Shown here: in pieces, positions 1 to 64,000 of the stretch
Position numbering within the stretch: position 1 is the first letter of the stretch
How the letters are laid out: each line of letters begins with the position of its first letter
Source of the DNA: Scenedesmus sp. ARA3
Lineage: Eukaryota > Chlorophyta > Chlorophyceae > Sphaeropleales > Scenedesmaceae
Length of the DNA: 64,000 bases
Direction: 5' to 3'
Assembly: GCA_004335835.1 (NCBI GenBank)
Contig: RWJK01001462.1
Span: forward strand, 1 to 64,000
Made by a program: the position numbers and the translations under genes
The notes under the pieces: model-generated
What the model was told of the DNA's origin: nothing
The model's database searches: none
What the model saw: only the letters and a program-made list of their open reading frames with translations

Positions 1-49
<49 letters not shown>

Positions 50-63
50 GCTGCTGCTGCTGC
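1..63 (+). repeat. CTG trinucleotide tract ending at a 3' splice site
   Basis: About 20 CTG units with one interruption fill the end of the FKBP intron, right up to the acceptor at 70-71. The tract runs off the window edge. Confidence 0.9.
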
Positions 64-71
64 CGTCCCAG

Positions 72-284
72 ATGATCCCCGGCTTTGAGCTCGGCATCCT
101 CGGCAGCGAAGAGGGCTCGCTGCCACCCATCAAAGAGGGAGGCAGCCGCACACTGCTCATCCCACCTGAGCTGGCGTATGGGGCACTGGGTGACGGCTGC
201 CTGTTTGGCCGCGCAGACAGCTGCAGGATCCCTCCAAACTCGGCTGTTGAGATCACCTTCCAGTACAGGGGGCTGGGGTACTGA
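72..284 (+). CDS. FKBP-type peptidyl-prolyl isomerase, C-terminal exon (5' part outside window)
   Basis: This is the last exon of an FKBP-family prolyl cis-trans isomerase, which catalyses rotation about Xaa-Pro bonds. It starts after a CAG acceptor preceded by a long CTG tract, so the leading Met is an internal residue and the 5' exons lie beyond the window. The 70 residues hold the core FKBP end: IPGFELGI, a Gly-Gly hairpin, the LIPPELAYG motif, and a closing IPPNSAVEITFQYRGLGY strand. The insert GCLFGRADSCRIPP with two cysteines resembles plant and algal thylakoid-lumen FKBPs, so a lumenal location is inferred; no transit peptide is visible here. The stop is TGA at 282-284. Two degraded copies of this exon's tail follow at 319-489. 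Family assignment is firm; subfamily is not. Confidence 0.85.
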   Translation: MIPGFELGILGSEEGSLPPIKEGGSRTLLIPPELAYGALGDGCLFGRADSCRIPPNSAVEITFQYRGLGY

Positions 285-318
285 TCCATACCAATCAAGA
301 TGGTGCCAGGACCCACAT

Positions 319-489
319 GGGTGATGGCTGCTTGTTCGGCCGCGCAGACAGTTGCCGGATCCCACCCAACTCGGCTGTTGAGATCACTTTCCAGTACAGG
401 GGGCTGGGGTACTAGAGGCCTGGGGTTTTGGGCGCGCAGACAGCTGCAGGATCCCGCCAAATTCGGCTGTTGAGATCGCCTTTCAGCAG
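319..489 (+). repeat. Two tandem copies of the FKBP terminal exon tail
   Basis: Positions 319-415 repeat the last about 97 bp of the FKBP exon (189-284) almost exactly. The copy still encodes the CLFGRADSCRIPPNS segment and has its own stop (TAG at 413-415). A third, shorter copy lies at 431-489 and lacks the end. Neither copy has an obvious acceptor, so both look like 3'-flanking duplicates rather than usable exons. Confidence 0.85.
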
Positions 490-1014
490 AGCGTGTTGAT
501 CTATAACAGCATAAAGTAGGTAACAGCTCCTCAACGGTCTTCACAAGCTGGCTCAGCATGAATTCACCGACTTCTGACAGCACATTCAGCACTAGACGAA
601 CCCACAATAGTGACGCCGGCCACAACCAACAAAACACCCAAGAAGGGCAGTACGAAGCAAGCACGAACATATCTGCAATACTTCGTATTACTTCGTAAGT
701 CATGTCGAGCGCAGCCATTTTCCGCAATTGCTGACCCCCTGCCTGGCAAACCCTCAGGGTTGTGCACTCAATAATGATTAGGTAAGCACCGCTGTCATCA
801 TCTTGTCACACACCAAGCCATAGCAATGGTTACAATTGAAAACAATGACGTGGATGCAACACCCAAGAAAAGCCAACAAGTTGTATAATGCTGCACCATG
901 CCAATGCCTCCACAAGCGTTGATGGCACTGCTCATCAAGCCTCTTCATGCTTCTACCAACGCCTTCCACCAATCTGCGCCACCAACGTGCACAGCAATCA
1001 CCAAACACCACGGA
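490..1014. other. Intergenic, no gene seen
   Basis: This stretch lies between the FKBP gene and the 3' end of the histidine phosphatase gene. Only short unconvincing reading frames occur here. A TGTAA on the minus strand (829-833) could serve as a poly(A) signal for the phosphatase gene. Confidence 0.5.
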
Positions 1015-1336
1015 TCATCAGGCTCCCCTCGCACTGCCGCCAAAGCCTGCTGCCCTCTTACCCACACCCTCCTCAACCTCCAGGTCAAATAGCAAAAGAA
1101 AACCAGCGGCAGCACCAGGCACATGAAACACTGGCTGCTCAGTTCCCCTCAGGCTGCCACCAAAACACCCTGGCTGCTGCCACGCTCACCCTACAATAAC
1201 CTGTTCCTGCCAACCTGCACAACTGCGCCTACAACACCTCACACAAAGCACCCACTGTCTAGTTCACTGGGCTGCTCATGCCTCCCTTGTGCTGCCGCCA
1301 AAGCCTGCGGCCCTCATGCCCACACCCTCCTCAGAG
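1015..1336 (-). repeat. Tandem copies of the histidine phosphatase gene tail
   Basis: Positions 1264-1336 and 1015-1092 repeat the 3' coding end of the phosphatase gene (true copy 1540-1620), at a spacing of about 260 bp. A weaker fourth trace is near 1130-1190. The shared core reads MRAAGFGGS or a close variant. They lie past the true stop codon. Confidence 0.8.
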
Positions 1337-1539
1337 TTTTCAAGTACCCCAAATTCAACATGCACTCAAGCCCGTCCGACGGCAGCCTGTGCTGCCAACC
1401 TGCACAACCCCACACCATGCAACTCACAAGCTAGAGTGCTCGTCGCAGCCTTCTTCACTTCTGTAATGTCCACCAATGCCAAATTGAGACGTGCACCTCA
1501 GCTCAACTTGCACAACAGCGCACCAATTAATTTGGCTCA

Positions 1540-1741
1540 TCACGCCTCCCTCGCGCTGCCGCCAAAGCCTGCTGCCCTCATGCCCACCCCCTCCTCAGCC
1601 TCCAGGTCAAACAGCGCAGCGCTGTCATTCCAAACCAGCATTGAAAGCTTGCCTGTCACCACCCTCGCGCCATACATTGCTGCATTGGCTGCTGCTGTTG
1701 CTGCTGCTGGCGAGGCTAGTTCTTTCGTCACGCCATGCTCA

Positions 1742-1822
<81 letters not shown>

Positions 1823-2185
1823 ACGAGATGCATCAAGCCCTTCTGCTGTGCACCTGCTACCTCTTCTAGCCCGTCCAAATCAGCACCATCATCGTCAAAC
1901 ACTTCACAATATACATCACCAATGCAGGCCCCCTCGCTCACATCACCCATACAGTAGCAGCAGCCGCAGCAGCTACTGCTGCAGCAGCCGCTGCCCTGGC
2001 TAGCTGTGCTGCTGAACAGCAGACCCAGCCCTGCCCTGAGTTGCTGCACATCATCTTGATGATGGTAGTTTTCAACATCAAAAGCTGCTGCTGTCGCTGC
2101 CTTTGGAGTGTACTCCAGGTCATCAGCACTGCCAGGGGACCCTGCTGCTGAGCTGTGCATGCTGCTGTGCATCATGACGTCATCA

Positions 2186-2231
<46 letters not shown>

Positions 2232-4367
2232 CTCTGCTGCGCTGGTCCTGAGAGTCCTGGCAGCTGCCACGCTGGTCCTGAAAGCCATTGCGGAAGTCCT
2301 GACAGGTATCAGGCTGGGCCTGAGAGTCATTGCATAAGTCCTGACAGCTGTCAGGCTGGGCAGCATCCAGCTCAGCAAGCACCACGCTGATGCTGCAGTT
2401 GCTGACTTTGCCATGCGCCTCATAGCCACGCGCTGCGCGGTGTGTGGCATGCAGCGCACCCCCGTGGCTGATCACAAGCACTCGCTCGCCTGCGCAGGTT
2501 GCGGCGGCAGCAGCAGCAGCAGAAGGCAGCAGGCACAGGCAGCGTTGTGGGACAAAACACCAACATCCAAGCTCGCGCCAGTGCTGCTGTGTGGCGCACC
2601 ACAAACAGGCGCTATAGAAAGAGACGATGAGCCCGCCAGCGCCGTCCTCTTAACCATCTCCTCTTCCACAACCTGAAATGTAAACTCTCCCTTCACAACC
2701 TAGTTGCAGTCAACATATGCTGTTGCACACTTCACCTCACAGCCGCTGTGGTGCTGCGCTGCAAAGCTTAGCAGCGTTTGGGCCACCCTTTCCCTCAGTT
2801 GGTATGCCGCAGCGTGTAGTTGGTCGCAGCAGAAGGAGTGGACTGCAAGCTGGCAGCAGTTCTTCAGCAGCTGGCCCCTTGCCAGACCCAGCAGACAGTG
2901 CCTTCCCAGGGCAGCAGACCCTTGGTTGATATGCCGCAGCTGGCTACACAGCACCCACCCTCCCACTCCACACCACACAGCAAGCCCACCTTGGTGCTGC
3001 GCTGCGATCTCCAGAAGCGTTTGTGTTAGGAGCTGCTTAAAATCATCCAAACTCATCCCATCAACGCAACCCCAGGGATGCGGCCCTCTGCTGCACCACC
3101 CTAATTGCAACTTATTTCAGGTAAGATATCTCAAACCTGATTCCCGCACCCACCTTGGTGCTGAACTGCAATCTCCAGCAGCGTTTGTGTTAGGCGCTGC
3201 TTCAGCTCATCCAAGCTCTCGCCACCGCCAGGGATGCGGCTGGCATGGTCGCCGCTCTGCAGCGCTGCCCACGCCTCTGGTTGCACGATTGGCGCCTCTT
3301 TGTTGGTGAGTCCTTGCAGCAGGCCGATGTGGCGCTCTCGCAGGCCTGGGTGCTGCTGCACCTGCGCATTTTGTACACTTTGTCCATGTTAGTAGATGTT
3401 GTACACAGCACAAGCTGAGAAGGTGCAGCAACCCTACATGGCGCTCAAACGAGCCTCAATGCTTGCTTGCAACTGCAAGGACAGCAGGAGACGCAATTTT
3501 GCCAGGTCAGCATGTGTGCAAAGCAAGCATGTGTGGGACCCTGCAGCAGGCTGATGTGGCGCTCTCGCAGGCCTGAATGCTGCTGCACCTGCAGGACCAG
3601 TGTGAAATCAGCAAATGCACAATTGCCAGGTCAGCATGTGTACACAGCAGGTGCTTCTTTGTTTGTTTGGTGAGGCCCTGCAGCAGGCCGATGTGACGCT
3701 CTCGCAGGCCTGAATGCTGCTGCACCTGCAAGGCCAGCACACACGCAACCGCGAGGTCAGCATGCGTGCACAGCAGGCGCAAAAAAAAAGTGAAGCCGCG
3801 CTCTTTGGCGCTCGTGCACGCCAGGGTGCTGCTGCACCTGCAAAGCCAGCGTAGGCCAGCATGGTGTGTGCGTTGTGCCTGTGAACAGTGCCAGGCCAGC
3901 ATGTGTACAAAGCACGTGCTTAGAAGGTGAAGCAGCCCGATGTGGCGCCCGCGCAGGCCAGGTGCTGCTGCACCCGCAAGGCCAGCATATTGCGTGCAAT
4001 TGCCAGGTCAGCATGTCATAAAAAAAACTGTACAGTACAAAGCACGTGCAGAGACGATGAAGCAGCCCAATGTGGCGCTCACGCAGAACTGGGCGCTCCT
4101 GCACCTGCCATGACAGTTCATGTGTGTTTGAGACATCAGATGATGCGAAGCATTGCCTAGTCAGCATGTGCGTGAAGGGAGGGTAACAAACCTGCAGTAA
4201 GAAGCGGCAGAGGGTGCACACAGCACAACCAGAGGAAGCGCAGCAGGAGGTGTCCTGCTCTCAGCTGCAGCCAGTATGGTGCTGCCAGGATCTGCGCTGT
4301 CGGGTTTATGTGTGCTACACCAGAGCTGGCACACACTCGCAGCTACACCAGCGTCAGCAGCCGAGGC

Positions 4368-4405
<38 letters not shown>

Positions 4406-4824
4406 GGCATTCTGCTCTCACCTGCAGCCGGTATGGCGCCGCCAGGATCTGCGCTGTCTGCAGCGTGCGCTGCAGGTCGGAGCTGACCACAGCATCAAAG
4501 TGCGTGTAGCGCCTCTGCAGCACATGGCACAGCTGCAGTTGCAGCAGCAGCAGCAGCAGCAGCCGAGGCTGCAGCGATGACATATGAAAAAGAGGCAGCA
4601 GCATGCACGTTGCCATCCTTTGCGACACGCGTCAAGCTGTCTTCATTTGCCAGGCTTCGAGGGCCTTGCCTTCTCAGAAGATGACAGGTGATCCACAGAT
4701 GGCGCACTTGTGCCAAAACAACACTAGACGTGCATTTGATGCAGCAGTAATTGCATTGGCTGCTGACTGTTCCACACAACGGGGTCCTTGCAGGACAGCC
4801 TGTTGCTGGTCACACCTTCATACC

Positions 4825-4859
<35 letters not shown>

Positions 4860-4994
4860 ACTCACCATTTGTGTCTGCTGGAATCCCATATCGTTTAGCG
4901 GTGGTCCTGGCTTGGCCTGCCCCTGCAGCCTGTGCTCTTTGTTCCAGTCTGTTTCCCCATGCCTGATGAGCACCAGCTCTGTCGTGACTGCCAT
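1540..4994 (-). CDS. Histidine phosphatase superfamily (phosphoglycerate mutase-like) protein
   Basis: This is a phosphohistidine-type hydrolase or mutase; the substrate cannot be told. Exons on the minus strand are 4994-4866, 4532-4422, 3361-3154 and 2489-1540; phases 0, 0 and 1 join to a 465-residue frame. The ATG at 4994 is the first Met after an in-frame TAG. The RHGETDWN signature puts the catalytic His at residue 12. SSDLQRTLQTA and LRERHIGLLQG follow (candidate acid Glu89), then VLVISHGG with the second His at about 158, and NCSIS. The domain's closing VWNDSAAL strand comes only after some 200 low-complexity residues (QPD-CQD repeats, polySer, polyGln), which are either a real insertion or an unspliced intron. 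Exons 2, 3 and 4 all have decayed tandem copies nearby. Confidence 0.85.
1744..1819 (-). repeat. CAG (sense) tract encoding polyGln
   Basis: About 25 CTG units on the plus strand, with one interruption, read as about 24 Gln plus one Lys in the phosphatase frame. A second tract at 2188-2229 encodes polySer in the same exon. Confidence 0.9.
2744..3056 (-). repeat. Copies of the 3' half of phosphatase exon 3
   Basis: The segment encoding LTQTLLEIAVQHQG at the donor end of exon 3 (3154-3215) recurs at 2989-3056 (LTQTLLEIAAQHQG) and, more decayed, at 2744-2805 (AQTLLSFAAQHHSG). Both lie inside intron 3, and the GT donor context is kept in the nearer copy. Confidence 0.8.
3421..4110 (-). repeat. 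Array of about six copies of the 5' half of phosphatase exon 3
   Basis: The acceptor end of exon 3 (true copy 3297-3361, encoding VQQHPGLRERHIGLLQG) recurs inside intron 2 at about 3421-3478, 3537-3595, 3672-3730, 3791-3843, 3928-3981 and 4058-4111. Spacing is mostly 115-135 bp. The 3537 copy is open and nearly identical; the others carry progressively more changes. Most keep a CAG or AAG just before the exon-like part. Confidence 0.85.
4248..4312 (-). repeat. Decayed copy of the phosphatase exon 2 end
   Basis: This segment repeats the stretch encoding QTAQILAAPYRLQ at the donor end of exon 2 (4422-4475), with many substitutions. The donor GTGAG has become CTGAG, so it can no longer splice in the same way. 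Confidence 0.75.
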
Positions 4995-6193
4995 GCTGCT
5001 GGATGCTGAGCTACACGGCGATGCCGAAGTTGGAAATGGCTATATAGTAACATAAACTGTCTACACAATCACTCTGAGGTTATCATCAAGCAACGCAGGC
5101 TGCATCGCGACAGGAAAATGGTCTGGCTCCGAGTACTATGACATGCTGAAGCTGTTACGCAGCTGATACGCATATACACGTTGGCAGTAACAACAGTTGG
5201 TTCAGTTTGAGCGATTAATGTGGCTGCAAAGCCGTGAAGCGCGCTCGTTATGTGAAGTTACTAATGTTCAGCTCGAGTGACAAGGCTGACCTGGCAAGTC
5301 GGTTGACAGATGGGCTAGTGGCTGCTTCTGCACGGCATGACACTCATCGATCAAATATTAGCATTACATTGACCTAACGCACTGCGATGGCTCGAGCAAT
5401 AAGGCGTCATGACATCACGTCCTTGCAGGAAAGGCAGTTGACAGCATGCACACCTCGCACCGGGGTTTACATTTCCACACTCGTCAAATACGCACCCAAC
5501 TGATACATACACACGAAAATTCAAGTCGTTTTAGTTGCAGGCCTGAAACACCACTCACAGTAACCTGCTGCAGCAGCAGCATCTGACTGGCCCATGGGCT
5601 ACAACTTGTTGAACGGCAGACAAATTGGCAGACATCCGTCTGTGGGACACAACACGGTTAGCAAGCAGAAGTTCAGTTTAGTCCACAACACCAAAAATAT
5701 TAACAAAGCTGGCACATAAAACATGCATGTGCGCATGCACACCATGATGCAGCGAATGCAAGGAGACGCACCGTGATGTGACATTCCCGCCATGCATGCA
5801 GTCTTTCAAGCCAGCGGCAAAGCCTCGAGCTTTGACACCAAGATGAAGCCGACATGCAAAGGCCCAAGATGCATTTCGGTGAGCAGAACACAAGATTGCG
5901 GTGGAAAATGCAAACTCACCCTTTACAAGAAGCTGCCATCAACATCAACTGCCAATGCCAAAACCAACGAATGCAACGCTGCTGTAGCCATGCTCCTCAA
6001 AATCAACTGCCGTGCTCTTGCTGTTGGCACCGCCACGACACTGCTGCTTACAGCCAGGATCACCCATACATGTCATGCAGCAGTGCTGGCTGCATGGCTG
6101 TCTCCCACTCGCAGCCTTCAGCCGCACTTTGTCAGCACACCACTTCTGCCCTCGATCCAGGCATTGATGAATCAGTAGTACCGATGACTCACA
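4995..6193. other. Intergenic: phosphatase promoter side and RING gene 3' flank
   Basis: About 1.2 kb lies between the phosphatase start (minus) and the 3' end of the RING gene (minus). It is less CAG-rich than the genes. I find no domain or credible exon in any frame. TGTAA motifs on the minus strand near 6048 and 5920 might serve the RING transcript. Confidence 0.5.
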
Positions 6194-6256
6194 ATGCCCT
6201 GCAGCCTGGCCTCTCACATCTCTATCTTGCACATGGTGGAGCGCTTCCACGCTGTG
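6194..6256 (-). repeat. Decayed copy of the RING gene tail
   Basis: About 60 bp beyond the stop codon resembles the last coding bases of the RING exon (6262-6315): the same cagcct...gtcttgcacac framework with many changes. Confidence 0.55.
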
Positions 6257-6268
6257 GCCAGTTGCAGC

Positions 6269-8683
6269 CTAGCACACGTCTGTCTTGCACACGGGGCACT
6301 TCTTGCTGTGGCCGGACAACCAAGGTGTAACACACTCCGCATGAAAAGCGTGCATGCAGGGCAGGTGCAGCAGCTGCTCCCCGGCTGCGTACTGCGACTG
6401 ACAGATGGCACACATGTCACTGCAGGCAACAGACAACACGCAGAGGGCGGTAAGGTGCCAGGCGGCAGCAAGAAACACTAGCGGTGGCAGCAGTGTCGCG
6501 CACATGTGCGCAGGGCATGTGAAGAGGCAGAGGCGAGCTTGTATTGGGATGCATGTGTCACAGCCAAGGGCCAGGTGGAGCTGGATGCATGCAAGCTGCA
6601 GCTGAAGGCAACACCTTCGTTGCAGATGAACTGCTGATGAACTGCTGCGCCAACGGAAAAATGGGTGCATTGCATGGACCATAGATAGCGCGGCAGCCCC
6701 AGCTCCGCTGTTTGTGAGTTGTGCACTGAATAGCTATCTGTGCTCAATAACAGCCATTCATGTGACGGGTCTGCTGCTGGTTGATACTGCTGCTGCCCAT
6801 CAAGCACAAGTCAAGCAAAGAACAACAACGTGTTTACACCAACTTTGCAGGATGCACAACTAGGCTGCTTGCATGCAACTGACTGCGACTCCGATGTCTA
6901 CAACAGCACACCACCGCTCTCACCTGTCCCCTGGCGTGCGCCCCTCCACATACTCCGACCTTGGAAGCTGCTCCAGCACATCTTCCGGGGTTGTAACATG
7001 TACAGGGTCCAGACCCACCAGATCCTCGTACCTAGACCCTAAACCTCCACCAAAGCCGCCACCAAAACCGCCACCAAAACCTCCGCCGCCGCTGCCACCA
7101 GCGCCAAACAGGGCCCCTAACAGATCATTCAAGCCGATTGCACCGCTGCCCCCATCAGCTGCAGCAGGCCCGCCTCGACCCACTCCAAATCCATGCTGCT
7201 CATCGAAGTCATCTACATCTGCCCCTGCAGCAGCAGCAGGGTTGAAGTGTGCAAAACCGCCGCCGCCAGGATGCCGCCGCTGGCTGTCGCGGGCACTGCG
7301 GGCACCTGCCAGCAGCAGCTGCGACAGCAAGTCATTGCCGCCTGACATGAACCCGAACGGGTCCTCATCATCATACCCTGAACTGCCCGTGTAATGCTGG
7401 AACTGCTGCTGCTGCTGCTGGCCGGGCCTGCTGCCGCTGCTGCTACTGTATGTTGCTGCGTAGCCGCCGCCAGGCAGGTGCACAACCCTGAACCCTGAAC
7501 CACCAGAGCCACCAGCACCACCACCACCACCAGCAGCAGCAGCAGCAGCAGCGTCAGTAGCAGCAGGAGGTCCCCCACTCAAGAGCTGCTGCATCAGCTG
7601 CTGCAGCATATCAGCCTCAGCAACTGCCGCTGCATGCTGCTGGCTGTGCCTGCTGCTGCTGCTGCTGCCAGCAGCGGCCCCTGCCCCTGTATTTGCTGCT
7701 GCAGGTCTGCTAGGTGCATTACTGGTTGATGCTGATGCCTCTGCAGAGCTACTGCTAACTACACGGCCTGCAAGGAAGTGCCGCAATGCCGAGGCAGCCA
7801 AACCCAAAAACCCGCCGCCACCACCGCTTTCCTGTTGTTGCTGCTGCTGCTGAGTTTGGCTGGTGCTGCCGGCACTGTTGCTAGCTGCAGTGGCATCCGA
7901 ATGCGCGTGTAATGAGCGCTCGCCACCCATCGCTGCTTGCGCTGCGATTGCTGCAAGAGCAGCAAGGCCCGCACCCACCAAGCCACCAGCACTGCTGCCG
8001 GCAGCAGCAGCAGCTTGTGAAGACGGCCTAGCAGCAGCAGTGTCGGTGCTACTGTCTGCTGCATGCTGCTGCATGGAGGGAGTGCGATTGACCTGCTGCC
8101 AGCTGTCATCGCTGCTGCTTGCAGGATTCTCAGCAGCTGCTGCTGCCTCTTCATCTTCTTCTGACTCGTTTGACCACGCTTCTGCAAGCTGCATTGCCAG
8201 CCTGTGATCTTCCTCTTCCTGCAAGAGCCTGCGCTGCTCTTCACTGTCTACATAGCTATGCTGCTGCTGCTGTGGCACTGCTGCTGTGGCAGGGGGTGTC
8301 AGGTCAGGTGTGGTTGCAGGGATGGCTGGGTACAGGCCTCCTGCAGCTGCTGGCTGCTGGTAGCTGTGATAGCTGCTGTGCCCTTCTACATGTGGATACT
8401 GCGTTTGAGCAGCTGCAAGGGGCTGACTAGAAGCTGCTGGCTGTCCATGCAGCTGCTGCCAGCGTTGCTGCTGTCTGAGAATGCCTTCCCGCCTCTGTTG
8501 CTCGAACGTTGTGTCGCTGCTGTTGGGGTTGCTGTCTGGTGCTAACAACGGAGGAGCCGTGGGCGTTGCGTCGTGGCTAGCCGTAGCTGCATGCTGCTGC
8601 GATGCACGCTGTTCATCTTCTGCTGCTGTTCGCAGAGACTCCTCCAGCACTCGGCGCAGCACCTCGTCCTCGTCATGATCCAT
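6269..8683 (-). CDS. RING-H2 finger protein with UIM-like N-terminus (probable E3 ubiquitin ligase)
   Basis: The probable role is transfer of ubiquitin from an E2 to target proteins. Two exons, 8683-6924 and 6419-6269, join in phase 2 (GAC-AG plus T-GAC) to give 636 residues. Residues 1-20 (DEDEVLRRVLEESLRTA) fit a ubiquitin-interacting motif; a second acidic helix with HRLAMQLAEAW occurs in the first third. The middle is low complexity: Gln, Ala, Ser and long Gly runs. The C-terminal 45 residues are a full RING-H2: CAIC, 14 residues on CMHAFH, then C, and CPVC, giving all eight zinc ligands in C3H2C3 order. The Met at 8683 is preferred over the in-frame Met at 8710 because it starts directly on the UIM. 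The client protein is unknown. Confidence 0.85.
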
Positions 8684-8710
8684 TCTATCGTAAGCGTTGC
8701 AAATAATCAC

Positions 8711-9140
8711 GTTGCAGGCAAGAATCGCAGAGATGTATCGGTGCTGCCTGCACGCTCACGGACAACTGTCACCGCTCAATACACAGGCATCCTATTGGTT
8801 TCGCTGGACATGATATGCAGAGCTACTTGAATCCGTGAGTCAAGCCGATATGCATGCATGACCTGCGCTGCTGCATTGTTTGTACGACCTCCAGGACAGC
8901 CTGTAGACCCTAGCCCGGAATGACATCACCCTGGACAACCTGACACATTCTCGACCAGCGCTCCAGCGCACCAACGCATTGCAAAGCAGTGATTTCACAT
9001 TTGGTTCAAAGCCTAGCCTCAGTACAGCATTTGCGCCATGCGCAGCACTGACGCTTGCAGCTAGCTGCGTCTGCACTGCCTCCACCTGTCCAGCTCACAC
9101 CCCTGCAACCCCCACCCAGACCAGCTTGGCCTGAACAATT
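8711..9140. other. Intergenic, RING gene upstream region
   Basis: No coding exon is recognised between the RING gene start and the IWR1 3' flank. The 5' regulatory region of the RING gene must lie here. Confidence 0.45.
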
Positions 9141-9184
9141 AGCAACACATTCAGCAACACATTCAGCAACACATTCAGCAACAT
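9141..9184. repeat. 12-bp minisatellite
   Basis: Three and a half perfect copies of agcaacacattc lie in the 3' flank of IWR1. Confidence 0.9.
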
Positions 9185-9212
9185 CCAGCAATACAACATG
9201 CTTCCATCTGCT

Positions 9213-9217
9213 TTACA
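9213..9217 (-). terminator. Possible TGTAA polyadenylation signal for IWR1
   Basis: TGTAA on the minus strand lies about 62 nt past the IWR1 stop. TGTAA is the usual poly(A) signal in chlorophycean algae; use of this one is inferred. Confidence 0.4.
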
Positions 9218-9278
9218 TGCTAAAACACTCTGAAAACTCCATGTTAACAACAGCTGCGCTGCAAAACCCTCCAAGTAA

Positions 9279-10789
9279 TCACGCATCAGCTGCGTCTGCC
9301 CCGTGAGCAACCGGCCCAAACTCTTGCGCAAGCATCGCCCGCCACGCAGCACCCCCCGATAGCACAGCCGCCCCATGCCCTCCATGCTGCTGCTGCTGCT
9401 GCCCCCGCCCGCCTGCATCCTCATCCCCGCTGCTTACGTAATCATCGGCATCAAACTCTTCTGCTTCTTCTGCATCCACGTCATCGGCAACACCCTGCCA
9501 GCGGCCGCCGCGCCGGCTGCGAGGCTCGTAACGCGTTATAACACCCGCTGCATCCACAGCACTCGCAGCACCAGCAGGGCCAGTACTTGGCACTGCAGCA
9601 TACACCCCACCATACCTGCCCTCTTCTTCAGAGCTATCTGAGTCACCACCCCCGTAACCGCCGCCGCCATACCCCCCCACGCGGTAGCCGCCGTCATCGT
9701 CGTCATCGCCGTCATCAGGCTCGTACCCAATTACGCCGCCGTCGTCATCGCCGTCGTCGATTATGTCGTGATGGCTGTCGGCCTCGTCATCCGGGTAGCT
9801 GTTTGCATAGTAACCCTCCGCGTTTGAATCGTCGTCGCTGTCGTCATCTGCTGCTGCTGCTGCTCCAAAGAGCCCCCCAGTCCACAGGTCATCAAAGTCC
9901 AGCATGTCCTCTTCCCACACCTGCAGGATGCACAACATCACCATCAATATTAGTATTAGCATTTAATGCACGTTGCGGACAACTTGCACCAGTTGAAGCA
10001 TGTCCTCCCCCACACCTGCAGCAGACGGCAGTTGAAGCACACACATCTATACAGCACAACCGAGCTGTTATTATTGAGCCGTCATCTCAGCCTAGCATAT
10101 GCAGCATGTGGGGCCAACCACATAAAGTCAAGCAGGCATCACAAAATACTCAACCAGGCATCTAGATACAGTCAAGCAGGCATCCATATACAGTCAAGCA
10201 GGCATCCAAATGTAGCCAAGCAGGCACCGTCATAACATCCCTGTGCAGGCGAAAGGACAGGGCAGATAGTACAGCATACAGACACAGCCATGCAAGATCC
10301 GCCGCTGTGCAAGCAAGCATCACCCAGCGCAGCGCAGCAGCAGTCTCATTCATTCTTGTGTCACTAGCCCACCTGCACAACAGGCGTGTTTGGCTGCTGC
10401 CCAAAGCCTGGAAAGACTCCTCCGGCGTCCTCGCCTGCTGCTGCCGCTGCTGTCATGTCTTCATCCTCAAACACTGGCACATACATGTCATACACAAACT
10501 CATGCTCGTCCTGCTGCATGGCTGTCGCCTCTCCCGCTGCTGCTGCTGCTGCTGCTGTAGCGCCAACCGCTGCTGATCTATCTGCTGCTGCTGCTGCTGC
10601 TGCCACATGCAGCCGCTTTGCAGGCAGTGGCTGCAAGCTGCTGCTGATCCTGTCCAGCAGCCCATACTGCTGCAGCATCTCACTCGTCATGTACTCCGGC
10701 AGTTCTCGCTGCTGCTGCTGCTGCTGCGGGGTGTGTTGCTGCACTGGAGCTCTATTGCTGCGCCTGCTGGGTGGCTTATGTGGCTTATG

Positions 10790-10828
<39 letters not shown>

Positions 10829-12049
10829 GGCACCTGCAGAGCCAGCTGCTGCCTCCTCTGGATGCTGCTGCAGGTGCTGCTGCACCATGTCAGCATACAC
10901 TGGCAGCTGCTCCTGCTGATGTTTCCTGGCCTGCTGCTGCTGCTGCTGTTGCAGCTGCGGGCCTGCTGCTGCAGAAGGCACTGCAGTGTGTGCTGCTGGA
11001 GCTCTGCTGCTGCTGCTGGTGCTGCTGCTTCTTGGCTGCAGGCCAGAGCTATGCCACAGGTCCAGCACCCGGGTGCAGCCAGCTGGCAAGGCATCTGCTG
11101 CTGCATCAGGCTGGGTTGTGCCAGCTGCTGCTGCTGCACGTGGGGTAGCTGCTGCTGCTGCTGCTTGCCGGGGCTGGCTGCTGCTTGTTGCTGCTGCTGC
11201 ATCACCAGCAGCCTGCTGAGCAGCGCAGGTTAATGCAAGGATAGCGAAACATAGAGCAGCAGGTGCAATGGTGTACAGTGGATACAAACTAACAGTTTCA
11301 TCAAAGAGTGTAGACAACACAGAAAAGGCCATCAGCATGGATTGTGGCATGGCAGGCACTGCTGGGCATAGGGTGTGGTGATGCTGTTTGTTTTTTTCAC
11401 TCGGTGCCTGCTGTTTTGCATTGATGCCCTCTTTCACAGCGGGCACCTGCTGTTGCTGCATGCTACCACTGCATGCGGACAGCCTCACTGCTGTGACTGC
11501 CATATGCTTGCAGGAAAGCCCACACACCGTGTGATGCACTTGAAACATCTGCTACAGCATTGGAAACTGCTGTATTACCTGCATCAGCAGCGTCAACAGA
11601 CTGCATGTTGCAATTAGACATCTGCTTGTCCCGCGTACCTGCTGCAAAGCACTTGCTTCGGCCTTCAGCAGCACAAAGCGGCAACGCTTCCTAGGGGGCC
11701 CTGCCACTGCTGCTCCTGCTGCTGTCGCTGCTGCAGCCTCATCCTGCGGCTGCTGTGATGCTGCTGCGATGCCTAACGATCTTTCGAAGTCGCTCACAAG
11801 TGCAGCAGTCCTGCTGGTGGCTTCAAGAACTGCAGGCAGGTCAGCAACAGCAGAACTTATTTGATGCTGACATGCTATGCATGCTGATGGTCCATGCAGC
11901 TATCTAGAGCGGTTACGTGTTAAACGCATGCGTTTCATACCTATTTGCTGCGGAGCCTGGGAATCCCTGCGCCGCTTGACCCGCAGCACAACACCAGCTG
12001 CTCCTGCTGCTGGTGCCTCTGCAGGCTGCTCGTGGTGCTGCGGCTCCAT
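9279..12049 (-). CDS. IWR1: IWR1-type RNA polymerase II nuclear import factor
   Basis: IWR1 (human SLC7A6OS) binds assembled RNA polymerase II and carries it into the nucleus. Exons 12049-11941, 11829-11639, 11215-10373 and 9920-9279 join in phases 1, 0 and 0 to 594 residues. The N-terminal VVLRVKRRRD matches the conserved IWR1 start, and PPRKRCRFVLL follows. The conserved core begins with DEHEFVYDMYVP and continues, after an acidic stretch, with NTPVVQVWEED and the hallmark GYYANSYPDDEAD at about 417-429. About 200 residues of polyGln and polyAla sit between the basic N-terminus and the core, so the protein is longer than fungal or animal IWR1. The tail is acidic and Gly-rich. The assignment rests on the start and core motifs together and is firm. 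Confidence 0.88.
9992..10022 (-). repeat. Copy of the IWR1 exon 4 head
   Basis: The CTGCAG acceptor and first about 20 bp of exon 4 (9895-9926) recur within intron 3, encoding VWG then diverging. Confidence 0.65.
10155..10226. repeat. 22-bp minisatellite in IWR1 intron 3
   Basis: Three full units (10155, 10177, 10199) and a partial fourth share caggcatc...agtcaag. Confidence 0.85.
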
Positions 12050-13313
12050 GTATCCTATCACAACCGATGGTTTGTATCAAAAAGTAGTTTCTTCTGTATT
12101 GGTTTGAGAGGGAGAGGAACGAAAAGCGCCACGGCCAATTCGCAACGGTCTGATGCTCGCCGATCAGTCAGGCCTGTTTGTTTGAACTGCTGCTGCTTCC
12201 CGGACCTTGTCAAGAACCAACTCGAACTCATTGCGACTGTTTTCTTTCTTGCACACTTTGCATTGCTTTGGCAGCATGTGACTGTCACTCTTGAGTCAAA
12301 AGTCTTGACATCGGTTCCCACTGCAACTCCACTGGCATGCAAGCTGCACCTGCACAGACGTCATGAGACGGCCTCCAGCATGTTACAAGGCACCAGTCAG
12401 CCACGTACCTGTGCTTGCCCCACAATCGGAGCTAGCTGCGACAACATTGGACACAAAAGTTTGCCCACAGCAGCCCCACCCTCCCTGTGCAGCCACCCTT
12501 CACCAATTCTGGATCCAATCAGTGCAGGTTGCGAAAACACCAGGTCTCAGGCCAATGCCAGAAGCCCACCGTCTCCCATAATCACCATGGGTAAAAAAAC
12601 ACGCAGCGCGCAAACTGCTGCACACATGTTCTCACCATACTGCAGCACATACGGTACAGTGCCACTTCCTCCCATGAGACTGCCACACCATCGTATACAA
12701 CACAGCAAGACACTGTGGCAGTACCAGTGTCCTCAACGCACACTGAACTGTTCTGCCACGCATGGCAGAGTGAACGCTACTGCACTGACCAGAGATCAGA
12801 TACACCTGTAGCATGATTGTTGACAACTCTCCAACAACCCCCTCGCAAAAATGCTACTAGCCTGCTGTCGGCAGGCCAGAAAACAAGCAAAACATCAACG
12901 ATTTCCAATCGTCTGTGTACAATTACTACAGCAACTGCCAGCCATACATCGACATCAATGAATGAGTCGATCATTGGCTGCAGCTGCATGTTCCTGATGA
13001 ACATCATGATGAACATCATAATGACACTGTCCCATACACACCACGCAACACAGCGCTTATTAGACAGGCAGGATCAACCTGCTGCTTGGTGTGCAGCGTG
13101 CAGGCTGCTGGTGTTGCAGCCGCACAGCCACGCACGCCAACTCCTAGTATCCGTAACCTGGTACTTCCAACTGCACAGCCACAACCTGTTCAGGCTTCAA
13201 GGCACTGGGAAGAATACCGCACACTTGGCTGTCCTAACCACCACTATTTGCCCGAGCAAAACTGCCCCTTGCTTTCTGCTGCGGCTCTTTGCTGCTGCTG
13301 CTGCACCTCATGT
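12050..13313. other. Intergenic, IWR1 upstream region
   Basis: About 1.26 kb between the IWR1 start and the end of the ABM-domain gene. Reading frames of 100-290 codons cross it on the plus strand, but none shows a domain, repeat or codon pattern like the neighbouring genes. A short atgaacatc repeat lies near 12995-13020. Confidence 0.5.
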
Positions 13314-15364
13314 TTAAGGGTGGCGGGAGGGCACGCGCCACAGCTTCTTGTTAATAACAACGATGTCGCTGTCAGTGACGTACTTCAGGAAGTCGCGCAC
13401 AGCGCCCTTGCGAGCAGCCTTGCCCAGAGCCTCATACGACTCCCAGGCGCTGTAGGACACAAAGACGGTGTTGTCGCCTGCAGCAGAATAACAGTTAAGG
13501 AAAAGAATAACATTGCATCAAGCCTTTGCGAGCGGCCTTGCCGAGCGCTTCGTAGGACTCCCAGGCGCTGTAGGAGACGAATACCGTGTTCTCACCTGCA
13601 AACATAACATGCAGAACAGTAATTTTTGTTGCGGGCATAAACAAATAAACCTGTGCCGAGCGCCTCCAGCCCCGGCACTGTAGGAGACAAACACTATGCA
13701 GCCAGCTGTGGGAAAACCCAGAGGTTAGATGTTGAGCAGGCATGATGACAATGGGTGCATGCAGGAGCCAGCAGGGCAAGGGGCAACCCGCCCTCCAACC
13801 CTAGGCACACCAGTGCAAGAAAAAGCTGCCACCGGCGGTGAATACACATCAAGCAACATGCCGCACCTGCAGGCTTCTTCAGCACCAGGGCCAGCTTGCC
13901 CGTGGCGTCCTCCAGGGCCTCTGCCACCTTGTCACCATCGTAACATGACACATATTTTGATAGGAAAACACAGAATCACATACATATCAACATGCAGCAC
14001 ATGCAGGCTGGTGGTTCAGCACCAGGGGCAGCTTGCCCCTACTGTCCTCCAGCGCCTTGACCATGCAGGCACCAACGCAACATGACACAACTGCAAACAT
14101 GACACAACTTCAAACATGACACAACTTCAAACATGACACACAAAGTCACATGCACGATAACATGACGCACCTGCTGGCTTGTTCAGCACCAGCGCCAGCT
14201 TGCCCTCGGCGTCCTCCAGACCCTCTTCTGACCAGGCACCAACGTAACATAACATGATGATAAATAAGTTAACATAATGATGATTGAATAGTAACATAAT
14301 GATGATTCAAAAGTAACATAAGGAATTAACATAGTATAATGCCGCACCTGCCGGCTTGCTGAGCACCAGGGCCAGCTTGCCCTTTGCATCCTCCAGGGCC
14401 TCAGCCATCTTGCCAAATGCCTTGATGAAGTCACGGCCGTCACCTGGCAGCAGCAGCAGCAGCACGAGATGGTGTAAGCAAAAGGTTACCAGGCCAATGA
14501 GCAGGCGCGTCTGGTAGCGCATCTTACCAGATGCCTAGATGTCACGGCGCCACCTGGCAGCAGCAGCAGCAAGAGTTGGCTGGTACTGCCATACCACAAA
14601 CAAAAACAGCAGCAGCAGCAGCAAGAGGGGCACAGCACACCACAGCGTGGGTCAAGGACCCACCACAAACGAGGACAAACGCAAACTGCATCCAAAAAGG
14701 TGCCCACAAGGAGGCACGATCACGAGGAGGAACGATGTACTTGTAAAGAGCCAGCCTCACGGGCCATCCGCGCTTCTTTTTGTCCTCAGCACCAGCTCCA
14801 GCAGCAGCAGCAACAAAACATGTCTTAACTTTCATCAACTTTCATCATTAACTTTCATCAACCGTAGCAATGCGTAACACTCACGAGGAGGCACGATGTA
14901 CTTGGTGACCAGCCTCACAGGCCATCCGCGCTTCTTGTTGTCATCAGCGCCACCAGCAGCAGCAGCAGCGAAGGGCGTGGCCGCCAGGTCAGCGCCCGCA
15001 GCATCACCAACTTCATACAACAGCAGCACTTGCCACACACCACCGACACAAGCAGCAGCAGAGCAGCAGCACCAGCAGGAGGGGAACACAACACCATGGC
15101 ACACTGCTAGCCACAAACCACACGCAACAAAACACAATGCTGGTTCTGTAAATTACTCACGAGGCGGCACGATGTACTTGGTGACCAGCCTCACAGGCCA
15201 TCCGCGCTTCTTGTTGTCATCAGCGCCAGCAGCAGCAGCAGCAGCGAAGGGCGTGGCCGCCAGGTCTGCGCCCGCAGCATCATCAGCTGTGAAGCAGTCA
15301 GCGCCATTGGCGTTGGCGCCGTTCTCATCCTTCTTGCAGTCCTTGCAGTGGCAGCCGTGGATCT

Positions 15365-15395
<31 letters not shown>

Positions 15396-16695
15396 AAACA
15401 GATCAGCAGGGAGAGACAGTTGCCGCTGTTGGCAGCCTCATAGTTCTTCTTGCAGTGCTTGCAGTGGCAGTGGTGGATCTGACGCAGCGACAGGAAGCAT
15501 CAGCAGCAGCAGCACGATTGCAAGGTGATATTCAACCAAAAATTGACAGCTCATGAGTCCACGGTGCAGTGTGTGATCAGCCTTCGCATTGTGTGGCGCA
15601 TTGCATGATCTGAAAAGCTGACACCTCCTTGTCACCATGACACTGCGAACTGAGGAGTAGCCACACTTTCCAAATCAACCAGTACGCTCTTGCAAAGATC
15701 TGCAGAGCAGCTACATCAAGCACAAGCTCACAGGGAAGACCAGGCTACACTCCACAGGCACGTCGGCCGTTATCAGTGTGCACACGCGCACACGTACACG
15801 CGCGCACGCCCGCACACGCAGGACGCACGCGCGCACGAACACAGCAAACATGACTTGGTCAACATGAAGAAAACTTTTATCCAGGAAGACAAGAACATGC
15901 AGTGCCACTCACGAGGAAGACCAGGACGGGCACGATGGCGGTCATCAGCACACAAAACCTGGCCAACATCTAGCCAACGATGAGCCAAAACAACACGACT
16001 TGATGTAGTGCCACTCACCGGGAAGACCAGGGTGTACTCCACGGGCACATTGGCGGTCATCAGGTAGGAGCCAAAGTCGCGCAGCGCCTCGGAGCTGCAA
16101 TGACATGCAGCAGCAGCAGCAGAAGCAGCAGCAGCGGCGGCGTCAGGTAGGAGCCAAAGTCGCGCAGCGCCTCAGAGCTGCAATGACAGGCAGCAGCAGA
16201 AGCACCAGCAGCAGCAGACAGTATGACGGTCAGAGGTAGGAGCCAAGGTGACGCAGCGCCTCGAAGCTGCAAGGACAGGCAGCAGAACAGGGAGCAGTAC
16301 AGCAGCAGACAGAGCGCACACGTGCATATGTTGGCTGCAGCCGACTTGCTGCGTATTCAGTGTTTGATGCGATCTGCCGAACGCGATGCTGCCAGCGCTG
16401 CCAGCGACAGCGGTCTGAACAACACCACCTTTCAAGTGTGCTGCAGTCATACGCCTTACTATGGTACAGGGCAGCTCCAGGCGTCTACAGCACTGTGCGT
16501 ACCGCATGAAGGCGGCTTGCACACTAGCATACACTGTATAGCAGGCTGGTGCGTGCCGGCATGCCAGCAACACATTAGTGTTTGTAATGGGGCAGGAACA
16601 TCCAGCTCCAGCACTGTGCTTACCGCATGTGCTTGAAAGCAGCCTCCACGTTCTTGTAGACAGTGTAGGAGGTCCACACCAGGTTGTCACCTGCA

Positions 16696-16726
<31 letters not shown>

Positions 16727-18262
16727 GATAAGGAACTTATTGACAGCCTGCTCACTCCCGGCCCAATTACACCATCCAAAAAGAGCAACAGGCCGCCCCT
16801 CTGGAAAGCCAGACACACCGCATATTGGTTCTGTTTCATGGCGCAGCGGTGCCCTCCAACTTCAACCCCAATCTCAACTCCAAATTGCCACGCCCCTGCA
16901 GCAGCCCCTGCAACCTTGGACAGGCGGTGTGCAGCAGGCCCAGACGGATCAAGCATGGCCTTGTATAAACTTGGGAAAGTAAAGATGTTTATATACAACG
17001 GTGTGTTTGCGCGCTGCCTGCCCCTCACCTGCCACCTTGGAGAGGCTGTGGTGCAGCAGGCCCTTCTCATCCTCACTCCTGGCGTTGTACGCCCACCAGC
17101 GGTGCACAAAGTTGATGTGACCATCTGCAGTAGCAGCAGCAGCAGCAGCAGCAGCACCAACAGCAGCAGGCTTGTGGTTCCAATGGCAGCAACATCAGCA
17201 GCACCAATAGTATGCAGCAGCGGCTAGCGGTGACAGGAGGTCGACAACAAACGAGGGCGGCGAGGGCAGGCGCCTCTGACTGCTGGCAAGAAGGCAGGAA
17301 GGCATTATCAAAAGATGCATAGGACAGCACAAGGCGTGGGCAAGGCTGTGTCAATGCACGCGTGCATGGGTATACTTGTGGCTAATGCACCACGCATGGA
17401 AACTGGGAAGGCAGCAGCTGTGAGATGCTGCCCCACATGATGACGTAAAAAGCCGGCACCTGCACAGTACGCTGTTGTGTGCTGTCCTATCCTCAGCACA
17501 GCTGCATACTACACACGGCATGCAAGGCTGGGATTCCAATGCAGTTACCTGGCGGTGTCAACGCAGCAGTTTAACAGTTGTAGCCTAGTGTTAGCAGCAT
17601 CCTCACGTTGGCTGCGTGATTGAAGCGCTGGTGCAATGGCTGACACCATACTGCAATGCATGGACTTGGCAGTACCACAAAACAGCAGTGGGCAACAGCA
17701 GTTGTGGCTTGGCTGCTTGCAGCAGCACCTGCAAACATCTCTCACCTGGCTTCACCAGGAACTTGGTGGCAACATGGATCGGCCAGCTGCCCTTGCCCTT
17801 GCCCTTCTGCACATGCTCGTTGGTGGCCAGCATCATCTGCTCGAGGAATAAAAGCAGAAGAATGTATTTATTTTGCCAGGCATGCAGTTGAGGTGTGGTG
17901 CAAGGGGTGGTTTGACAGGCAGCCAGAAGTTCAAACCATGCGTTGGTGAAGTTTGCAGGACATGCAGGCCACAGCTGCGAGCCAGCTCTGCATGCTAGCG
18001 ATCGTAACGAATTGGCTGCAACATGTCCGATAGCACAGCGTACCTCCAGGTCTCCGTGCGCTGCGGATGCCATCATGTTGCCAACCACCTGAGCAGCAGC
18101 ACTGGTGTCCTCATTGCTGTCCTGCTGCTTGGCAGCGCCCTGCATGCCCATCATTGACTGTGGCAGCGACTCCAGCATGGAAAGAGCGTCCGCTGGCAGG
18201 CGAGCGGCTTGAGCCATGCACGCCAGGGCCAGCAGGCCCGCGAAAAACAGCAGCTTGGCCAT
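13314..18262 (-). CDS. Secreted protein with two ABM-like (dimeric alpha/beta-barrel) domains
   Basis: Eight exons (18262-18044, 17836-17746, 17124-17029, 16690-16624, 16094-16019, 15362-15161, 14443-14348, 13477-13314) join through phases 0, 1, 1, 2, 0, 1 and 1 to exactly 336 residues. The Met begins a classic signal peptide (MAKLLFFAGLLALACMAQAA). Two homologous halves follow. Half one has WPIHVATKFLVKPG, WTSYTVYKNVEAAF and ALRDFGSYL (about 90-183). Half two has WPVRLVTKYIVPPR, VSYSAWESYEALGKAARK and FLKYVTDSDIVV (about 236-330). The pattern of a beta strand with KxxVxPG, two helices, and Tyr/Trp-Glu-Ser resembles antibiotic-biosynthesis-monooxygenase-like ferredoxin folds. A Cys/His cluster (HGCHCKDCKKD) sits between the halves. 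Enzymatic function cannot be assigned. Five exons have tandem copies. Confidence 0.8.
13515..13700 (-). repeat. Two copies of the head of ABM-gene exon 8
   Basis: 13515-13600 repeats the start of exon 8 with a CAG acceptor and an open frame (ENTVFVSYSAWESYEALGKA). A shorter decayed copy is at 13650-13700. Both lie in intron 7. Confidence 0.85.
13862..14232 (-). repeat. Three copies of the tail of ABM-gene exon 7
   Basis: The end of exon 7, encoding LEDAKGKLALVLSKPAG, recurs at about 14165-14232 (LEDAEGKLALVLNKPAG), 14013-14070 (LEDSRGKLPLVLN) and 13862-13935 (LEDATGKLALVLKKPAG). The outer two keep the donor-side GCAG|GTGCG pattern. Confidence 0.85.
14722..15005 (-). repeat. Two copies of the 3' half of ABM-gene exon 6
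   Basis: 14884-15005 is a near-identical copy of 15161-15285, open and with the same donor (CCTC|GTGAG), encoding KKRGWPVRLVTKYIVPP. 14722-14805 is a third copy in which the VTK codons have been altered to include a stop. Confidence 0.9.
15418..15482 (-). repeat. Copy of the head of ABM-gene exon 6
   Basis: This in-frame copy reads IHHCHCKHCKKNYEAAN against IHGCHCKDCKKDENGAN in the real exon, and is preceded by a CAG acceptor. It could be an alternative exon start. Confidence 0.75.
15728..16272 (-). repeat. Copies of both edges of ABM-gene exon 5
   Basis: The donor edge (true copy 16019-16065, VPVEYTLVFP) recurs at 15903-15950 and 15728-15776. The acceptor edge (true copy 16066-16100, SEALRDFGSYL) recurs at 16146-16186 and 16230-16272. 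Confidence 0.8.
16478..16545 (-). repeat. Decayed copy of ABM-gene exon 4
   Basis: The segment resembles 16612-16672 (TVYKNVEAAFKHMR) but has several substitutions and a premature stop. Confidence 0.65.
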
Positions 18263-20283
18263 TGTGGGGGATTGAAGCACGCTTGGCAACAAACAATGAA
18301 TGCGGATCACCGCTTTGTGAAAGCTGGAAGCCAAGATGCGGGAGATCGGCTTGGCTTTGAAGCGATCTGGGCTCTCGTAGACTTGTGTGACGGAGGACCG
18401 GTGGGAGTTGTAGAGAGAGCTCAGATCCTACCAGCGCTTCAACCACCACACATGCACACGCGTAATCGCCGAGGCTTTTTAACCCAAAGACCGTGGTTTT
18501 CAAATCAATGCACACAGCTTACAACGCACTGCACCTGTCGTCGACGGAGTCCATTACACCTCTCTTTTCAAACGCCCATACGTTCAACCAACGTGGTCCA
18601 GCAATATCACCAATGGTAAGGACTTCATTTCTGTTATTATTTAATTAATCCAGGGTCTGAGATGTGCGGAGGACAGGTGAGCCCAAACACCCAGACGCAG
18701 GTACATTGTACTGCTCACATACTACCCAACCAGTGCAATCGCGTATAAACGGTCGCTGTGTGTTTTGTACCTGCACACAGGTTGATTTTCGGGCAGTTGT
18801 TGCAGAGCATCTGTGAACTGTGCAACTTTGATTTTCAGTCACTGCGGGTCGACAACTTGTCTTGATGTTGAATATCCAGCCTGGCAGGCTGGCAGGCTTG
18901 CGCTGCAGGCCTTGCAAGGTGCTTTGAGGTGCCAGTCACGTGCGCTGACCACAACTGAGGAAGTGGTTAGTGGGCGTTGGTCTTGATGCTGCTCTCAATC
19001 CGGGATGGCATGCACACACGCAGCAGAATTGACAGCAGCCTGCCAGCAGCCTGAGGCGGGCAGTACTGCAGTGCAGATCTGCAGAATTCGAAGTTTTGAG
19101 CTTGCACTTACTTTTAAGGCACATTGCTGGCCAGCACTACAAAAGAGGCTGCTGTACACTGCTCAGTTAAACAGACCACGCAACAAGGGCCAGCCAGAAA
19201 AGGAAGAAAAGAAACCACTGCAACCACGCACCACCGGTGCCAGCGCTCTCAGAGGCTCATTTTCTCACCTGTTCAGTGCCAGCCTGGACTCCAAGCGACC
19301 TGGCTGTAATATGACAGTTTTAGGCATGTAAATGCATTTCCGTTCACCTGCAAGCAATGCTGCCAAGCGCCCTGGCAGTGCACATCCTGCAAGTGCAGCA
19401 CAACACCATGCTGCTATCCTTGCACTATCAAGGCCCATTCATATCAAGATGTACAGTCATCAGCCGCGTTCATCGAACACAACAGCAAGTTATCGCTGAA
19501 GGCTAAGTACAGCCATGCCAACAGCATACACCATGTTCTGCTGGTGCTGTGCTACAGTGGTACTGATCAGCTGAAACATCTGCAGCTGCAGCACTGGCAA
19601 GATGTTGCTGGTCTCCAGTCCAACTAGGACGGGTTGCACCAAGGCAAGGACAGCAAAGCAAAGGACTCTGAAGAGCATTCACAGGACCCCAGCAGACACT
19701 GGATATAGCCACTTTCTCCCTCCCCAGACATATGAAAATGCATTCAGCGCCGTGACGTGTGAGCTCAGCTCGGCTCGGCTTGCTGCAGCACAGCAGCACT
19801 GCCAGGGCTCCTAGCAGCTGCACACCACGCCACACAGCACATGCAACTTGCCAGATGTCTTGTTATGCAGCGCCAAAGCGGCATGCATGTGGCCCACAGC
19901 CCTGCGTAGGCTCAAAGTGCATAATCACCGCCACCCGCCCACAACATGCACGAAACTATGAGCTTGCACATGTGCATATGCATATGCAAATGAATGCATC
20001 ACAAGCAGCCGCTCAGCGCTGCATGAACACACCAGCCGCCAAGCCCCATGCGTTTTGCTGCACGATACTAGCATGCCCGCCACGACGTCACGATGCTTGC
20101 TGCTGCACCATCGCACCCAGCGGGACAAAAGCATCGTGAGCAGCGCAGGCTGAGCTGCAGCTGCACGACAGTGGCCCCCTCTCTTAGTTTCACAACACAC
20201 AAAACACAGCCCGTGCTTCAAGCAAATGATAGGCACCGAATTTAATCCGACCACAGAATCCACTCACACCAGAATCCACATTA
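18263..20283. other. Intergenic, ABM-gene upstream region
   Basis: About 2 kb without a convincing exon. It holds the ABM-gene 5' region and the 3' flank of the ADC-like gene. A short alternating tgcatatgcatatgcaaat stretch lies near 19975. Confidence 0.5.
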
Positions 20284-22660
20284 TTAACCAAAGAAAGGGA
20301 ACGCTATACTGCTGCGCCCAGTTGCAACAGCAGAACCGCCGCGGCCGCCACCACTAGCAGCAGCAGCGCCGCCACGGCTGCCACCACTAGCAGCAGCAGC
20401 AGCAGCAGGTTGGCACAGCTCTGGGGCTGTCAGTTGTGCTGTTGTTCCTGAAGGCAGGCGCACGGCAAATGGCATCAGGCTTGGGGATTCCTGGCTGTGG
20501 CCTGTCCATGCCTCTCCATCCATGAAGGAGTGCGTCACCTTGGAAACAGTGCCTGCAGGAGACACGGCAGAGCAGCAGTAGCTGTGCGTGAGGCGGTGAT
20601 CGAGGCAGGGCAACAGATTGCCATCAGGTGCTTGAGCTGCTGCATGCAAGCTGGTGCATGCAAGCTGATGTATGTGGCTGGTGCATGTGGCTGGTAACAA
20701 TTTTATTTGGATTATTCATGAATAGCACGATGACGCAGCGATGCGTGAACCAGCCGCCAGAGCATCGGCGATTGCCAGCAGCTTCACACAACGAAAGAAG
20801 CCTTATACACCTGAGTTTTGACTTTTGAACAGTGAAGGGTATACCACCCAAACGTCAAAACCGTTGTTATGAGATTTCTTATGAGCTTCAATGGCTTGCA
20901 TGCATGCAACTGATGAACTTGTGTGTCAACAATCTTTCAGTGCAATATGCTGTCCTACAAAGCTGCACAGCTTTGATGTTCCCATGGCCAGAACCCTAGG
21001 CACAAGCCCACCATGGTGCTTGCTCACCTGACGCAGTGCTGGCGCAGACCTTTGTTGTTAGCCTGCCCATCGGCTTGGCCTTGAAAGCATTCTGAGAAGT
21101 AGAAAATGCCGCCACGTCAGCATACTCCGTTTTGCCGATGTTGTCGTCGATCGGCAGCTGCACTGATGCAATGCATCCAGCAGCATCTTGCACGAATGCC
21201 GATACCAGCTGCATGCCTTTGCTCTGAAGCGGCCGTGGGAGTGGCACGTCTGCCATCTTTGCTTCAAAGATGAGCTTGTTGCTTTTGTTATCTTTGACGC
21301 TGACTTTGACCCAGCCGGGGCCTGTTGACCAGTCAAAGGTAGCCAGCTCCTGCAGGAGACACGTGTGACAGCACACTTGAAATTCCAAAACAGGGATGTG
21401 CCATCGCGTTTACAACGCATCAGTGTCAACACCGCCTGCAACCTTACGTGTCCGTGTCCTTGGCCGCACTCCTGCTGCTGTTTATGCTGCTGCTCGCGTC
21501 CACTACCGACAGCGTCTAGTTGCTGTGCGCCATCCCAGCAGTGACACATAAGGTTCTACCTTACTGCAGAAGCACGCTTGCCGGACAACATAGCAGCTGC
21601 CGATCACGTTGGGGAGGCCCCAGATGTTCCTGCCAACAACACAGCAAAAACGCAGAAAGCAAGCGGCAAGCAGCAGAAAAGCAGCAAGAAAGCAGCCTTG
21701 CCTCACCTTGGGCATGCCCCAGATGTTCCTGCCAGCTCGCTGAGAGAAGGGAGAGTCTACCCAAATACGCGCCACATGCTGCAGCCCATCACCGCCGCAA
21801 TCGGCTGCAGTGTCATACTTGCCAGGGCTGCATGTGTGCAGTAGACAGCAGGCAGAGCAGCACAGGTGGTAGTGGTTAGTGTCACGTGGATCACACATAC
21901 GCGCAACATACTGCAGGCCATCCACGCCGCAATCTGCTGCAGTGTTTCAACCCTCCAAGGCTGTGTGTGTATGTGTGCAGCAGAGAGCAGGCGGGGCAGC
22001 ACAGGTGGCAGTGGTTAGGGTCACGTGGATCTCACATACGCGCAACATGCTGCAGCCCATCCACGCCGCAATCTGCCGCAGTGTTTAAACCTTCCAGGGC
22101 TGTGTGTGTGCAGCAGACAGCAGGCGGGGCAGCACAGGTGGCAGTGGTGAGTGTCACGTGGATCACACATATGCGCAACATGCTGCAGCCCATCCACGCC
22201 GCAATCTGCTGCAGTGTGGTGCCTTCCATGGTTGCATGTATACAGCGGGCAGCGGGCAGACAGGCACAGGTGATGATAATGAGTGCACATGCAACACACA
22301 TTGCAGATGCGTGCAACATGCTGCAGCCCCTCCAAGCAGCAGTCTGCAGCCGTGTTGAACTAACAGGGCTGCGAAACATTGTTTTTGAATATCAGAACAA
22401 ACTGGTGGAGTGAGACCGGTGATTTTCAGGTGGATGGTCAATGCAGGGGCATGTGGGACACAAGTGCTGTGCAGCGTCAATGGTATCAAGTACAGGGGCA
22501 AGCTGCACGGGCAGTGCTGCAGCCTGTACAGCCTGATGATAAGAATGAATTTACACATCCTCCGAGTCCTCACGGACCGCAGATGTGCGTCGCTGCTGCT
22601 GTCATAGAAGGACATCTGGATGTATTGGATGAGGCAGCTTGCTGTGTAGCTAGTAGCTGC

Positions 22661-22711
<51 letters not shown>

Positions 22712-23168
22712 GTGCTGAGCAGGGGTGACAGCTGCTAGCAGCACACACCCCAACCCCAGTGGCTTGACCTCACCTGAACAGCAGCTCGCTGTACGGTCCG
22801 ATGACAGAGTTTTTGTACTTGACCACCATGAGTAGTCCAGTTTGCATGCCACCTTGCATGGTCAGCTGCTCTGTGTAACCAGCATAGGCAGCAGGCGGGG
22901 TGGGCGCAGCTTTGAGCGGATTCACAAGGAAAAGGAACGCATGCTCTCCTTCAAACTTCCACGGAAAGGAAGAGTACTCAGGCGTATCAACGTAGGGATC
23001 CCTGCTGCTCTTTGTTGCGTCCACTGCCTGCTGCTGCTGGCTGGCACGTGCGGTACCCTGCGCAGCAGCTGCGTGTGTCGCGAGCAGACAGCAACAAACA
23101 GCTACGCTGCAAGCCACTGTTAGCATCGTAGGTGAGAGAGAGGTGCGTCTACACTTTGAGGGTCCCAT
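20284..23168 (-). CDS. Secreted acetoacetate-decarboxylase-like (ADC fold) protein
   Basis: Exons 23168-22774, 21827-21707, 21349-21028 and 20552-20284 join in phases 2, 0 and 1 to 368 residues. A signal peptide is visible (MLTVACSVAVCCCLLATHAAA; Met either at 23168 or 23126). The ADC-family core runs from WKFEGEHAFLFLVNP through YKNSVIGPYSELLFSPGKY, ARIWVDSPFSQRAGRNIWG, MPKELATFDW and GWVKVSVKDN to MQLVSAFVQDAAG. In bacterial ADC the Schiff-base lysine sits in a P-K-K motif; here PKE keeps the first Lys (about 172) but has Glu next, so decarboxylation is uncertain. The C-terminus ends in Ala/Ser and RGG-like repeats. The FUSC-like gene starts 863 bp away in the opposite direction. Confidence 0.8.
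21605..21642 (-). repeat. Copy of the tail of ADC-gene exon 2
   Basis: It repeats the stretch encoding GRNIWGMPK (21707-21738) as GRNIWGLPN inside intron 2. Confidence 0.75.
21880..22372 (-). repeat. Four copies of the head of ADC-gene exon 2
   Basis: The acceptor edge of exon 2 (true copy 21755-21845, encoding TAADCGGDGLQHVARI) recurs at about 21886-21975, 22022-22112, 22160-22245 and 22300-22372, with spacing near 137 bp. The copies read TAADCGVDGLQHVA or QIAAWMGCSML-type frames. They lie upstream of the true exon within intron 1. Confidence 0.85.
22657..22711 (-). repeat. CTG/CAG tract in ADC-gene intron 1
   Basis: About 18 units of CTG on the plus strand, with one interruption, near the donor end of intron 1. 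Confidence 0.9.
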
Positions 23169-24031
23169 GGCGCAGGTGTCGTAGCTGCTGCAATAAACTG
23201 TGATCTAGCACACAAGCACGCAAGCTGCTAAAATGATTTCAAACGGCACGTGCTTGACGTTTACACGGTACCGAGCTGCTGCAGAGTACCACGGCAATTA
23301 TGTGTCGAGTGCAGTCAGTGCCGCAGGTGTGCGTAATAGGATTTAGCTACGCCTAGACATTTGATACCATGTCTTCATCACGCCAGTACTCTAAATATGA
23401 TGCGCTTAGTATATGTGGTATTTGCTGGAATCGTTGTGGCGCCCAGGGCAGGAGGTGTCCAGCAAGTGACACCACTGCATCATGCCCCAGGGGCTGTGAT
23501 CACATGTGTACAGCTGGCTGTATCCGGGCCCTCAGGGCGTACACGCATTCAGACGACGACTGCTGAGCATCAGCGACCTTGCGTAGATGAGTTGCACCGG
23601 GAGGTCTGCATGTTCACCTGTCACCAACAGCACCAACAGGGCACTGCATTGCAGCTGACATGCGGCGAGCACAGCAGTAAGCATGCAACGGCTTGCAAGG
23701 TACACCATGTACACACCAGAACAGGCTTCAGCTGCCACTGCAATTGCTTCCTCGTCACGATGACCTCCGACTGGGGGTTCAAATGGGCATGACAAATCTG
23801 CTGCTGGCAGGCATTAGGTGTGAGACACGAGCTGAGCGCCGAGCAGCTTGCTGCAACAAACACCTGCAGATATACCAATAGATCAACTGCTGAGTGATAA
23901 TACCGGTCCATTGAGCAGCAATACGGTAGTTTTCTTGCGAATGCTACGGGTGGCAACAGTCGCACATGAGCTGCAAGCCAGCATGTTGCAGGAACCTATG
24001 AAAGCCCTTTTAGTTTGATTTGAACTGTAAA
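23169..24031. promoter_or_regulatory. Shared divergent upstream region
   Basis: The 863 bp between two head-to-head start codons (ADC-like gene minus, FUSC-like gene plus) must hold both promoters. No specific motif can be assigned. Confidence 0.5.
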
Positions 24032-24657
24032 ATGGTGCCTCAAGAGTTTCAGCTGTGGAGGCCTGGCTGGAAGGATGCAGTGCGAAGATTTCTGCTGTCA
24101 GAAAACTTCCAAGGAGCGATGCAGCTTACGATGGGCATCCTCTTTGTGTCACTGTTCGTGTTTGTGAGGTGAGACCCATGTATCAGGCCTGGGGGTACGT
24201 TGCACACTGCATGCTGCTGGGCGGCAACGGCAGCAGCAGCAGCAGCAGTGGCAGTTGTGGACTCTGTGAGCAACCCTTAACATCCGTAGTCCCATGCAGC
24301 TCACATTGTAGCAACGCCATGATGTCCCTCACCAACCACTCTTGTACCTTAGCTGGGCTGCACATGATGCCATGAGGCTGAGCTAGCACTTGTAGCGCTA
24401 ACCTGCACCCCACTTAGCCTAACTGACGCTGCCCTGCACTCAAACCAACATTTCTGGCCTGGAACTGCTGTCACCACTTCAGTATACTTGCAACGTTCCA
24501 TAATGTAGCTTTGTAGTGTATTGCTGCTACCACTTGTGTGAAATGCAGCGGCCATCGCACACCAAACTTCCCTCTCTCCTGCGTGCTGCAACCTTGCACT
24601 CTGTAAAACAGCAACACGCCCCACCTGGCAGTGTGATGCGCTTCCCACGCTCCTGTG

Positions 24658-24691
<34 letters not shown>

Positions 24692-25675
24692 GCCGCGCTG
24701 CGCTGCTGCTGCCACACACCAATCACCTGTGCCTCTGCCGTGCAATGCTCTCTCCTCCATGCAGTGCGCTGCGCTTTCCTGGGTCCTGTGTGGCGGTGCT
24801 GCTGTACATTGTGGTGGCAGTCACGGCAGCGCCAGACAACCACGTGGGCACACGCATCTTCATCAGCGGGTTCATGCTGGGGCCCATGTGGCTGGCCATA
24901 AGCATCGGGGCAATCGTGGTGAGCAACTGTGGTGTGTGCTCAGTGCTAGTGATAAGGCTGTGCAGCAGCAGCGGCGGCGGAGGCAGCGGATTCATGCTTG
25001 GGCCCATGTGGCTGGCGATCAGCATCGGAGCAGTAGTGGTGAGTACTACAGCACGTACAGTAGCAGCAGCAGCTATTTCTATATTAGGCACAGCAGCAGC
25101 AGCAGCAGCATCTTCATCAGCGGCTTCATGCTGGGGCCCATGTGGCTGGCCATAAGCATTGGGGCAATTGTGGTGAGTAGCACAGCACGTACAGTAGCAG
25201 CAGCAGCTAGTTCTATATTATGCACAGCAGCAGCAGCAGCAGCAGCAGCAGCATCTTCATCAGCGGGTTCATGCTGGGGCCCATGTGGCTGGCCATAAGC
25301 ATCGGGGCAATTGTGGCGAGTGGTTTACTCAACCAGTACATTAAGGTGTGCAGCAGCAGCAGCAGCGGCGGCGGCGGCGGCTTCGTGTTGGGGCCCATGT
25401 GGCTGTCTGTCTCTATTGGAGCAATCGTGGTGAGTAGTTTAGCCTGTACAGCAGCAGCAGCAGCAGCAGCACCTAGTACTACAGCCTGTACAGCGGCAGC
25501 AGCAACAGCAGCGGCTTCATGCTTGGGCCCATGTGGCTGGCAATCAGCATCGGGGGGATTGTGGTGAGTACTTTACTCAATAGGAAAATCACGGTGTGCA
25601 GCAGCAGCGGCAGCGGCGGCGGCTTCATGCCGATGAGGCTGATGGGCGCAGGCGCGATGTGATGAGCGGCTGTGG

Positions 25676-25707
<32 letters not shown>

Positions 25708-26940
25708 GGTGTCGGCGGCAGCAGCAGTGTCGGCGGCAGCAGCAGCGGTGGCGGCGGCAGCAGCAGCAGCAGCAGCGGATGCTGGAGCCAATGTGACTGG
25801 CCACATCTAGTGGAGCTACTGTGGCAAGTAGCAGCACAGCTGGCAGCAGCAATGGTAGCAGCAGCGGCAGCAGCAACTGTTGCGCTTCATTGCTCAGCCC
25901 CCCACTAGGTCAACACCCTGTGCTGTGCTGCCGCTGCAGCTGATGTGCAGGCCACAATCGCCAAGCTGATGCCCACCTCTGAGGCCCACATGGCAATGCT
26001 GTGTATGCTGGGACTGCTGGCAATTGAATGGTTGCTATCGCTGCTGCCGCTGCTGCTGCTGCCACTGCCGCTGCCGCTGCTGTTGCTGCTGCTCTTGCAG
26101 GAATTGCTTGCCACATCCTGCTGAGCTATCCCTTGTGTCATGCCATGATGTCAGCCTCTGCTGCATCTCCATATGCTGTTGCACTGCTGCACATCTTGAT
26201 TTATGTGCAGGCCACCATCGCCAAGCTGATGCCCACCCCTGAGGCCCACATGGCAGTGCTGTGCGTACTGGGCCCACTTGCAGTTGTGCCTTTTGCTATT
26301 GTGCGTGTGGGCACAGGACACCTCTACCTGTGGGCGATGGGCATGATATCAGCGCTGTATGTCGGAATGCCAATCATTGCAGGTGCGCCGCACTGCCACT
26401 GTTGATTCGGTGTGTTATCCATACATTACTACACATCAAGGTCACAGCGTATCCATGCACTGTCTATGCGTGACTGCATCACGCCCAGATTATGAAAAAA
26501 AATGCCGTGACGAATTGTGCTTGTTTGACCGACACCTCTGGCTGCATGCTGGCCAAGCTTGCATCAACACATGGCTGTGAGCTGTAGCGAATTGTTATTG
26601 AGCATAGCACCCACATCATGAACCTTGGACTGGCGGTGCGGCGCATGCTGCGTGCTGTTTGAGCAGGCCCGAGTGCAGTTGCTTGCAGCTGTCTGGCTTG
26701 CGTGTAGGCAAGCAGTTGCTGCTGCTAATGCGACGCATGCAAAGTCTTCAACCTTCAGCCTGCTGCTGCTGCTCAACATGCTGCGCTGCCACAGGAATCC
26801 GACTGTTCAGCGGTACGCTTCAATGTGCTGCTGCTGCTGTTGCCGCCGCCATCTGCTGTGTATGCTGCACTGCCGCCTGCAGGATACAAGCTGCCCACCG
26901 TGGCACAGCTGTGGATGCTGGCGGTTCTTCAAGCTTCAAC

Positions 26941-26977
<37 letters not shown>

Positions 26978-29064
26978 ACGCTGCTGCTGCTGTGTGCTGC
27001 GCTGCCGCTTGCAGGATATCAGCTGGCTACTGTGGCGCAGCTGTGGATGCTGGTTGTGTTCGTCATCATTGCAGCGCTGGTGGCAATGTTTGCTGGCTCG
27101 TTTCTGTCCATGCTGGTGCTGCCTTCCCTGGCCTCACACAAGGTGAGTGTTATGTAACATGTTATGTAACATGTTAAACATTGTTACTGGGTGTTACATA
27201 CCGGTGGTGCTAGGGGTGCTTTCTGACCGTCTTGCAGCAATCTCTGCACGAATGGTGCATACTGCCGAATTCCTTGTTGTCCCTTGTTGTCCCTTCCCGC
27301 TTTTTTGGAAAGGTGCAGGCAGTGAGCACCTCAATGGTTGCTTTTATTGATACACATGTCAATTGATGCCCTGCAGCTTGAAGACGAGGTGTCACTAGCG
27401 CTGCGCCAGCTGGGCCACCACCTGACACGACTTCAACGTGTTGCTGTTTCTTCCCTTTTCTGCCCTGCAGCTCGAAGATGAAGTGTCACTGGCGCTGCGC
27501 CGGCTGGGCCACCACCTGACATGGCTTCAACGTGTTGCTGTTCCTTCTGTTTTCTGCCCTGCAGCTCGAAGATGAAGTGTCACTCGCGCTGCGCCAGCTG
27601 GGCCACCACCTGACAGCCACTACCTCACACCTGTTCAGGGCCCAGGCAGCATCTGCTGCCGAGCTGCTGCCAGGGCACCTTCAGGGCATTCACCCGCTGC
27701 TGCTGCAAGACTCGGCTCCTACAGCCTTGGCACCTGGACTGCTGGAGACAGAGACGTTAGGGCAGGTGGGTGAAAGCGCTAATGCTGTTTGTGACCTGGC
27801 AGAGTTGAAACAGAACTAGCATGTGTCTCGTGGGTGAACTGAACCAGTGACTGGTATTGCACAGTGCAGCCCGCGCTGCACCGCAGCAGTTGTGTAGCGC
27901 CAGCAGAACCTGTTTTTGTGGCCAGCTTTGCTGCTCTTGTTGCGGTGTTATCTCAGCTGCCTGAAGCTATAACTTCTCTGCATTTTTATTTATGCATGCC
28001 GCTGCTCACTGTGCTGTGTGGCCTGCAGCATGCGGTGCATGATGTGTATGTGGCGCTCATGGACTGGTTTGAGCGGCAGAGCAGGCCGCCTGCGCAGCAG
28101 CAGAAGTCAGCGCCCAGCATTATGTGCGGGCGCAGGTCAGGCGTCAGCTCAGAGTCAGGCAGCACGATTGTCAAGAGCACTTTCTACGGCGCAGATGCTG
28201 CAGGTAACCTTGTCAATGTGTTGACCAGACAAGGTTTGACTGGTTGTGCTTGGCTTTCTGAGACGCTTGTACTTCTTTGTGACAGACGGACGAGCATACA
28301 GCACGGTGTCTTGCTTGCTTTTTGCGTGGCAGCTCTTCCCCACACAGGTGTTTTCCTGTCACTTAATGATGCGTTGATTGCTGGTTGCCTTGACTACATG
28401 TTGAGTGCACCTGCTGCAGATGTGCCCCAGTGCGACTGCACAAGTGTGCTGCCATTTTGGGCCTGTGTTGCTGCTTGCAGGACTCGCATGTTTGGCCTGC
28501 TGTATAAGGCTGCTTCTGTGACAAGTTCTGTCAGCTTCCCTCCATTTGCAACATAACCTACTTGTGCTGCCATTCTGTGCCTGTGTTGCTGGTTGCAGGA
28601 CTCGCAGCAGCTGTAGCAGCAGCAGCAGCCGACTCCTTTGTTGGCTGGAGTGATGCTGAGCCCGACGAGTATGACATGGATTCAAACGAGCGTAACATGG
28701 GCGCGACAGCTGGCACTGCAGCAGCAGCCGATGCAGATGTTCCTGCAAGCAGCAGAGGCGAGTCAAAGCAGTCAAACTCTGGAAGGCAGCAGCGGAGCAG
28801 CTTGCGCCTGCGACAATCAAGCACACAAGCAGATGATACATCAGCAGCTGCTGCTGCAGATGAGCCTGAGGAGCAGCAGCAAGATCAGCAGCGGTCAGAC
28901 ACGCGGTCAAACACAGAAGCGCCAACGCTGCACTCGCTGTGCTCTGTGACAGACCGCAGCAGCAAATGCAACAGTGGAGAGCTTCCTAGGGGCTTGAGGC
29001 TGGGGTCCAGCAAAGCAGCTGCTTCTTTTGTTGCAGTACAGCTGAAGCGCGCAGCATCTGGCGC

Positions 29065-29098
<34 letters not shown>

Positions 29099-29511
29099 AC
29101 TGGCAGCAGGACAGCAGTAGGCGGACTAGGGGCTGCAGGGTTTGATGCACCCCTGAAGGCAGCAGGCAGCCGAAAGCTGCGTCTTGCAGGCAGCAGCAGT
29201 GCAGGGCTTGCAGGAAGCAGGTCAGGCAGGGCAGTGTTTGCGCCTGTCCCTCGCATTGCAGACACGCGACAGGTGGGTCAAACATAGTTTATCGCAGCAA
29301 GGCGTGGTTTGACCGTCAGGGTGGCTGGGGTGTCACAAGGCAGATTTGCAAGCGGGGTTTGTCTGCTGCTGGGGGTGTGTGTTTGCTCAGTGTGTGCTGC
29401 TTGCTGTCTGCTTGAGGCTATTTCTAGGCCAGCTACTTGTACAACATAGCCAAAGATCGCTTGCAGGATTTGTCGCTACAAGCAGTTGGGGTTTACTAAC
29501 AGAGTCTGCCG

Positions 29512-29542
<31 letters not shown>

Positions 29543-30993
29543 ATCTTGCAGCTGCTGGCGCATGCCGGGCTGCTGCTGGATGCTGCTGCTGCTGAGCCGC
29601 AGTGGCTGCGGGGCTCTGAGCGGCGATTTGAGAGCAGCAAGTGGGCTGGCGTCATCGCTGCAGCGCAGCTACTGGCCACAAGGTGTGCATGATGCAGCAG
29701 TAGCGGCTGCCTGCATCAGGCGATAAGGCACCAAGTGATGCAGTGTTCGACCTGTCCCCAGGGCACCAAGTTTCAGGTCTCGTGACTGCAAGCAGCAACA
29801 CAAGTGGCATGTTCATCCTGCTCCTGCTGCTGCTGTTGCTTCTCTGCGGGTCCTACCCTGCTACACGCAGGCTGTCTGCACTCGACCTGGTGCAGCAGGA
29901 TCACAGCACTGCACCTTGCCTTAATGTCCCACTGCTGCTGCTGCTGCAGGCTGTCTGCACTCGACCTGGTGCAGCAGCATCACTGTGCGCTGCTAGAAGA
30001 GGCCGGCGCTGTCTCCCTCTCCGGTGACATGACGCAGCTGCTGCTGCTGCTGCCGCTGCTGCCCTTGACGTGATGTGCAGGACTCTGTTTGAGCTATATG
30101 CATACAGATAGTACTTTTCAAGGTGGGTAGCATTCAGATCCTCCTGCTGCTGCTGCTGCTGTGCGGTTCTTTCCTTGCTACATGCAGGCTGTCTGCACTC
30201 GACCTGGTGCAGCAGGATCACTGTGCCCTACTGGAAGAGGCTGGCGCTGTCTCCCTCACTGGTGACATGACGCAGCTGCTGCAGGCGCTGTATGCTGCTG
30301 CTGCCGCTGCGCTGGCGATGCTGTCTGAGCAGGCTGGAGACAGGAGCAGCAGGGCGCAGGGCTGCAGGGCGGCGCTCACTGTGCTGCAGGTGCGTCAGAT
30401 CAGCAGTTGGTGCTTGCTGGTGCTTGACTAGTGGGCAGTTGGTGCTTGCTAGTGCTCTGAGTAGTGGGCAGGCAGCATGCAGGGTGCAGGGCTGCAGGGC
30501 GGCGCTCACTGTGCTGCAGGTGCGGCAGATCAGCAGTTGGTGCTTGCAGCTAGACTGGTCACCAACATGCGGTTGACATGCCACTTGTTTGGTTTAGAGT
30601 GAGCAGGTTTGCAAGCCTGGTTTTAAGTAGTGCCAGTTGGACGTGTTCCTTGGCGTAAGTGGGCGCTCGTAACGCACTTTGTTGGTATGCATGCTGCCAC
30701 TGCTGCACTGGGCATGCTGTGGCAGCAGGGTACAGGGCTGCAGGGCGGCACTCATTGTGCTGCAGGTGCGTCAGATCAGCAGTGGATGCTTGCTAGGACT
30801 TGACTAGTGTGCAACATGCTGGGTGCAGGGCTGCAGGGCGGCACTCACTGTGCTGCAGGTGCGGCAGCCCACTGGCTGTTGTCATGGCCAGCACATCTGT
30901 GTGCTTCTACTGCCATGCTGTGCAGTTTGTCAGGAGTCACTGCTTGGCTGGCAAGCCCATCATCATCCCCTGTGCTGCTGCTGCCGTTGCTGC

Positions 30994-31032
<39 letters not shown>

Positions 31033-32206
31033 AGGGTCCGCAGTGGCAGCAGGGCAGGCAGCAGCTGATGTCCATGCTGGAGGCCACGCTGGCTCGATAC
31101 TGCACAGCGCTGCACGACGCCTCTGCTGACACGCCTTTTGTCATGCCCAAGGCACACTGGGTGGGTGGAGGTTGCCTGCCATCTTTGCCTGCCATCAAAT
31201 CTTACCATCGATCGCAGCTACAACTAATTTGATGCTGACACGCCTTTTGTCATGCCCAAGGCACACTGGGTGAGCGGTCGTTCTGCTGTTGGTGACCAAA
31301 CTTGTCACCTGTGCATGTGAGGCTCTGCTGCTGCACGGCGCCTCTGCTGACACGCCTTTCGTCATGCCCAAGGCGCACTGGGTGAGCGGTCGTTCTGCTG
31401 TTGATGACCCGCTTTGTCACCTGTGCATGTGAGGCTCTGCTGCTGCACGGCGCCTCTGCTGACACGCCTTTTGTCATGCCCAAGGCACACTGGGTGAGCG
31501 GTCGTTCTGCTGTTGATGACCAATCCTGTCACCTGTGCATGTGAGGCTCTGCTGCTGCACGACGCCTCTGCTGACACGCCTTTCGTCATGCCCAAGGCGC
31601 ACTGGGTGAGCGGTCGTTTTTGTGTTGGTGACTGTTACTGTTGGTGACCCAATTGCTCACCGGTTTATGTGAGGCTTTGCTGCTGCACGGCGCCTCTGCT
31701 GACACCCCAATTGTCATGCGCAAGGCACACTGGGTGGGTAGGGATTTCTTGCAAGCTCACCATCAATCACAGCCATAACTAATGCGATGCAGGCTGAGGA
31801 AGCTCACAAGCAGGTGGAGGTTGCAAGCAGCACACAAGCAGGTGTGTCTCTGGCAAGCAGTGTTCAGTGCCTGCTGTGAAGCTCGATGATGTATGGTACC
31901 AAGGCATAGATTGACCTGTTTGTTTGCAGACAAAGTTGCTATGTGCGAGGCTCTGCTGCTGCTGCTGCTGCTGTTGTTGTCATCTCTCAGGTGCGCCAGC
32001 TGATGTTCTTCATCCTTGCCACGTCATCAGTGATGGACGCTGTTGACGCACTGGCAGCAGCAGCAACAGCCGCACTGACAGTGCCGGTGCGCAGCAGCCG
32101 CACGCAGACACTGGCCAGCTGGCTTCACCAACCGCAGCAGCAGCAGCAGAAGGATGCACAGCTGCTGCCACAGCCCTTGAACGGTACGACAGCAGACATA
32201 GAGGCA

Positions 32207-32237
<31 letters not shown>

Positions 32238-33932
32238 ATGACGGCTCGGCAGCAGCTGCCGCTCCTGCAGCTACCACCCCTGCCGCCCAGCAGCCACCAC
32301 CACCAGCAGCAGCAGTAGATGCAGATGCAAGCTGCGGCAGCAAGCTGCTGTCGAGCCTGCGCAGCGGCTTTGCGCGGCACACTGCCTGGGTGTCTCCGTG
32401 GCTCCCGATGGCTCAGAACCGCATGCAGTTTGCGCACTTGAAGGTGGCACTCACGCAGGAGCTGCCTGCGATGCTGAGCAGCAGGGAAGGTGCGGCTGCT
32501 GCGCATGCATCTACAGTCAGTAACACTGGTCACAACCAAAAAAGAAACAAGCACTACACTTGCAGGACTACAGCAAGTCACAGATCACAGCAGAACGACA
32601 CTGCTAGCGCTGAATTCTGCTTGCACGCCCCCTCTTCTGGTGCCTGCTGTTGATTCTGCTGTCCCAATCTCTGACTGGTTTGCAATGATTTGTTTCTGCT
32701 GCCGCTGCTGATACAATCGCGCTTGCAGCCTTCGTACGTCAGGTCAAGGGCCGGCGCTTCAGGGCTGGCCTCAAGTACTGGCTGGTGCTCAGCTGTGTGA
32801 TGGTGGCCACGCTGGCGCTGCTGCACGGTGTGCCCACAGCGTACCGATACGCACCAAACTTCGGCTACAGCGCGGCTGCGGTGGGCATGTCTGATCGGGT
32901 GGAGTCAACTGTGCACAAGGTGAGGATGGTGAATGTCCTGAATGAAAGCTTTGTAATTTGAACCGGGTCATCCAGTCGGCTGTTACATGGGCTTTCTGGG
33001 ATACCTAGCATGGCTTCTGCCGGTGGTCTCAGCTGTGTGATGGTGGCCACGCTGGCGCTGCTGCACGGCGTGCCCACAGCGTACCGCTACGCGCCAAACT
33101 TTGGCTACAGCGCGGCTGCGGTGGGCATGTCTGACCGCGTGGAGTCCACTGTGCACAAGGTGGGTTTGATAGATATAGACATATAACAGCATGTCAGCAG
33201 GGCTGGGCACTACAGCGCCGCGTGCTGTGTTGGCAGCGCACACTGCTGCAGCACCACCATGCTTCTTGCTCACAGGTATCAAAATGCTGTGCCATGATTC
33301 GCGCGAGTATTGCAACCCTTTCTTTGGTTGCAGGTGATCTGCTGGACTGCCAGTGCAGTAGTGGGCGCCACTCTTGGCTGGGCCCTCATGGCAAGCCCTG
33401 TGATGGCCAACAACGCAGTAGCCCTGGCAGCTGTCATCTGCTGCTTCTGCTTCGGCGTGGGCTGCCTCAGCCGCAGCAAGAACACGCTCGTCATCCTGTA
33501 CACGCTCATGACGGTGGCGTCGGTGGTGTTGTGCCAGTACACACCCTCTTGCTGCGACGAGACGGGGTCGACGATGATGGCAGTCGTGCGCGGGGCCTCT
33601 GTCGCATCTGCTTCGCTGTTTGCTGTCGCTTTCCAGGTGAGAAATTTATGCTTTATTTAATCATCTGCGATGAACATGTGCCTCTAGTGCTACTTGAACG
33701 CCTGCTTAGTGCTAGGCTTGTTTTGCTGTCGTGAAAGGTTTGAACGTTGTTATGCCACAACCCTAACTCGTTTGACCTGTGTCAAAACCCTGCCTGCTGC
33801 AGAACCTGGTGTGGCCCTGGTACACATCCAGCTGGGCCCTGGAGCAGCTGGGCCTGGCATACCAGGAGGCAGCAGAGCTGCTAGCAGGCATGGTGTGCGA
33901 GCTGTACATTGATGCACATGCTCTGATAGACA

Positions 33933-33965
<33 letters not shown>

Positions 33966-34314
33966 GTGCTGCAGGCAGGGACAGCAGTGGTGGTAGTGAT
34001 CATGGCGGGGGTGGGCAGCAAGCGCCAGCAAGGCTGGCCATGCTGGATACTGCTGTGCTGCGTGCACAGCAGCAGCTAGTGCAGCAGCAGCAGCAGCAGG
34101 CTGATGCTGCTCCTGCTGAGTCCCCTGCACCACCACCAGCAGCAGCAGCAGCAGCAGCACTAGGAGCCACTGCAGTCACTGAACCTGCAGTTGCAGGAGG
34201 TGCAGCTGACGCAGCAGCACCAAACCACGCCAACAGGGCTGTGCACTTTGACATAGCAATCTTGCCCACAGGCAGTATGAGCTACAGCTTGCAGGAGCCA
34301 TCTGCTGATCCTTC

Positions 34315-34349
<35 letters not shown>

Positions 34350-36298
34350 GGTCCCAAAGCAGCAGCAGGCCACCCTACCTCAGCAGCAAGTCAGCCCCAG
34401 ACTTCAGCAGCAGCAGAGCAGCAGCAGTGTCACTGGACGACTATGCCTCCACCCGGCAGGTGTCAAGCAGCATCCAGCAGCTGCTGCGGCAGCGGCGGCA
34501 GCAGCAGCTGCAGGCGGCAGGCCCCGCAGCAGCAGCGGCAGCAGCAGCAGCAGCCACAGCAGCCACTGCTGCTGCTGCTGCTACTCCTGCAGCCAGCAGC
34601 CCATTAGTGCTGCAGGGGCGGCTGCTAAAGCCGTTGGTGCAGGTGAGCTTGCTGACTGGTGATTAACCAGGGCTGCTGTGCGCTAGTAGCTGATCTGAAC
34701 TGCCAGTCCGCTGTACTGTCAGTCTAATGTGTTGCCTGTCCTGGGTGCCGCTAGCCTGCTGAAGCCATTTCTGCAGAGCAGCTTGCTATGTTTTGAGTCA
34801 CTCGTATAGATCGCCTGTCTCCTATACTGCCACCTGAGCGTGCTGCATGTCTACTGAACAATGTACAGGCAACCAGTTTACTTGGCAGCTGTTTGAATGC
34901 ACCACAAGCTAATGCTGCTGCTGCTGCCACTGCTGCTGTTTGTTGCCGGTTCTTTCAGGTGAAGATTTCGCTGTTGCTGGACACCACCACTTGGAGCTCA
35001 GGGCTGTATGCAACACCTCCAGTGAGTTGCGCAGTAACGGCATGTGCTTCAGTGCCAGCTGGCTGGTTGCTTTCTGCGCTGTTGCTAGCCCGCATGAACT
35101 TGCAGTTGGTGCCTCTGCATTGGCAGTGGGTCTCCTGCAGCAAGCCGGCAGCAGCAGGCAATCTGTCTGCTTCCTACAGCCTGCTGGCATGCTAAAACGT
35201 TGTATCAGACATTTGTATCAGCCATCTATCTGTCATTAATGCTGCTGTGCTGGCTGCTGCTGCTGCTGCCGCTGCCTCTGCAAGTGATATTGCGCATGCT
35301 GGCTGCAATGTTCGATGTTGCAGATGCTCTAGGAGCTCTGCAACAACTGCCTCTCATTTGCTCGTGCTGCTGCTGCTGCTGCTGCTGCAGGTGGTCCTGC
35401 GCATGCTGGCCGCCATGTTTGATGTCGCAGATGCTCTGGGCGCGCTGCAACAGGCCACCAACATCAAAGTGGAAGCTGTGTCTGGCTCCTGGGACTGGAC
35501 GCTTGTGCAGATGACTCGGGCCTGGGGTGGTGTGATGCTGGGGGTGCTAGGCCTGGCTGATGCGCTGCTGGAGCATGTGACACAGCTGACCCATGTGTCA
35601 GCTGCTGCACTGCTGGCAAAGGTGATTTGGGTTGCTGCTGTTGGTTTGATTTCGTCAAACATCCATCACGTTCGTTGCGTGGGTTACAGCGTGTGCGCAT
35701 GTGGTGCATCTATGCCAGAACAGCTTCCCAAGCAGCAAGTATCATCTTCCTAGTCTTCACCGTTTGTACCGCATATCTGGGACGTGCAGCACCTGCGAAC
35801 GAACTCTCCTCAGTGAGGAGTCCTTACTGACCCCACACCCACACCATAACCTTGTCTCTGCTTCTCGCCTTCACTTTCTGCCGCAGATCCGGGAGGTGCA
35901 GCACCTGCGCTTTCTATGTTGTTTTGTTCGTTTGCGGCAGCTGCTGCACATGCCGGGTACTGACCAAATGACCCCTCGTGGTGTTTTTTTCTCTCAGCCT
36001 CATCGTGTTCTTCTCGCTCACACTGTTTTATTGCTTGCTGCCATGTCTGCCATGGCAGATCCAGGAGGTGCAGCACCTGCGCTTTGAGTTCTTTGCGCGC
36101 TCAAGGGAGCTGCGGCGGCTGCTGCACATGGCGCTTGTCACCGACGAAGCGCTGTTTGAAGCCCACATGCCGGCCAGCCAGCCGCTGCACCTGCAGGGCC
36201 ACCTGCGCTTCTCTGCAGCGGTATATGCGGCCGGGAAGGTGTTAGACCGCATGACGACAGTCGCGCGCTGCGCGCTGGAAGCAGGGGGCAGAAATTGA
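24032..36298 (+). CDS. FUSC/aromatic-acid-exporter-like integral membrane protein
   Basis: Eighteen exons (24032-24168, 24765-24918, 26211-26382, 27015-27142, 27565-27765, 27870-28203, 28599-29272, 29552-29682, 30188-30389, 31035-31160, 31793-31813, 31991-32489, 32729-32919, 33334-33636, 33803-34642, 34959-35021, 35391-35621, 36059-36298) sum to 1,548 residues. Residues 1-197 form about six membrane helices (FMLGPMWLAISIGAIV, LWMLVVFVIIAALV). A long hydrophilic, partly polyAla/Ser region follows. Residues about 927-1091 form a second helix set (VICWTASAVVGATLGW, AAVICCFCFGVGCLSRS), then a large tail. Two membrane blocks separated by soluble regions is the FUSC/ArAE layout known from bacterial and plant exporters of aromatic acids; the cargo is unknown. 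The 21-nt exon 31793-31813 and the uninterrupted reading of 27870-28203 are the least certain parts. Confidence 0.72.
24630..24712 (+). repeat. Copy of the head of FUSC-gene exon 2, ending in a CTG tract
   Basis: tgcgcttcc...tcctgtgtg repeats the start of exon 2 (24766-24790) and then runs into about 11 CTG units. Confidence 0.7.
24985..25830 (+). repeat. Array of seven copies of the tail of FUSC-gene exon 2
   Basis: The segment encoding FMLGPMWLAISIGAIV with its GTGAG donor (true copy from 24871) recurs from 24991, 25125, 25268, 25382, 25516, about 25624 and about 25780, at 108-156 bp spacing. The first five copies are almost perfect at protein and splice-site level; the last two are heavily decayed. 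CAG tracts separate the units. Confidence 0.92.
25946..26026 (+). repeat. Copy of the head of FUSC-gene exon 3
   Basis: It encodes ATIAKLMPTSEAHMAMLCML after a GTGCAG acceptor, 260 bp before the true exon start at 26211. Confidence 0.9.
26870..26931 (+). repeat. Copy of the head of FUSC-gene exon 4
   Basis: GYKLPTVAQLWMLAV after a CCTGCAG acceptor copies GYQLATVAQLWMLVV at 27015. Confidence 0.9.
27371..27564 (+). repeat. Two 94-bp copies of the head of FUSC-gene exon 5
   Basis: Exon-like starts at 27377 and 27471 precede the true one at 27565 with an exact 94-bp period. Each has CCCTGCAG followed by LEDEVSLALRQLGHHLT (Arg for Gln in the second copy). Confidence 0.92.
28451..28500 (+). repeat. 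Copy of the acceptor region of FUSC-gene exon 7
   Basis: ctgccatt...ttgcaggactcgca is shared with 28569-28606. Confidence 0.75.
29866..30046 (+). repeat. Two copies of the head of FUSC-gene exon 9
   Basis: LSALDLVQQ recurs from 29871 and, extended to GDMTQLL, from 29950. The true exon begins at 30188. All three have a GCAG acceptor. Confidence 0.88.
30480..30870 (+). repeat. Three copies of the tail of FUSC-gene exon 9
   Basis: gctgcagggcggc...gtgctgcag followed by GTGCG (true copy 30361-30394) recurs at 30491, 30737 and 30831. Confidence 0.9.
31225..31736 (+). repeat. Array of five copies of the tail of FUSC-gene exon 10
   Basis: The segment encoding ASADTPFVMPKAHW with its GTGAG or GTGGG donor (true copy 31118-31166) recurs near 31228, 31339, 31451, 31563 and 31691. 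The central units are exactly 112 bp apart and nearly identical along their whole length, including intron bases. Confidence 0.93.
33027..33165 (+). repeat. Near-identical copy of FUSC-gene exon 13
   Basis: About 135 bp repeat 32784-32925 with only silent or third-position changes, including CTCAG before and AAG|GTG after. It encodes the same CVMVATLALLHGVPTAYRY segment and could be an alternative exon. Confidence 0.92.
35278..35350 (+). repeat. Copy of the head of FUSC-gene exon 17
   Basis: ILRMLAAMFDVADALGALQQ copies VLRMLAAMFDVADALGALQQ at 35394, but the preceding AG acceptor has become AAGT. Confidence 0.88.
35772..35960 (+). repeat. Two copies of the head of FUSC-gene exon 18
   Basis: IREVQHLRF after CCGCAG at 35887 is close to the real IQEVQHLRF at 36059. 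A weaker copy lies at 35775-35800. Confidence 0.8.
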
Positions 36299-36408
36299 AG
36301 CAGTCGATGGCAGCCAGTACACTGCCAGGCAAGTTGCGGCTCTGTTTTGCTGCACACTGGATGCCGATGCTGATCAGGCAAGCAGTTTGGCGCGGCCAGG
36401 GGGGTATG

Positions 36409-36536
36409 GCCAGCCAGCCGCTGCACCTGCAGGGCCACCTGCGCTTCTCTGAGGCGGTGTGTGCAGCAGGCAAGGTGCTGGACCGCATGACTACAGTTGC
36501 GCGCTGCGCGCTGGAAGCTGGAGGGCGGATGTGAGT
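36409..36536 (+). repeat. Copy of the FUSC-gene terminal exon tail with its own stop
   Basis: About 127 bp repeat 36172-36298 (SQPLHLQGHLRFS to ALEAGG) and end in TGA. It starts 237 bp after the original. Confidence 0.92.
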
Positions 36537-38509
36537 CGATTGTGTGTCGTGTTGTGTGCTTTTCTGGCTATCGGGTGGTCTGCTGCTCACGGGATTTGTT
36601 GCACAGGCAAGAGCAGGGCCGAGCAGCGGGGTTGAGTGACGGCATCTGGCGCAGTGTTTGAACACAGCAGCGGGGTTGAGTGATGTCATCTGGTGCAGTG
36701 TTCGAACACAGCAGCAGGTTCAGTGATGGCATCCTGCAGTGCTGCGAGAGGGGTATTGAGCATGTTGGGGGCAGCAGCTAAAAGGTGGTGAGACAGTGCT
36801 GGCGCCTGATTAATCAATATTGCTTAGTTGTTTCACCTGCAGGGGTGCTTGGGCTGCAGTGTTAACATTATTGCGCACAAAGCAGCGCAGTACAGCTTGT
36901 TGACAGGCCAAAGCTGTGTTCTCAGCTGTTCAGCATATTTTGTTTACAGTGCAGTGCCACGGTGTGACATTTCAGTTCGACAGTTCAAGTTGGCAGTTCA
37001 GACCATGTGGACAGTTCAGTTCAGAAGTTTGTTACGCACTTGAGAACCACAGTTGACGCAGCTGACAACCTGCAGAATAGGGCGTGACTGGTGTGCAAGC
37101 TGTGCATTGTTGGAAAGTAAATGCCACATGTGGACTTTACTCCTGTTATTTTGCTCAAAGGTTGGGCTGAGCTCATCAGAACAGAAACGTTGCATGTTGT
37201 TTGTGCAGCCGTGCTGATCTTCATGGCTGCTTTGTATCCTCGGCTGCGCCGCTGTTGACAGCGCTCAGCCGCATGTGAATGAATTATAAAATCCCCATTG
37301 TTGAGTTGCAGTAGTTGGCGATGCATGCTGTTTCTGCAAGCCTCATAAACCGATTATGTGGCAGTACTGTCACTAGTGACTGTTTGTGGTGTTCTCAGGC
37401 GGAATGCAGCTGCAGCAATGCACTCAGAACACGATTTTCCCTGCAGTCAACAGGAGAAAACATACTTACAACCTTTACGCATTGGCTGCTTGGGAAGTTC
37501 TGCTAAACCACAGTGCGGCAAGCTGTTGACAGCTGCATGCAGATGTATGTCACATCAACCATGCGTCTCAACTCGTTTGCATGCAGGTCCTGTACACATG
37601 TGTTTACAGTCCTGTACACATGTGTTTTGCAGGGACGCCGACTCGCTTGCAGTTTGGTTTACTGTACTGTGTTGACAAACCCACCATCATCATGTTGTCA
37701 TCAAGGCACAGACAGCGCCATATGTCCATCGCACGCTGGGCTACTGCCTGAGGCAGGTTTCAGTCCTCAGATGTAATGCAGATTTATGCACATGTGATGA
37801 TCATGTGGATGTCTAGATGTGCCACACTCTGCGCTGTGAATCTGGGGCACTGGGGTCCTTTGGTAACACGGAAGTGCAGGGTGCTCAGAAGTTTGAGTTG
37901 TCTACTTGTGCGCTGCACGACCGTTGGCGCCGTTGTTTCGAGGCAGCACCTAGCTAGGGTTTTGAGCCTTTGCACACTCACTAGAGTCACCCTCGTGGGG
38001 TGCAGCTTGTTAGTGTGCACTGGTACGCAATTTGGCACATTGGCGTACTGCAACCTGGCGGTGTGTTTGCAGTACGGCTGCCTGTGCATACAATTGCTTG
38101 CCTTGCTGCTTTTGTCCACGCCTTGGTAGTGCCCGCCGCGTTCAACTTGTCGCTCGCTCTACGCTTGACTATCTCGATCGGCTTTCAAACAATCAGCCAC
38201 GATACACACGGTCCGGCCTGCAGCCACACCATCCCGCTTGGCAGTGCCCGCACTGTTGTGCTGTTGTGTGCCACCTGGTTCGCAACCCTGCACACCCACA
38301 GCACCTATTCTGGATCGGAACTGCCATCGTCATGCAAAAGCACAACCTGCAGGTGATCTTTGGTTTCAGCCCGCGTTGTGCGCGCCGCTGGCAAGACAGC
38401 AGTCGAGTGCAGCACAGCACAGCCTGCTGCTATCCCACCTTTGACTCGGTCGGCCGCCCCTGTGCTGCATGCTGCATGTGTCTTTCTACAGGACACCGAC
38501 AGCACAGCA
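36537..38509. other. Intergenic with a 45-bp tandem repeat
   Basis: About 2 kb between the FUSC-like gene and the LRR gene. Three units of about 45 bp (cagcggggttgagtgatg-like) start near 36624, 36668 and 36713. A duplicated cctgtacacatgtgttt occurs near 37585-37628. No exon is convincing; a 5' untranslated exon of the LRR gene could be present. Confidence 0.5.
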
Positions 38510-40192
38510 ATGGCTGCCCTTGCCATTGCCCTGGCACACCCACTGCTCAGCTCAGACAGCAGGGTCTTGTGCGCAGCTGCACGAGTGAGCAGAGCATGGA
38601 GACGCGCAGTGCAGGAGTGCAGCGCTTGCAACTTGGACATCGTCCTCCAGGGGTTTAAACCCAAGGGGGTATGCTGCTTTGCAGCCTGGCTGCCGCGGCA
38701 TGCACCTCTGGTGAAGAGCATCAGCTTTCAAGGCGGCCCCTACGACAGCTTTACACGTGTACAACGGCTGGATTACATGCCCATGTCACACCAGCTGCTG
38801 CATGATGCTTTGCAGCTGGCACAGCTGCTGCCAGCCGAAGCAGCAGCACAAACAGCAGCAGCAGAGGGCTCTGGCAGCTGTGCCAGACCTGTCACTGGGC
38901 GCGAGAAGCAGCACGGCCTGCAGCTGCAGCGCTTCTGCAGCAACTCCCCCAGATCAGCTGTCATGCTCGCTGACTTGCCACCCCACAGCTTGACAGCACT
39001 TGAACTGGACTTTCAAACAAGCATCGGAGTTGATGGTAACAGGCTGTCAGCGCTGCTGGTACGCCTGAGCAGCCTGCAGCAGCTGCGCCTGTCACCAGCT
39101 GTGTATGGGGTGAGCATCCCAGGCAGCTGCCTTGCAAGCGTTGCACGCCTCGGGCAGCTAACAGAACTTGTGCTAGGCGGGAGCTGGCAGGCAGCTGACC
39201 AGCCCCTGCAGCAGCTGCTGCAGCAGCTGCTGCCGCTGCGGCTGCTGAAGCTGCGGCTCTGGCGCCTGCCCGTAATCAACTTGGCAGCTCTAACCAGATT
39301 GGAGGAGTTTGAGTCAAGCGCAGAGCTGTTGCAAGGCTCGGTGTTGCCGCTGCAGCTGCAGCGGCTGCAGTTGCACAGCTGCAGCAGCACTAATGCTGTG
39401 GCTGTGTTGCAGCACCTGCAGGAGCTAAGCCTGGGTGTGCAGTGTGAGGATACTGAGCAGCTGCTGCGCTTAACGCAGCTGTCAAGCCTCCGCCACCTGG
39501 CGCTTCACTACACGCGCTCCGCAAAGATACCAGCAGCGACTGCAGCAGCGTGGCAGCACCTGCAGCAGCTGCAGGAGCTGTCTTTAAAGTACAAAGCTGG
39601 CGGTGCGCCGACCGAGCAGCAATTAGAGGGCATCTTGGCTGGCGTTGCAGCTAGCACGCAGCTGACCAAGCTGGAGTTTGCGGCTGCCATGCGCGCAGGA
39701 GGTCAAGTGGAGGGTGAAGATGAAGATGATGGATCTGATGTTGACTATGACGGTTTTTTGCGTGTAGCTGCATGCGCAAGCTTGGCAGGCTTGACCCGCC
39801 TCAGGCACTTGGCGTTCCCACAGGCGTACATGGTGCCTTGTGATCCATTCGCACTGACAGCGCTGACTGCACTGACGCACCTGGACTTGCGCTCTGCTGA
39901 TGAGGGTGTAGACGACGTGGTAGCAAATGTGCTTGCATGCAGCTTGAAGCAGCTCTGCTACTTGGATCTGAGCTATTGCGATCTAGGCAGCATGGTCTGC
40001 ATGGCAGCGATTGGGCATTTGAGCCAGCTGACGGCGCTGAAGCTCGGCTCGGTCCAAGAGTTGACTGAGCGGGGGCTGATGCTGCTGACAGGGCTGCAGT
40101 CTTTGCAGGTCTTGGAGGTCCAGCAGAATGCCGAGGTCACGACTGCAGTGCTGGACAGGTTTTGGGCGGCGTTGCGCCAGCAGCGGCACTGA
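38510..40192 (+). CDS. Leucine-rich-repeat protein with F-box-like N-terminus
   Basis: A single large exon gives 560 residues from the Met at 38510. The frame stays open upstream to 38360, but a TTTCTACAG acceptor at 38482-38490 suggests that part is intron. Residues about 3-40 (IALAHPLLSSDS, AARVSRAWRRAVQE) resemble the F-box/cyclin-F-like helices found before LRRs. From about residue 165 on, irregular LRRs repeat LxxLxL: LTALELDF, LQQLRLS, LTELVLGG, LRHLALHY, LTHLDLRS, LCYLDLSYCDLG, LTALKLGS, LQVLEVQQ. An acidic loop interrupts them near 400. Such proteins often act as SCF ubiquitin-ligase receptors, but the F-box is weak, so that is inference. TGTAA lies 33 nt past the stop. Confidence 0.8.
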   Translation: MAALAIALAHPLLSSDSRVLCAAARVSRAWRRAVQECSACNLDIVLQGFKPKGVCCFAAWLPRHAPLVKSISFQGGPYDSFTRVQRLDYMPMSHQLLHDALQLAQLLPAEAAAQTAAAEGSGSCARPVTGREKQHGLQLQRFCSNSPRSAVMLADLPPHSLTALELDFQTSIGVDGNRLSALLVRLSSLQQLRLSPAVYGVSIPGSCLASVARLGQLTELVLGGSWQAADQPLQQLLQQLLPLRLLKLRLWRLPVINLAALTRLEEFESSAELLQGSVLPLQLQRLQLHSCSSTNAVAVLQHLQELSLGVQCEDTEQLLRLTQLSSLRHLALHYTRSAKIPAATAAAWQHLQQLQELSLKYKAGGAPTEQQLEGILAGVAASTQLTKLEFAAAMRAGGQVEGEDEDDGSDVDYDGFLRVAACASLAGLTRLRHLAFPQAYMVPCDPFALTALTALTHLDLRSADEGVDDVVANVLACSLKQLCYLDLSYCDLGSMVCMAAIGHLSQLTALKLGSVQELTERGLMLLTGLQSLQVLEVQQNAEVTTAVLDRFWAALRQQRH

Positions 40193-40224
40193 AACAGTGA
40201 ATCATTCGTGTGGCGTGTGCATCC

Positions 40225-40229
40225 TGTAA
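40225..40229 (+). terminator. Probable TGTAA polyadenylation signal of the LRR gene
   Basis: TGTAA sits 33 nt after the stop codon. In green algae the cleavage site usually follows within 10-20 nt. Confidence 0.45.
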
Positions 40230-40811
40230 AGCTTGTGCAGCGGCATGTTTAGAAGATTTTCTGTACCAGATGGAGTATTCAACACTCCAGGTTGGATTCT
40301 GTCGTAGACAATGAGCCTGGCATTCGCTCGCCACATGGGCACTGTTCGTTGATTCATTACAAAGTGCAGAGACTGCAGGTCTGCACATGCGGCGTGGCCT
40401 GCTCTTTGCATGCTGGGCAGAGCTTTGCAACTCGGATTGCCTCACCTCTCATATTACCATAGCAATTGCCCCTCATGTCTGACTCTACAAGAGCTGAGGG
40501 CTACCCAGACACCTCGTGCAGCAATGGTTGGTGAAACGGCGTGCATGAGTGCTACTCGGGAGTGCAGCTCACCGCCAGCAGCAATCAGCGCCCAAGTGTA
40601 CACCAGTCCCATAGTAATACCACAAATGCCAAGAAGTTGACCAGAGGTGGTCGCTCGCCTGCTTGCGCGCAACAGACGCAATGCACAGTACTCAGCACGC
40701 CATGCTGCAGGCTACACTGTCCTGCAGCAGCAATGTACAGCCCGTAAGCAACGCCTGCCGCAGGTCGGGCAACCATGCATCATACGATGATGCATAGTAT
40801 CCAACCACGTC
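40230..40811. other. Convergent intergenic region
   Basis: The 3' ends of the LRR gene (plus) and the polyGln gene (minus) face each other here. I see nothing coding. Confidence 0.5.
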
Positions 40812-43800
40812 TTACTGCAATGCTGACAGCAGGTACGCCAGCAGCACTGGCGGCTGCCCCGTCTGCTGCTGCGCCACCTCATACCACGGCGCATGCAGCT
40901 GCACTATGCTGCCAGGGTTCATATCCACTGCATGCGCAGCCTTGGACTGCACAAACAGGAACACCTGCTGCCCAGGCTGGCAGCTCTGCTGCTGCTGCTG
41001 CCGCTGGCTTGCGCCTCCTGCAGCAGCCTGTTGTGCTTGCTGCTGCTGCTGCTGCTGCTGCTGCAGCTGGCTGTGTGTCACTTTGCAGAGGCACTTGACC
41101 ATGTGGGCCTCCCAGGACTTGCTCAGCACCTCCAGGCCCAAGCCACCTGCAGCAGCCCGAGCACCAACACACATTTGTCAACACATTTGTCGATATACGT
41201 TTGTGTTGTTTGTCCCTGAGAGCAGCGCAAGCACCAGGAAGCAGCTTGAGAACTACAAGATGCCATTACTTGCACTCCTTTCCGGCCGGCGGCCACTTGT
41301 GTGATAGCACTGGCAGCAGGACAGCGCACATATTGTGGTGCGTATACAACCTGTCAGCCCAACCGCGCATGGCATGCTAACAGTTGAGAGTTTATTGCAC
41401 CACACCAGCGACACTTACTGTCACCTAAAGATCAGCATACATCCTCACCTTGCTGTTGCGCAGCCCTGCCCGGCCTGTTGGCAGCAGCCAGCGCCTCTGC
41501 AAGCTGCTCCTGCTGCTCCTTTTGTGCTGCTGCCACCTGCTGCATCACCTTTGCCAAGCTGCTGCCTGCAGGAACTGGCACTCCCCTGCCACCTGCCTGC
41601 GCCAGCGCTGCTGCTAAGCTGCTCCCTGCGGGCCTCGCTGCTGCAGGAATAGCTTGCAGGAACTGCTGCTGCCGCCGCCGCTGCTCTGTCATCAGCACCA
41701 AAGGGTTGCTGGCTGCTGAGCTGGCCCTCGCAGCACCACCAGCACCACCACCAGCTGTTATGACGCTGCCGTGACTGATGCTGCTGCCTGCTGGCAGCCT
41801 GCGGTTGCCAACAAGGTGCTGCTGCTGCTGCTCGTCGGTCTGCTGCTCTGCTGCACCATGGGGCCCAGCTGCCGCAGCAGCTGCAGCAGCACCAGCAGCA
41901 GCTGGTGCTTCTGTATCCTCTTCAGCGAATAGTGCAGCAGGCACTACATGTGCTGTCAGCTCATCTTCCTCAGCAGCACCATCCACATCCATTGCTGCCC
42001 TGCCGCTGCTGCCCCTACAGCTGTACACAGCGCCAGCAGCACCTGCAACCCCTGCAGCAGCACCCCCGAGCGGCGTAGCCTCACCCTGCGCTGCTGCTGC
42101 CGCAGCATGTGGTGCCGCCGGGTTCAGCCGCGAGCCCTTGTTACTGCTGTTTCGAGGGGTCGCTGCTTGCAGGGTGAGCCCGGGCCTCCAGCTGCTGTGC
42201 GGGGTCCTGCTGCTGCTGTTGTCGAGTGCTGCTGGTGCTCCTGCATCTGCATGAAGGCCCCGCTGCCTTGCAGGAGTAGCTGCAGCTGCACCGCCTAGCA
42301 GTGCTGCAAGAGGGTTGCTAGCAGCAGCAGCAGCAGCAGCAGCACCAGCACTGGTGCCTGCCACTGGTTGAGGGCGACTGGGCCTGCCAGCTGCTGTCGC
42401 TGCTGTGTACTGCTTCGCCGTGCTGGCATCAGCCGCTGCTGCTGCTGTTGGCGTATCCTTGATTGAGAACTTTGCTTTCTTTTTGTGAGCGAGCTGCTGC
42501 TGCGGGGTTGTGAAGCTGCTGTACAGTGTGCTCCTGCGGCGGCCCTGCTGCGGTTGCTTCTGCTTGTGCTGCTGCTTCACAGGTGCAGACTGCTGGCTAG
42601 ACAGCCCCAGCAGCTGACTCATGCTTGCAGGAGTCTTGCTGGGTTGTTGCTGCTGCTGCTGCTGCTGCTGTTGTGGTTGCTGCTGCTGCCTGTTGTGCCA
42701 TGGGTTGACCAAGGGCGTGCGCAGTGCTGTGTCCTGCTGCTGCTGCTGCTGCTCCTGCAACAGTCCTGCAAGCATGTGCCTGTTGTTGTCCAGCAGTTTT
42801 CCAGCCGCGCCCTGCACAGCAGAAACCAGCCAGCCACACAGAAGCAGACATACATTCAGGAAAGTAACACAGCAACTGTTGCTGTGATGCACTCAAGCGA
42901 GGCCATAGCACATCCTTGCATCAGGTTGCGTACACAATGTCCGTACATTAGGGAAGTTGCGCACAGCACTCAGCAACCAAGTCCCACCTGTCTGCTGTGC
43001 TGCGGCATCCCATGCTGGTGCATCAATGGCTCTTTAAGAGCGATCTGCTGCTCTTCCCCAAGCAGAGCTGCCTGAGTGAGGTGCTGCAGGTCGCTCCACA
43101 CGCCCTGACCTGCTGCTGCCACTGCATCTGCTGCATCTGGAGAAGGAGAAGAATGCACTGCATCCTCTGCCCATGTTGTGGGTGCTGCATAGTTTGTTGT
43201 CAAGCCACCTGCGTCCATGCAAGCCCGTCAGCCATGCGGAGGACCGCGAGACAGGCGCAGCACGGCCAAGCAACAACGTCTGCTCACCTGCTGCGAGGGC
43301 CTGTTGTGCTGCTACAGAACGATTTATTTTTGAAATTTCTGGTAGTTGAGTTAGCTGCGGCAGGTTATCGTGATAGGCAACTTGAATGTGCTCAGTCTCA
43401 TCCTGAACTGCACCAGTGTGCTGCGACCTGCCGTAGAGGAACATGACGTCAGAACAAAGCAGTGTCTTGTAATTTGTGCAACATAGCTTCACCAAAGACC
43501 AGCCTCTGCTGGCTTGGCCCACGGTTAGACCAAGTAGTCAAGGGCAGTCATACAGGGTCGAGTGCTGCTGAACCATGTCAATTTCTAGAACAGACGGGCG
43601 AGACCAGGGTTGCAGTGATGAGCAAAGATCAACGGGGCCAGTCGGTCGCGCTTGAGGCTTGCCGCAAGACAAAGGTGCACCGATGGCAGAGTTGTGCCCC
43701 ATCATTTCAATCATGGGCGTGGTACAGAGCCGCTGAAAGCGATCCTGAAGAAACATGTCTGCGAACTTGAACTCATGCTTGTCGTATGTAGGGCTATTGC

Positions 43801-44081
43801 CTGCCACTTTGTAAGGTTGCAGTTGCATTTTGCTATGCACACTCACCGTATGCTTTGTGTCCAGCTGACAGAGGTTGTAACGGTCCGAGGTTCACAAAAT
43901 GGGATGAGGCACAGCATGGATTTGCTAACACACACACTAGATGTTTCTGCATATCTTGAGCTCTACTCGCACCTCTTTGAAGGCTTGTCAGCAGGCTGGT
44001 CTGGTTGTCTGATGTGACAGTGACAGGTGTCTCTGTGGGCTGGAGTGCCACTCCACATTGTGCCACACTTGCAGTGCACCT
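40812..44081 (-). CDS. Unrecognised polyGln/polyAla-rich protein, 5' end uncertain
   Basis: I do not recognise this family. Candidate exons are 44081-43973, 43847-43864 (18 nt), 43800-43554, 43427-43288, 43208-42988, 42811-41449 and 41146-40812. Their phases (1, 1, 2, 1, 0, 1) chain without conflict into an 810-residue frame, but no start Met is fixed; a shorter model would begin at the ATG at 43444. The first third is not low complexity (TYDKHEFKFADMFLQDRF, HNSAIGAPLSCGKP, IQVAYHDNLPQLTQLPEI). The middle has a basic patch (AHKKKAKFSIKD) amid Gln, Ala and Ser runs. The C-terminal exon, LEVLSKSWEAHMVKCLCKV then VFLFVQS and PGSIVQLHAPWYEV, has an alternating strand pattern that might be an OB-like fold. 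It is divergent from the SFI1-like gene. Confidence 0.55.
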
Positions 44082-44605
44082 CTGCAAGCACGTCAACAGC
44101 TGTCCCACACCATGAGGGCAGCACGGCCGTTTGCCTCCAGTCCAACCCTTTTTACTTGCTGCAAATTTGATACGAATCAGCCCAGCAGAACTAGTCGCCT
44201 CGCCAGCGCTGCTGAGCAGTGTTGAAGACTCGTAACATGTTTGACCATGTTTGACCTGTTGCTCTTTCTGAAGGTACGCAACACTCATCATAGTCGTAAT
44301 TAAGTTTCTGACAAAGGAATTGTTGTTTTGTTCGGCGTGTTGTTGCTGCCATCGCCTACTGCAGCTCAACGTTCGTTGTCAGCAAGAAAAAAACAGCACC
44401 TCATGCTTATCTTGTTCGAAGAGTTTTATATGGCTTGTTCGTAACCATGGTTGCATTTTCAGCTGGCGAGGTCACCTGAAGCGATTGCTGCTGGATGAAT
44501 GGGCGCCAATGCGGGAGCATCGACGCAACAGGTGCTGCACAAACATTAAACGTTACTCATATGAACGATCGGTGTAGTTGTTTGGCTGCCTAGCGCTTCA
44601 AGTGC
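44082..44605. promoter_or_regulatory. Probable bidirectional upstream region
   Basis: This stretch separates the polyGln gene (minus) from the SFI1-like gene (plus). An open stretch at 44471-44537 on the plus strand reads like an SFI1 repeat (WRGHLKRLLLDEW) behind a TTTTCAG acceptor, but its donor phase does not join to the next exon, so I left it out of the model. Confidence 0.4.
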
Positions 44606-47600
44606 ATGGCATCATCCTGCACTGTGCTGCTGTTCTGCGCCCACTGTTGCTGCACTCAGGGCAAGAAGACTAGGAGCAGTTTGAAGGCTTCGCCGTTGAA
44701 AGTGGAACGTGTGGGCGGCGGGTATGCTCTATCTCCTGCTATTCAGCTACGAATAGGACTGGGCTGCTGCTGCACAGCTGCAGCTCGCACTTACATAAAC
44801 AAACCAGCAACAGTTGCCTTGCTCACTTCCTCGTGCACATGGCGCCTGACTGCATTCAGCTTACCACAATCAATTGTTTGCTGCAGGTACAATGTGTCGT
44901 TGGGCGCAGGAGCAGTTGAGCAGCTGCTGCCGGAGACGCTGCTGGCCACAGCAGAAACAGTGAACGTGCTGCCTGCAAGTGGCTCCTATTCTGACTTTGA
45001 CCTGTCAATCGTGGCAGAGATTGTGCGGCTTGCAGAGGAGACAGCACAGCACGATTATGCAGTAGGCAGGGGCAGCAGCGAGGTCACCTTTGTGCGGCTG
45101 CTGCAAGCATATGAAGTGGTGTTGCCAGCACATGGTGTCGTGCCAGCGGAGGATGTGTTCTACTACAGGCTGCTGCTCAAGCTCAGTCTAGACCCCAACC
45201 CCGACTGGTATGCAAAGCTGGAACAGCAGAAGGCAAATGGCAGCAGGTACGGGATGGACACAGTTTGCTGCAGTAGCAGCAGGTCGCTGACCCGGCACTG
45301 GTGCTGTTGATATGATTGTCATCACGATGACAGTTGTTGTCGAAGCAGGCAGCTGCATGTCATTGCCTCCAGAGACAGATCCCATAGCTGCCTTGGCATC
45401 CGTGCTGTTGCCTCTCATCTGTGTTGCACTGCACATGCATTTGCTTGTGCCTGCAGGAATGTTGCGTTGGCAAGCAAAAGCAGCAACAGCAAAGCGAATG
45501 CTGCACAGGCACCGGCAGCAGCTGTGGTGGTGGCGAGTGACACCAAGCGCAGGAGCAACGCAAATCTGCACAGCAACAAGCCAAGCAACAGCCAGGGTCG
45601 CAGCAGCAGTACACTGCAGCAGACGGTGCAAGGCAACAGAGCATCGCTCTCACCGCCCAAGGTGCGCCAGGCAGGGTTAAACAGCAGTGTACCTGCTGCT
45701 GGTTGCTCACCAGCGATAGCAGCTGCAGCAGCTGCTGTTGATGCAGCATCAGCAGCTGTGGCAGCTGCACTTGCTGACACACAGTTCCCTAGCAGTGCGG
45801 CAGCCACAGATGCCGACCAAGGCAGCAGCGGAGATGCGGCAGCTGCAGCAGCGACAGCAGCACAGCGCACAACATTGTTGCTCCACCAGCAGCAGCAGCT
45901 TGCTGAAGCGGCCGACAGGTGGATGAGCTTACGCAGCTCGACGCACTCACCTGGCTTGCCTGGCAGAGCCTCCGCAGCATCAGGCCGGTTGAGTGGTACA
46001 GGCGCTGCAGCCACATCCCAGCAGCAGCAGCAGTACCTTCGCTCTGTTAGCCCCTATGCCAGCCCAGCAAAATCTCTACGGGCCAGATCTGTGAGCCCTA
46101 TAGGCAGTTGCACTGATGCTGCGGTTGCTGCAGCTGCTGCATTTGGTGGTGCCGCGCGGCCGCGCTCGAGGTCACTTTCACCTCTTGGCAGACTGCAGCA
46201 GCGCGGGAGCAGCTGCAACAGCATACGCAGCGCTGGCAGCAGCCCATTGTTTGAGCACGGGCGGAGGTCCAGCTCGCCTTGCGCAGCCTTTGCAGGGGTG
46301 TTTCAGCCTCCCACCGCTGGGCTCGACCCGGCAGATGCTGCCACAGCAGCAGGGGCACGGCACTTGAGTGCCAGCTATTTTGCTGATGGCACGGGCAGCA
46401 GTGCATGGCAGGGCTTGCTTGGGCATGATGCAGCAGCCTTGACAGCTGCCGCCGCTGCAGCTGAAGCCGATGTTGCTGCTGGTGCAGCCGGCAGCAGGTG
46501 CAGCAGCCCTGAATGGCGGGCTGCTGTTGCGGCCACGTACCTGTCGGACCTGAAGCTAGAGCAGTACACGCGGTTCAGCAGGAGGATGTCACAATGCAGC
46601 ACCTGGCAGCAGCAACTGCTGGCTGTACAGGCAGCAAGGTGGGCATCGGCTGCTAGTTCATCGCGTCGCTAACCTGGCTCATGATAAAGTGACAGCCAGC
46701 AAGTTTTTGTTTAGCCGCTGCTGCGTTATGACATTCTCATGAGTGTGCTACCTTCCCCTTACCTGGTGCCGACTTTGTTTGTGTGCTGCTGGCCGGCTGC
46801 ACAACCTGCTTTTGTACCACAGGGACATACAGGCTGCCGCAGAGCATCGCTGGCGGCTGGCTATGTCCTTCTGGGAGGTGCACTGTGCCTGGCGGTGCTT
46901 CAGGCGCTGGCGGCAGTGGGCAGCGCTAGCAGCAGAGGAGACCAGTGCCAGCAGGAGGCACTGGCTACTGCTGTGCAGCTTCCGCTGGTGGATGTCAATG
47001 GTCCAGCATTACCGCAGGTAGGAGAGACAACCGCGGGTGCTGCAGCTGACATTGCATCGGACGACTGTGGCTGCACTTGTGGTTGCAACAGGTCAGGAAA
47101 CCCTGCTTGCAGCTGGCTGTATCTTTTTGTTGCCTGCATAAGACATCTGCACACAGTGAAGGATCTGGAATCTATACTTGATGTTTGTGCTTGTCACTCT
47201 GCACCGCAGGCAGCAACTAGAAGCTGAACTGCAGCAGCAGCAGCAGCAGCAGCAGCAGCACCTGCAGTCGCAGGCAGCGGCCGTCGGCCCAGCAGCAACA
47301 GCAGCTGCCACAGCAGTGGCAGCAGGAGCAGCAAGCAATGCCAGTCCCTGGCCAGCTCAAGGCAGCAGCAGCCATCAGCAGCTGAGCAGGCCAGTGTCAC
47401 CTCTGACTGGCATCAGCAGGCTGCTGCAGCAGCAGCCACACCTAAGGCCGCCCAGCACAGATGCGGCAATGCTGCGGCAGCACCCCAGCGGCCGCCTGCT
47501 GGTAGGGTGTGTGGTAGCTGCCTGGCGGCAGCTAGTGCAGCAGCGGCGCGAGATGACGCACGTGCAGTCGCTGCTGGCTTGGCACCACATACAGCATGTG

Positions 47601-50600
47601 CAGGCTGGGGCCTGGAACAAGTGGCGGGCTGCATTTGAAGGGCAGTGCCCGCAGCACAGGCTGATGCGCGCAGTGTACCAGAGCAGGCGGCACAGCACAT
47701 TGCGCAGGGTGCGTCGAGCGGCAAACTGGCAACAAAGTTTCTGGCTGCGTTTTCATCAGTGTATCTTGGTTACCAGATGCTTTTACTGATTGACCTGTAG
47801 AGGCCATTTGAATTTGGGCAGGGCCTGTATAATTGTGTAGTGTGTGGTAAGCATGTGAACCTGCACCAAGTTGCGATAATGCCCCTGTTTGCTGTGCAGG
47901 TGGTGAGGCACTGGCGGGCATGGGCGCCAGCCAAGCGTGCAAAGCGGCGCAAGCTGCGGGACGTTCAGGCAGCTCTCAGCAGTAGCGAGCGGGTCCGCAT
48001 CTGGGGGGCTCTGCGGGAGTACACAGCAAAGCGCCGCGCCAGTGGCAAACGCAAGCGACAGGCGCAACAGCACTTCAGGTGGGAGCTTGACACTGCCTGC
48101 ACTCATGCATGTCTCAGTTTGTTGCCTTGGCAGTGCTTGCCGCTGCTATGTGCTGCGTCTTGGGCCACTCAGGTGTTGCGCCTGCTCGCTGCAAAGTGCA
48201 AATACGCAGCAAAACTTGGTGGTCATTGCACACCTGAGAGCTTGCTTGTGTCCCTGATACGTGCAGGAAGTCCTGCCTGCACAAGCACATGACGCAGTGG
48301 GCATACATTCTGGACATCCGGGATGCTTTTGAGCAGCTGGCTGATGCATTCTTAGAGGGGCTGCTGCAGCGACGCGCAGCACGCATGTTCACTTGGTGGC
48401 AGCAGTGGCTGCAGCAGCGGCAGCAGCAGGAGCAGCTGCAGCTGGACACCTGCGAGCACATGGAGGGCTTCTGTGTTGGCAGGTGGGCAATAGACACACG
48501 CAGAGTACCTTGTGAACAACAATGGCGTGAAGTTGCTGGCCGTTGGCGTACAGCTTGCACAATCCAGCCTCAGCAATAGCAAATCAAAAAGTTTGGTGCA
48601 TTTGATCTCAGTTGACATGCCAGCTGTTAGTAGCCATCTTGAGTTTCTCGTGCCTCTGTCAAATCCCTTTTTGTAGGTGCTTTCATGCCTGGCAAGGCCG
48701 CGTGCTGCGCCGGCAGCAGCTGCAGGAGCTGGAGGCGCAGGCGCAGCTGGTTTCAGTGCAGGCTGCTGGGAGGGCAACGTTGCGTGCATGGCTGCAGGTG
48801 ACACTGCCTGTTGCGTTCTTGGGTATGCTTGGGACCTGCATTAGTGCCAGCTGTTGCGTGCATGCAACCTACCTTTCACCTCGTGATGGCCTCAATAAGA
48901 TGAAAGTGCTGTTGTCTCTCCCTTCACCCTTTCACCAGATACTGAGGCTTATTACTAATGCATCTGCTGTACAGCGCGTGGAGTTGCGCAAGCGTCACCA
49001 GGCTGTCATGCTGGCCATTGTCACCAGCGTGCTGCGGCGCCAGCTGTCAACAGCATGGTCTGCTTGGCGCTCATATACACTGCGCAAGAGGCAGCAGCAG
49101 CAAGACCTGCAGGAGGTGGGTGCTGCATAAGAACCCTACTACAGCTGCTCCTCGCTGCTGCATGTGATGTGATGTGTATGCCGTGCAAATGGACTTCAGC
49201 AACGCTCTGCATGTGTATGCTGCAGCACAGCACACACCTTGCTGCACTTGCTTGCTGTCCGGCACATGATGGCCGTACTGAAGCTGATTCGGCAGAGCTT
49301 GCAACAAAACAAAAGCTGTCGTGTGCTTTTGCGCTGCTGCAGCTGTCGCTGCTGGACACGCAGCGGGTGTGGCAGCAGAGCTTCACCGCCTGGTGTGATG
49401 CACTACACCGCAAGGTCACAGCAGTGCAGGTGGGCTGCGCCTGGCAACACAATGCGCTTCCTGCCGCTACTGCTGATGGCTATGAAGGTTGTTGACTATG
49501 TGCTGTCAGCAAAGCGTGCAGCACAGCTACATGACAATGCAGTTTTCCTGGAGGGATCGCACTGATGGTGGTTGTCAACTGCAGCTTCTGTTGAACTGCA
49601 GGTGGTGCTGGAACCCCATCACATAATCTGCTGTGTCTTGCTGCTGCAGGTGGCACAAGCCCTGCAGGCCAACATGCTGCGGCGCTGTGTGCAGCACTGG
49701 AAGGCGTGGGTGGACCAGCGCGTGGACTGGCGCAGCTTTGGGGCCCAGGTTGTGCAGCATATGACGCGCAGCAGGTGCGCTGACAAGCATTACGACGGCG
49801 TTGATTAATCGGTGTGCTGGTGCATGTGTATGTAAGGCACCGTCGCTGAGCCTGCTGTGTTCGGTCTGGTTGTCTCTGGCACATCTTCACATGTCGGCAG
49901 TACGGAATAATCTTTGTTTGATTGAATTGTTCTTGCTGGCCGTTTTTCCTGCAAAAAGGGTGTCTACCATGGTGCAGCGCTGGCACATCAGCGCAGCACG
50001 CAGTGCAGTGACGCGCCAGCTGCTCGCCGGCTTTCTGCACCAACAGCATCAGCGGCAGCTGGCTGCACACTTTGGTGCCTGGCGGCAGTACCTGAAGCGG
50101 CGCGTGGCCAAGCGCATGAACGCGCTGTCTGCGCTGCTGCACTGGGAGCAGGGCCTGCTGCGCAAGGGGCTGCTGGTGTGGGTGCAGCGCACGCTGGCGT
50201 GGCGGTGGAGGTGAGCCAGCTGAACAAACATCTTGCAAAGGTGCTGCTGGCGTGCCTGCTGATGCAGAAGCTAGCGCAAGCAGTGCCTGCGGTCTGTGTA
50301 ATGTATGGCGTTGACCAGCTGTGTATTATGATGCCTTTGCTGCTGCTGCTGCAGGCGCATGCGGCAGCTGCGTGCCGACTCGTACAGGGCGCTGCGGCTG
50401 CTGGACCTTGCGCTCACAGCCTGGACCAGCGTGTGGACAGAGAGCCAGGAGCTGGCTCAAAAAGCTGCCTTCTTCCTGGTAGGGCGGCAGGCGGAGCTCA
50501 AGGTGCTGGTGCTGCGGGAGTGGCGGGAGCAGGCTGTGCGGCTGAAGCTGAAGCGGGAGCGGCTGGAGATGTGAGTTGATTGAAGGCTGCTGCTGCTCAT

Positions 50601-53600
50601 GGCTTATTAGCCCTGCATGTGATAGGCTGTCTGTAACTCTCAAAACAATTACAGCAAGGAGCTTGTCTGACAATGACACCTACTGCCGTGCCCCTGCAGT
50701 GCCGGCCTGCACAGCAGCCTGACGCGGCAGCAGCAGGTGCTGGCCTCCTGGCGCGTTGAGGCTGCCCGCCGCATCCGGCTGCGCGAGCTGGTGCTGTCGA
50801 GCCTGCAGCGCTGGAGCCACCTGGCGCTGTCGCGCGCCTTTGAGCAGTGGAAGCACTGGGCACTGCACAGGGCTGCGCTGCAGCGCAAGGCGCGCGCGGT
50901 GATGTCGCTGCTGGCTGGCCACACACTGCAGTGGTCTTTCAGCATGATGAGGTGAGCTGGCTCTATACACAGCACAAGTAGATGGAATGGTTGTGCAGCT
51001 GCTGCATCCAGGTTATGGATAAGGTGCGCTTGCAAGCCCTGCTGCAGGTCAATCTGCCGTTTGGGCAATGGGCATCGTGACTTCCGGTGTGTGTGCTGAT
51101 CAACTGAACTCTGCCGCAGGGAGCATGCGCTGCGCAAGCGCCGCACCCGCTCCGCCCGGCACTACCGGCAGCAGATGCTGGCGCGTGCAGTGCTGCAGGC
51201 CTGGCGCCAGCTGGCGTCTGACAGCCGGGACTTCCGGCACGTGCTGCAGAGCGTGGGGCGGCGCATGCGGGAAGGGCTGATGGTGGAGACGTTTGGCGCG
51301 TGGCGGGACATGGTGGTGGCCAAGCAGTGGAAGACAGCAGCTATGATGAGGTGCGGTTTGTATTTATTAAAGAGTGTCTGGATGTACACACCGTATCTGA
51401 CTAGATGTGGGCGACAGCTGGTGACAGCTTGCCGATGTACAGCTGGAAAAAAGTGTGCGATTGGGTGTGCATTGCTCCCTGTTTTTCCTGTGTTCCTTTG
51501 CTTGCGTGTCCTTTGCTTTGATTGTGCTGAAGCTGTATGCTGAGCTTTGCTGCGATGCATGTGCAGGGCGCTGATGCTGTGGGGTGGCAGCCGCAAGCGG
51601 CTGTGCTTTAAGACCTGGCGGCAGTGGGCAGCGCTCAAGCAGGGCAGGCGGGGGGCGCTGCGGCAGGCCCTGCACCACTGGCAGCACCTGTACCTGTCGC
51701 AGGCAATCATGGGCTGGCGATACCACACCCAGCGTGCCGAGGTGTGCGCTGGTGAAGCCTGAGGCTGCGTACAGCAGGAAGCAATTGTTGCTTGTTTACA
51801 TCCGTATGCCTGTTCACTGCATTCTCTACGTAGCACGCCAGCAACCACATGTTCAACACAAAGTTCACGTGCTTCTTCGGCTTGACATTTGACTTGCTGG
51901 CCTGCTGCAGGTTGCTCGCACCGTGCTGAGTCATTTCCGCATGAAGCGGCTGCGGCTGGCCTTCAGCACCTGGCACGCCTGGCAGCAGCGCAAGGCGTGG
52001 CTTGCAGCTGTTTTTGACGAGCTGCAGGGCAGGGGCCACAAGCAGGTGTGAATGCTTTGGACAGCGTGCTGGTCAGTCAACCCACTAGCTGCTTTGCTTG
52101 GCAGTGACACCATGCCGTCATTTGCAGGCCTGGAGTCATCGATTTGCTCACCGCTCAACTTGACAGACTCAAAGGCACGCATTTGTTTTGCTTCCGCCAT
52201 GCAGATCTTGCAAGTGGTCTGGAACGCATGGCGTGCATTCCTGCCCCGCAGCCAGACCAAGCGCCGTGTGCAGAGCCGCGCGCTGCTGTTCTGGCAGCAC
52301 AGGCTGCGCGCCGTGTGCTTCTTCTCCTGGCAGGACTATGCTGCCTCCAGGCTGCGCAAGCAGCAGCAGCTGGTGACGGCGCTGCTGCATTGGGAGCAGC
52401 GGCTTGCTGGCGGTGCCTTTAAGGCCTTGCGGCAGGCCGCTCAGCTGCAGGTGTACAGGCGGCATGTGGTGCAGGTCATGAGCAGCAGGATGAGCAATGG
52501 CCTACTGTTCAAGACCTTCTCATGCTGGAGGTGAGCTCTGCAGATCTGTCTGCCGTGCACCATCCTGTTGACCTGCATCGCCGCACCCGTTGATGGCAGC
52601 AAGCCACCATGAGCGCAGCTGCAAGCAGATGCCTCGATTGGCTGCGCTGATATAGTGCTGCTGCTGCTGTCTGAGTTGCAGGGACTTGGTGCTTGCTAAG
52701 CACGCTCGGAGGGAGCAGGCATCAGCAGCGCGGGGTCGTTGGGTGCGCCTGCAGCAGCGGCGGGTGCTGCACCACTGGCGGCTGGTCGCGCATGACGAGC
52801 GTGTCACCCGGAAGGTGAGGGCTGCTGCGAGTACAAGCGCAATACCAGCCATCAAGCTGCAGACATGTTTGGTTAGGGTCTAGTTGAATCCATCACCCGA
52901 TGCTTGTCATCAGCACGGGCTGCTTGAACCTGTGTGCGACGTCTGATCAAGTTGCCTTGTATGGTAATTTGCCTGCAGGTGATGCAGCACTGGCAGTATG
53001 GCCTGCTGGCACGCGCTTTCACGCACTGGAAGGACGCTGTGCTGCTGCGCCAGCAGTATGGCATCATTGTGCGCATGGTGGGCGGCAGCGTGAGCAAGCG
53101 GCTGCTGTGGCAGGCATGGACGGCTTGGCGGGTGAGTGGTCTGTGCAATAGCTGTGAAAGCTCTGCGCTGCTTAATGTGTGGTGGACTGGCTTTCCGCCT
53201 TGATGTGCAGAGGTCAGCAGCAGCATGTGCATGCAGCTGATGGCAGGCCTAGACTGCTCGATACCAGAACAAGGGCGGTGCATTTGTGCTTCTCCGTCAT
53301 GTAGTTTCATAGGTGTATTTGTTGTGCAATGCAGGAGGTCATCGACCTGCGCCACCAGGTGTCAGGCCGCCTGCGTGGCGTTGCGGCACGCATTGCACAC
53401 GCTGACCTGGCACGCGCCTGGGACGCCTGGCGGGAGCGCGTGCTGCTGCGGCAGATGGCTGCCATGGCTGTTGCGAGATGGAAGGCTGGCACTGCGGCAG
53501 GGTGAGGAGCGGCTTAGGTCTGAACCACCGCACCGCACACGTTGCCATGCATGCTAGCAGCAGCACACAACTCTAGTTACTCCGGTTGGTGAGTGCAGTT

Positions 53601-56600
53601 GGATCGCTTTGTGCGACATGAGTTTAGCAACGGAAGAAGTGCCAGAAAACATGCATCCTGATGGGCTATTCAGGAATTTAGTTTCGTGCTGCTTTGGACA
53701 CATGAAAAACAGCTCTCTGACAAGCAAGCAGCTGGAATATGGGATGTAATGGTGAATCAGCTCGGTCTGTTTGCCGCCGCCTGTGCAGGTGCTTCAGGTC
53801 GTGGCGGCTGTGGGCAGCGCAGCGGCGCTCCGCAGCGCACAAGGTGCACCACGTCCGCAGCCGTGCTGAGCAGCGGCTGGCGAGTGCTGTGCTGCAGGAG
53901 TGGGCAGAGCTGGCATGGGAGCTGCCACGGGAGCGCAAGGCGGCTGCACTGCAGGTGAGCTCGGTTGTGATGGTGTAAAGGCAGCAGCTGGCCTTATGCT
54001 GATGCAACATGCAGTATTGCCTTTGCCTGACACCATTATGCTACAAGTGGTGTGGTGATCAATCGCCCAAAAAAAATAAGAAAGCAATTATAAAAATGTG
54101 TAAGATGCTTCCTGGGCAAACCTCGGCCTTTATGCGTGGTGTCGCTGCTGTGCTGTTGCTCTATCACATGTAAAGAGCGACCCTATCATGTTACATGGGT
54201 GTGTGCTGCTGCACCCTTGCAGGAGGTGTGGCTGCTGCGCCGTGCGTTGTGGGGCTGGCGCGACTGGCTGCGCCTGCGCGTGCGTTGGCGCCAATTTGAC
54301 GCTGCTGTTGCCACCCACTGGACAAACCTGCACCTGTCGGCAGCCTGGCGGGCATGGCGAGGCTGGCAGTTGCAGCGGCAGCAGAAGCGCCAGGCGGAGC
54401 TGACAGTTGCGCGCAGATGGACCAACCTGCACTTAGCAGCAGCCTTGCAGGCTTGGTGGGAGCTTGTCCAAGTGTACCGGCGCCGCAAGGCTGTGTGCGA
54501 GACTGTAGCTGGCCGCTGGCGCAACCTGCACACGGCTGCGGCGTTTGGCGCCTGGCGCTCGTTCGTGCGGCGGCAGGCGGCGCAGCGCAGCGCACAGACA
54601 GCAGTTGCTGCCAGATGGACCAATCTGCATCTAGCCATGGCGTTCGGAGCTTGGCGCGATGCTGCAGCAGAGGCAGCTCTGCGCGCAGAGGCGGCATCAG
54701 CATCAGCGCGGCGTCTGGAGCAGCAGCTGCTTGCTACAGCGCTGTTAGGCTGGCAGGAAGTAGCCACCCGCAAGGCAGCTGTGCGTGTCAAGGGCTCCAC
54801 AGCGCAGCAGCGCTGGCGGCTGCAGCAGCTGCGGCGGGGGCTTGATGGCTGGCGAGTGGGAGTGGCATGGCAGGCAGCAAAGCGGCAGGCAGATGCGCAC
54901 TGGCGGCATGTTGTGCTGGGCTCGCTGGTGGGCCTGTGGTGGAGCCACACGCAGCGCAAGGCCAGCTATGCAAGGGTGAGTTGGTGCTGCTGCTTCTAAA
55001 CGTGCCTCGTGTAATGGGCGTATGCTGCTGTGATGGAACAGAAGGTTGCCAGAAGTTGCACATTGCATATATACCTGTATGTCCCCACCGCCAGAAGTTG
55101 CACGTTGCATATATACCTGTATGTCCCCACCTTCAAGTAATGCACACATAAGTCTCCTTGCTGTCAGATACCTCTTGCTGTGCGCATCATACTCTGACAC
55201 TGCTGGCTGTGTGGCCTGTCATGCTCGCAGAACGTGCTGCTGCTGCTCAGCCGGTCAGAGCTGCAGCTGCTGCGCCGCAGCTTCGCCAGCTGGCGCGACT
55301 ACACAACGTACAGGCAGCAGAAGGCAGTGGCAGACGAGTATGCAGCCTCTGTGCGGCTGCAGCGTGCATTTACTGGCTGGTGCCAGCTGGCAAGCCAGGG
55401 CAGGCAGCGCGCAGATGCAGCAAGCAGCATGTCAGCGCGCCTGCAGGCCCGCAGCCGCAGCCAGCTGCTGCAAGCCAGCTTGACCAGCTGGAAGCAGCAC
55501 TCAGCGTACTACAAGCAGAAGGCTGCAGCAGATGAGTACGCGCATGCGAAGCTGCAGCAGCGTGTCTTCTGGGGCTGGCTGGTGCTGGCGGCTGATGCGA
55601 AGCAGCGGCACACTGCGGCTGCCAGCATGGCTGCTGGTGTCGCTGCGCGAGGAGCTCATGAGCTGCGGCTTGCGTGCTTCGCTGGGTGGCAGATGCGGGC
55701 AGTGCGTACACGCACCGTCAAGGTGCGCAACAGCTGAAGGAATAGACGCCACCTTGACATACGTCAGCATCTTGTGCCAGAGCCAGCGTTCTGTGCATAG
55801 AACTAAGGCATATTGATACGCCCAGGCGCTGCTGACATTGCCGCTTGCCCTCGTCTGCTGCATTTGTTTGCCGATCTTTTGCAGGCGACTGTGATTGCAT
55901 TCAGCACACGCCGCATGCGCGGCTACCTGCAAGCCTGGCATGCCCACGCCCGTCAGCGCGCTGGCGCATCCCGTATGCTGCGCCTGCTGCTGGCTTCTAC
56001 CCTGGCTGATGCATTCCTGGAGTGGCGTGCTGTGGCTGCTGAGAAAGCGCACTGGCGCAGGGTGAGTGCGGTGCTGAACCATCTTCTTGTAAAGCTCAGC
56101 ACGTGCATAACAGCTCGACTCCCTGGTCTTCAACCCCTTGCTTCATGCGGCGTTCACTAGTACTGGCCCAGGCATGCTTGCAACCTAGTATCTGCCACAC
56201 TGTGCAGCCGAGCAACTCCCCTGCCTTGCTTGTTTTGCGCACAACGTTGCACTGAAGGCTCCGACTCATGAACCTGCAGGTGGGCTTGCAGCTGGAGCAG
56301 CGCACCCAGACCAGCAATGGCAGCAGCGCGGCGCAGCTAGCGCGCACAGCCGTTGCCCGCTGGCAGCACTGGCCGCTGTCCCTTGCCCTCGCCAGCTGGC
56401 GCTCCAACACAGCAGAGCTGGTGCTTGAGCGCACCAATGAGAAGCGTGCCTCTACATTCCTGTACTACGCACTGACTCTGAAGGCCCTCACAGGGTTCAA
56501 GTGGGCGGTGCGGGATGCACATGTAGACAATGCTGCTGGGCAGCACAGGCAGGTGGTGACGAAGCGCTCGGTGCTGCGAGCCTGGCGGGTGGCAGCTCTG

Positions 56601-59600
56601 TATGTGAAGGTGCGGCGTGTGACGCAAGCTGTGCTTGGTGCAGCAGTCTGTTGCCTCTGAACGGCTCTGCCAGCCTGCTTCTGCGGTAGGTTTGCAGCGT
56701 GTTCTAGTCTGGTGTAAGGTTGGAGGTTGGCGACCTTGCAACAGTGCAGGATCTGATAGTGCCTGCACCTTGCATACACCTTGGCAGTGCGCCGAATACT
56801 AGCAGCAGCCGCAGCAGCAACACACCACACGCTCAATGTTGTGTTCTGTGGCGGCACATCTGCAGGAAAAGCGGCAGAAGCTGGTGGCTGCCCTATACAC
56901 CTACTCCTCCAGCCTCACCAGGAAGGCCACCCTCGCGTGGCTGCTGTACCTGCAGCACCGGCAAACCAAGGCGCAGCAGTGGCAGCGCGCAGCGCGGCAC
57001 TACGTGCTGCGGCGCAAAGCGGTGTGCTTTGGCGGCTGGCTGCGGACGGCACGTTACCTGGTGCCTCTGCGGCGCAACATGGGGCGGCTGCACACCAAGG
57101 TGACTTGCAGCACTGATATGGACAGGTGGCTGTTGCTGGTTTGGCTTGTCGGGTTTGGCGCACATCGTCTGCTTCTGCTATGCATCATGCACATCTACTC
57201 CTAAGCAAGCCCCAGGCATAGATGGTGCCAGGAGCATGCCATGCTGTGCCATCTTACACGTGTGGTTGATGCTGCGCAACTGCACACAGGCAGCAACTTA
57301 CACGTGTGGTTGATGCTGCGCACATTTCTCTGCTTGCACTGTTGCAGCGCCAGCAGCAGACCATGCGGCAGGTGGTTGGGGCCTGGCAGCTGCAAGTGTA
57401 CCGGGCAGAGCTGCTGCGGCATGCGCTGGCACGCCTGCTGCACAAGCAGCTGGCAGAAGCTTTTGGGACTTGGAGGCAGCTGGCATTGCTGCAGATGCGC
57501 AGGCGCTCGCTGCTGCACGTGAGTGGAGCTGAGCATTTGCTGATGTGGTCGTCTTGTGCTTGCGTGCCAGCTACCCAACAGTGTCCGGATCCATGAGTAA
57601 GCTGCTACAGTGCGGAGGCTAGATGCCATGCATGCATGTATGTAGCATTGCTAGCACCGGCGCATTCGGTGCAAACGGCTGTGCTGTGCTGCTGTCCGCC
57701 TCATGTTGATGATGTTGACCTGCCTCATGTTGACATGGTCTGCAAACGGCTGTGCTGCGCTGCTGTCCGCCTCATTGCCAACAGACGGCTGTGGCGCACA
57801 TCAGCCACCTGCAGCTGTCACGCGCCTTCAACTGCTGGCGCGAAGCAGCGCAGCAGCTGCAGCAGCTGCGGGCTAAAGCTCAGCTGGTGCTGGCACGCAC
57901 ACTGGAGCGGCAGCTGCGGACAGCATACGGCTGCTGGAGGGCGTACGTGGCACACAGGTCATGGAAGTATGGGCGCGTTGCGCTGGCAGTGGCGCACTGG
58001 CATGGCGCATACTGCAGGCGTTCGGTGAATGCCTGGAGGGCTTTCAATGAGGTGGGTGGTTATTTGGCTCTGAGAGTCAGCAAGGTCCTCACGTAAAGTG
58101 TTGTTACAGTGGGGAAGGTGCTCTTGGGCGAGTGGTGTCCAGGGGCTGCATCCGCATCTGCTGGCAGCAACTGTGTTGAATTGCTTTGGCATCTTGACAG
58201 CTACAGCATGACTCAGCAACAAACGCACCCTTCCCTCCCACCTGCGTCTTGCAGGAGGCCCGCCGCTTCCAGCAGCTCTCGCAGAACATGCTGGCGGCGC
58301 GCCAGCAGGCGCAGCTGGCAGCAGCGCTGCACTGGTGGCACCTGCTGGCCCAGGACCTGCATCACCACCGAGTGGTGCTGGCGAGCTTCAGGGCCCGCCG
58401 CATGCGCAGGGAGGGCTACGCTGTGCTGCAGGAGTGGCGCGAGTGGGCGCACGAGCGGGCACAGGAGCGGCGCGCAATCGTGTGCCACTGGAACAGGCTG
58501 TTGGTCACGGTGAGGATTGGCAATTGGCTGTGCAATCAACATAGTGGGCTTGCTCACGATGTGGTTACTGCTAAAGACAGCGGGCGCTGGCTGCGGGTGT
58601 TAGGCTGCTGTGCCATTGGAGCAGGCTGCTGGTCACGGTGAGGATTGGCAGCTTGCGGGACACAGAGTGGCTGTGCGATCGATTGATTGGGCTTGCTGAT
58701 TGAGGTGTTTGCTGCAACTGAAAGCAAGTGCAATGCATGGACATTGCATATGCTGCTCTGACATGCCTATGTCAGCGCTTCATTTTAAGCAGCTGCCTGG
58801 TCTGTCAAACACAGCGACTGTGATTGGCTGGCACTGAATGGTGTGTTGCTGCATCCACTGCAGGCCTTTGGCAGATGGCTCATGGCCCTCGAGGAGGCCC
58901 GCACAGAGCGCGCTGCACGCATCACACCTGGTTATTGATGGCTGATGCTGACTCGTATGTTGCTGCATGCGCTGCTGTGCAGGCCTTTGGCGGATGGCTC
59001 ATGGCCCTCGAGGAGGCCCGCACAGAGCGCGCAGAGGCGCTGCACCCATCACACCTCACAGCACGCGCAGTAGCAGCCTGGAAGCTTGCCATGGCGCTAC
59101 GCCACCGCAAGCGCGTGCTGAGCAAGGCCGCGCAGCAGCTGTGTGATGTGTGGAGCTGCCGCAAGGGTCTGCAGCGCTGGATGGTGTTTGCGTACTACAA
59201 GCACATGGGGCATGTGGCGCTGCACTTCAGGATACGGCGGCTGGGCTGTGTCGTGATGCGCGCATGGCACCAGGTGGGTGCCGATGGTTAGCTGCAGGCT
59301 TAGAAAGTTACGGTCTGCACGTTGCAGGCTGAACAGTTGTGAAATTGTCCTCAATGCACTTCCTAACGCTGCCACCTGCATGCCGCTCTGTACTGCAGGC
59401 TGCGCATGAGCGTGCTCAGCTGCAGCAGGCCTCGCTGGAGTGTTGAGCAGAGCTAACACCTCAATGCACTATCATAATGCCGTCTTCAACTAAGCACTTT
59501 TTTTGCCTGCGGCCGGCTCCACTGCAGGCTGCGCATGAGCGTGCTCAGCTGCAGCAGGCCGCCTTGGAGCTCACGCACCAGCTGGCAGTCAGCACAGCTG

Positions 59601-62600
59601 CCAGCCTGCTCAGCCACTGGCAGCAGCTGGCAGCAGCGCAGCGCCACCAGCGGCAGCGGCTGCTGCGCGGCTGCTGGGGCGAGTGGGTGTGCTGGACTGC
59701 GCGGCACCAGGTGCGCAGCCGCGTGCTGCGTGCTGCGGTGCAGCAGCTGGATGCGAAGAAACGCGAGCGCTGCTTCTACACGTGGCGCTGGTACTGCCAG
59801 GTGGGTGGTGCCGGCGTGTAGTGTGTCTCACACCACTCTATATGAACGCATATCATATTGTGGGCCCGTGAAACCCAACTAATCACAACACAGCTGACAC
59901 TGCAGATGATCGCTGTGGCGTAAGCTGACTGGGGCTGTCTGCAATACTGCCGTGCTGTGTGCAGGTGCGCGTGCTGCGCAACGTGGCGTTCCAGCACAAG
60001 CAGCGCGCCATACGCGAGGCATTGGCCATTGGGGAGCAGGTGGCACGGCGGCGCCGCGCAGCGCTGCTGGCGTCGACCTTCATGGCCTGGCACGTGCAGG
60101 TGAGGCTCGCACAGCTGTGGCCCGCAGGCGTGCTCAAAGTCTGACTTTGTGAGCTACTCAGGCTTACAGCAATTGCAGCCGTGCACAGCCTTGCACAGCC
60201 TTGCTGTCAAAAAGTAGTTTGGGGTGCCAGCTGCCTGTCACAATGTCGTGTTCATAGCACCTGATGCCAGAGCCACATGTTTAAGTTTGGAATGCTAAGG
60301 ACAGTTTCTTGCTAAATATTTGTCTGCTACATCACAGCACTAGTGTGCAGGTCAGCAAGAACCGCAAGGTCGCTGAGAAGCTGGCCATCTGAGCCACATG
60401 TTTTTTTTTTGCTAACCTTTGCGCGCTGCGATATCACTGCTTTGCAGGTCAGCAAGTACCGCGAGGTTGCAGAGAAGCTGGCCAGCCTGCTGCACCACAG
60501 CCTGGCCACCTGCTTCAGGGCCTGGCGAGATGCAGCAGATCATGCGCGCGTGGACATGCTGCAAGCAGAGCGCCACGCAGCCACTACCACACTGCGCAAG
60601 CTGCTGCCCGCATGGCTGGATGCAGCAGATGAGCTCAAGCAGCAGCGCGTACAGAATGAGGCTGCAGCAGACAGGATGCACAGGCGCGGTTTGGCAGGCA
60701 AAGCCCTGCAGGGGTGGGCTGAGGAGTGTGCGGTGCTACGGGAGCAGCGCAGCGGCCTGTGGCGTGTGCTGCTGCTGGTGCTGCACGCAGAAAGGACAGC
60801 ATTGCTGCAGGAGGCTCTGCAGGGCTGGAGGGAAGCAGCAGCGCAGCAGGTGGCGCTGCGCAGCTGTGTTGCGAGCTTTGTGAACAAGCGGCGGCTGCAG
60901 TGCCTTGGGGAGTTTCTCACGCTGTGGCATCAGTATGCTGCTGCGATGCGGACAGATGGCGCCGCGCTGATCCCTGCTGCGCTGGCGGCGCCATCGCCGG
61001 CCGCTGCAGCAGCAGCAGTGCTTGGCAACAAGGGGCTTGCGAGAGCAGCGATGTCAGCTGCATATGCCAGTGCAGCTGCCAATGCAGGCGCAGCGTATTA
61101 CTCGGCAGGGCCTGTGCTGCTGGGTGGCAAGCGGGCCAGCCGCATTGCTGCTGCTGGAGTGGCAGCCAGCATCAACGGGCCAGTGTTTGGCGCTGCAGCA
61201 GCATCAGCATCAGCAGCTGATTATGGTGGGGGTTATGATGATGGCGATGCAGCAGCAGGGCTGCAGCTGCCGCCTGGGGTGCTGCCAGTAACTGGCGGGC
61301 CTGGCTCACCGCTGCTGGGCCCTCGCACTGCACATCAGGACCGGCGGCTGGCTCGGCGGCTAGCAGCAATGGGAGGCGGCGCTGCTGAGGTGAGGACTTT
61401 TGCTTGGGTGGGTTGCTGGATGGCTGCTGTACAGGACTGCTGTTGTGTGCAGGTCGCCAGACGTGGGAGTGCAGCCAATGAAATGCAAAGGAGCCTGTGA
61501 ACAAGCTGTGAATAGCATACTGCAGCAGCCTTTACATGTCTGGCACAACAGCGTTCCATGCGTGCGGCCTGCTTACCCTGCTGCTGCCACCTGCACTTGC
61601 CTTCTCCTGCCACAGGTTGACACGGGGTCAGATGACGAGCAGCAGCTCTTCGCAAGCCTGCCAGCCACGCAAGCTGCAGCAGCAGCAGCGGAGCGCCGCG
61701 ACCGACAGCAGCCGCTGCTGGCGCTCAGCCGCGGCTACAGGCGTCACCGGGTGACGCTGAATGACGAGCGGCAGCAGTACGATGACGCTGCAGAGTCTGG
61801 CTCCCCCAGATGTGCCTCGCCTGGCTTTGACCTGCATTCTGTGGCTGACAGCATGCGGCAGGTGGGTGGCGATGGCAATTGGTGGCAGCAGGGTGCTTGG
61901 AACTGCTTGTAACAGCATCAGCTGTGTGTTGATCTGCACTCTGTGGCTGACAGCATGCGGCAGGTGGGTGGCGGTGGCTGGCAGCAAGGCTTTGAAACAG
62001 CACTATGTTTGTAGCTGCAAGCTGCAACCCCTCCTTCAGATGTCATGGGTGCACTACTGTGTCCAATGCAGTTTGCATGCTTCGCAAACCGTTGAAAGTT
62101 GGCTGGTGTTGAATCGTATCCTGCTGTTGACGCTGCTGCTGCTGCAGGCTCACGAGCAGGGTCTGTCCCCCTGGCAGCTGCCCAGCGTGCGCTCCCCGCG
62201 CGCCAAGGCAGCACACCCTACTACCCTCTCACTGGACGAGCTGCACAGCTTCGGGCAGCAGTACCCATACCACCTGCAGCAGCAGCAGCAGCAGGACAGC
62301 TTGCGGCAGCAGGGCAAGAAGACCATGCACCAACAGCAGCAGCAGCAGCAGCAGGGTGGTGTGCAAGTTGTTGGCAGGCCAGGCTCTGCTGGCAGCTGTG
62401 CTGACTATCAGCCACTGCTAGAGCAGCAGCTGAGGCTGCACCAGCAGCAGGCGGAGCTTTGTGCATTCCAGCTGGAGCAAAGGGAGAGGGCCAGGCAGCA
62501 GCGCAGCCCTTCACCTACCAAGCAGCAGCAGCAGCAGCAGGAGTATTATCAGCATTCTGAGCCTTGGCATGAGTCTGGCAGGGCCAACGGCAACAGCAGC

Positions 62601-62962
62601 CGCCGCAGCGCAGCTGGCGCTGCTGCCAGCGCTGCTGGTGCCGGTGATACGCATTGGCCTGAGCGGCGGCAGCATATCCTTGGCGGCTACAGTGCAAGCA
62701 GCAGCAGCAGCGCAGGCGGTAGTGTGAGTGGCAGCAGCAGGGACAGTAGCCCGAGTCGAGCCAGTGCTGCCGCTGGCTCACAGGATGCTGCGGAGCAGCA
62801 GCTGCTGCAGCAGCAGGAGCAGGAGCTCCACCAGCAGCTGTATGGTAGGTGGGCCAACAAGCAAGTGGTGTCATCCCCGCAGCGTCGGCAGCAGCAGCAG
62901 CCGGGGCTGCAGCAGGAGTGGCAGCAGTGGCAGCAGCCTGGCAGCCCTGCTCGTGGACATCC

Positions 62963-62998
<36 letters not shown>

Positions 62999-63326
62999 TG
63001 CAGCAGCAGCAGCAGCAGGGCCACGGTATGGCGCTGAAGGCCTTCCAAGGTCCCTAGCTGCACTAGTGAGTCCAGGCAGGGCAAGGCGTGGCACCACTGA
63101 CAGTGCTGGCAGTGCTGCACCTGTCACGCCTGCTGGAGTGTTGGGCCAGCTTGCTCGGGGCAGCGTTGTGTCTGCATCACCTGCCGGCAGCAGGCAGCAG
63201 CAGCAGCAGGGGGTGAGGCGCGTGAGTACTGCTAGCAGGGCCAGTGGCAGTGGAGGTGGGGCAGGCAGGGGTGAAGGGGCTGCAACAGGGCTGTCTGTTG
63301 GCGCGTGGGACTTCGTTGGCCAGTGA
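44606..63326 (+). CDS. SFI1: Giant SFI1-type centrin-binding repeat protein
   Basis: SFI1 proteins form long helices that bind centrin along their length at centrosomes and basal bodies. I traced 36 exons whose phases all agree: 44606/44660-44721, 44887-45246, 45457-46638, 46823-47017, 47210-47708, 47900-48078, 48267-48482, 48677-48797, 48975-49115, 49343-49429, 49650-49774, 49959-50210, 50355-50570, 50700-50951, 51120-51350, 51567-51741, 51911-52045, 52205-52530, 52682-52814, 52979-53131, 53335-53501, 53789-53954, 54223-54975, 55231-55722, 55885-56061, 56280-56609, 56866-57099, 57348-57518, 57785-58051, 58255-58509, 58983-59273, 59528-59800, 59965-60099, 60448-61389, 61616-61861, 62148-63326. 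The total is about 3,723 residues. Residues to about 160 form a conserved-looking helical domain; to about 550 is Ala/Ser-rich with SPxxS motifs; about 550-3100 carries some 80 Leu/Phe-xx-Trp-Arg repeats; the tail is polyGln. The start codon is uncertain. Confidence 0.85.
54223..54975 (+). repeat. Internal 33-residue repeats within one SFI1-gene exon
   Basis: Four successive units share the pattern WTNLHLxxAxxAWR: HWTNLHLSAAWRAWRGW, RWTNLHLAAALQAWWEL, RWRNLHTAAAFGAWRSF and RWTNLHLAMAFGAWRD, each 33-34 residues after the last. They are much closer to each other than to the other repeats, so this block expanded recently. Confidence 0.85.
55048..55131 (+). repeat. 42-bp tandem duplication in an SFI1-gene intron
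   Basis: gccagaagttgca...gtccccacc occurs twice in a row with one difference. It is purely intronic. Confidence 0.9.
57240..57345 (+). repeat. Duplicated intron segment before SFI1-gene exon 57348
   Basis: cttacacgtgtggttgatgc and its flank occur at 57251 and 57296, about 45 bp apart. A similar duplication (aacggctgtgctg...ccgcctcat) lies at 57672-57775 before the next exon. Confidence 0.85.
58605..58655 (+). repeat. Copy of the donor edge of the SFI1-gene exon 58255-58509
   Basis: caggctg..ggtcacg|gtgaggattggca (58492-58522) recurs 126 bp later, past the true donor. Confidence 0.85.
58860..58936 (+). repeat. Copy of the head of the SFI1-gene exon at 58983
   Basis: It reads AFGRWLMALEEARTERAA after a CTGCAG acceptor, against AFGGWLMALEEARTERAE in the used exon. 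Confidence 0.9.
59395..59446 (+). repeat. Copy of the head of the SFI1-gene exon at 59528
   Basis: AAHERAQLQQASLE follows an ACTGCAG acceptor and then hits a stop, so it is a dead copy. Confidence 0.9.
60343..60405 (+). repeat. Copy of the head of the SFI1-gene exon at 60448
   Basis: VSKNRKVAEKLAI then a TGA; the true exon reads VSKYREVAEKLAS. Confidence 0.9.
61925..61970 (+). repeat. Copy of the donor edge of the SFI1-gene exon 61616-61861
   Basis: DLHSVADSMRQ|GTGGGTGGC is repeated 102 bp past the true donor. Confidence 0.9.
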
Positions 63327-64000
63327 GTGGGTGTGATGCTGCGTAGCATCGCAGATATTGCTGATTCCTTGTGTGTGGTTCGAGCTCGAGCTGCTGCTTG
63401 GTAGGGCAGTGGCGTTGAGGCAACACGTTGCTGGGCAGCGAGAAGCAGCTTTGATGCTGTAGCGAAATTGTGTTGGCATTTGGTGCCTCCATTGCAGAGA
63501 TGCGGCAAGTGAAACACAAATGTTGGTGAGTTGCAGGGTCGAGGACAACTTTAGTAAAAATCTGCGAGTTCGAAAGGCAGCAGATTAGCGAACCTCGGAC
63601 GGGTTCTAGGGTTTTCACATGCTCTGCTCATAGCAAATCGCGATGCCCTCCACCTGATGTCAGTACACTGCGAGCACTGCTGCGAACATTGTGATTGCAG
63701 TTACTTCCAACAGGCTATCAAAAACTCTGTGCATCGCGGAACTCCAGAGCAATCTACGGCACCTTTGCCACATCTACAATCCAACGCAATGCCTGGCCGA
63801 GTTACTCTAAAAGCTGACACACGTAGCTCTGCTGCAGCCAGCAGCCATGAGCAAACGAACTTACTGGGGCGCTTTTAGAGACAAGCCGCAGCTGCGGCTT
63901 AAGCTGGCCTGCACAACGACAGCTCCTGGCGAGCCAGGTAGGCTTTGCTGATTCCTGCACTATTCGTACACTGTCTAGCTCCAACAACACAGGCACGACT
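63327..64000. other. SFI1-like gene 3' flank, no further gene seen
   Basis: The 674 bp to the window end include the 3' untranslated region. No TGTAA is visible soon after the stop. A minus-strand open stretch at 63802-63996 has no recognisable feature and could at most be part of an exon continuing outside. Confidence 0.45.

Follow-up and report, generated by a model that had tools for sequence, protein, structure and literature searches.

Are exon ends in Scenedesmus sp. ARA3 struck by duplication more often than other sequence, or are they the places where duplications stay recognisable? The question is raised by a stretch of 64,000 nucleotides (the window), part of contig C1084 in a draft assembly of 87.3 Mb and 1567 contigs, in which exon ends recur as local direct copies, usually with their splice sites. 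The pattern is genuine and departs strongly from randomness, and it resembles an unusually frequent type of short tandem duplication. Among the papers listed in literature searches, none was seen to describe the copying of exon edges as a genome-wide trait.

The sample consisted of the window and 25 further 10-kb pieces (26 sequences, 314 kb in total); a RuBisCO large-subunit gene is present elsewhere in the same assembly. Local pairs were collected by self-BLAST with E ≤ 1e-5, a length of at least 30 bp and a separation of no more than 1.5 kb, and dinucleotide shuffles served as controls (one for the window, 40 for a set of 20 pieces). Exon edges were taken from a custom HMM gene finder trained on the 314 kb, which learned the donor CAG/GTGAG and the acceptor TGCAG/G (slash at the junction) and predicted ten genes in the window; its edges were compared with a homologous protein at the valyl-tRNA synthetase gene of piece L028 alone. 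Its errors included a donor put inside an apparent exon near 32888–32920 and many copies called as exons. Pairs were classified by one fixed rule, the edge class requiring a predicted exon edge plus 15 bp or more of exonic sequence, and age was binned by the identity of the exon part, since binning by overall identity was biased.

Seven protein pieces from window genes were compared with Pfam, which gave one histidine phosphatase and one ABM match above cut-offs, an acetoacetate-decarboxylase-like piece and a leucine-rich-repeat piece just under or under them, and no match for the remaining three. The largest prediction, at 44509–63326, is a 42-exon gene whose protein of about 3500 residues carries many Trp-rich short repeats (W..W pattern) and presumably resembles the centrin-binding Sfi1 proteins; no Pfam family matched a piece of this protein whose start was partly mistyped.

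Within the window, 73 direct local pairs were recovered, covering 12.8% of its length at a median distance of 236 bp, with no inverted local pair and no pair in the single shuffle. The set of 20 pieces gave 107 direct pairs and one inverted, with none in its 40 shuffles, and a set of five pieces gave 30 direct and no inverted, so that 210 direct pairs within 1.5 kb stood against one inverted across all 26 sequences. The reading made from the sequence alone, which had described local tandem copies of exon edges of graded age, was borne out in this respect, as were its near-identical examples (in the arrays beginning at 14707 and 31109 and the pair beginning at 32788) and its suggestion that the pattern was not peculiar to the window: pairs were found in 17 of the 25 other pieces and were absent from eight. 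Its estimate of nine in ten genes was too high, in that arrays touch six of the ten predicted window genes and copies were found in 75 of the 335 introns sampled. The load differs strongly between genes (chi2 95.3, df 28, p 3e-9), the extremes being nine of 13 introns in the gene of piece L021 and none of 17 in that of L012. Introns with copies have a median length of 440 bp, or 239 bp once duplicated bases are subtracted, and copy-free introns one of 225 bp. Two valyl-tRNA-synthetase-like paralogues were also compared, with 14 local pairs in 10 kb at a looser threshold in L028 and one pair in 5.2 kb in L037 (C373:2200–7400); their introns did not align.

Table. Direct local copies and related features of the window, with strand and identity.
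Feature	Positions	Strand	Identity or detail
Edge array, predicted gene 0 (truncated at window start)	187..498	-	
Coding-end copies past predicted end (1540), histidine phosphatase gene	983..1615	-	
Donor-edge copy	2985..3218	-	87%
Edge array, several copies	3303..4116	-	63-90%
Donor-edge copy	4221..4458	-	82%
Acceptor-edge copy	13404..13600	-	84%
Edge array	13854..14415	-	68-87%
Donor-edge array	14707..15288	-	best pair 14879-15012 / 15155-15288, 96% over 134 bp
Acceptor-edge copy	15312..15480	-	79%
Donor- and acceptor-edge copies	15727..16277	-	70-94%
Tandem array, period 132-139 bp, begins at acceptor edge	21762..22371	-	
Exon-end array, about six copies	24854..25623	+	
Acceptor-edge copy	25943..26255	+	96%
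Acceptor-edge array, three copies	27367..27615	+	92-93%
Acceptor-edge copy, 36 bp intron + 8 bp exon	28445..28606	+	93%
Acceptor-edge array	29814..30274	+	87-97%
Donor-edge array	30346..30867	+	85-97%
Donor-edge array, six copies, period about 112 bp	31109..31757	+	
Donor-edge copy	32788..33162	+	32788-32922 / 33028-33162, 95% over 135 bp
Coding-end copy, both copies to stop codon (by eye)	36172..36524	+	
Two weak families in large repeat-protein gene	54244..55589	+	61-66%
Intron-only direct pair	57670..57775	+	97% over 35 bp
Donor-edge copy, eroded intron homology beyond	58481..58650	+	93%
Acceptor-edge copy	58825..59032	+	85%
Acceptor-edge copy, eroded intron homology beyond	59392..59569	+	94%
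Acceptor-edge copy, eroded intron homology beyond	60338..60484	+	86%
Donor-edge copy	61827..61978	+	94%

Several entries merit comment. The two weak families in the large repeat-protein gene are probably protein repeats and not edge copies. In the acceptor-edge array at 27367 the spacer recurs between copies and is missing ahead of the first copy, and in the pair at 32788 all seven differences fall at third codon positions. By eye, the six-copy array at 31109 has two intron flanks, one shared by the first and last copies and another by the four inner ones. Minisatellites with 17- and 22-bp units lie at 14079–14336, in an intron that also holds edge copies.

The edge bias itself is pronounced. 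The 121 non-redundant pairs of the 26 sequences comprised 102 edge pairs, nine that were noncoding only, seven exon only and three mixed, and an edge lay inside one copy in 78 of 91 genic pairs, compared with 47.7% for relocated pairs. In the 71 simple pairs, the exon part of a copy had a median length of 55 bp and the intron part one of 17 bp (less than 20 bp of intron in 39 of 71); the predicted gene models put the copy to the intron side of the true edge in 61 of these pairs. Donor edges (44 pairs) and acceptor edges (27) are both involved, as had been claimed, and so are coding ends: both copies of the pair at 36172/36408 run to a stop codon, as judged by eye, and the copies at 983 and 1263 are located past the predicted coding end. 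Coding ends are thus duplicated as well as splice edges. An intron birth at 36172, as modelled by the gene finder, was rejected since both copies reach a stop codon.

Two explanations of this bias stand foremost. The first, to which we give about an even chance, is the repeated gain of short direct tandem duplications of a break-repair type that straddle coding edges and whose two halves fade unequally. The genome would often gain such duplications, their copies mostly some 70–400 bp apart, in a manner like the products of staggered-break repair. Those lying across a coding/noncoding edge, be it a donor, an acceptor or a stop codon, would be tolerated because the outer copy, lying in the intron or 3' flank, is removed by splicing or passed over. 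Afterwards, this outer copy would drift without constraint; the exon half, whose partner is subject to protein constraint, would remain visible for longer, probably with the help of occasional gene conversion that renews it, and the intron half would fade until the visible unit was reduced to an exon end plus the splice consensus. Most of the edge bias would then stem from survival and not from targeting. Local repair had been one of the two mechanisms first proposed, and local repair-type duplication is still the best class of mechanism. The almost exclusively direct orientation, the intron lengths given above, the copied stop-codon edges and the codon-position pattern described below count in favour of this first explanation.

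The second explanation, which we regard as possible but doubtful, is mutagenesis targeted at coding edges, in which transcription or splicing would focus breaks or template switches there and leave unrelated sequence between the copies; exon-limited RNA–DNA hybrids of spliced RNA, ending at the splice junction, might provide such a focus. Exon ends would be copied with their splice consensus into introns, and much intron growth would, just as tentatively, derive from these copies. The relocation result, the rarity of noncoding-only pairs and the heterogeneity between genes all speak for targeting. The copied stop-codon edges speak against it, and they exclude splicing alone as the cue.

The sharpness with which copies end bears on both explanations. 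Unit ends had been assigned to splice edges from the outset; their non-random position stood, but part of the sharpness arises because the exon and intron halves decay at different rates. In 28 of 60 pairs, over 15 bp of intron showed noncoding homology, and 18 of these 28 lay above the 95th percentile found for mismatched flanks. At 58481, 59392, 60338 and 61827, the intron flanks appeared collinear and eroded by eye, so that some sharp-looking pairs count against targeting. In a shuffle test on short-extension pairs, nine of 31 reached p < 0.05 (Fisher 7e-8), as against seven of 31 in a non-collinear control (Fisher 7e-3); the shuffle z-scores for flank homology appeared strong, yet mismatched controls averaged +1.04. 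In 28 of 30 short-extension pairs, the intron remaining beyond the copy exceeded the spacer in length, which fits the prediction for a tandem unit.

Other measurements point to edges as breakpoints. With calibrated controls, no residual intron homology was found in the 21 of 60 pairs whose ends lie 8 bp or less from the edge (p 0.2 and 0.28; one of 21 above the 95th percentile), and this result, together with the rarity of noncoding-only pairs, keeps edge targeting a live rival. In the 32 pairs ending within 15 bp of the edge, the flanks beyond the alignment were only weakly alike (p 0.034 and 0.098). At an exon identity of at least 92%, 14 of 20 simple pairs had 15 bp of intron or less, with a median visible intron of 8 bp. 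When binned by exon identity, 47–70% of simple pairs ended within 15 bp of the edge; for all 99 edge pairs, arrays included, the range was just 30–42%, which argues against targeting.

How far survival alone might account for the bias was approached with simulations of random tandem duplication around constrained exons, using simple, unfitted models; the second set of burst runs already had six edge pairs in its starting loci. Steady births without conversion gave edge to noncoding-only counts of 61:188 and 36:64, and with conversion ratios of 0.67 to 0.90. A past burst gave 122:166 and 26:8 without conversion, and with it ratios of 0.5 to 1.4, rising in the second set to 1.2 to 3.0 (maximum 6:2). 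The observed 102:9 lies above every simulated ratio. Burst with conversion did reproduce the short visible intron, at a median of 7–19 bp for exon identities of at least 92%. Once exon-only pairs were counted as edge pairs, the best run reached 21:2, a result of small numbers near the observed 109:9; the splice site was absent in 15 of those 21, unlike in real pairs. Real copies kept GT/AG in 56 of 61 cases and lost it in five, a retention higher than in the simulations with conversion. Survival bias with conversion can therefore explain the sharpness and, as modelled, not the whole of the edge bias or the kept splice sites.

Spacers and flanks were then compared by base composition. T content was 0.366 after the real donor and 0.263 after the donor copy, which looks native; the spacer thus behaves as if newly inserted, in favour of targeting. 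Over the first 40 spacer bases after real donors in 21 pairs it was 0.368, native intron starts having 0.22–0.28. Upstream of acceptor copies, A content was 0.094 compared with 0.203 in the intron interior (11 pairs); this acceptor-like flank counts against targeting and against pasting at random intron positions. The copy–spacer–copy geometry of a staggered-break insertion was seen, with a spacer that may be new. A mobile intron or introner was not supported, as nine of nine queried spacers matched their own place in the genome only, further matches being due to a CAG-rich stretch (one spacer) and to an older local copy (one other). Close paralogues with which to polarise events were absent for these nine spacers, and the region 32700–33650 had only matches of 70–78%, on C1194. 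Nor did the spacers form a general mosaic of short local templates: in 27 spacers, cover was 6.9% forward and 4.6% reverse, compared with 0.7% in controls, the reverse share stemming mostly from a single spacer of low complexity (in L018, 82 bases), while older edge copies are present in several of the forward-covered spacers. In L018, the spacer at 8839–8956 between donor-edge copies is almost entirely a five-base repeat (TTACA-like).

That the copies are kept by selection, to serve as alternative or decoy splice sites, is improbable. The retention of GT/AG accords with such a role, as does the mean donor score of 6.09 in copies against 6.28 in real sites, but acceptor copies are weaker (5.71 vs 6.91). 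Codon positions tell a similarly mixed story. Over the 71 simple pairs, mismatches amounted to 10.6/9.3/19.3% at positions 1/2/3 and 17.7% in aligned intron; this pattern of about 1:1:2 is that expected of one constrained and one free copy, and protein constraint on the copies, as for alternative or mutually exclusive exons, was not found in it. The young pairs gave a partial hint of constraint, those at least 88% identical having 4.2/4.4/12.9%, the third position differing about three times as often as the first and second. Spacing further showed no frame bias (distances of 71 simple pairs modulo 3 were 22/20/29 for remainders 0/1/2), in-frame stops occurred in three of 71 copies and exon-part gaps in seven. 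On the whole, the copies resemble pseudo-edges.

The valyl-tRNA synthetase gene of L028 gave a view at the protein level. Its product is 90% identical to a relative's protein, P0001, and the next named matches include Micractinium, Tetraselmis and Trebouxia, among the best 120 of 8000 matches. Every edge is single in P0001, and the edge copies in the L028 gene bear replacements or a stop, which also weighs against selection for splice sites; near 3569, the relative's residue is kept by the copy and not by the real exon. Together with the unconstrained drift and the lack of frame bias, the single edges of the relative fail to bear out the earlier expectation of a continuous supply of alternative exons and internal protein repeats from the copies.

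The other mechanism first proposed, slippage between exon-flanking CAG/CTG tracts, is very improbable: such tracts are abundant and some arrays lie between them (24854–25623, L008 2942–3435 and L021 7008–7225), but a tract lay no more than 30 bp from 15.9% of 176 copy boundaries, as compared with 21.6% for random positions in genes and 12.2% for random positions in introns. An assembly or polishing artefact has the slightest chance of all, for although the assembly is a draft, the copies differ chiefly by substitutions, mostly at third codon positions, and their identities are graded.

What follows depends on the source of the bias. If it is mutational, gene expression would be linked to local duplication, with a direct route to intron growth and the multiplication of splice sites. 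If it reflects survival bias and gene conversion, the genome would still be an unusually rich natural archive of duplications within genes, in which the effects of tandem duplication, purifying selection and conversion on introns could well be measured. In either case, gene finders will call pseudo-edges exons in this genome, as ours did.

Known systems share parts of this pattern. Internal gene duplication comprises short direct intragenic duplications that carry exon, splice site and intron together, and in potato an intron–exon structure has been duplicated (PMC4974935). The algal copies are likewise direct, local and within genes; unlike those described there, they usually become neither intron nor exon, their units end near the edge, and they reach the stated share of introns. 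In Daphnia, internal direct repeats were reported in 55 of 90 neointrons and attributed to staggered breaks (PMC4202315). There too, the terminal bases of the adjoining exon are directly repeated at the far end of the inserted stretch, but the repeats measure 4–12 bp and the introns are newly gained, whereas the algal ones span tens of bases in introns not shown to be new. Fill-in duplications are also small, direct and tandem, and arise from breaks with complementary overhangs (PMC8355091); they were described in mouse and human cells, with overhangs of about 43–54 bp, and the passages on them make no mention of an exon-edge preference. Repair-mediated proximal duplication, finally, yields nearby copies, at most 619 bp long, that show microhomology and filler and include splice sites (PMC2671141). 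Partial exon/intron donors make up four of 824 cases there and one copied exon is inverted, whereas the copies in the alga are nearly all direct and span edges.
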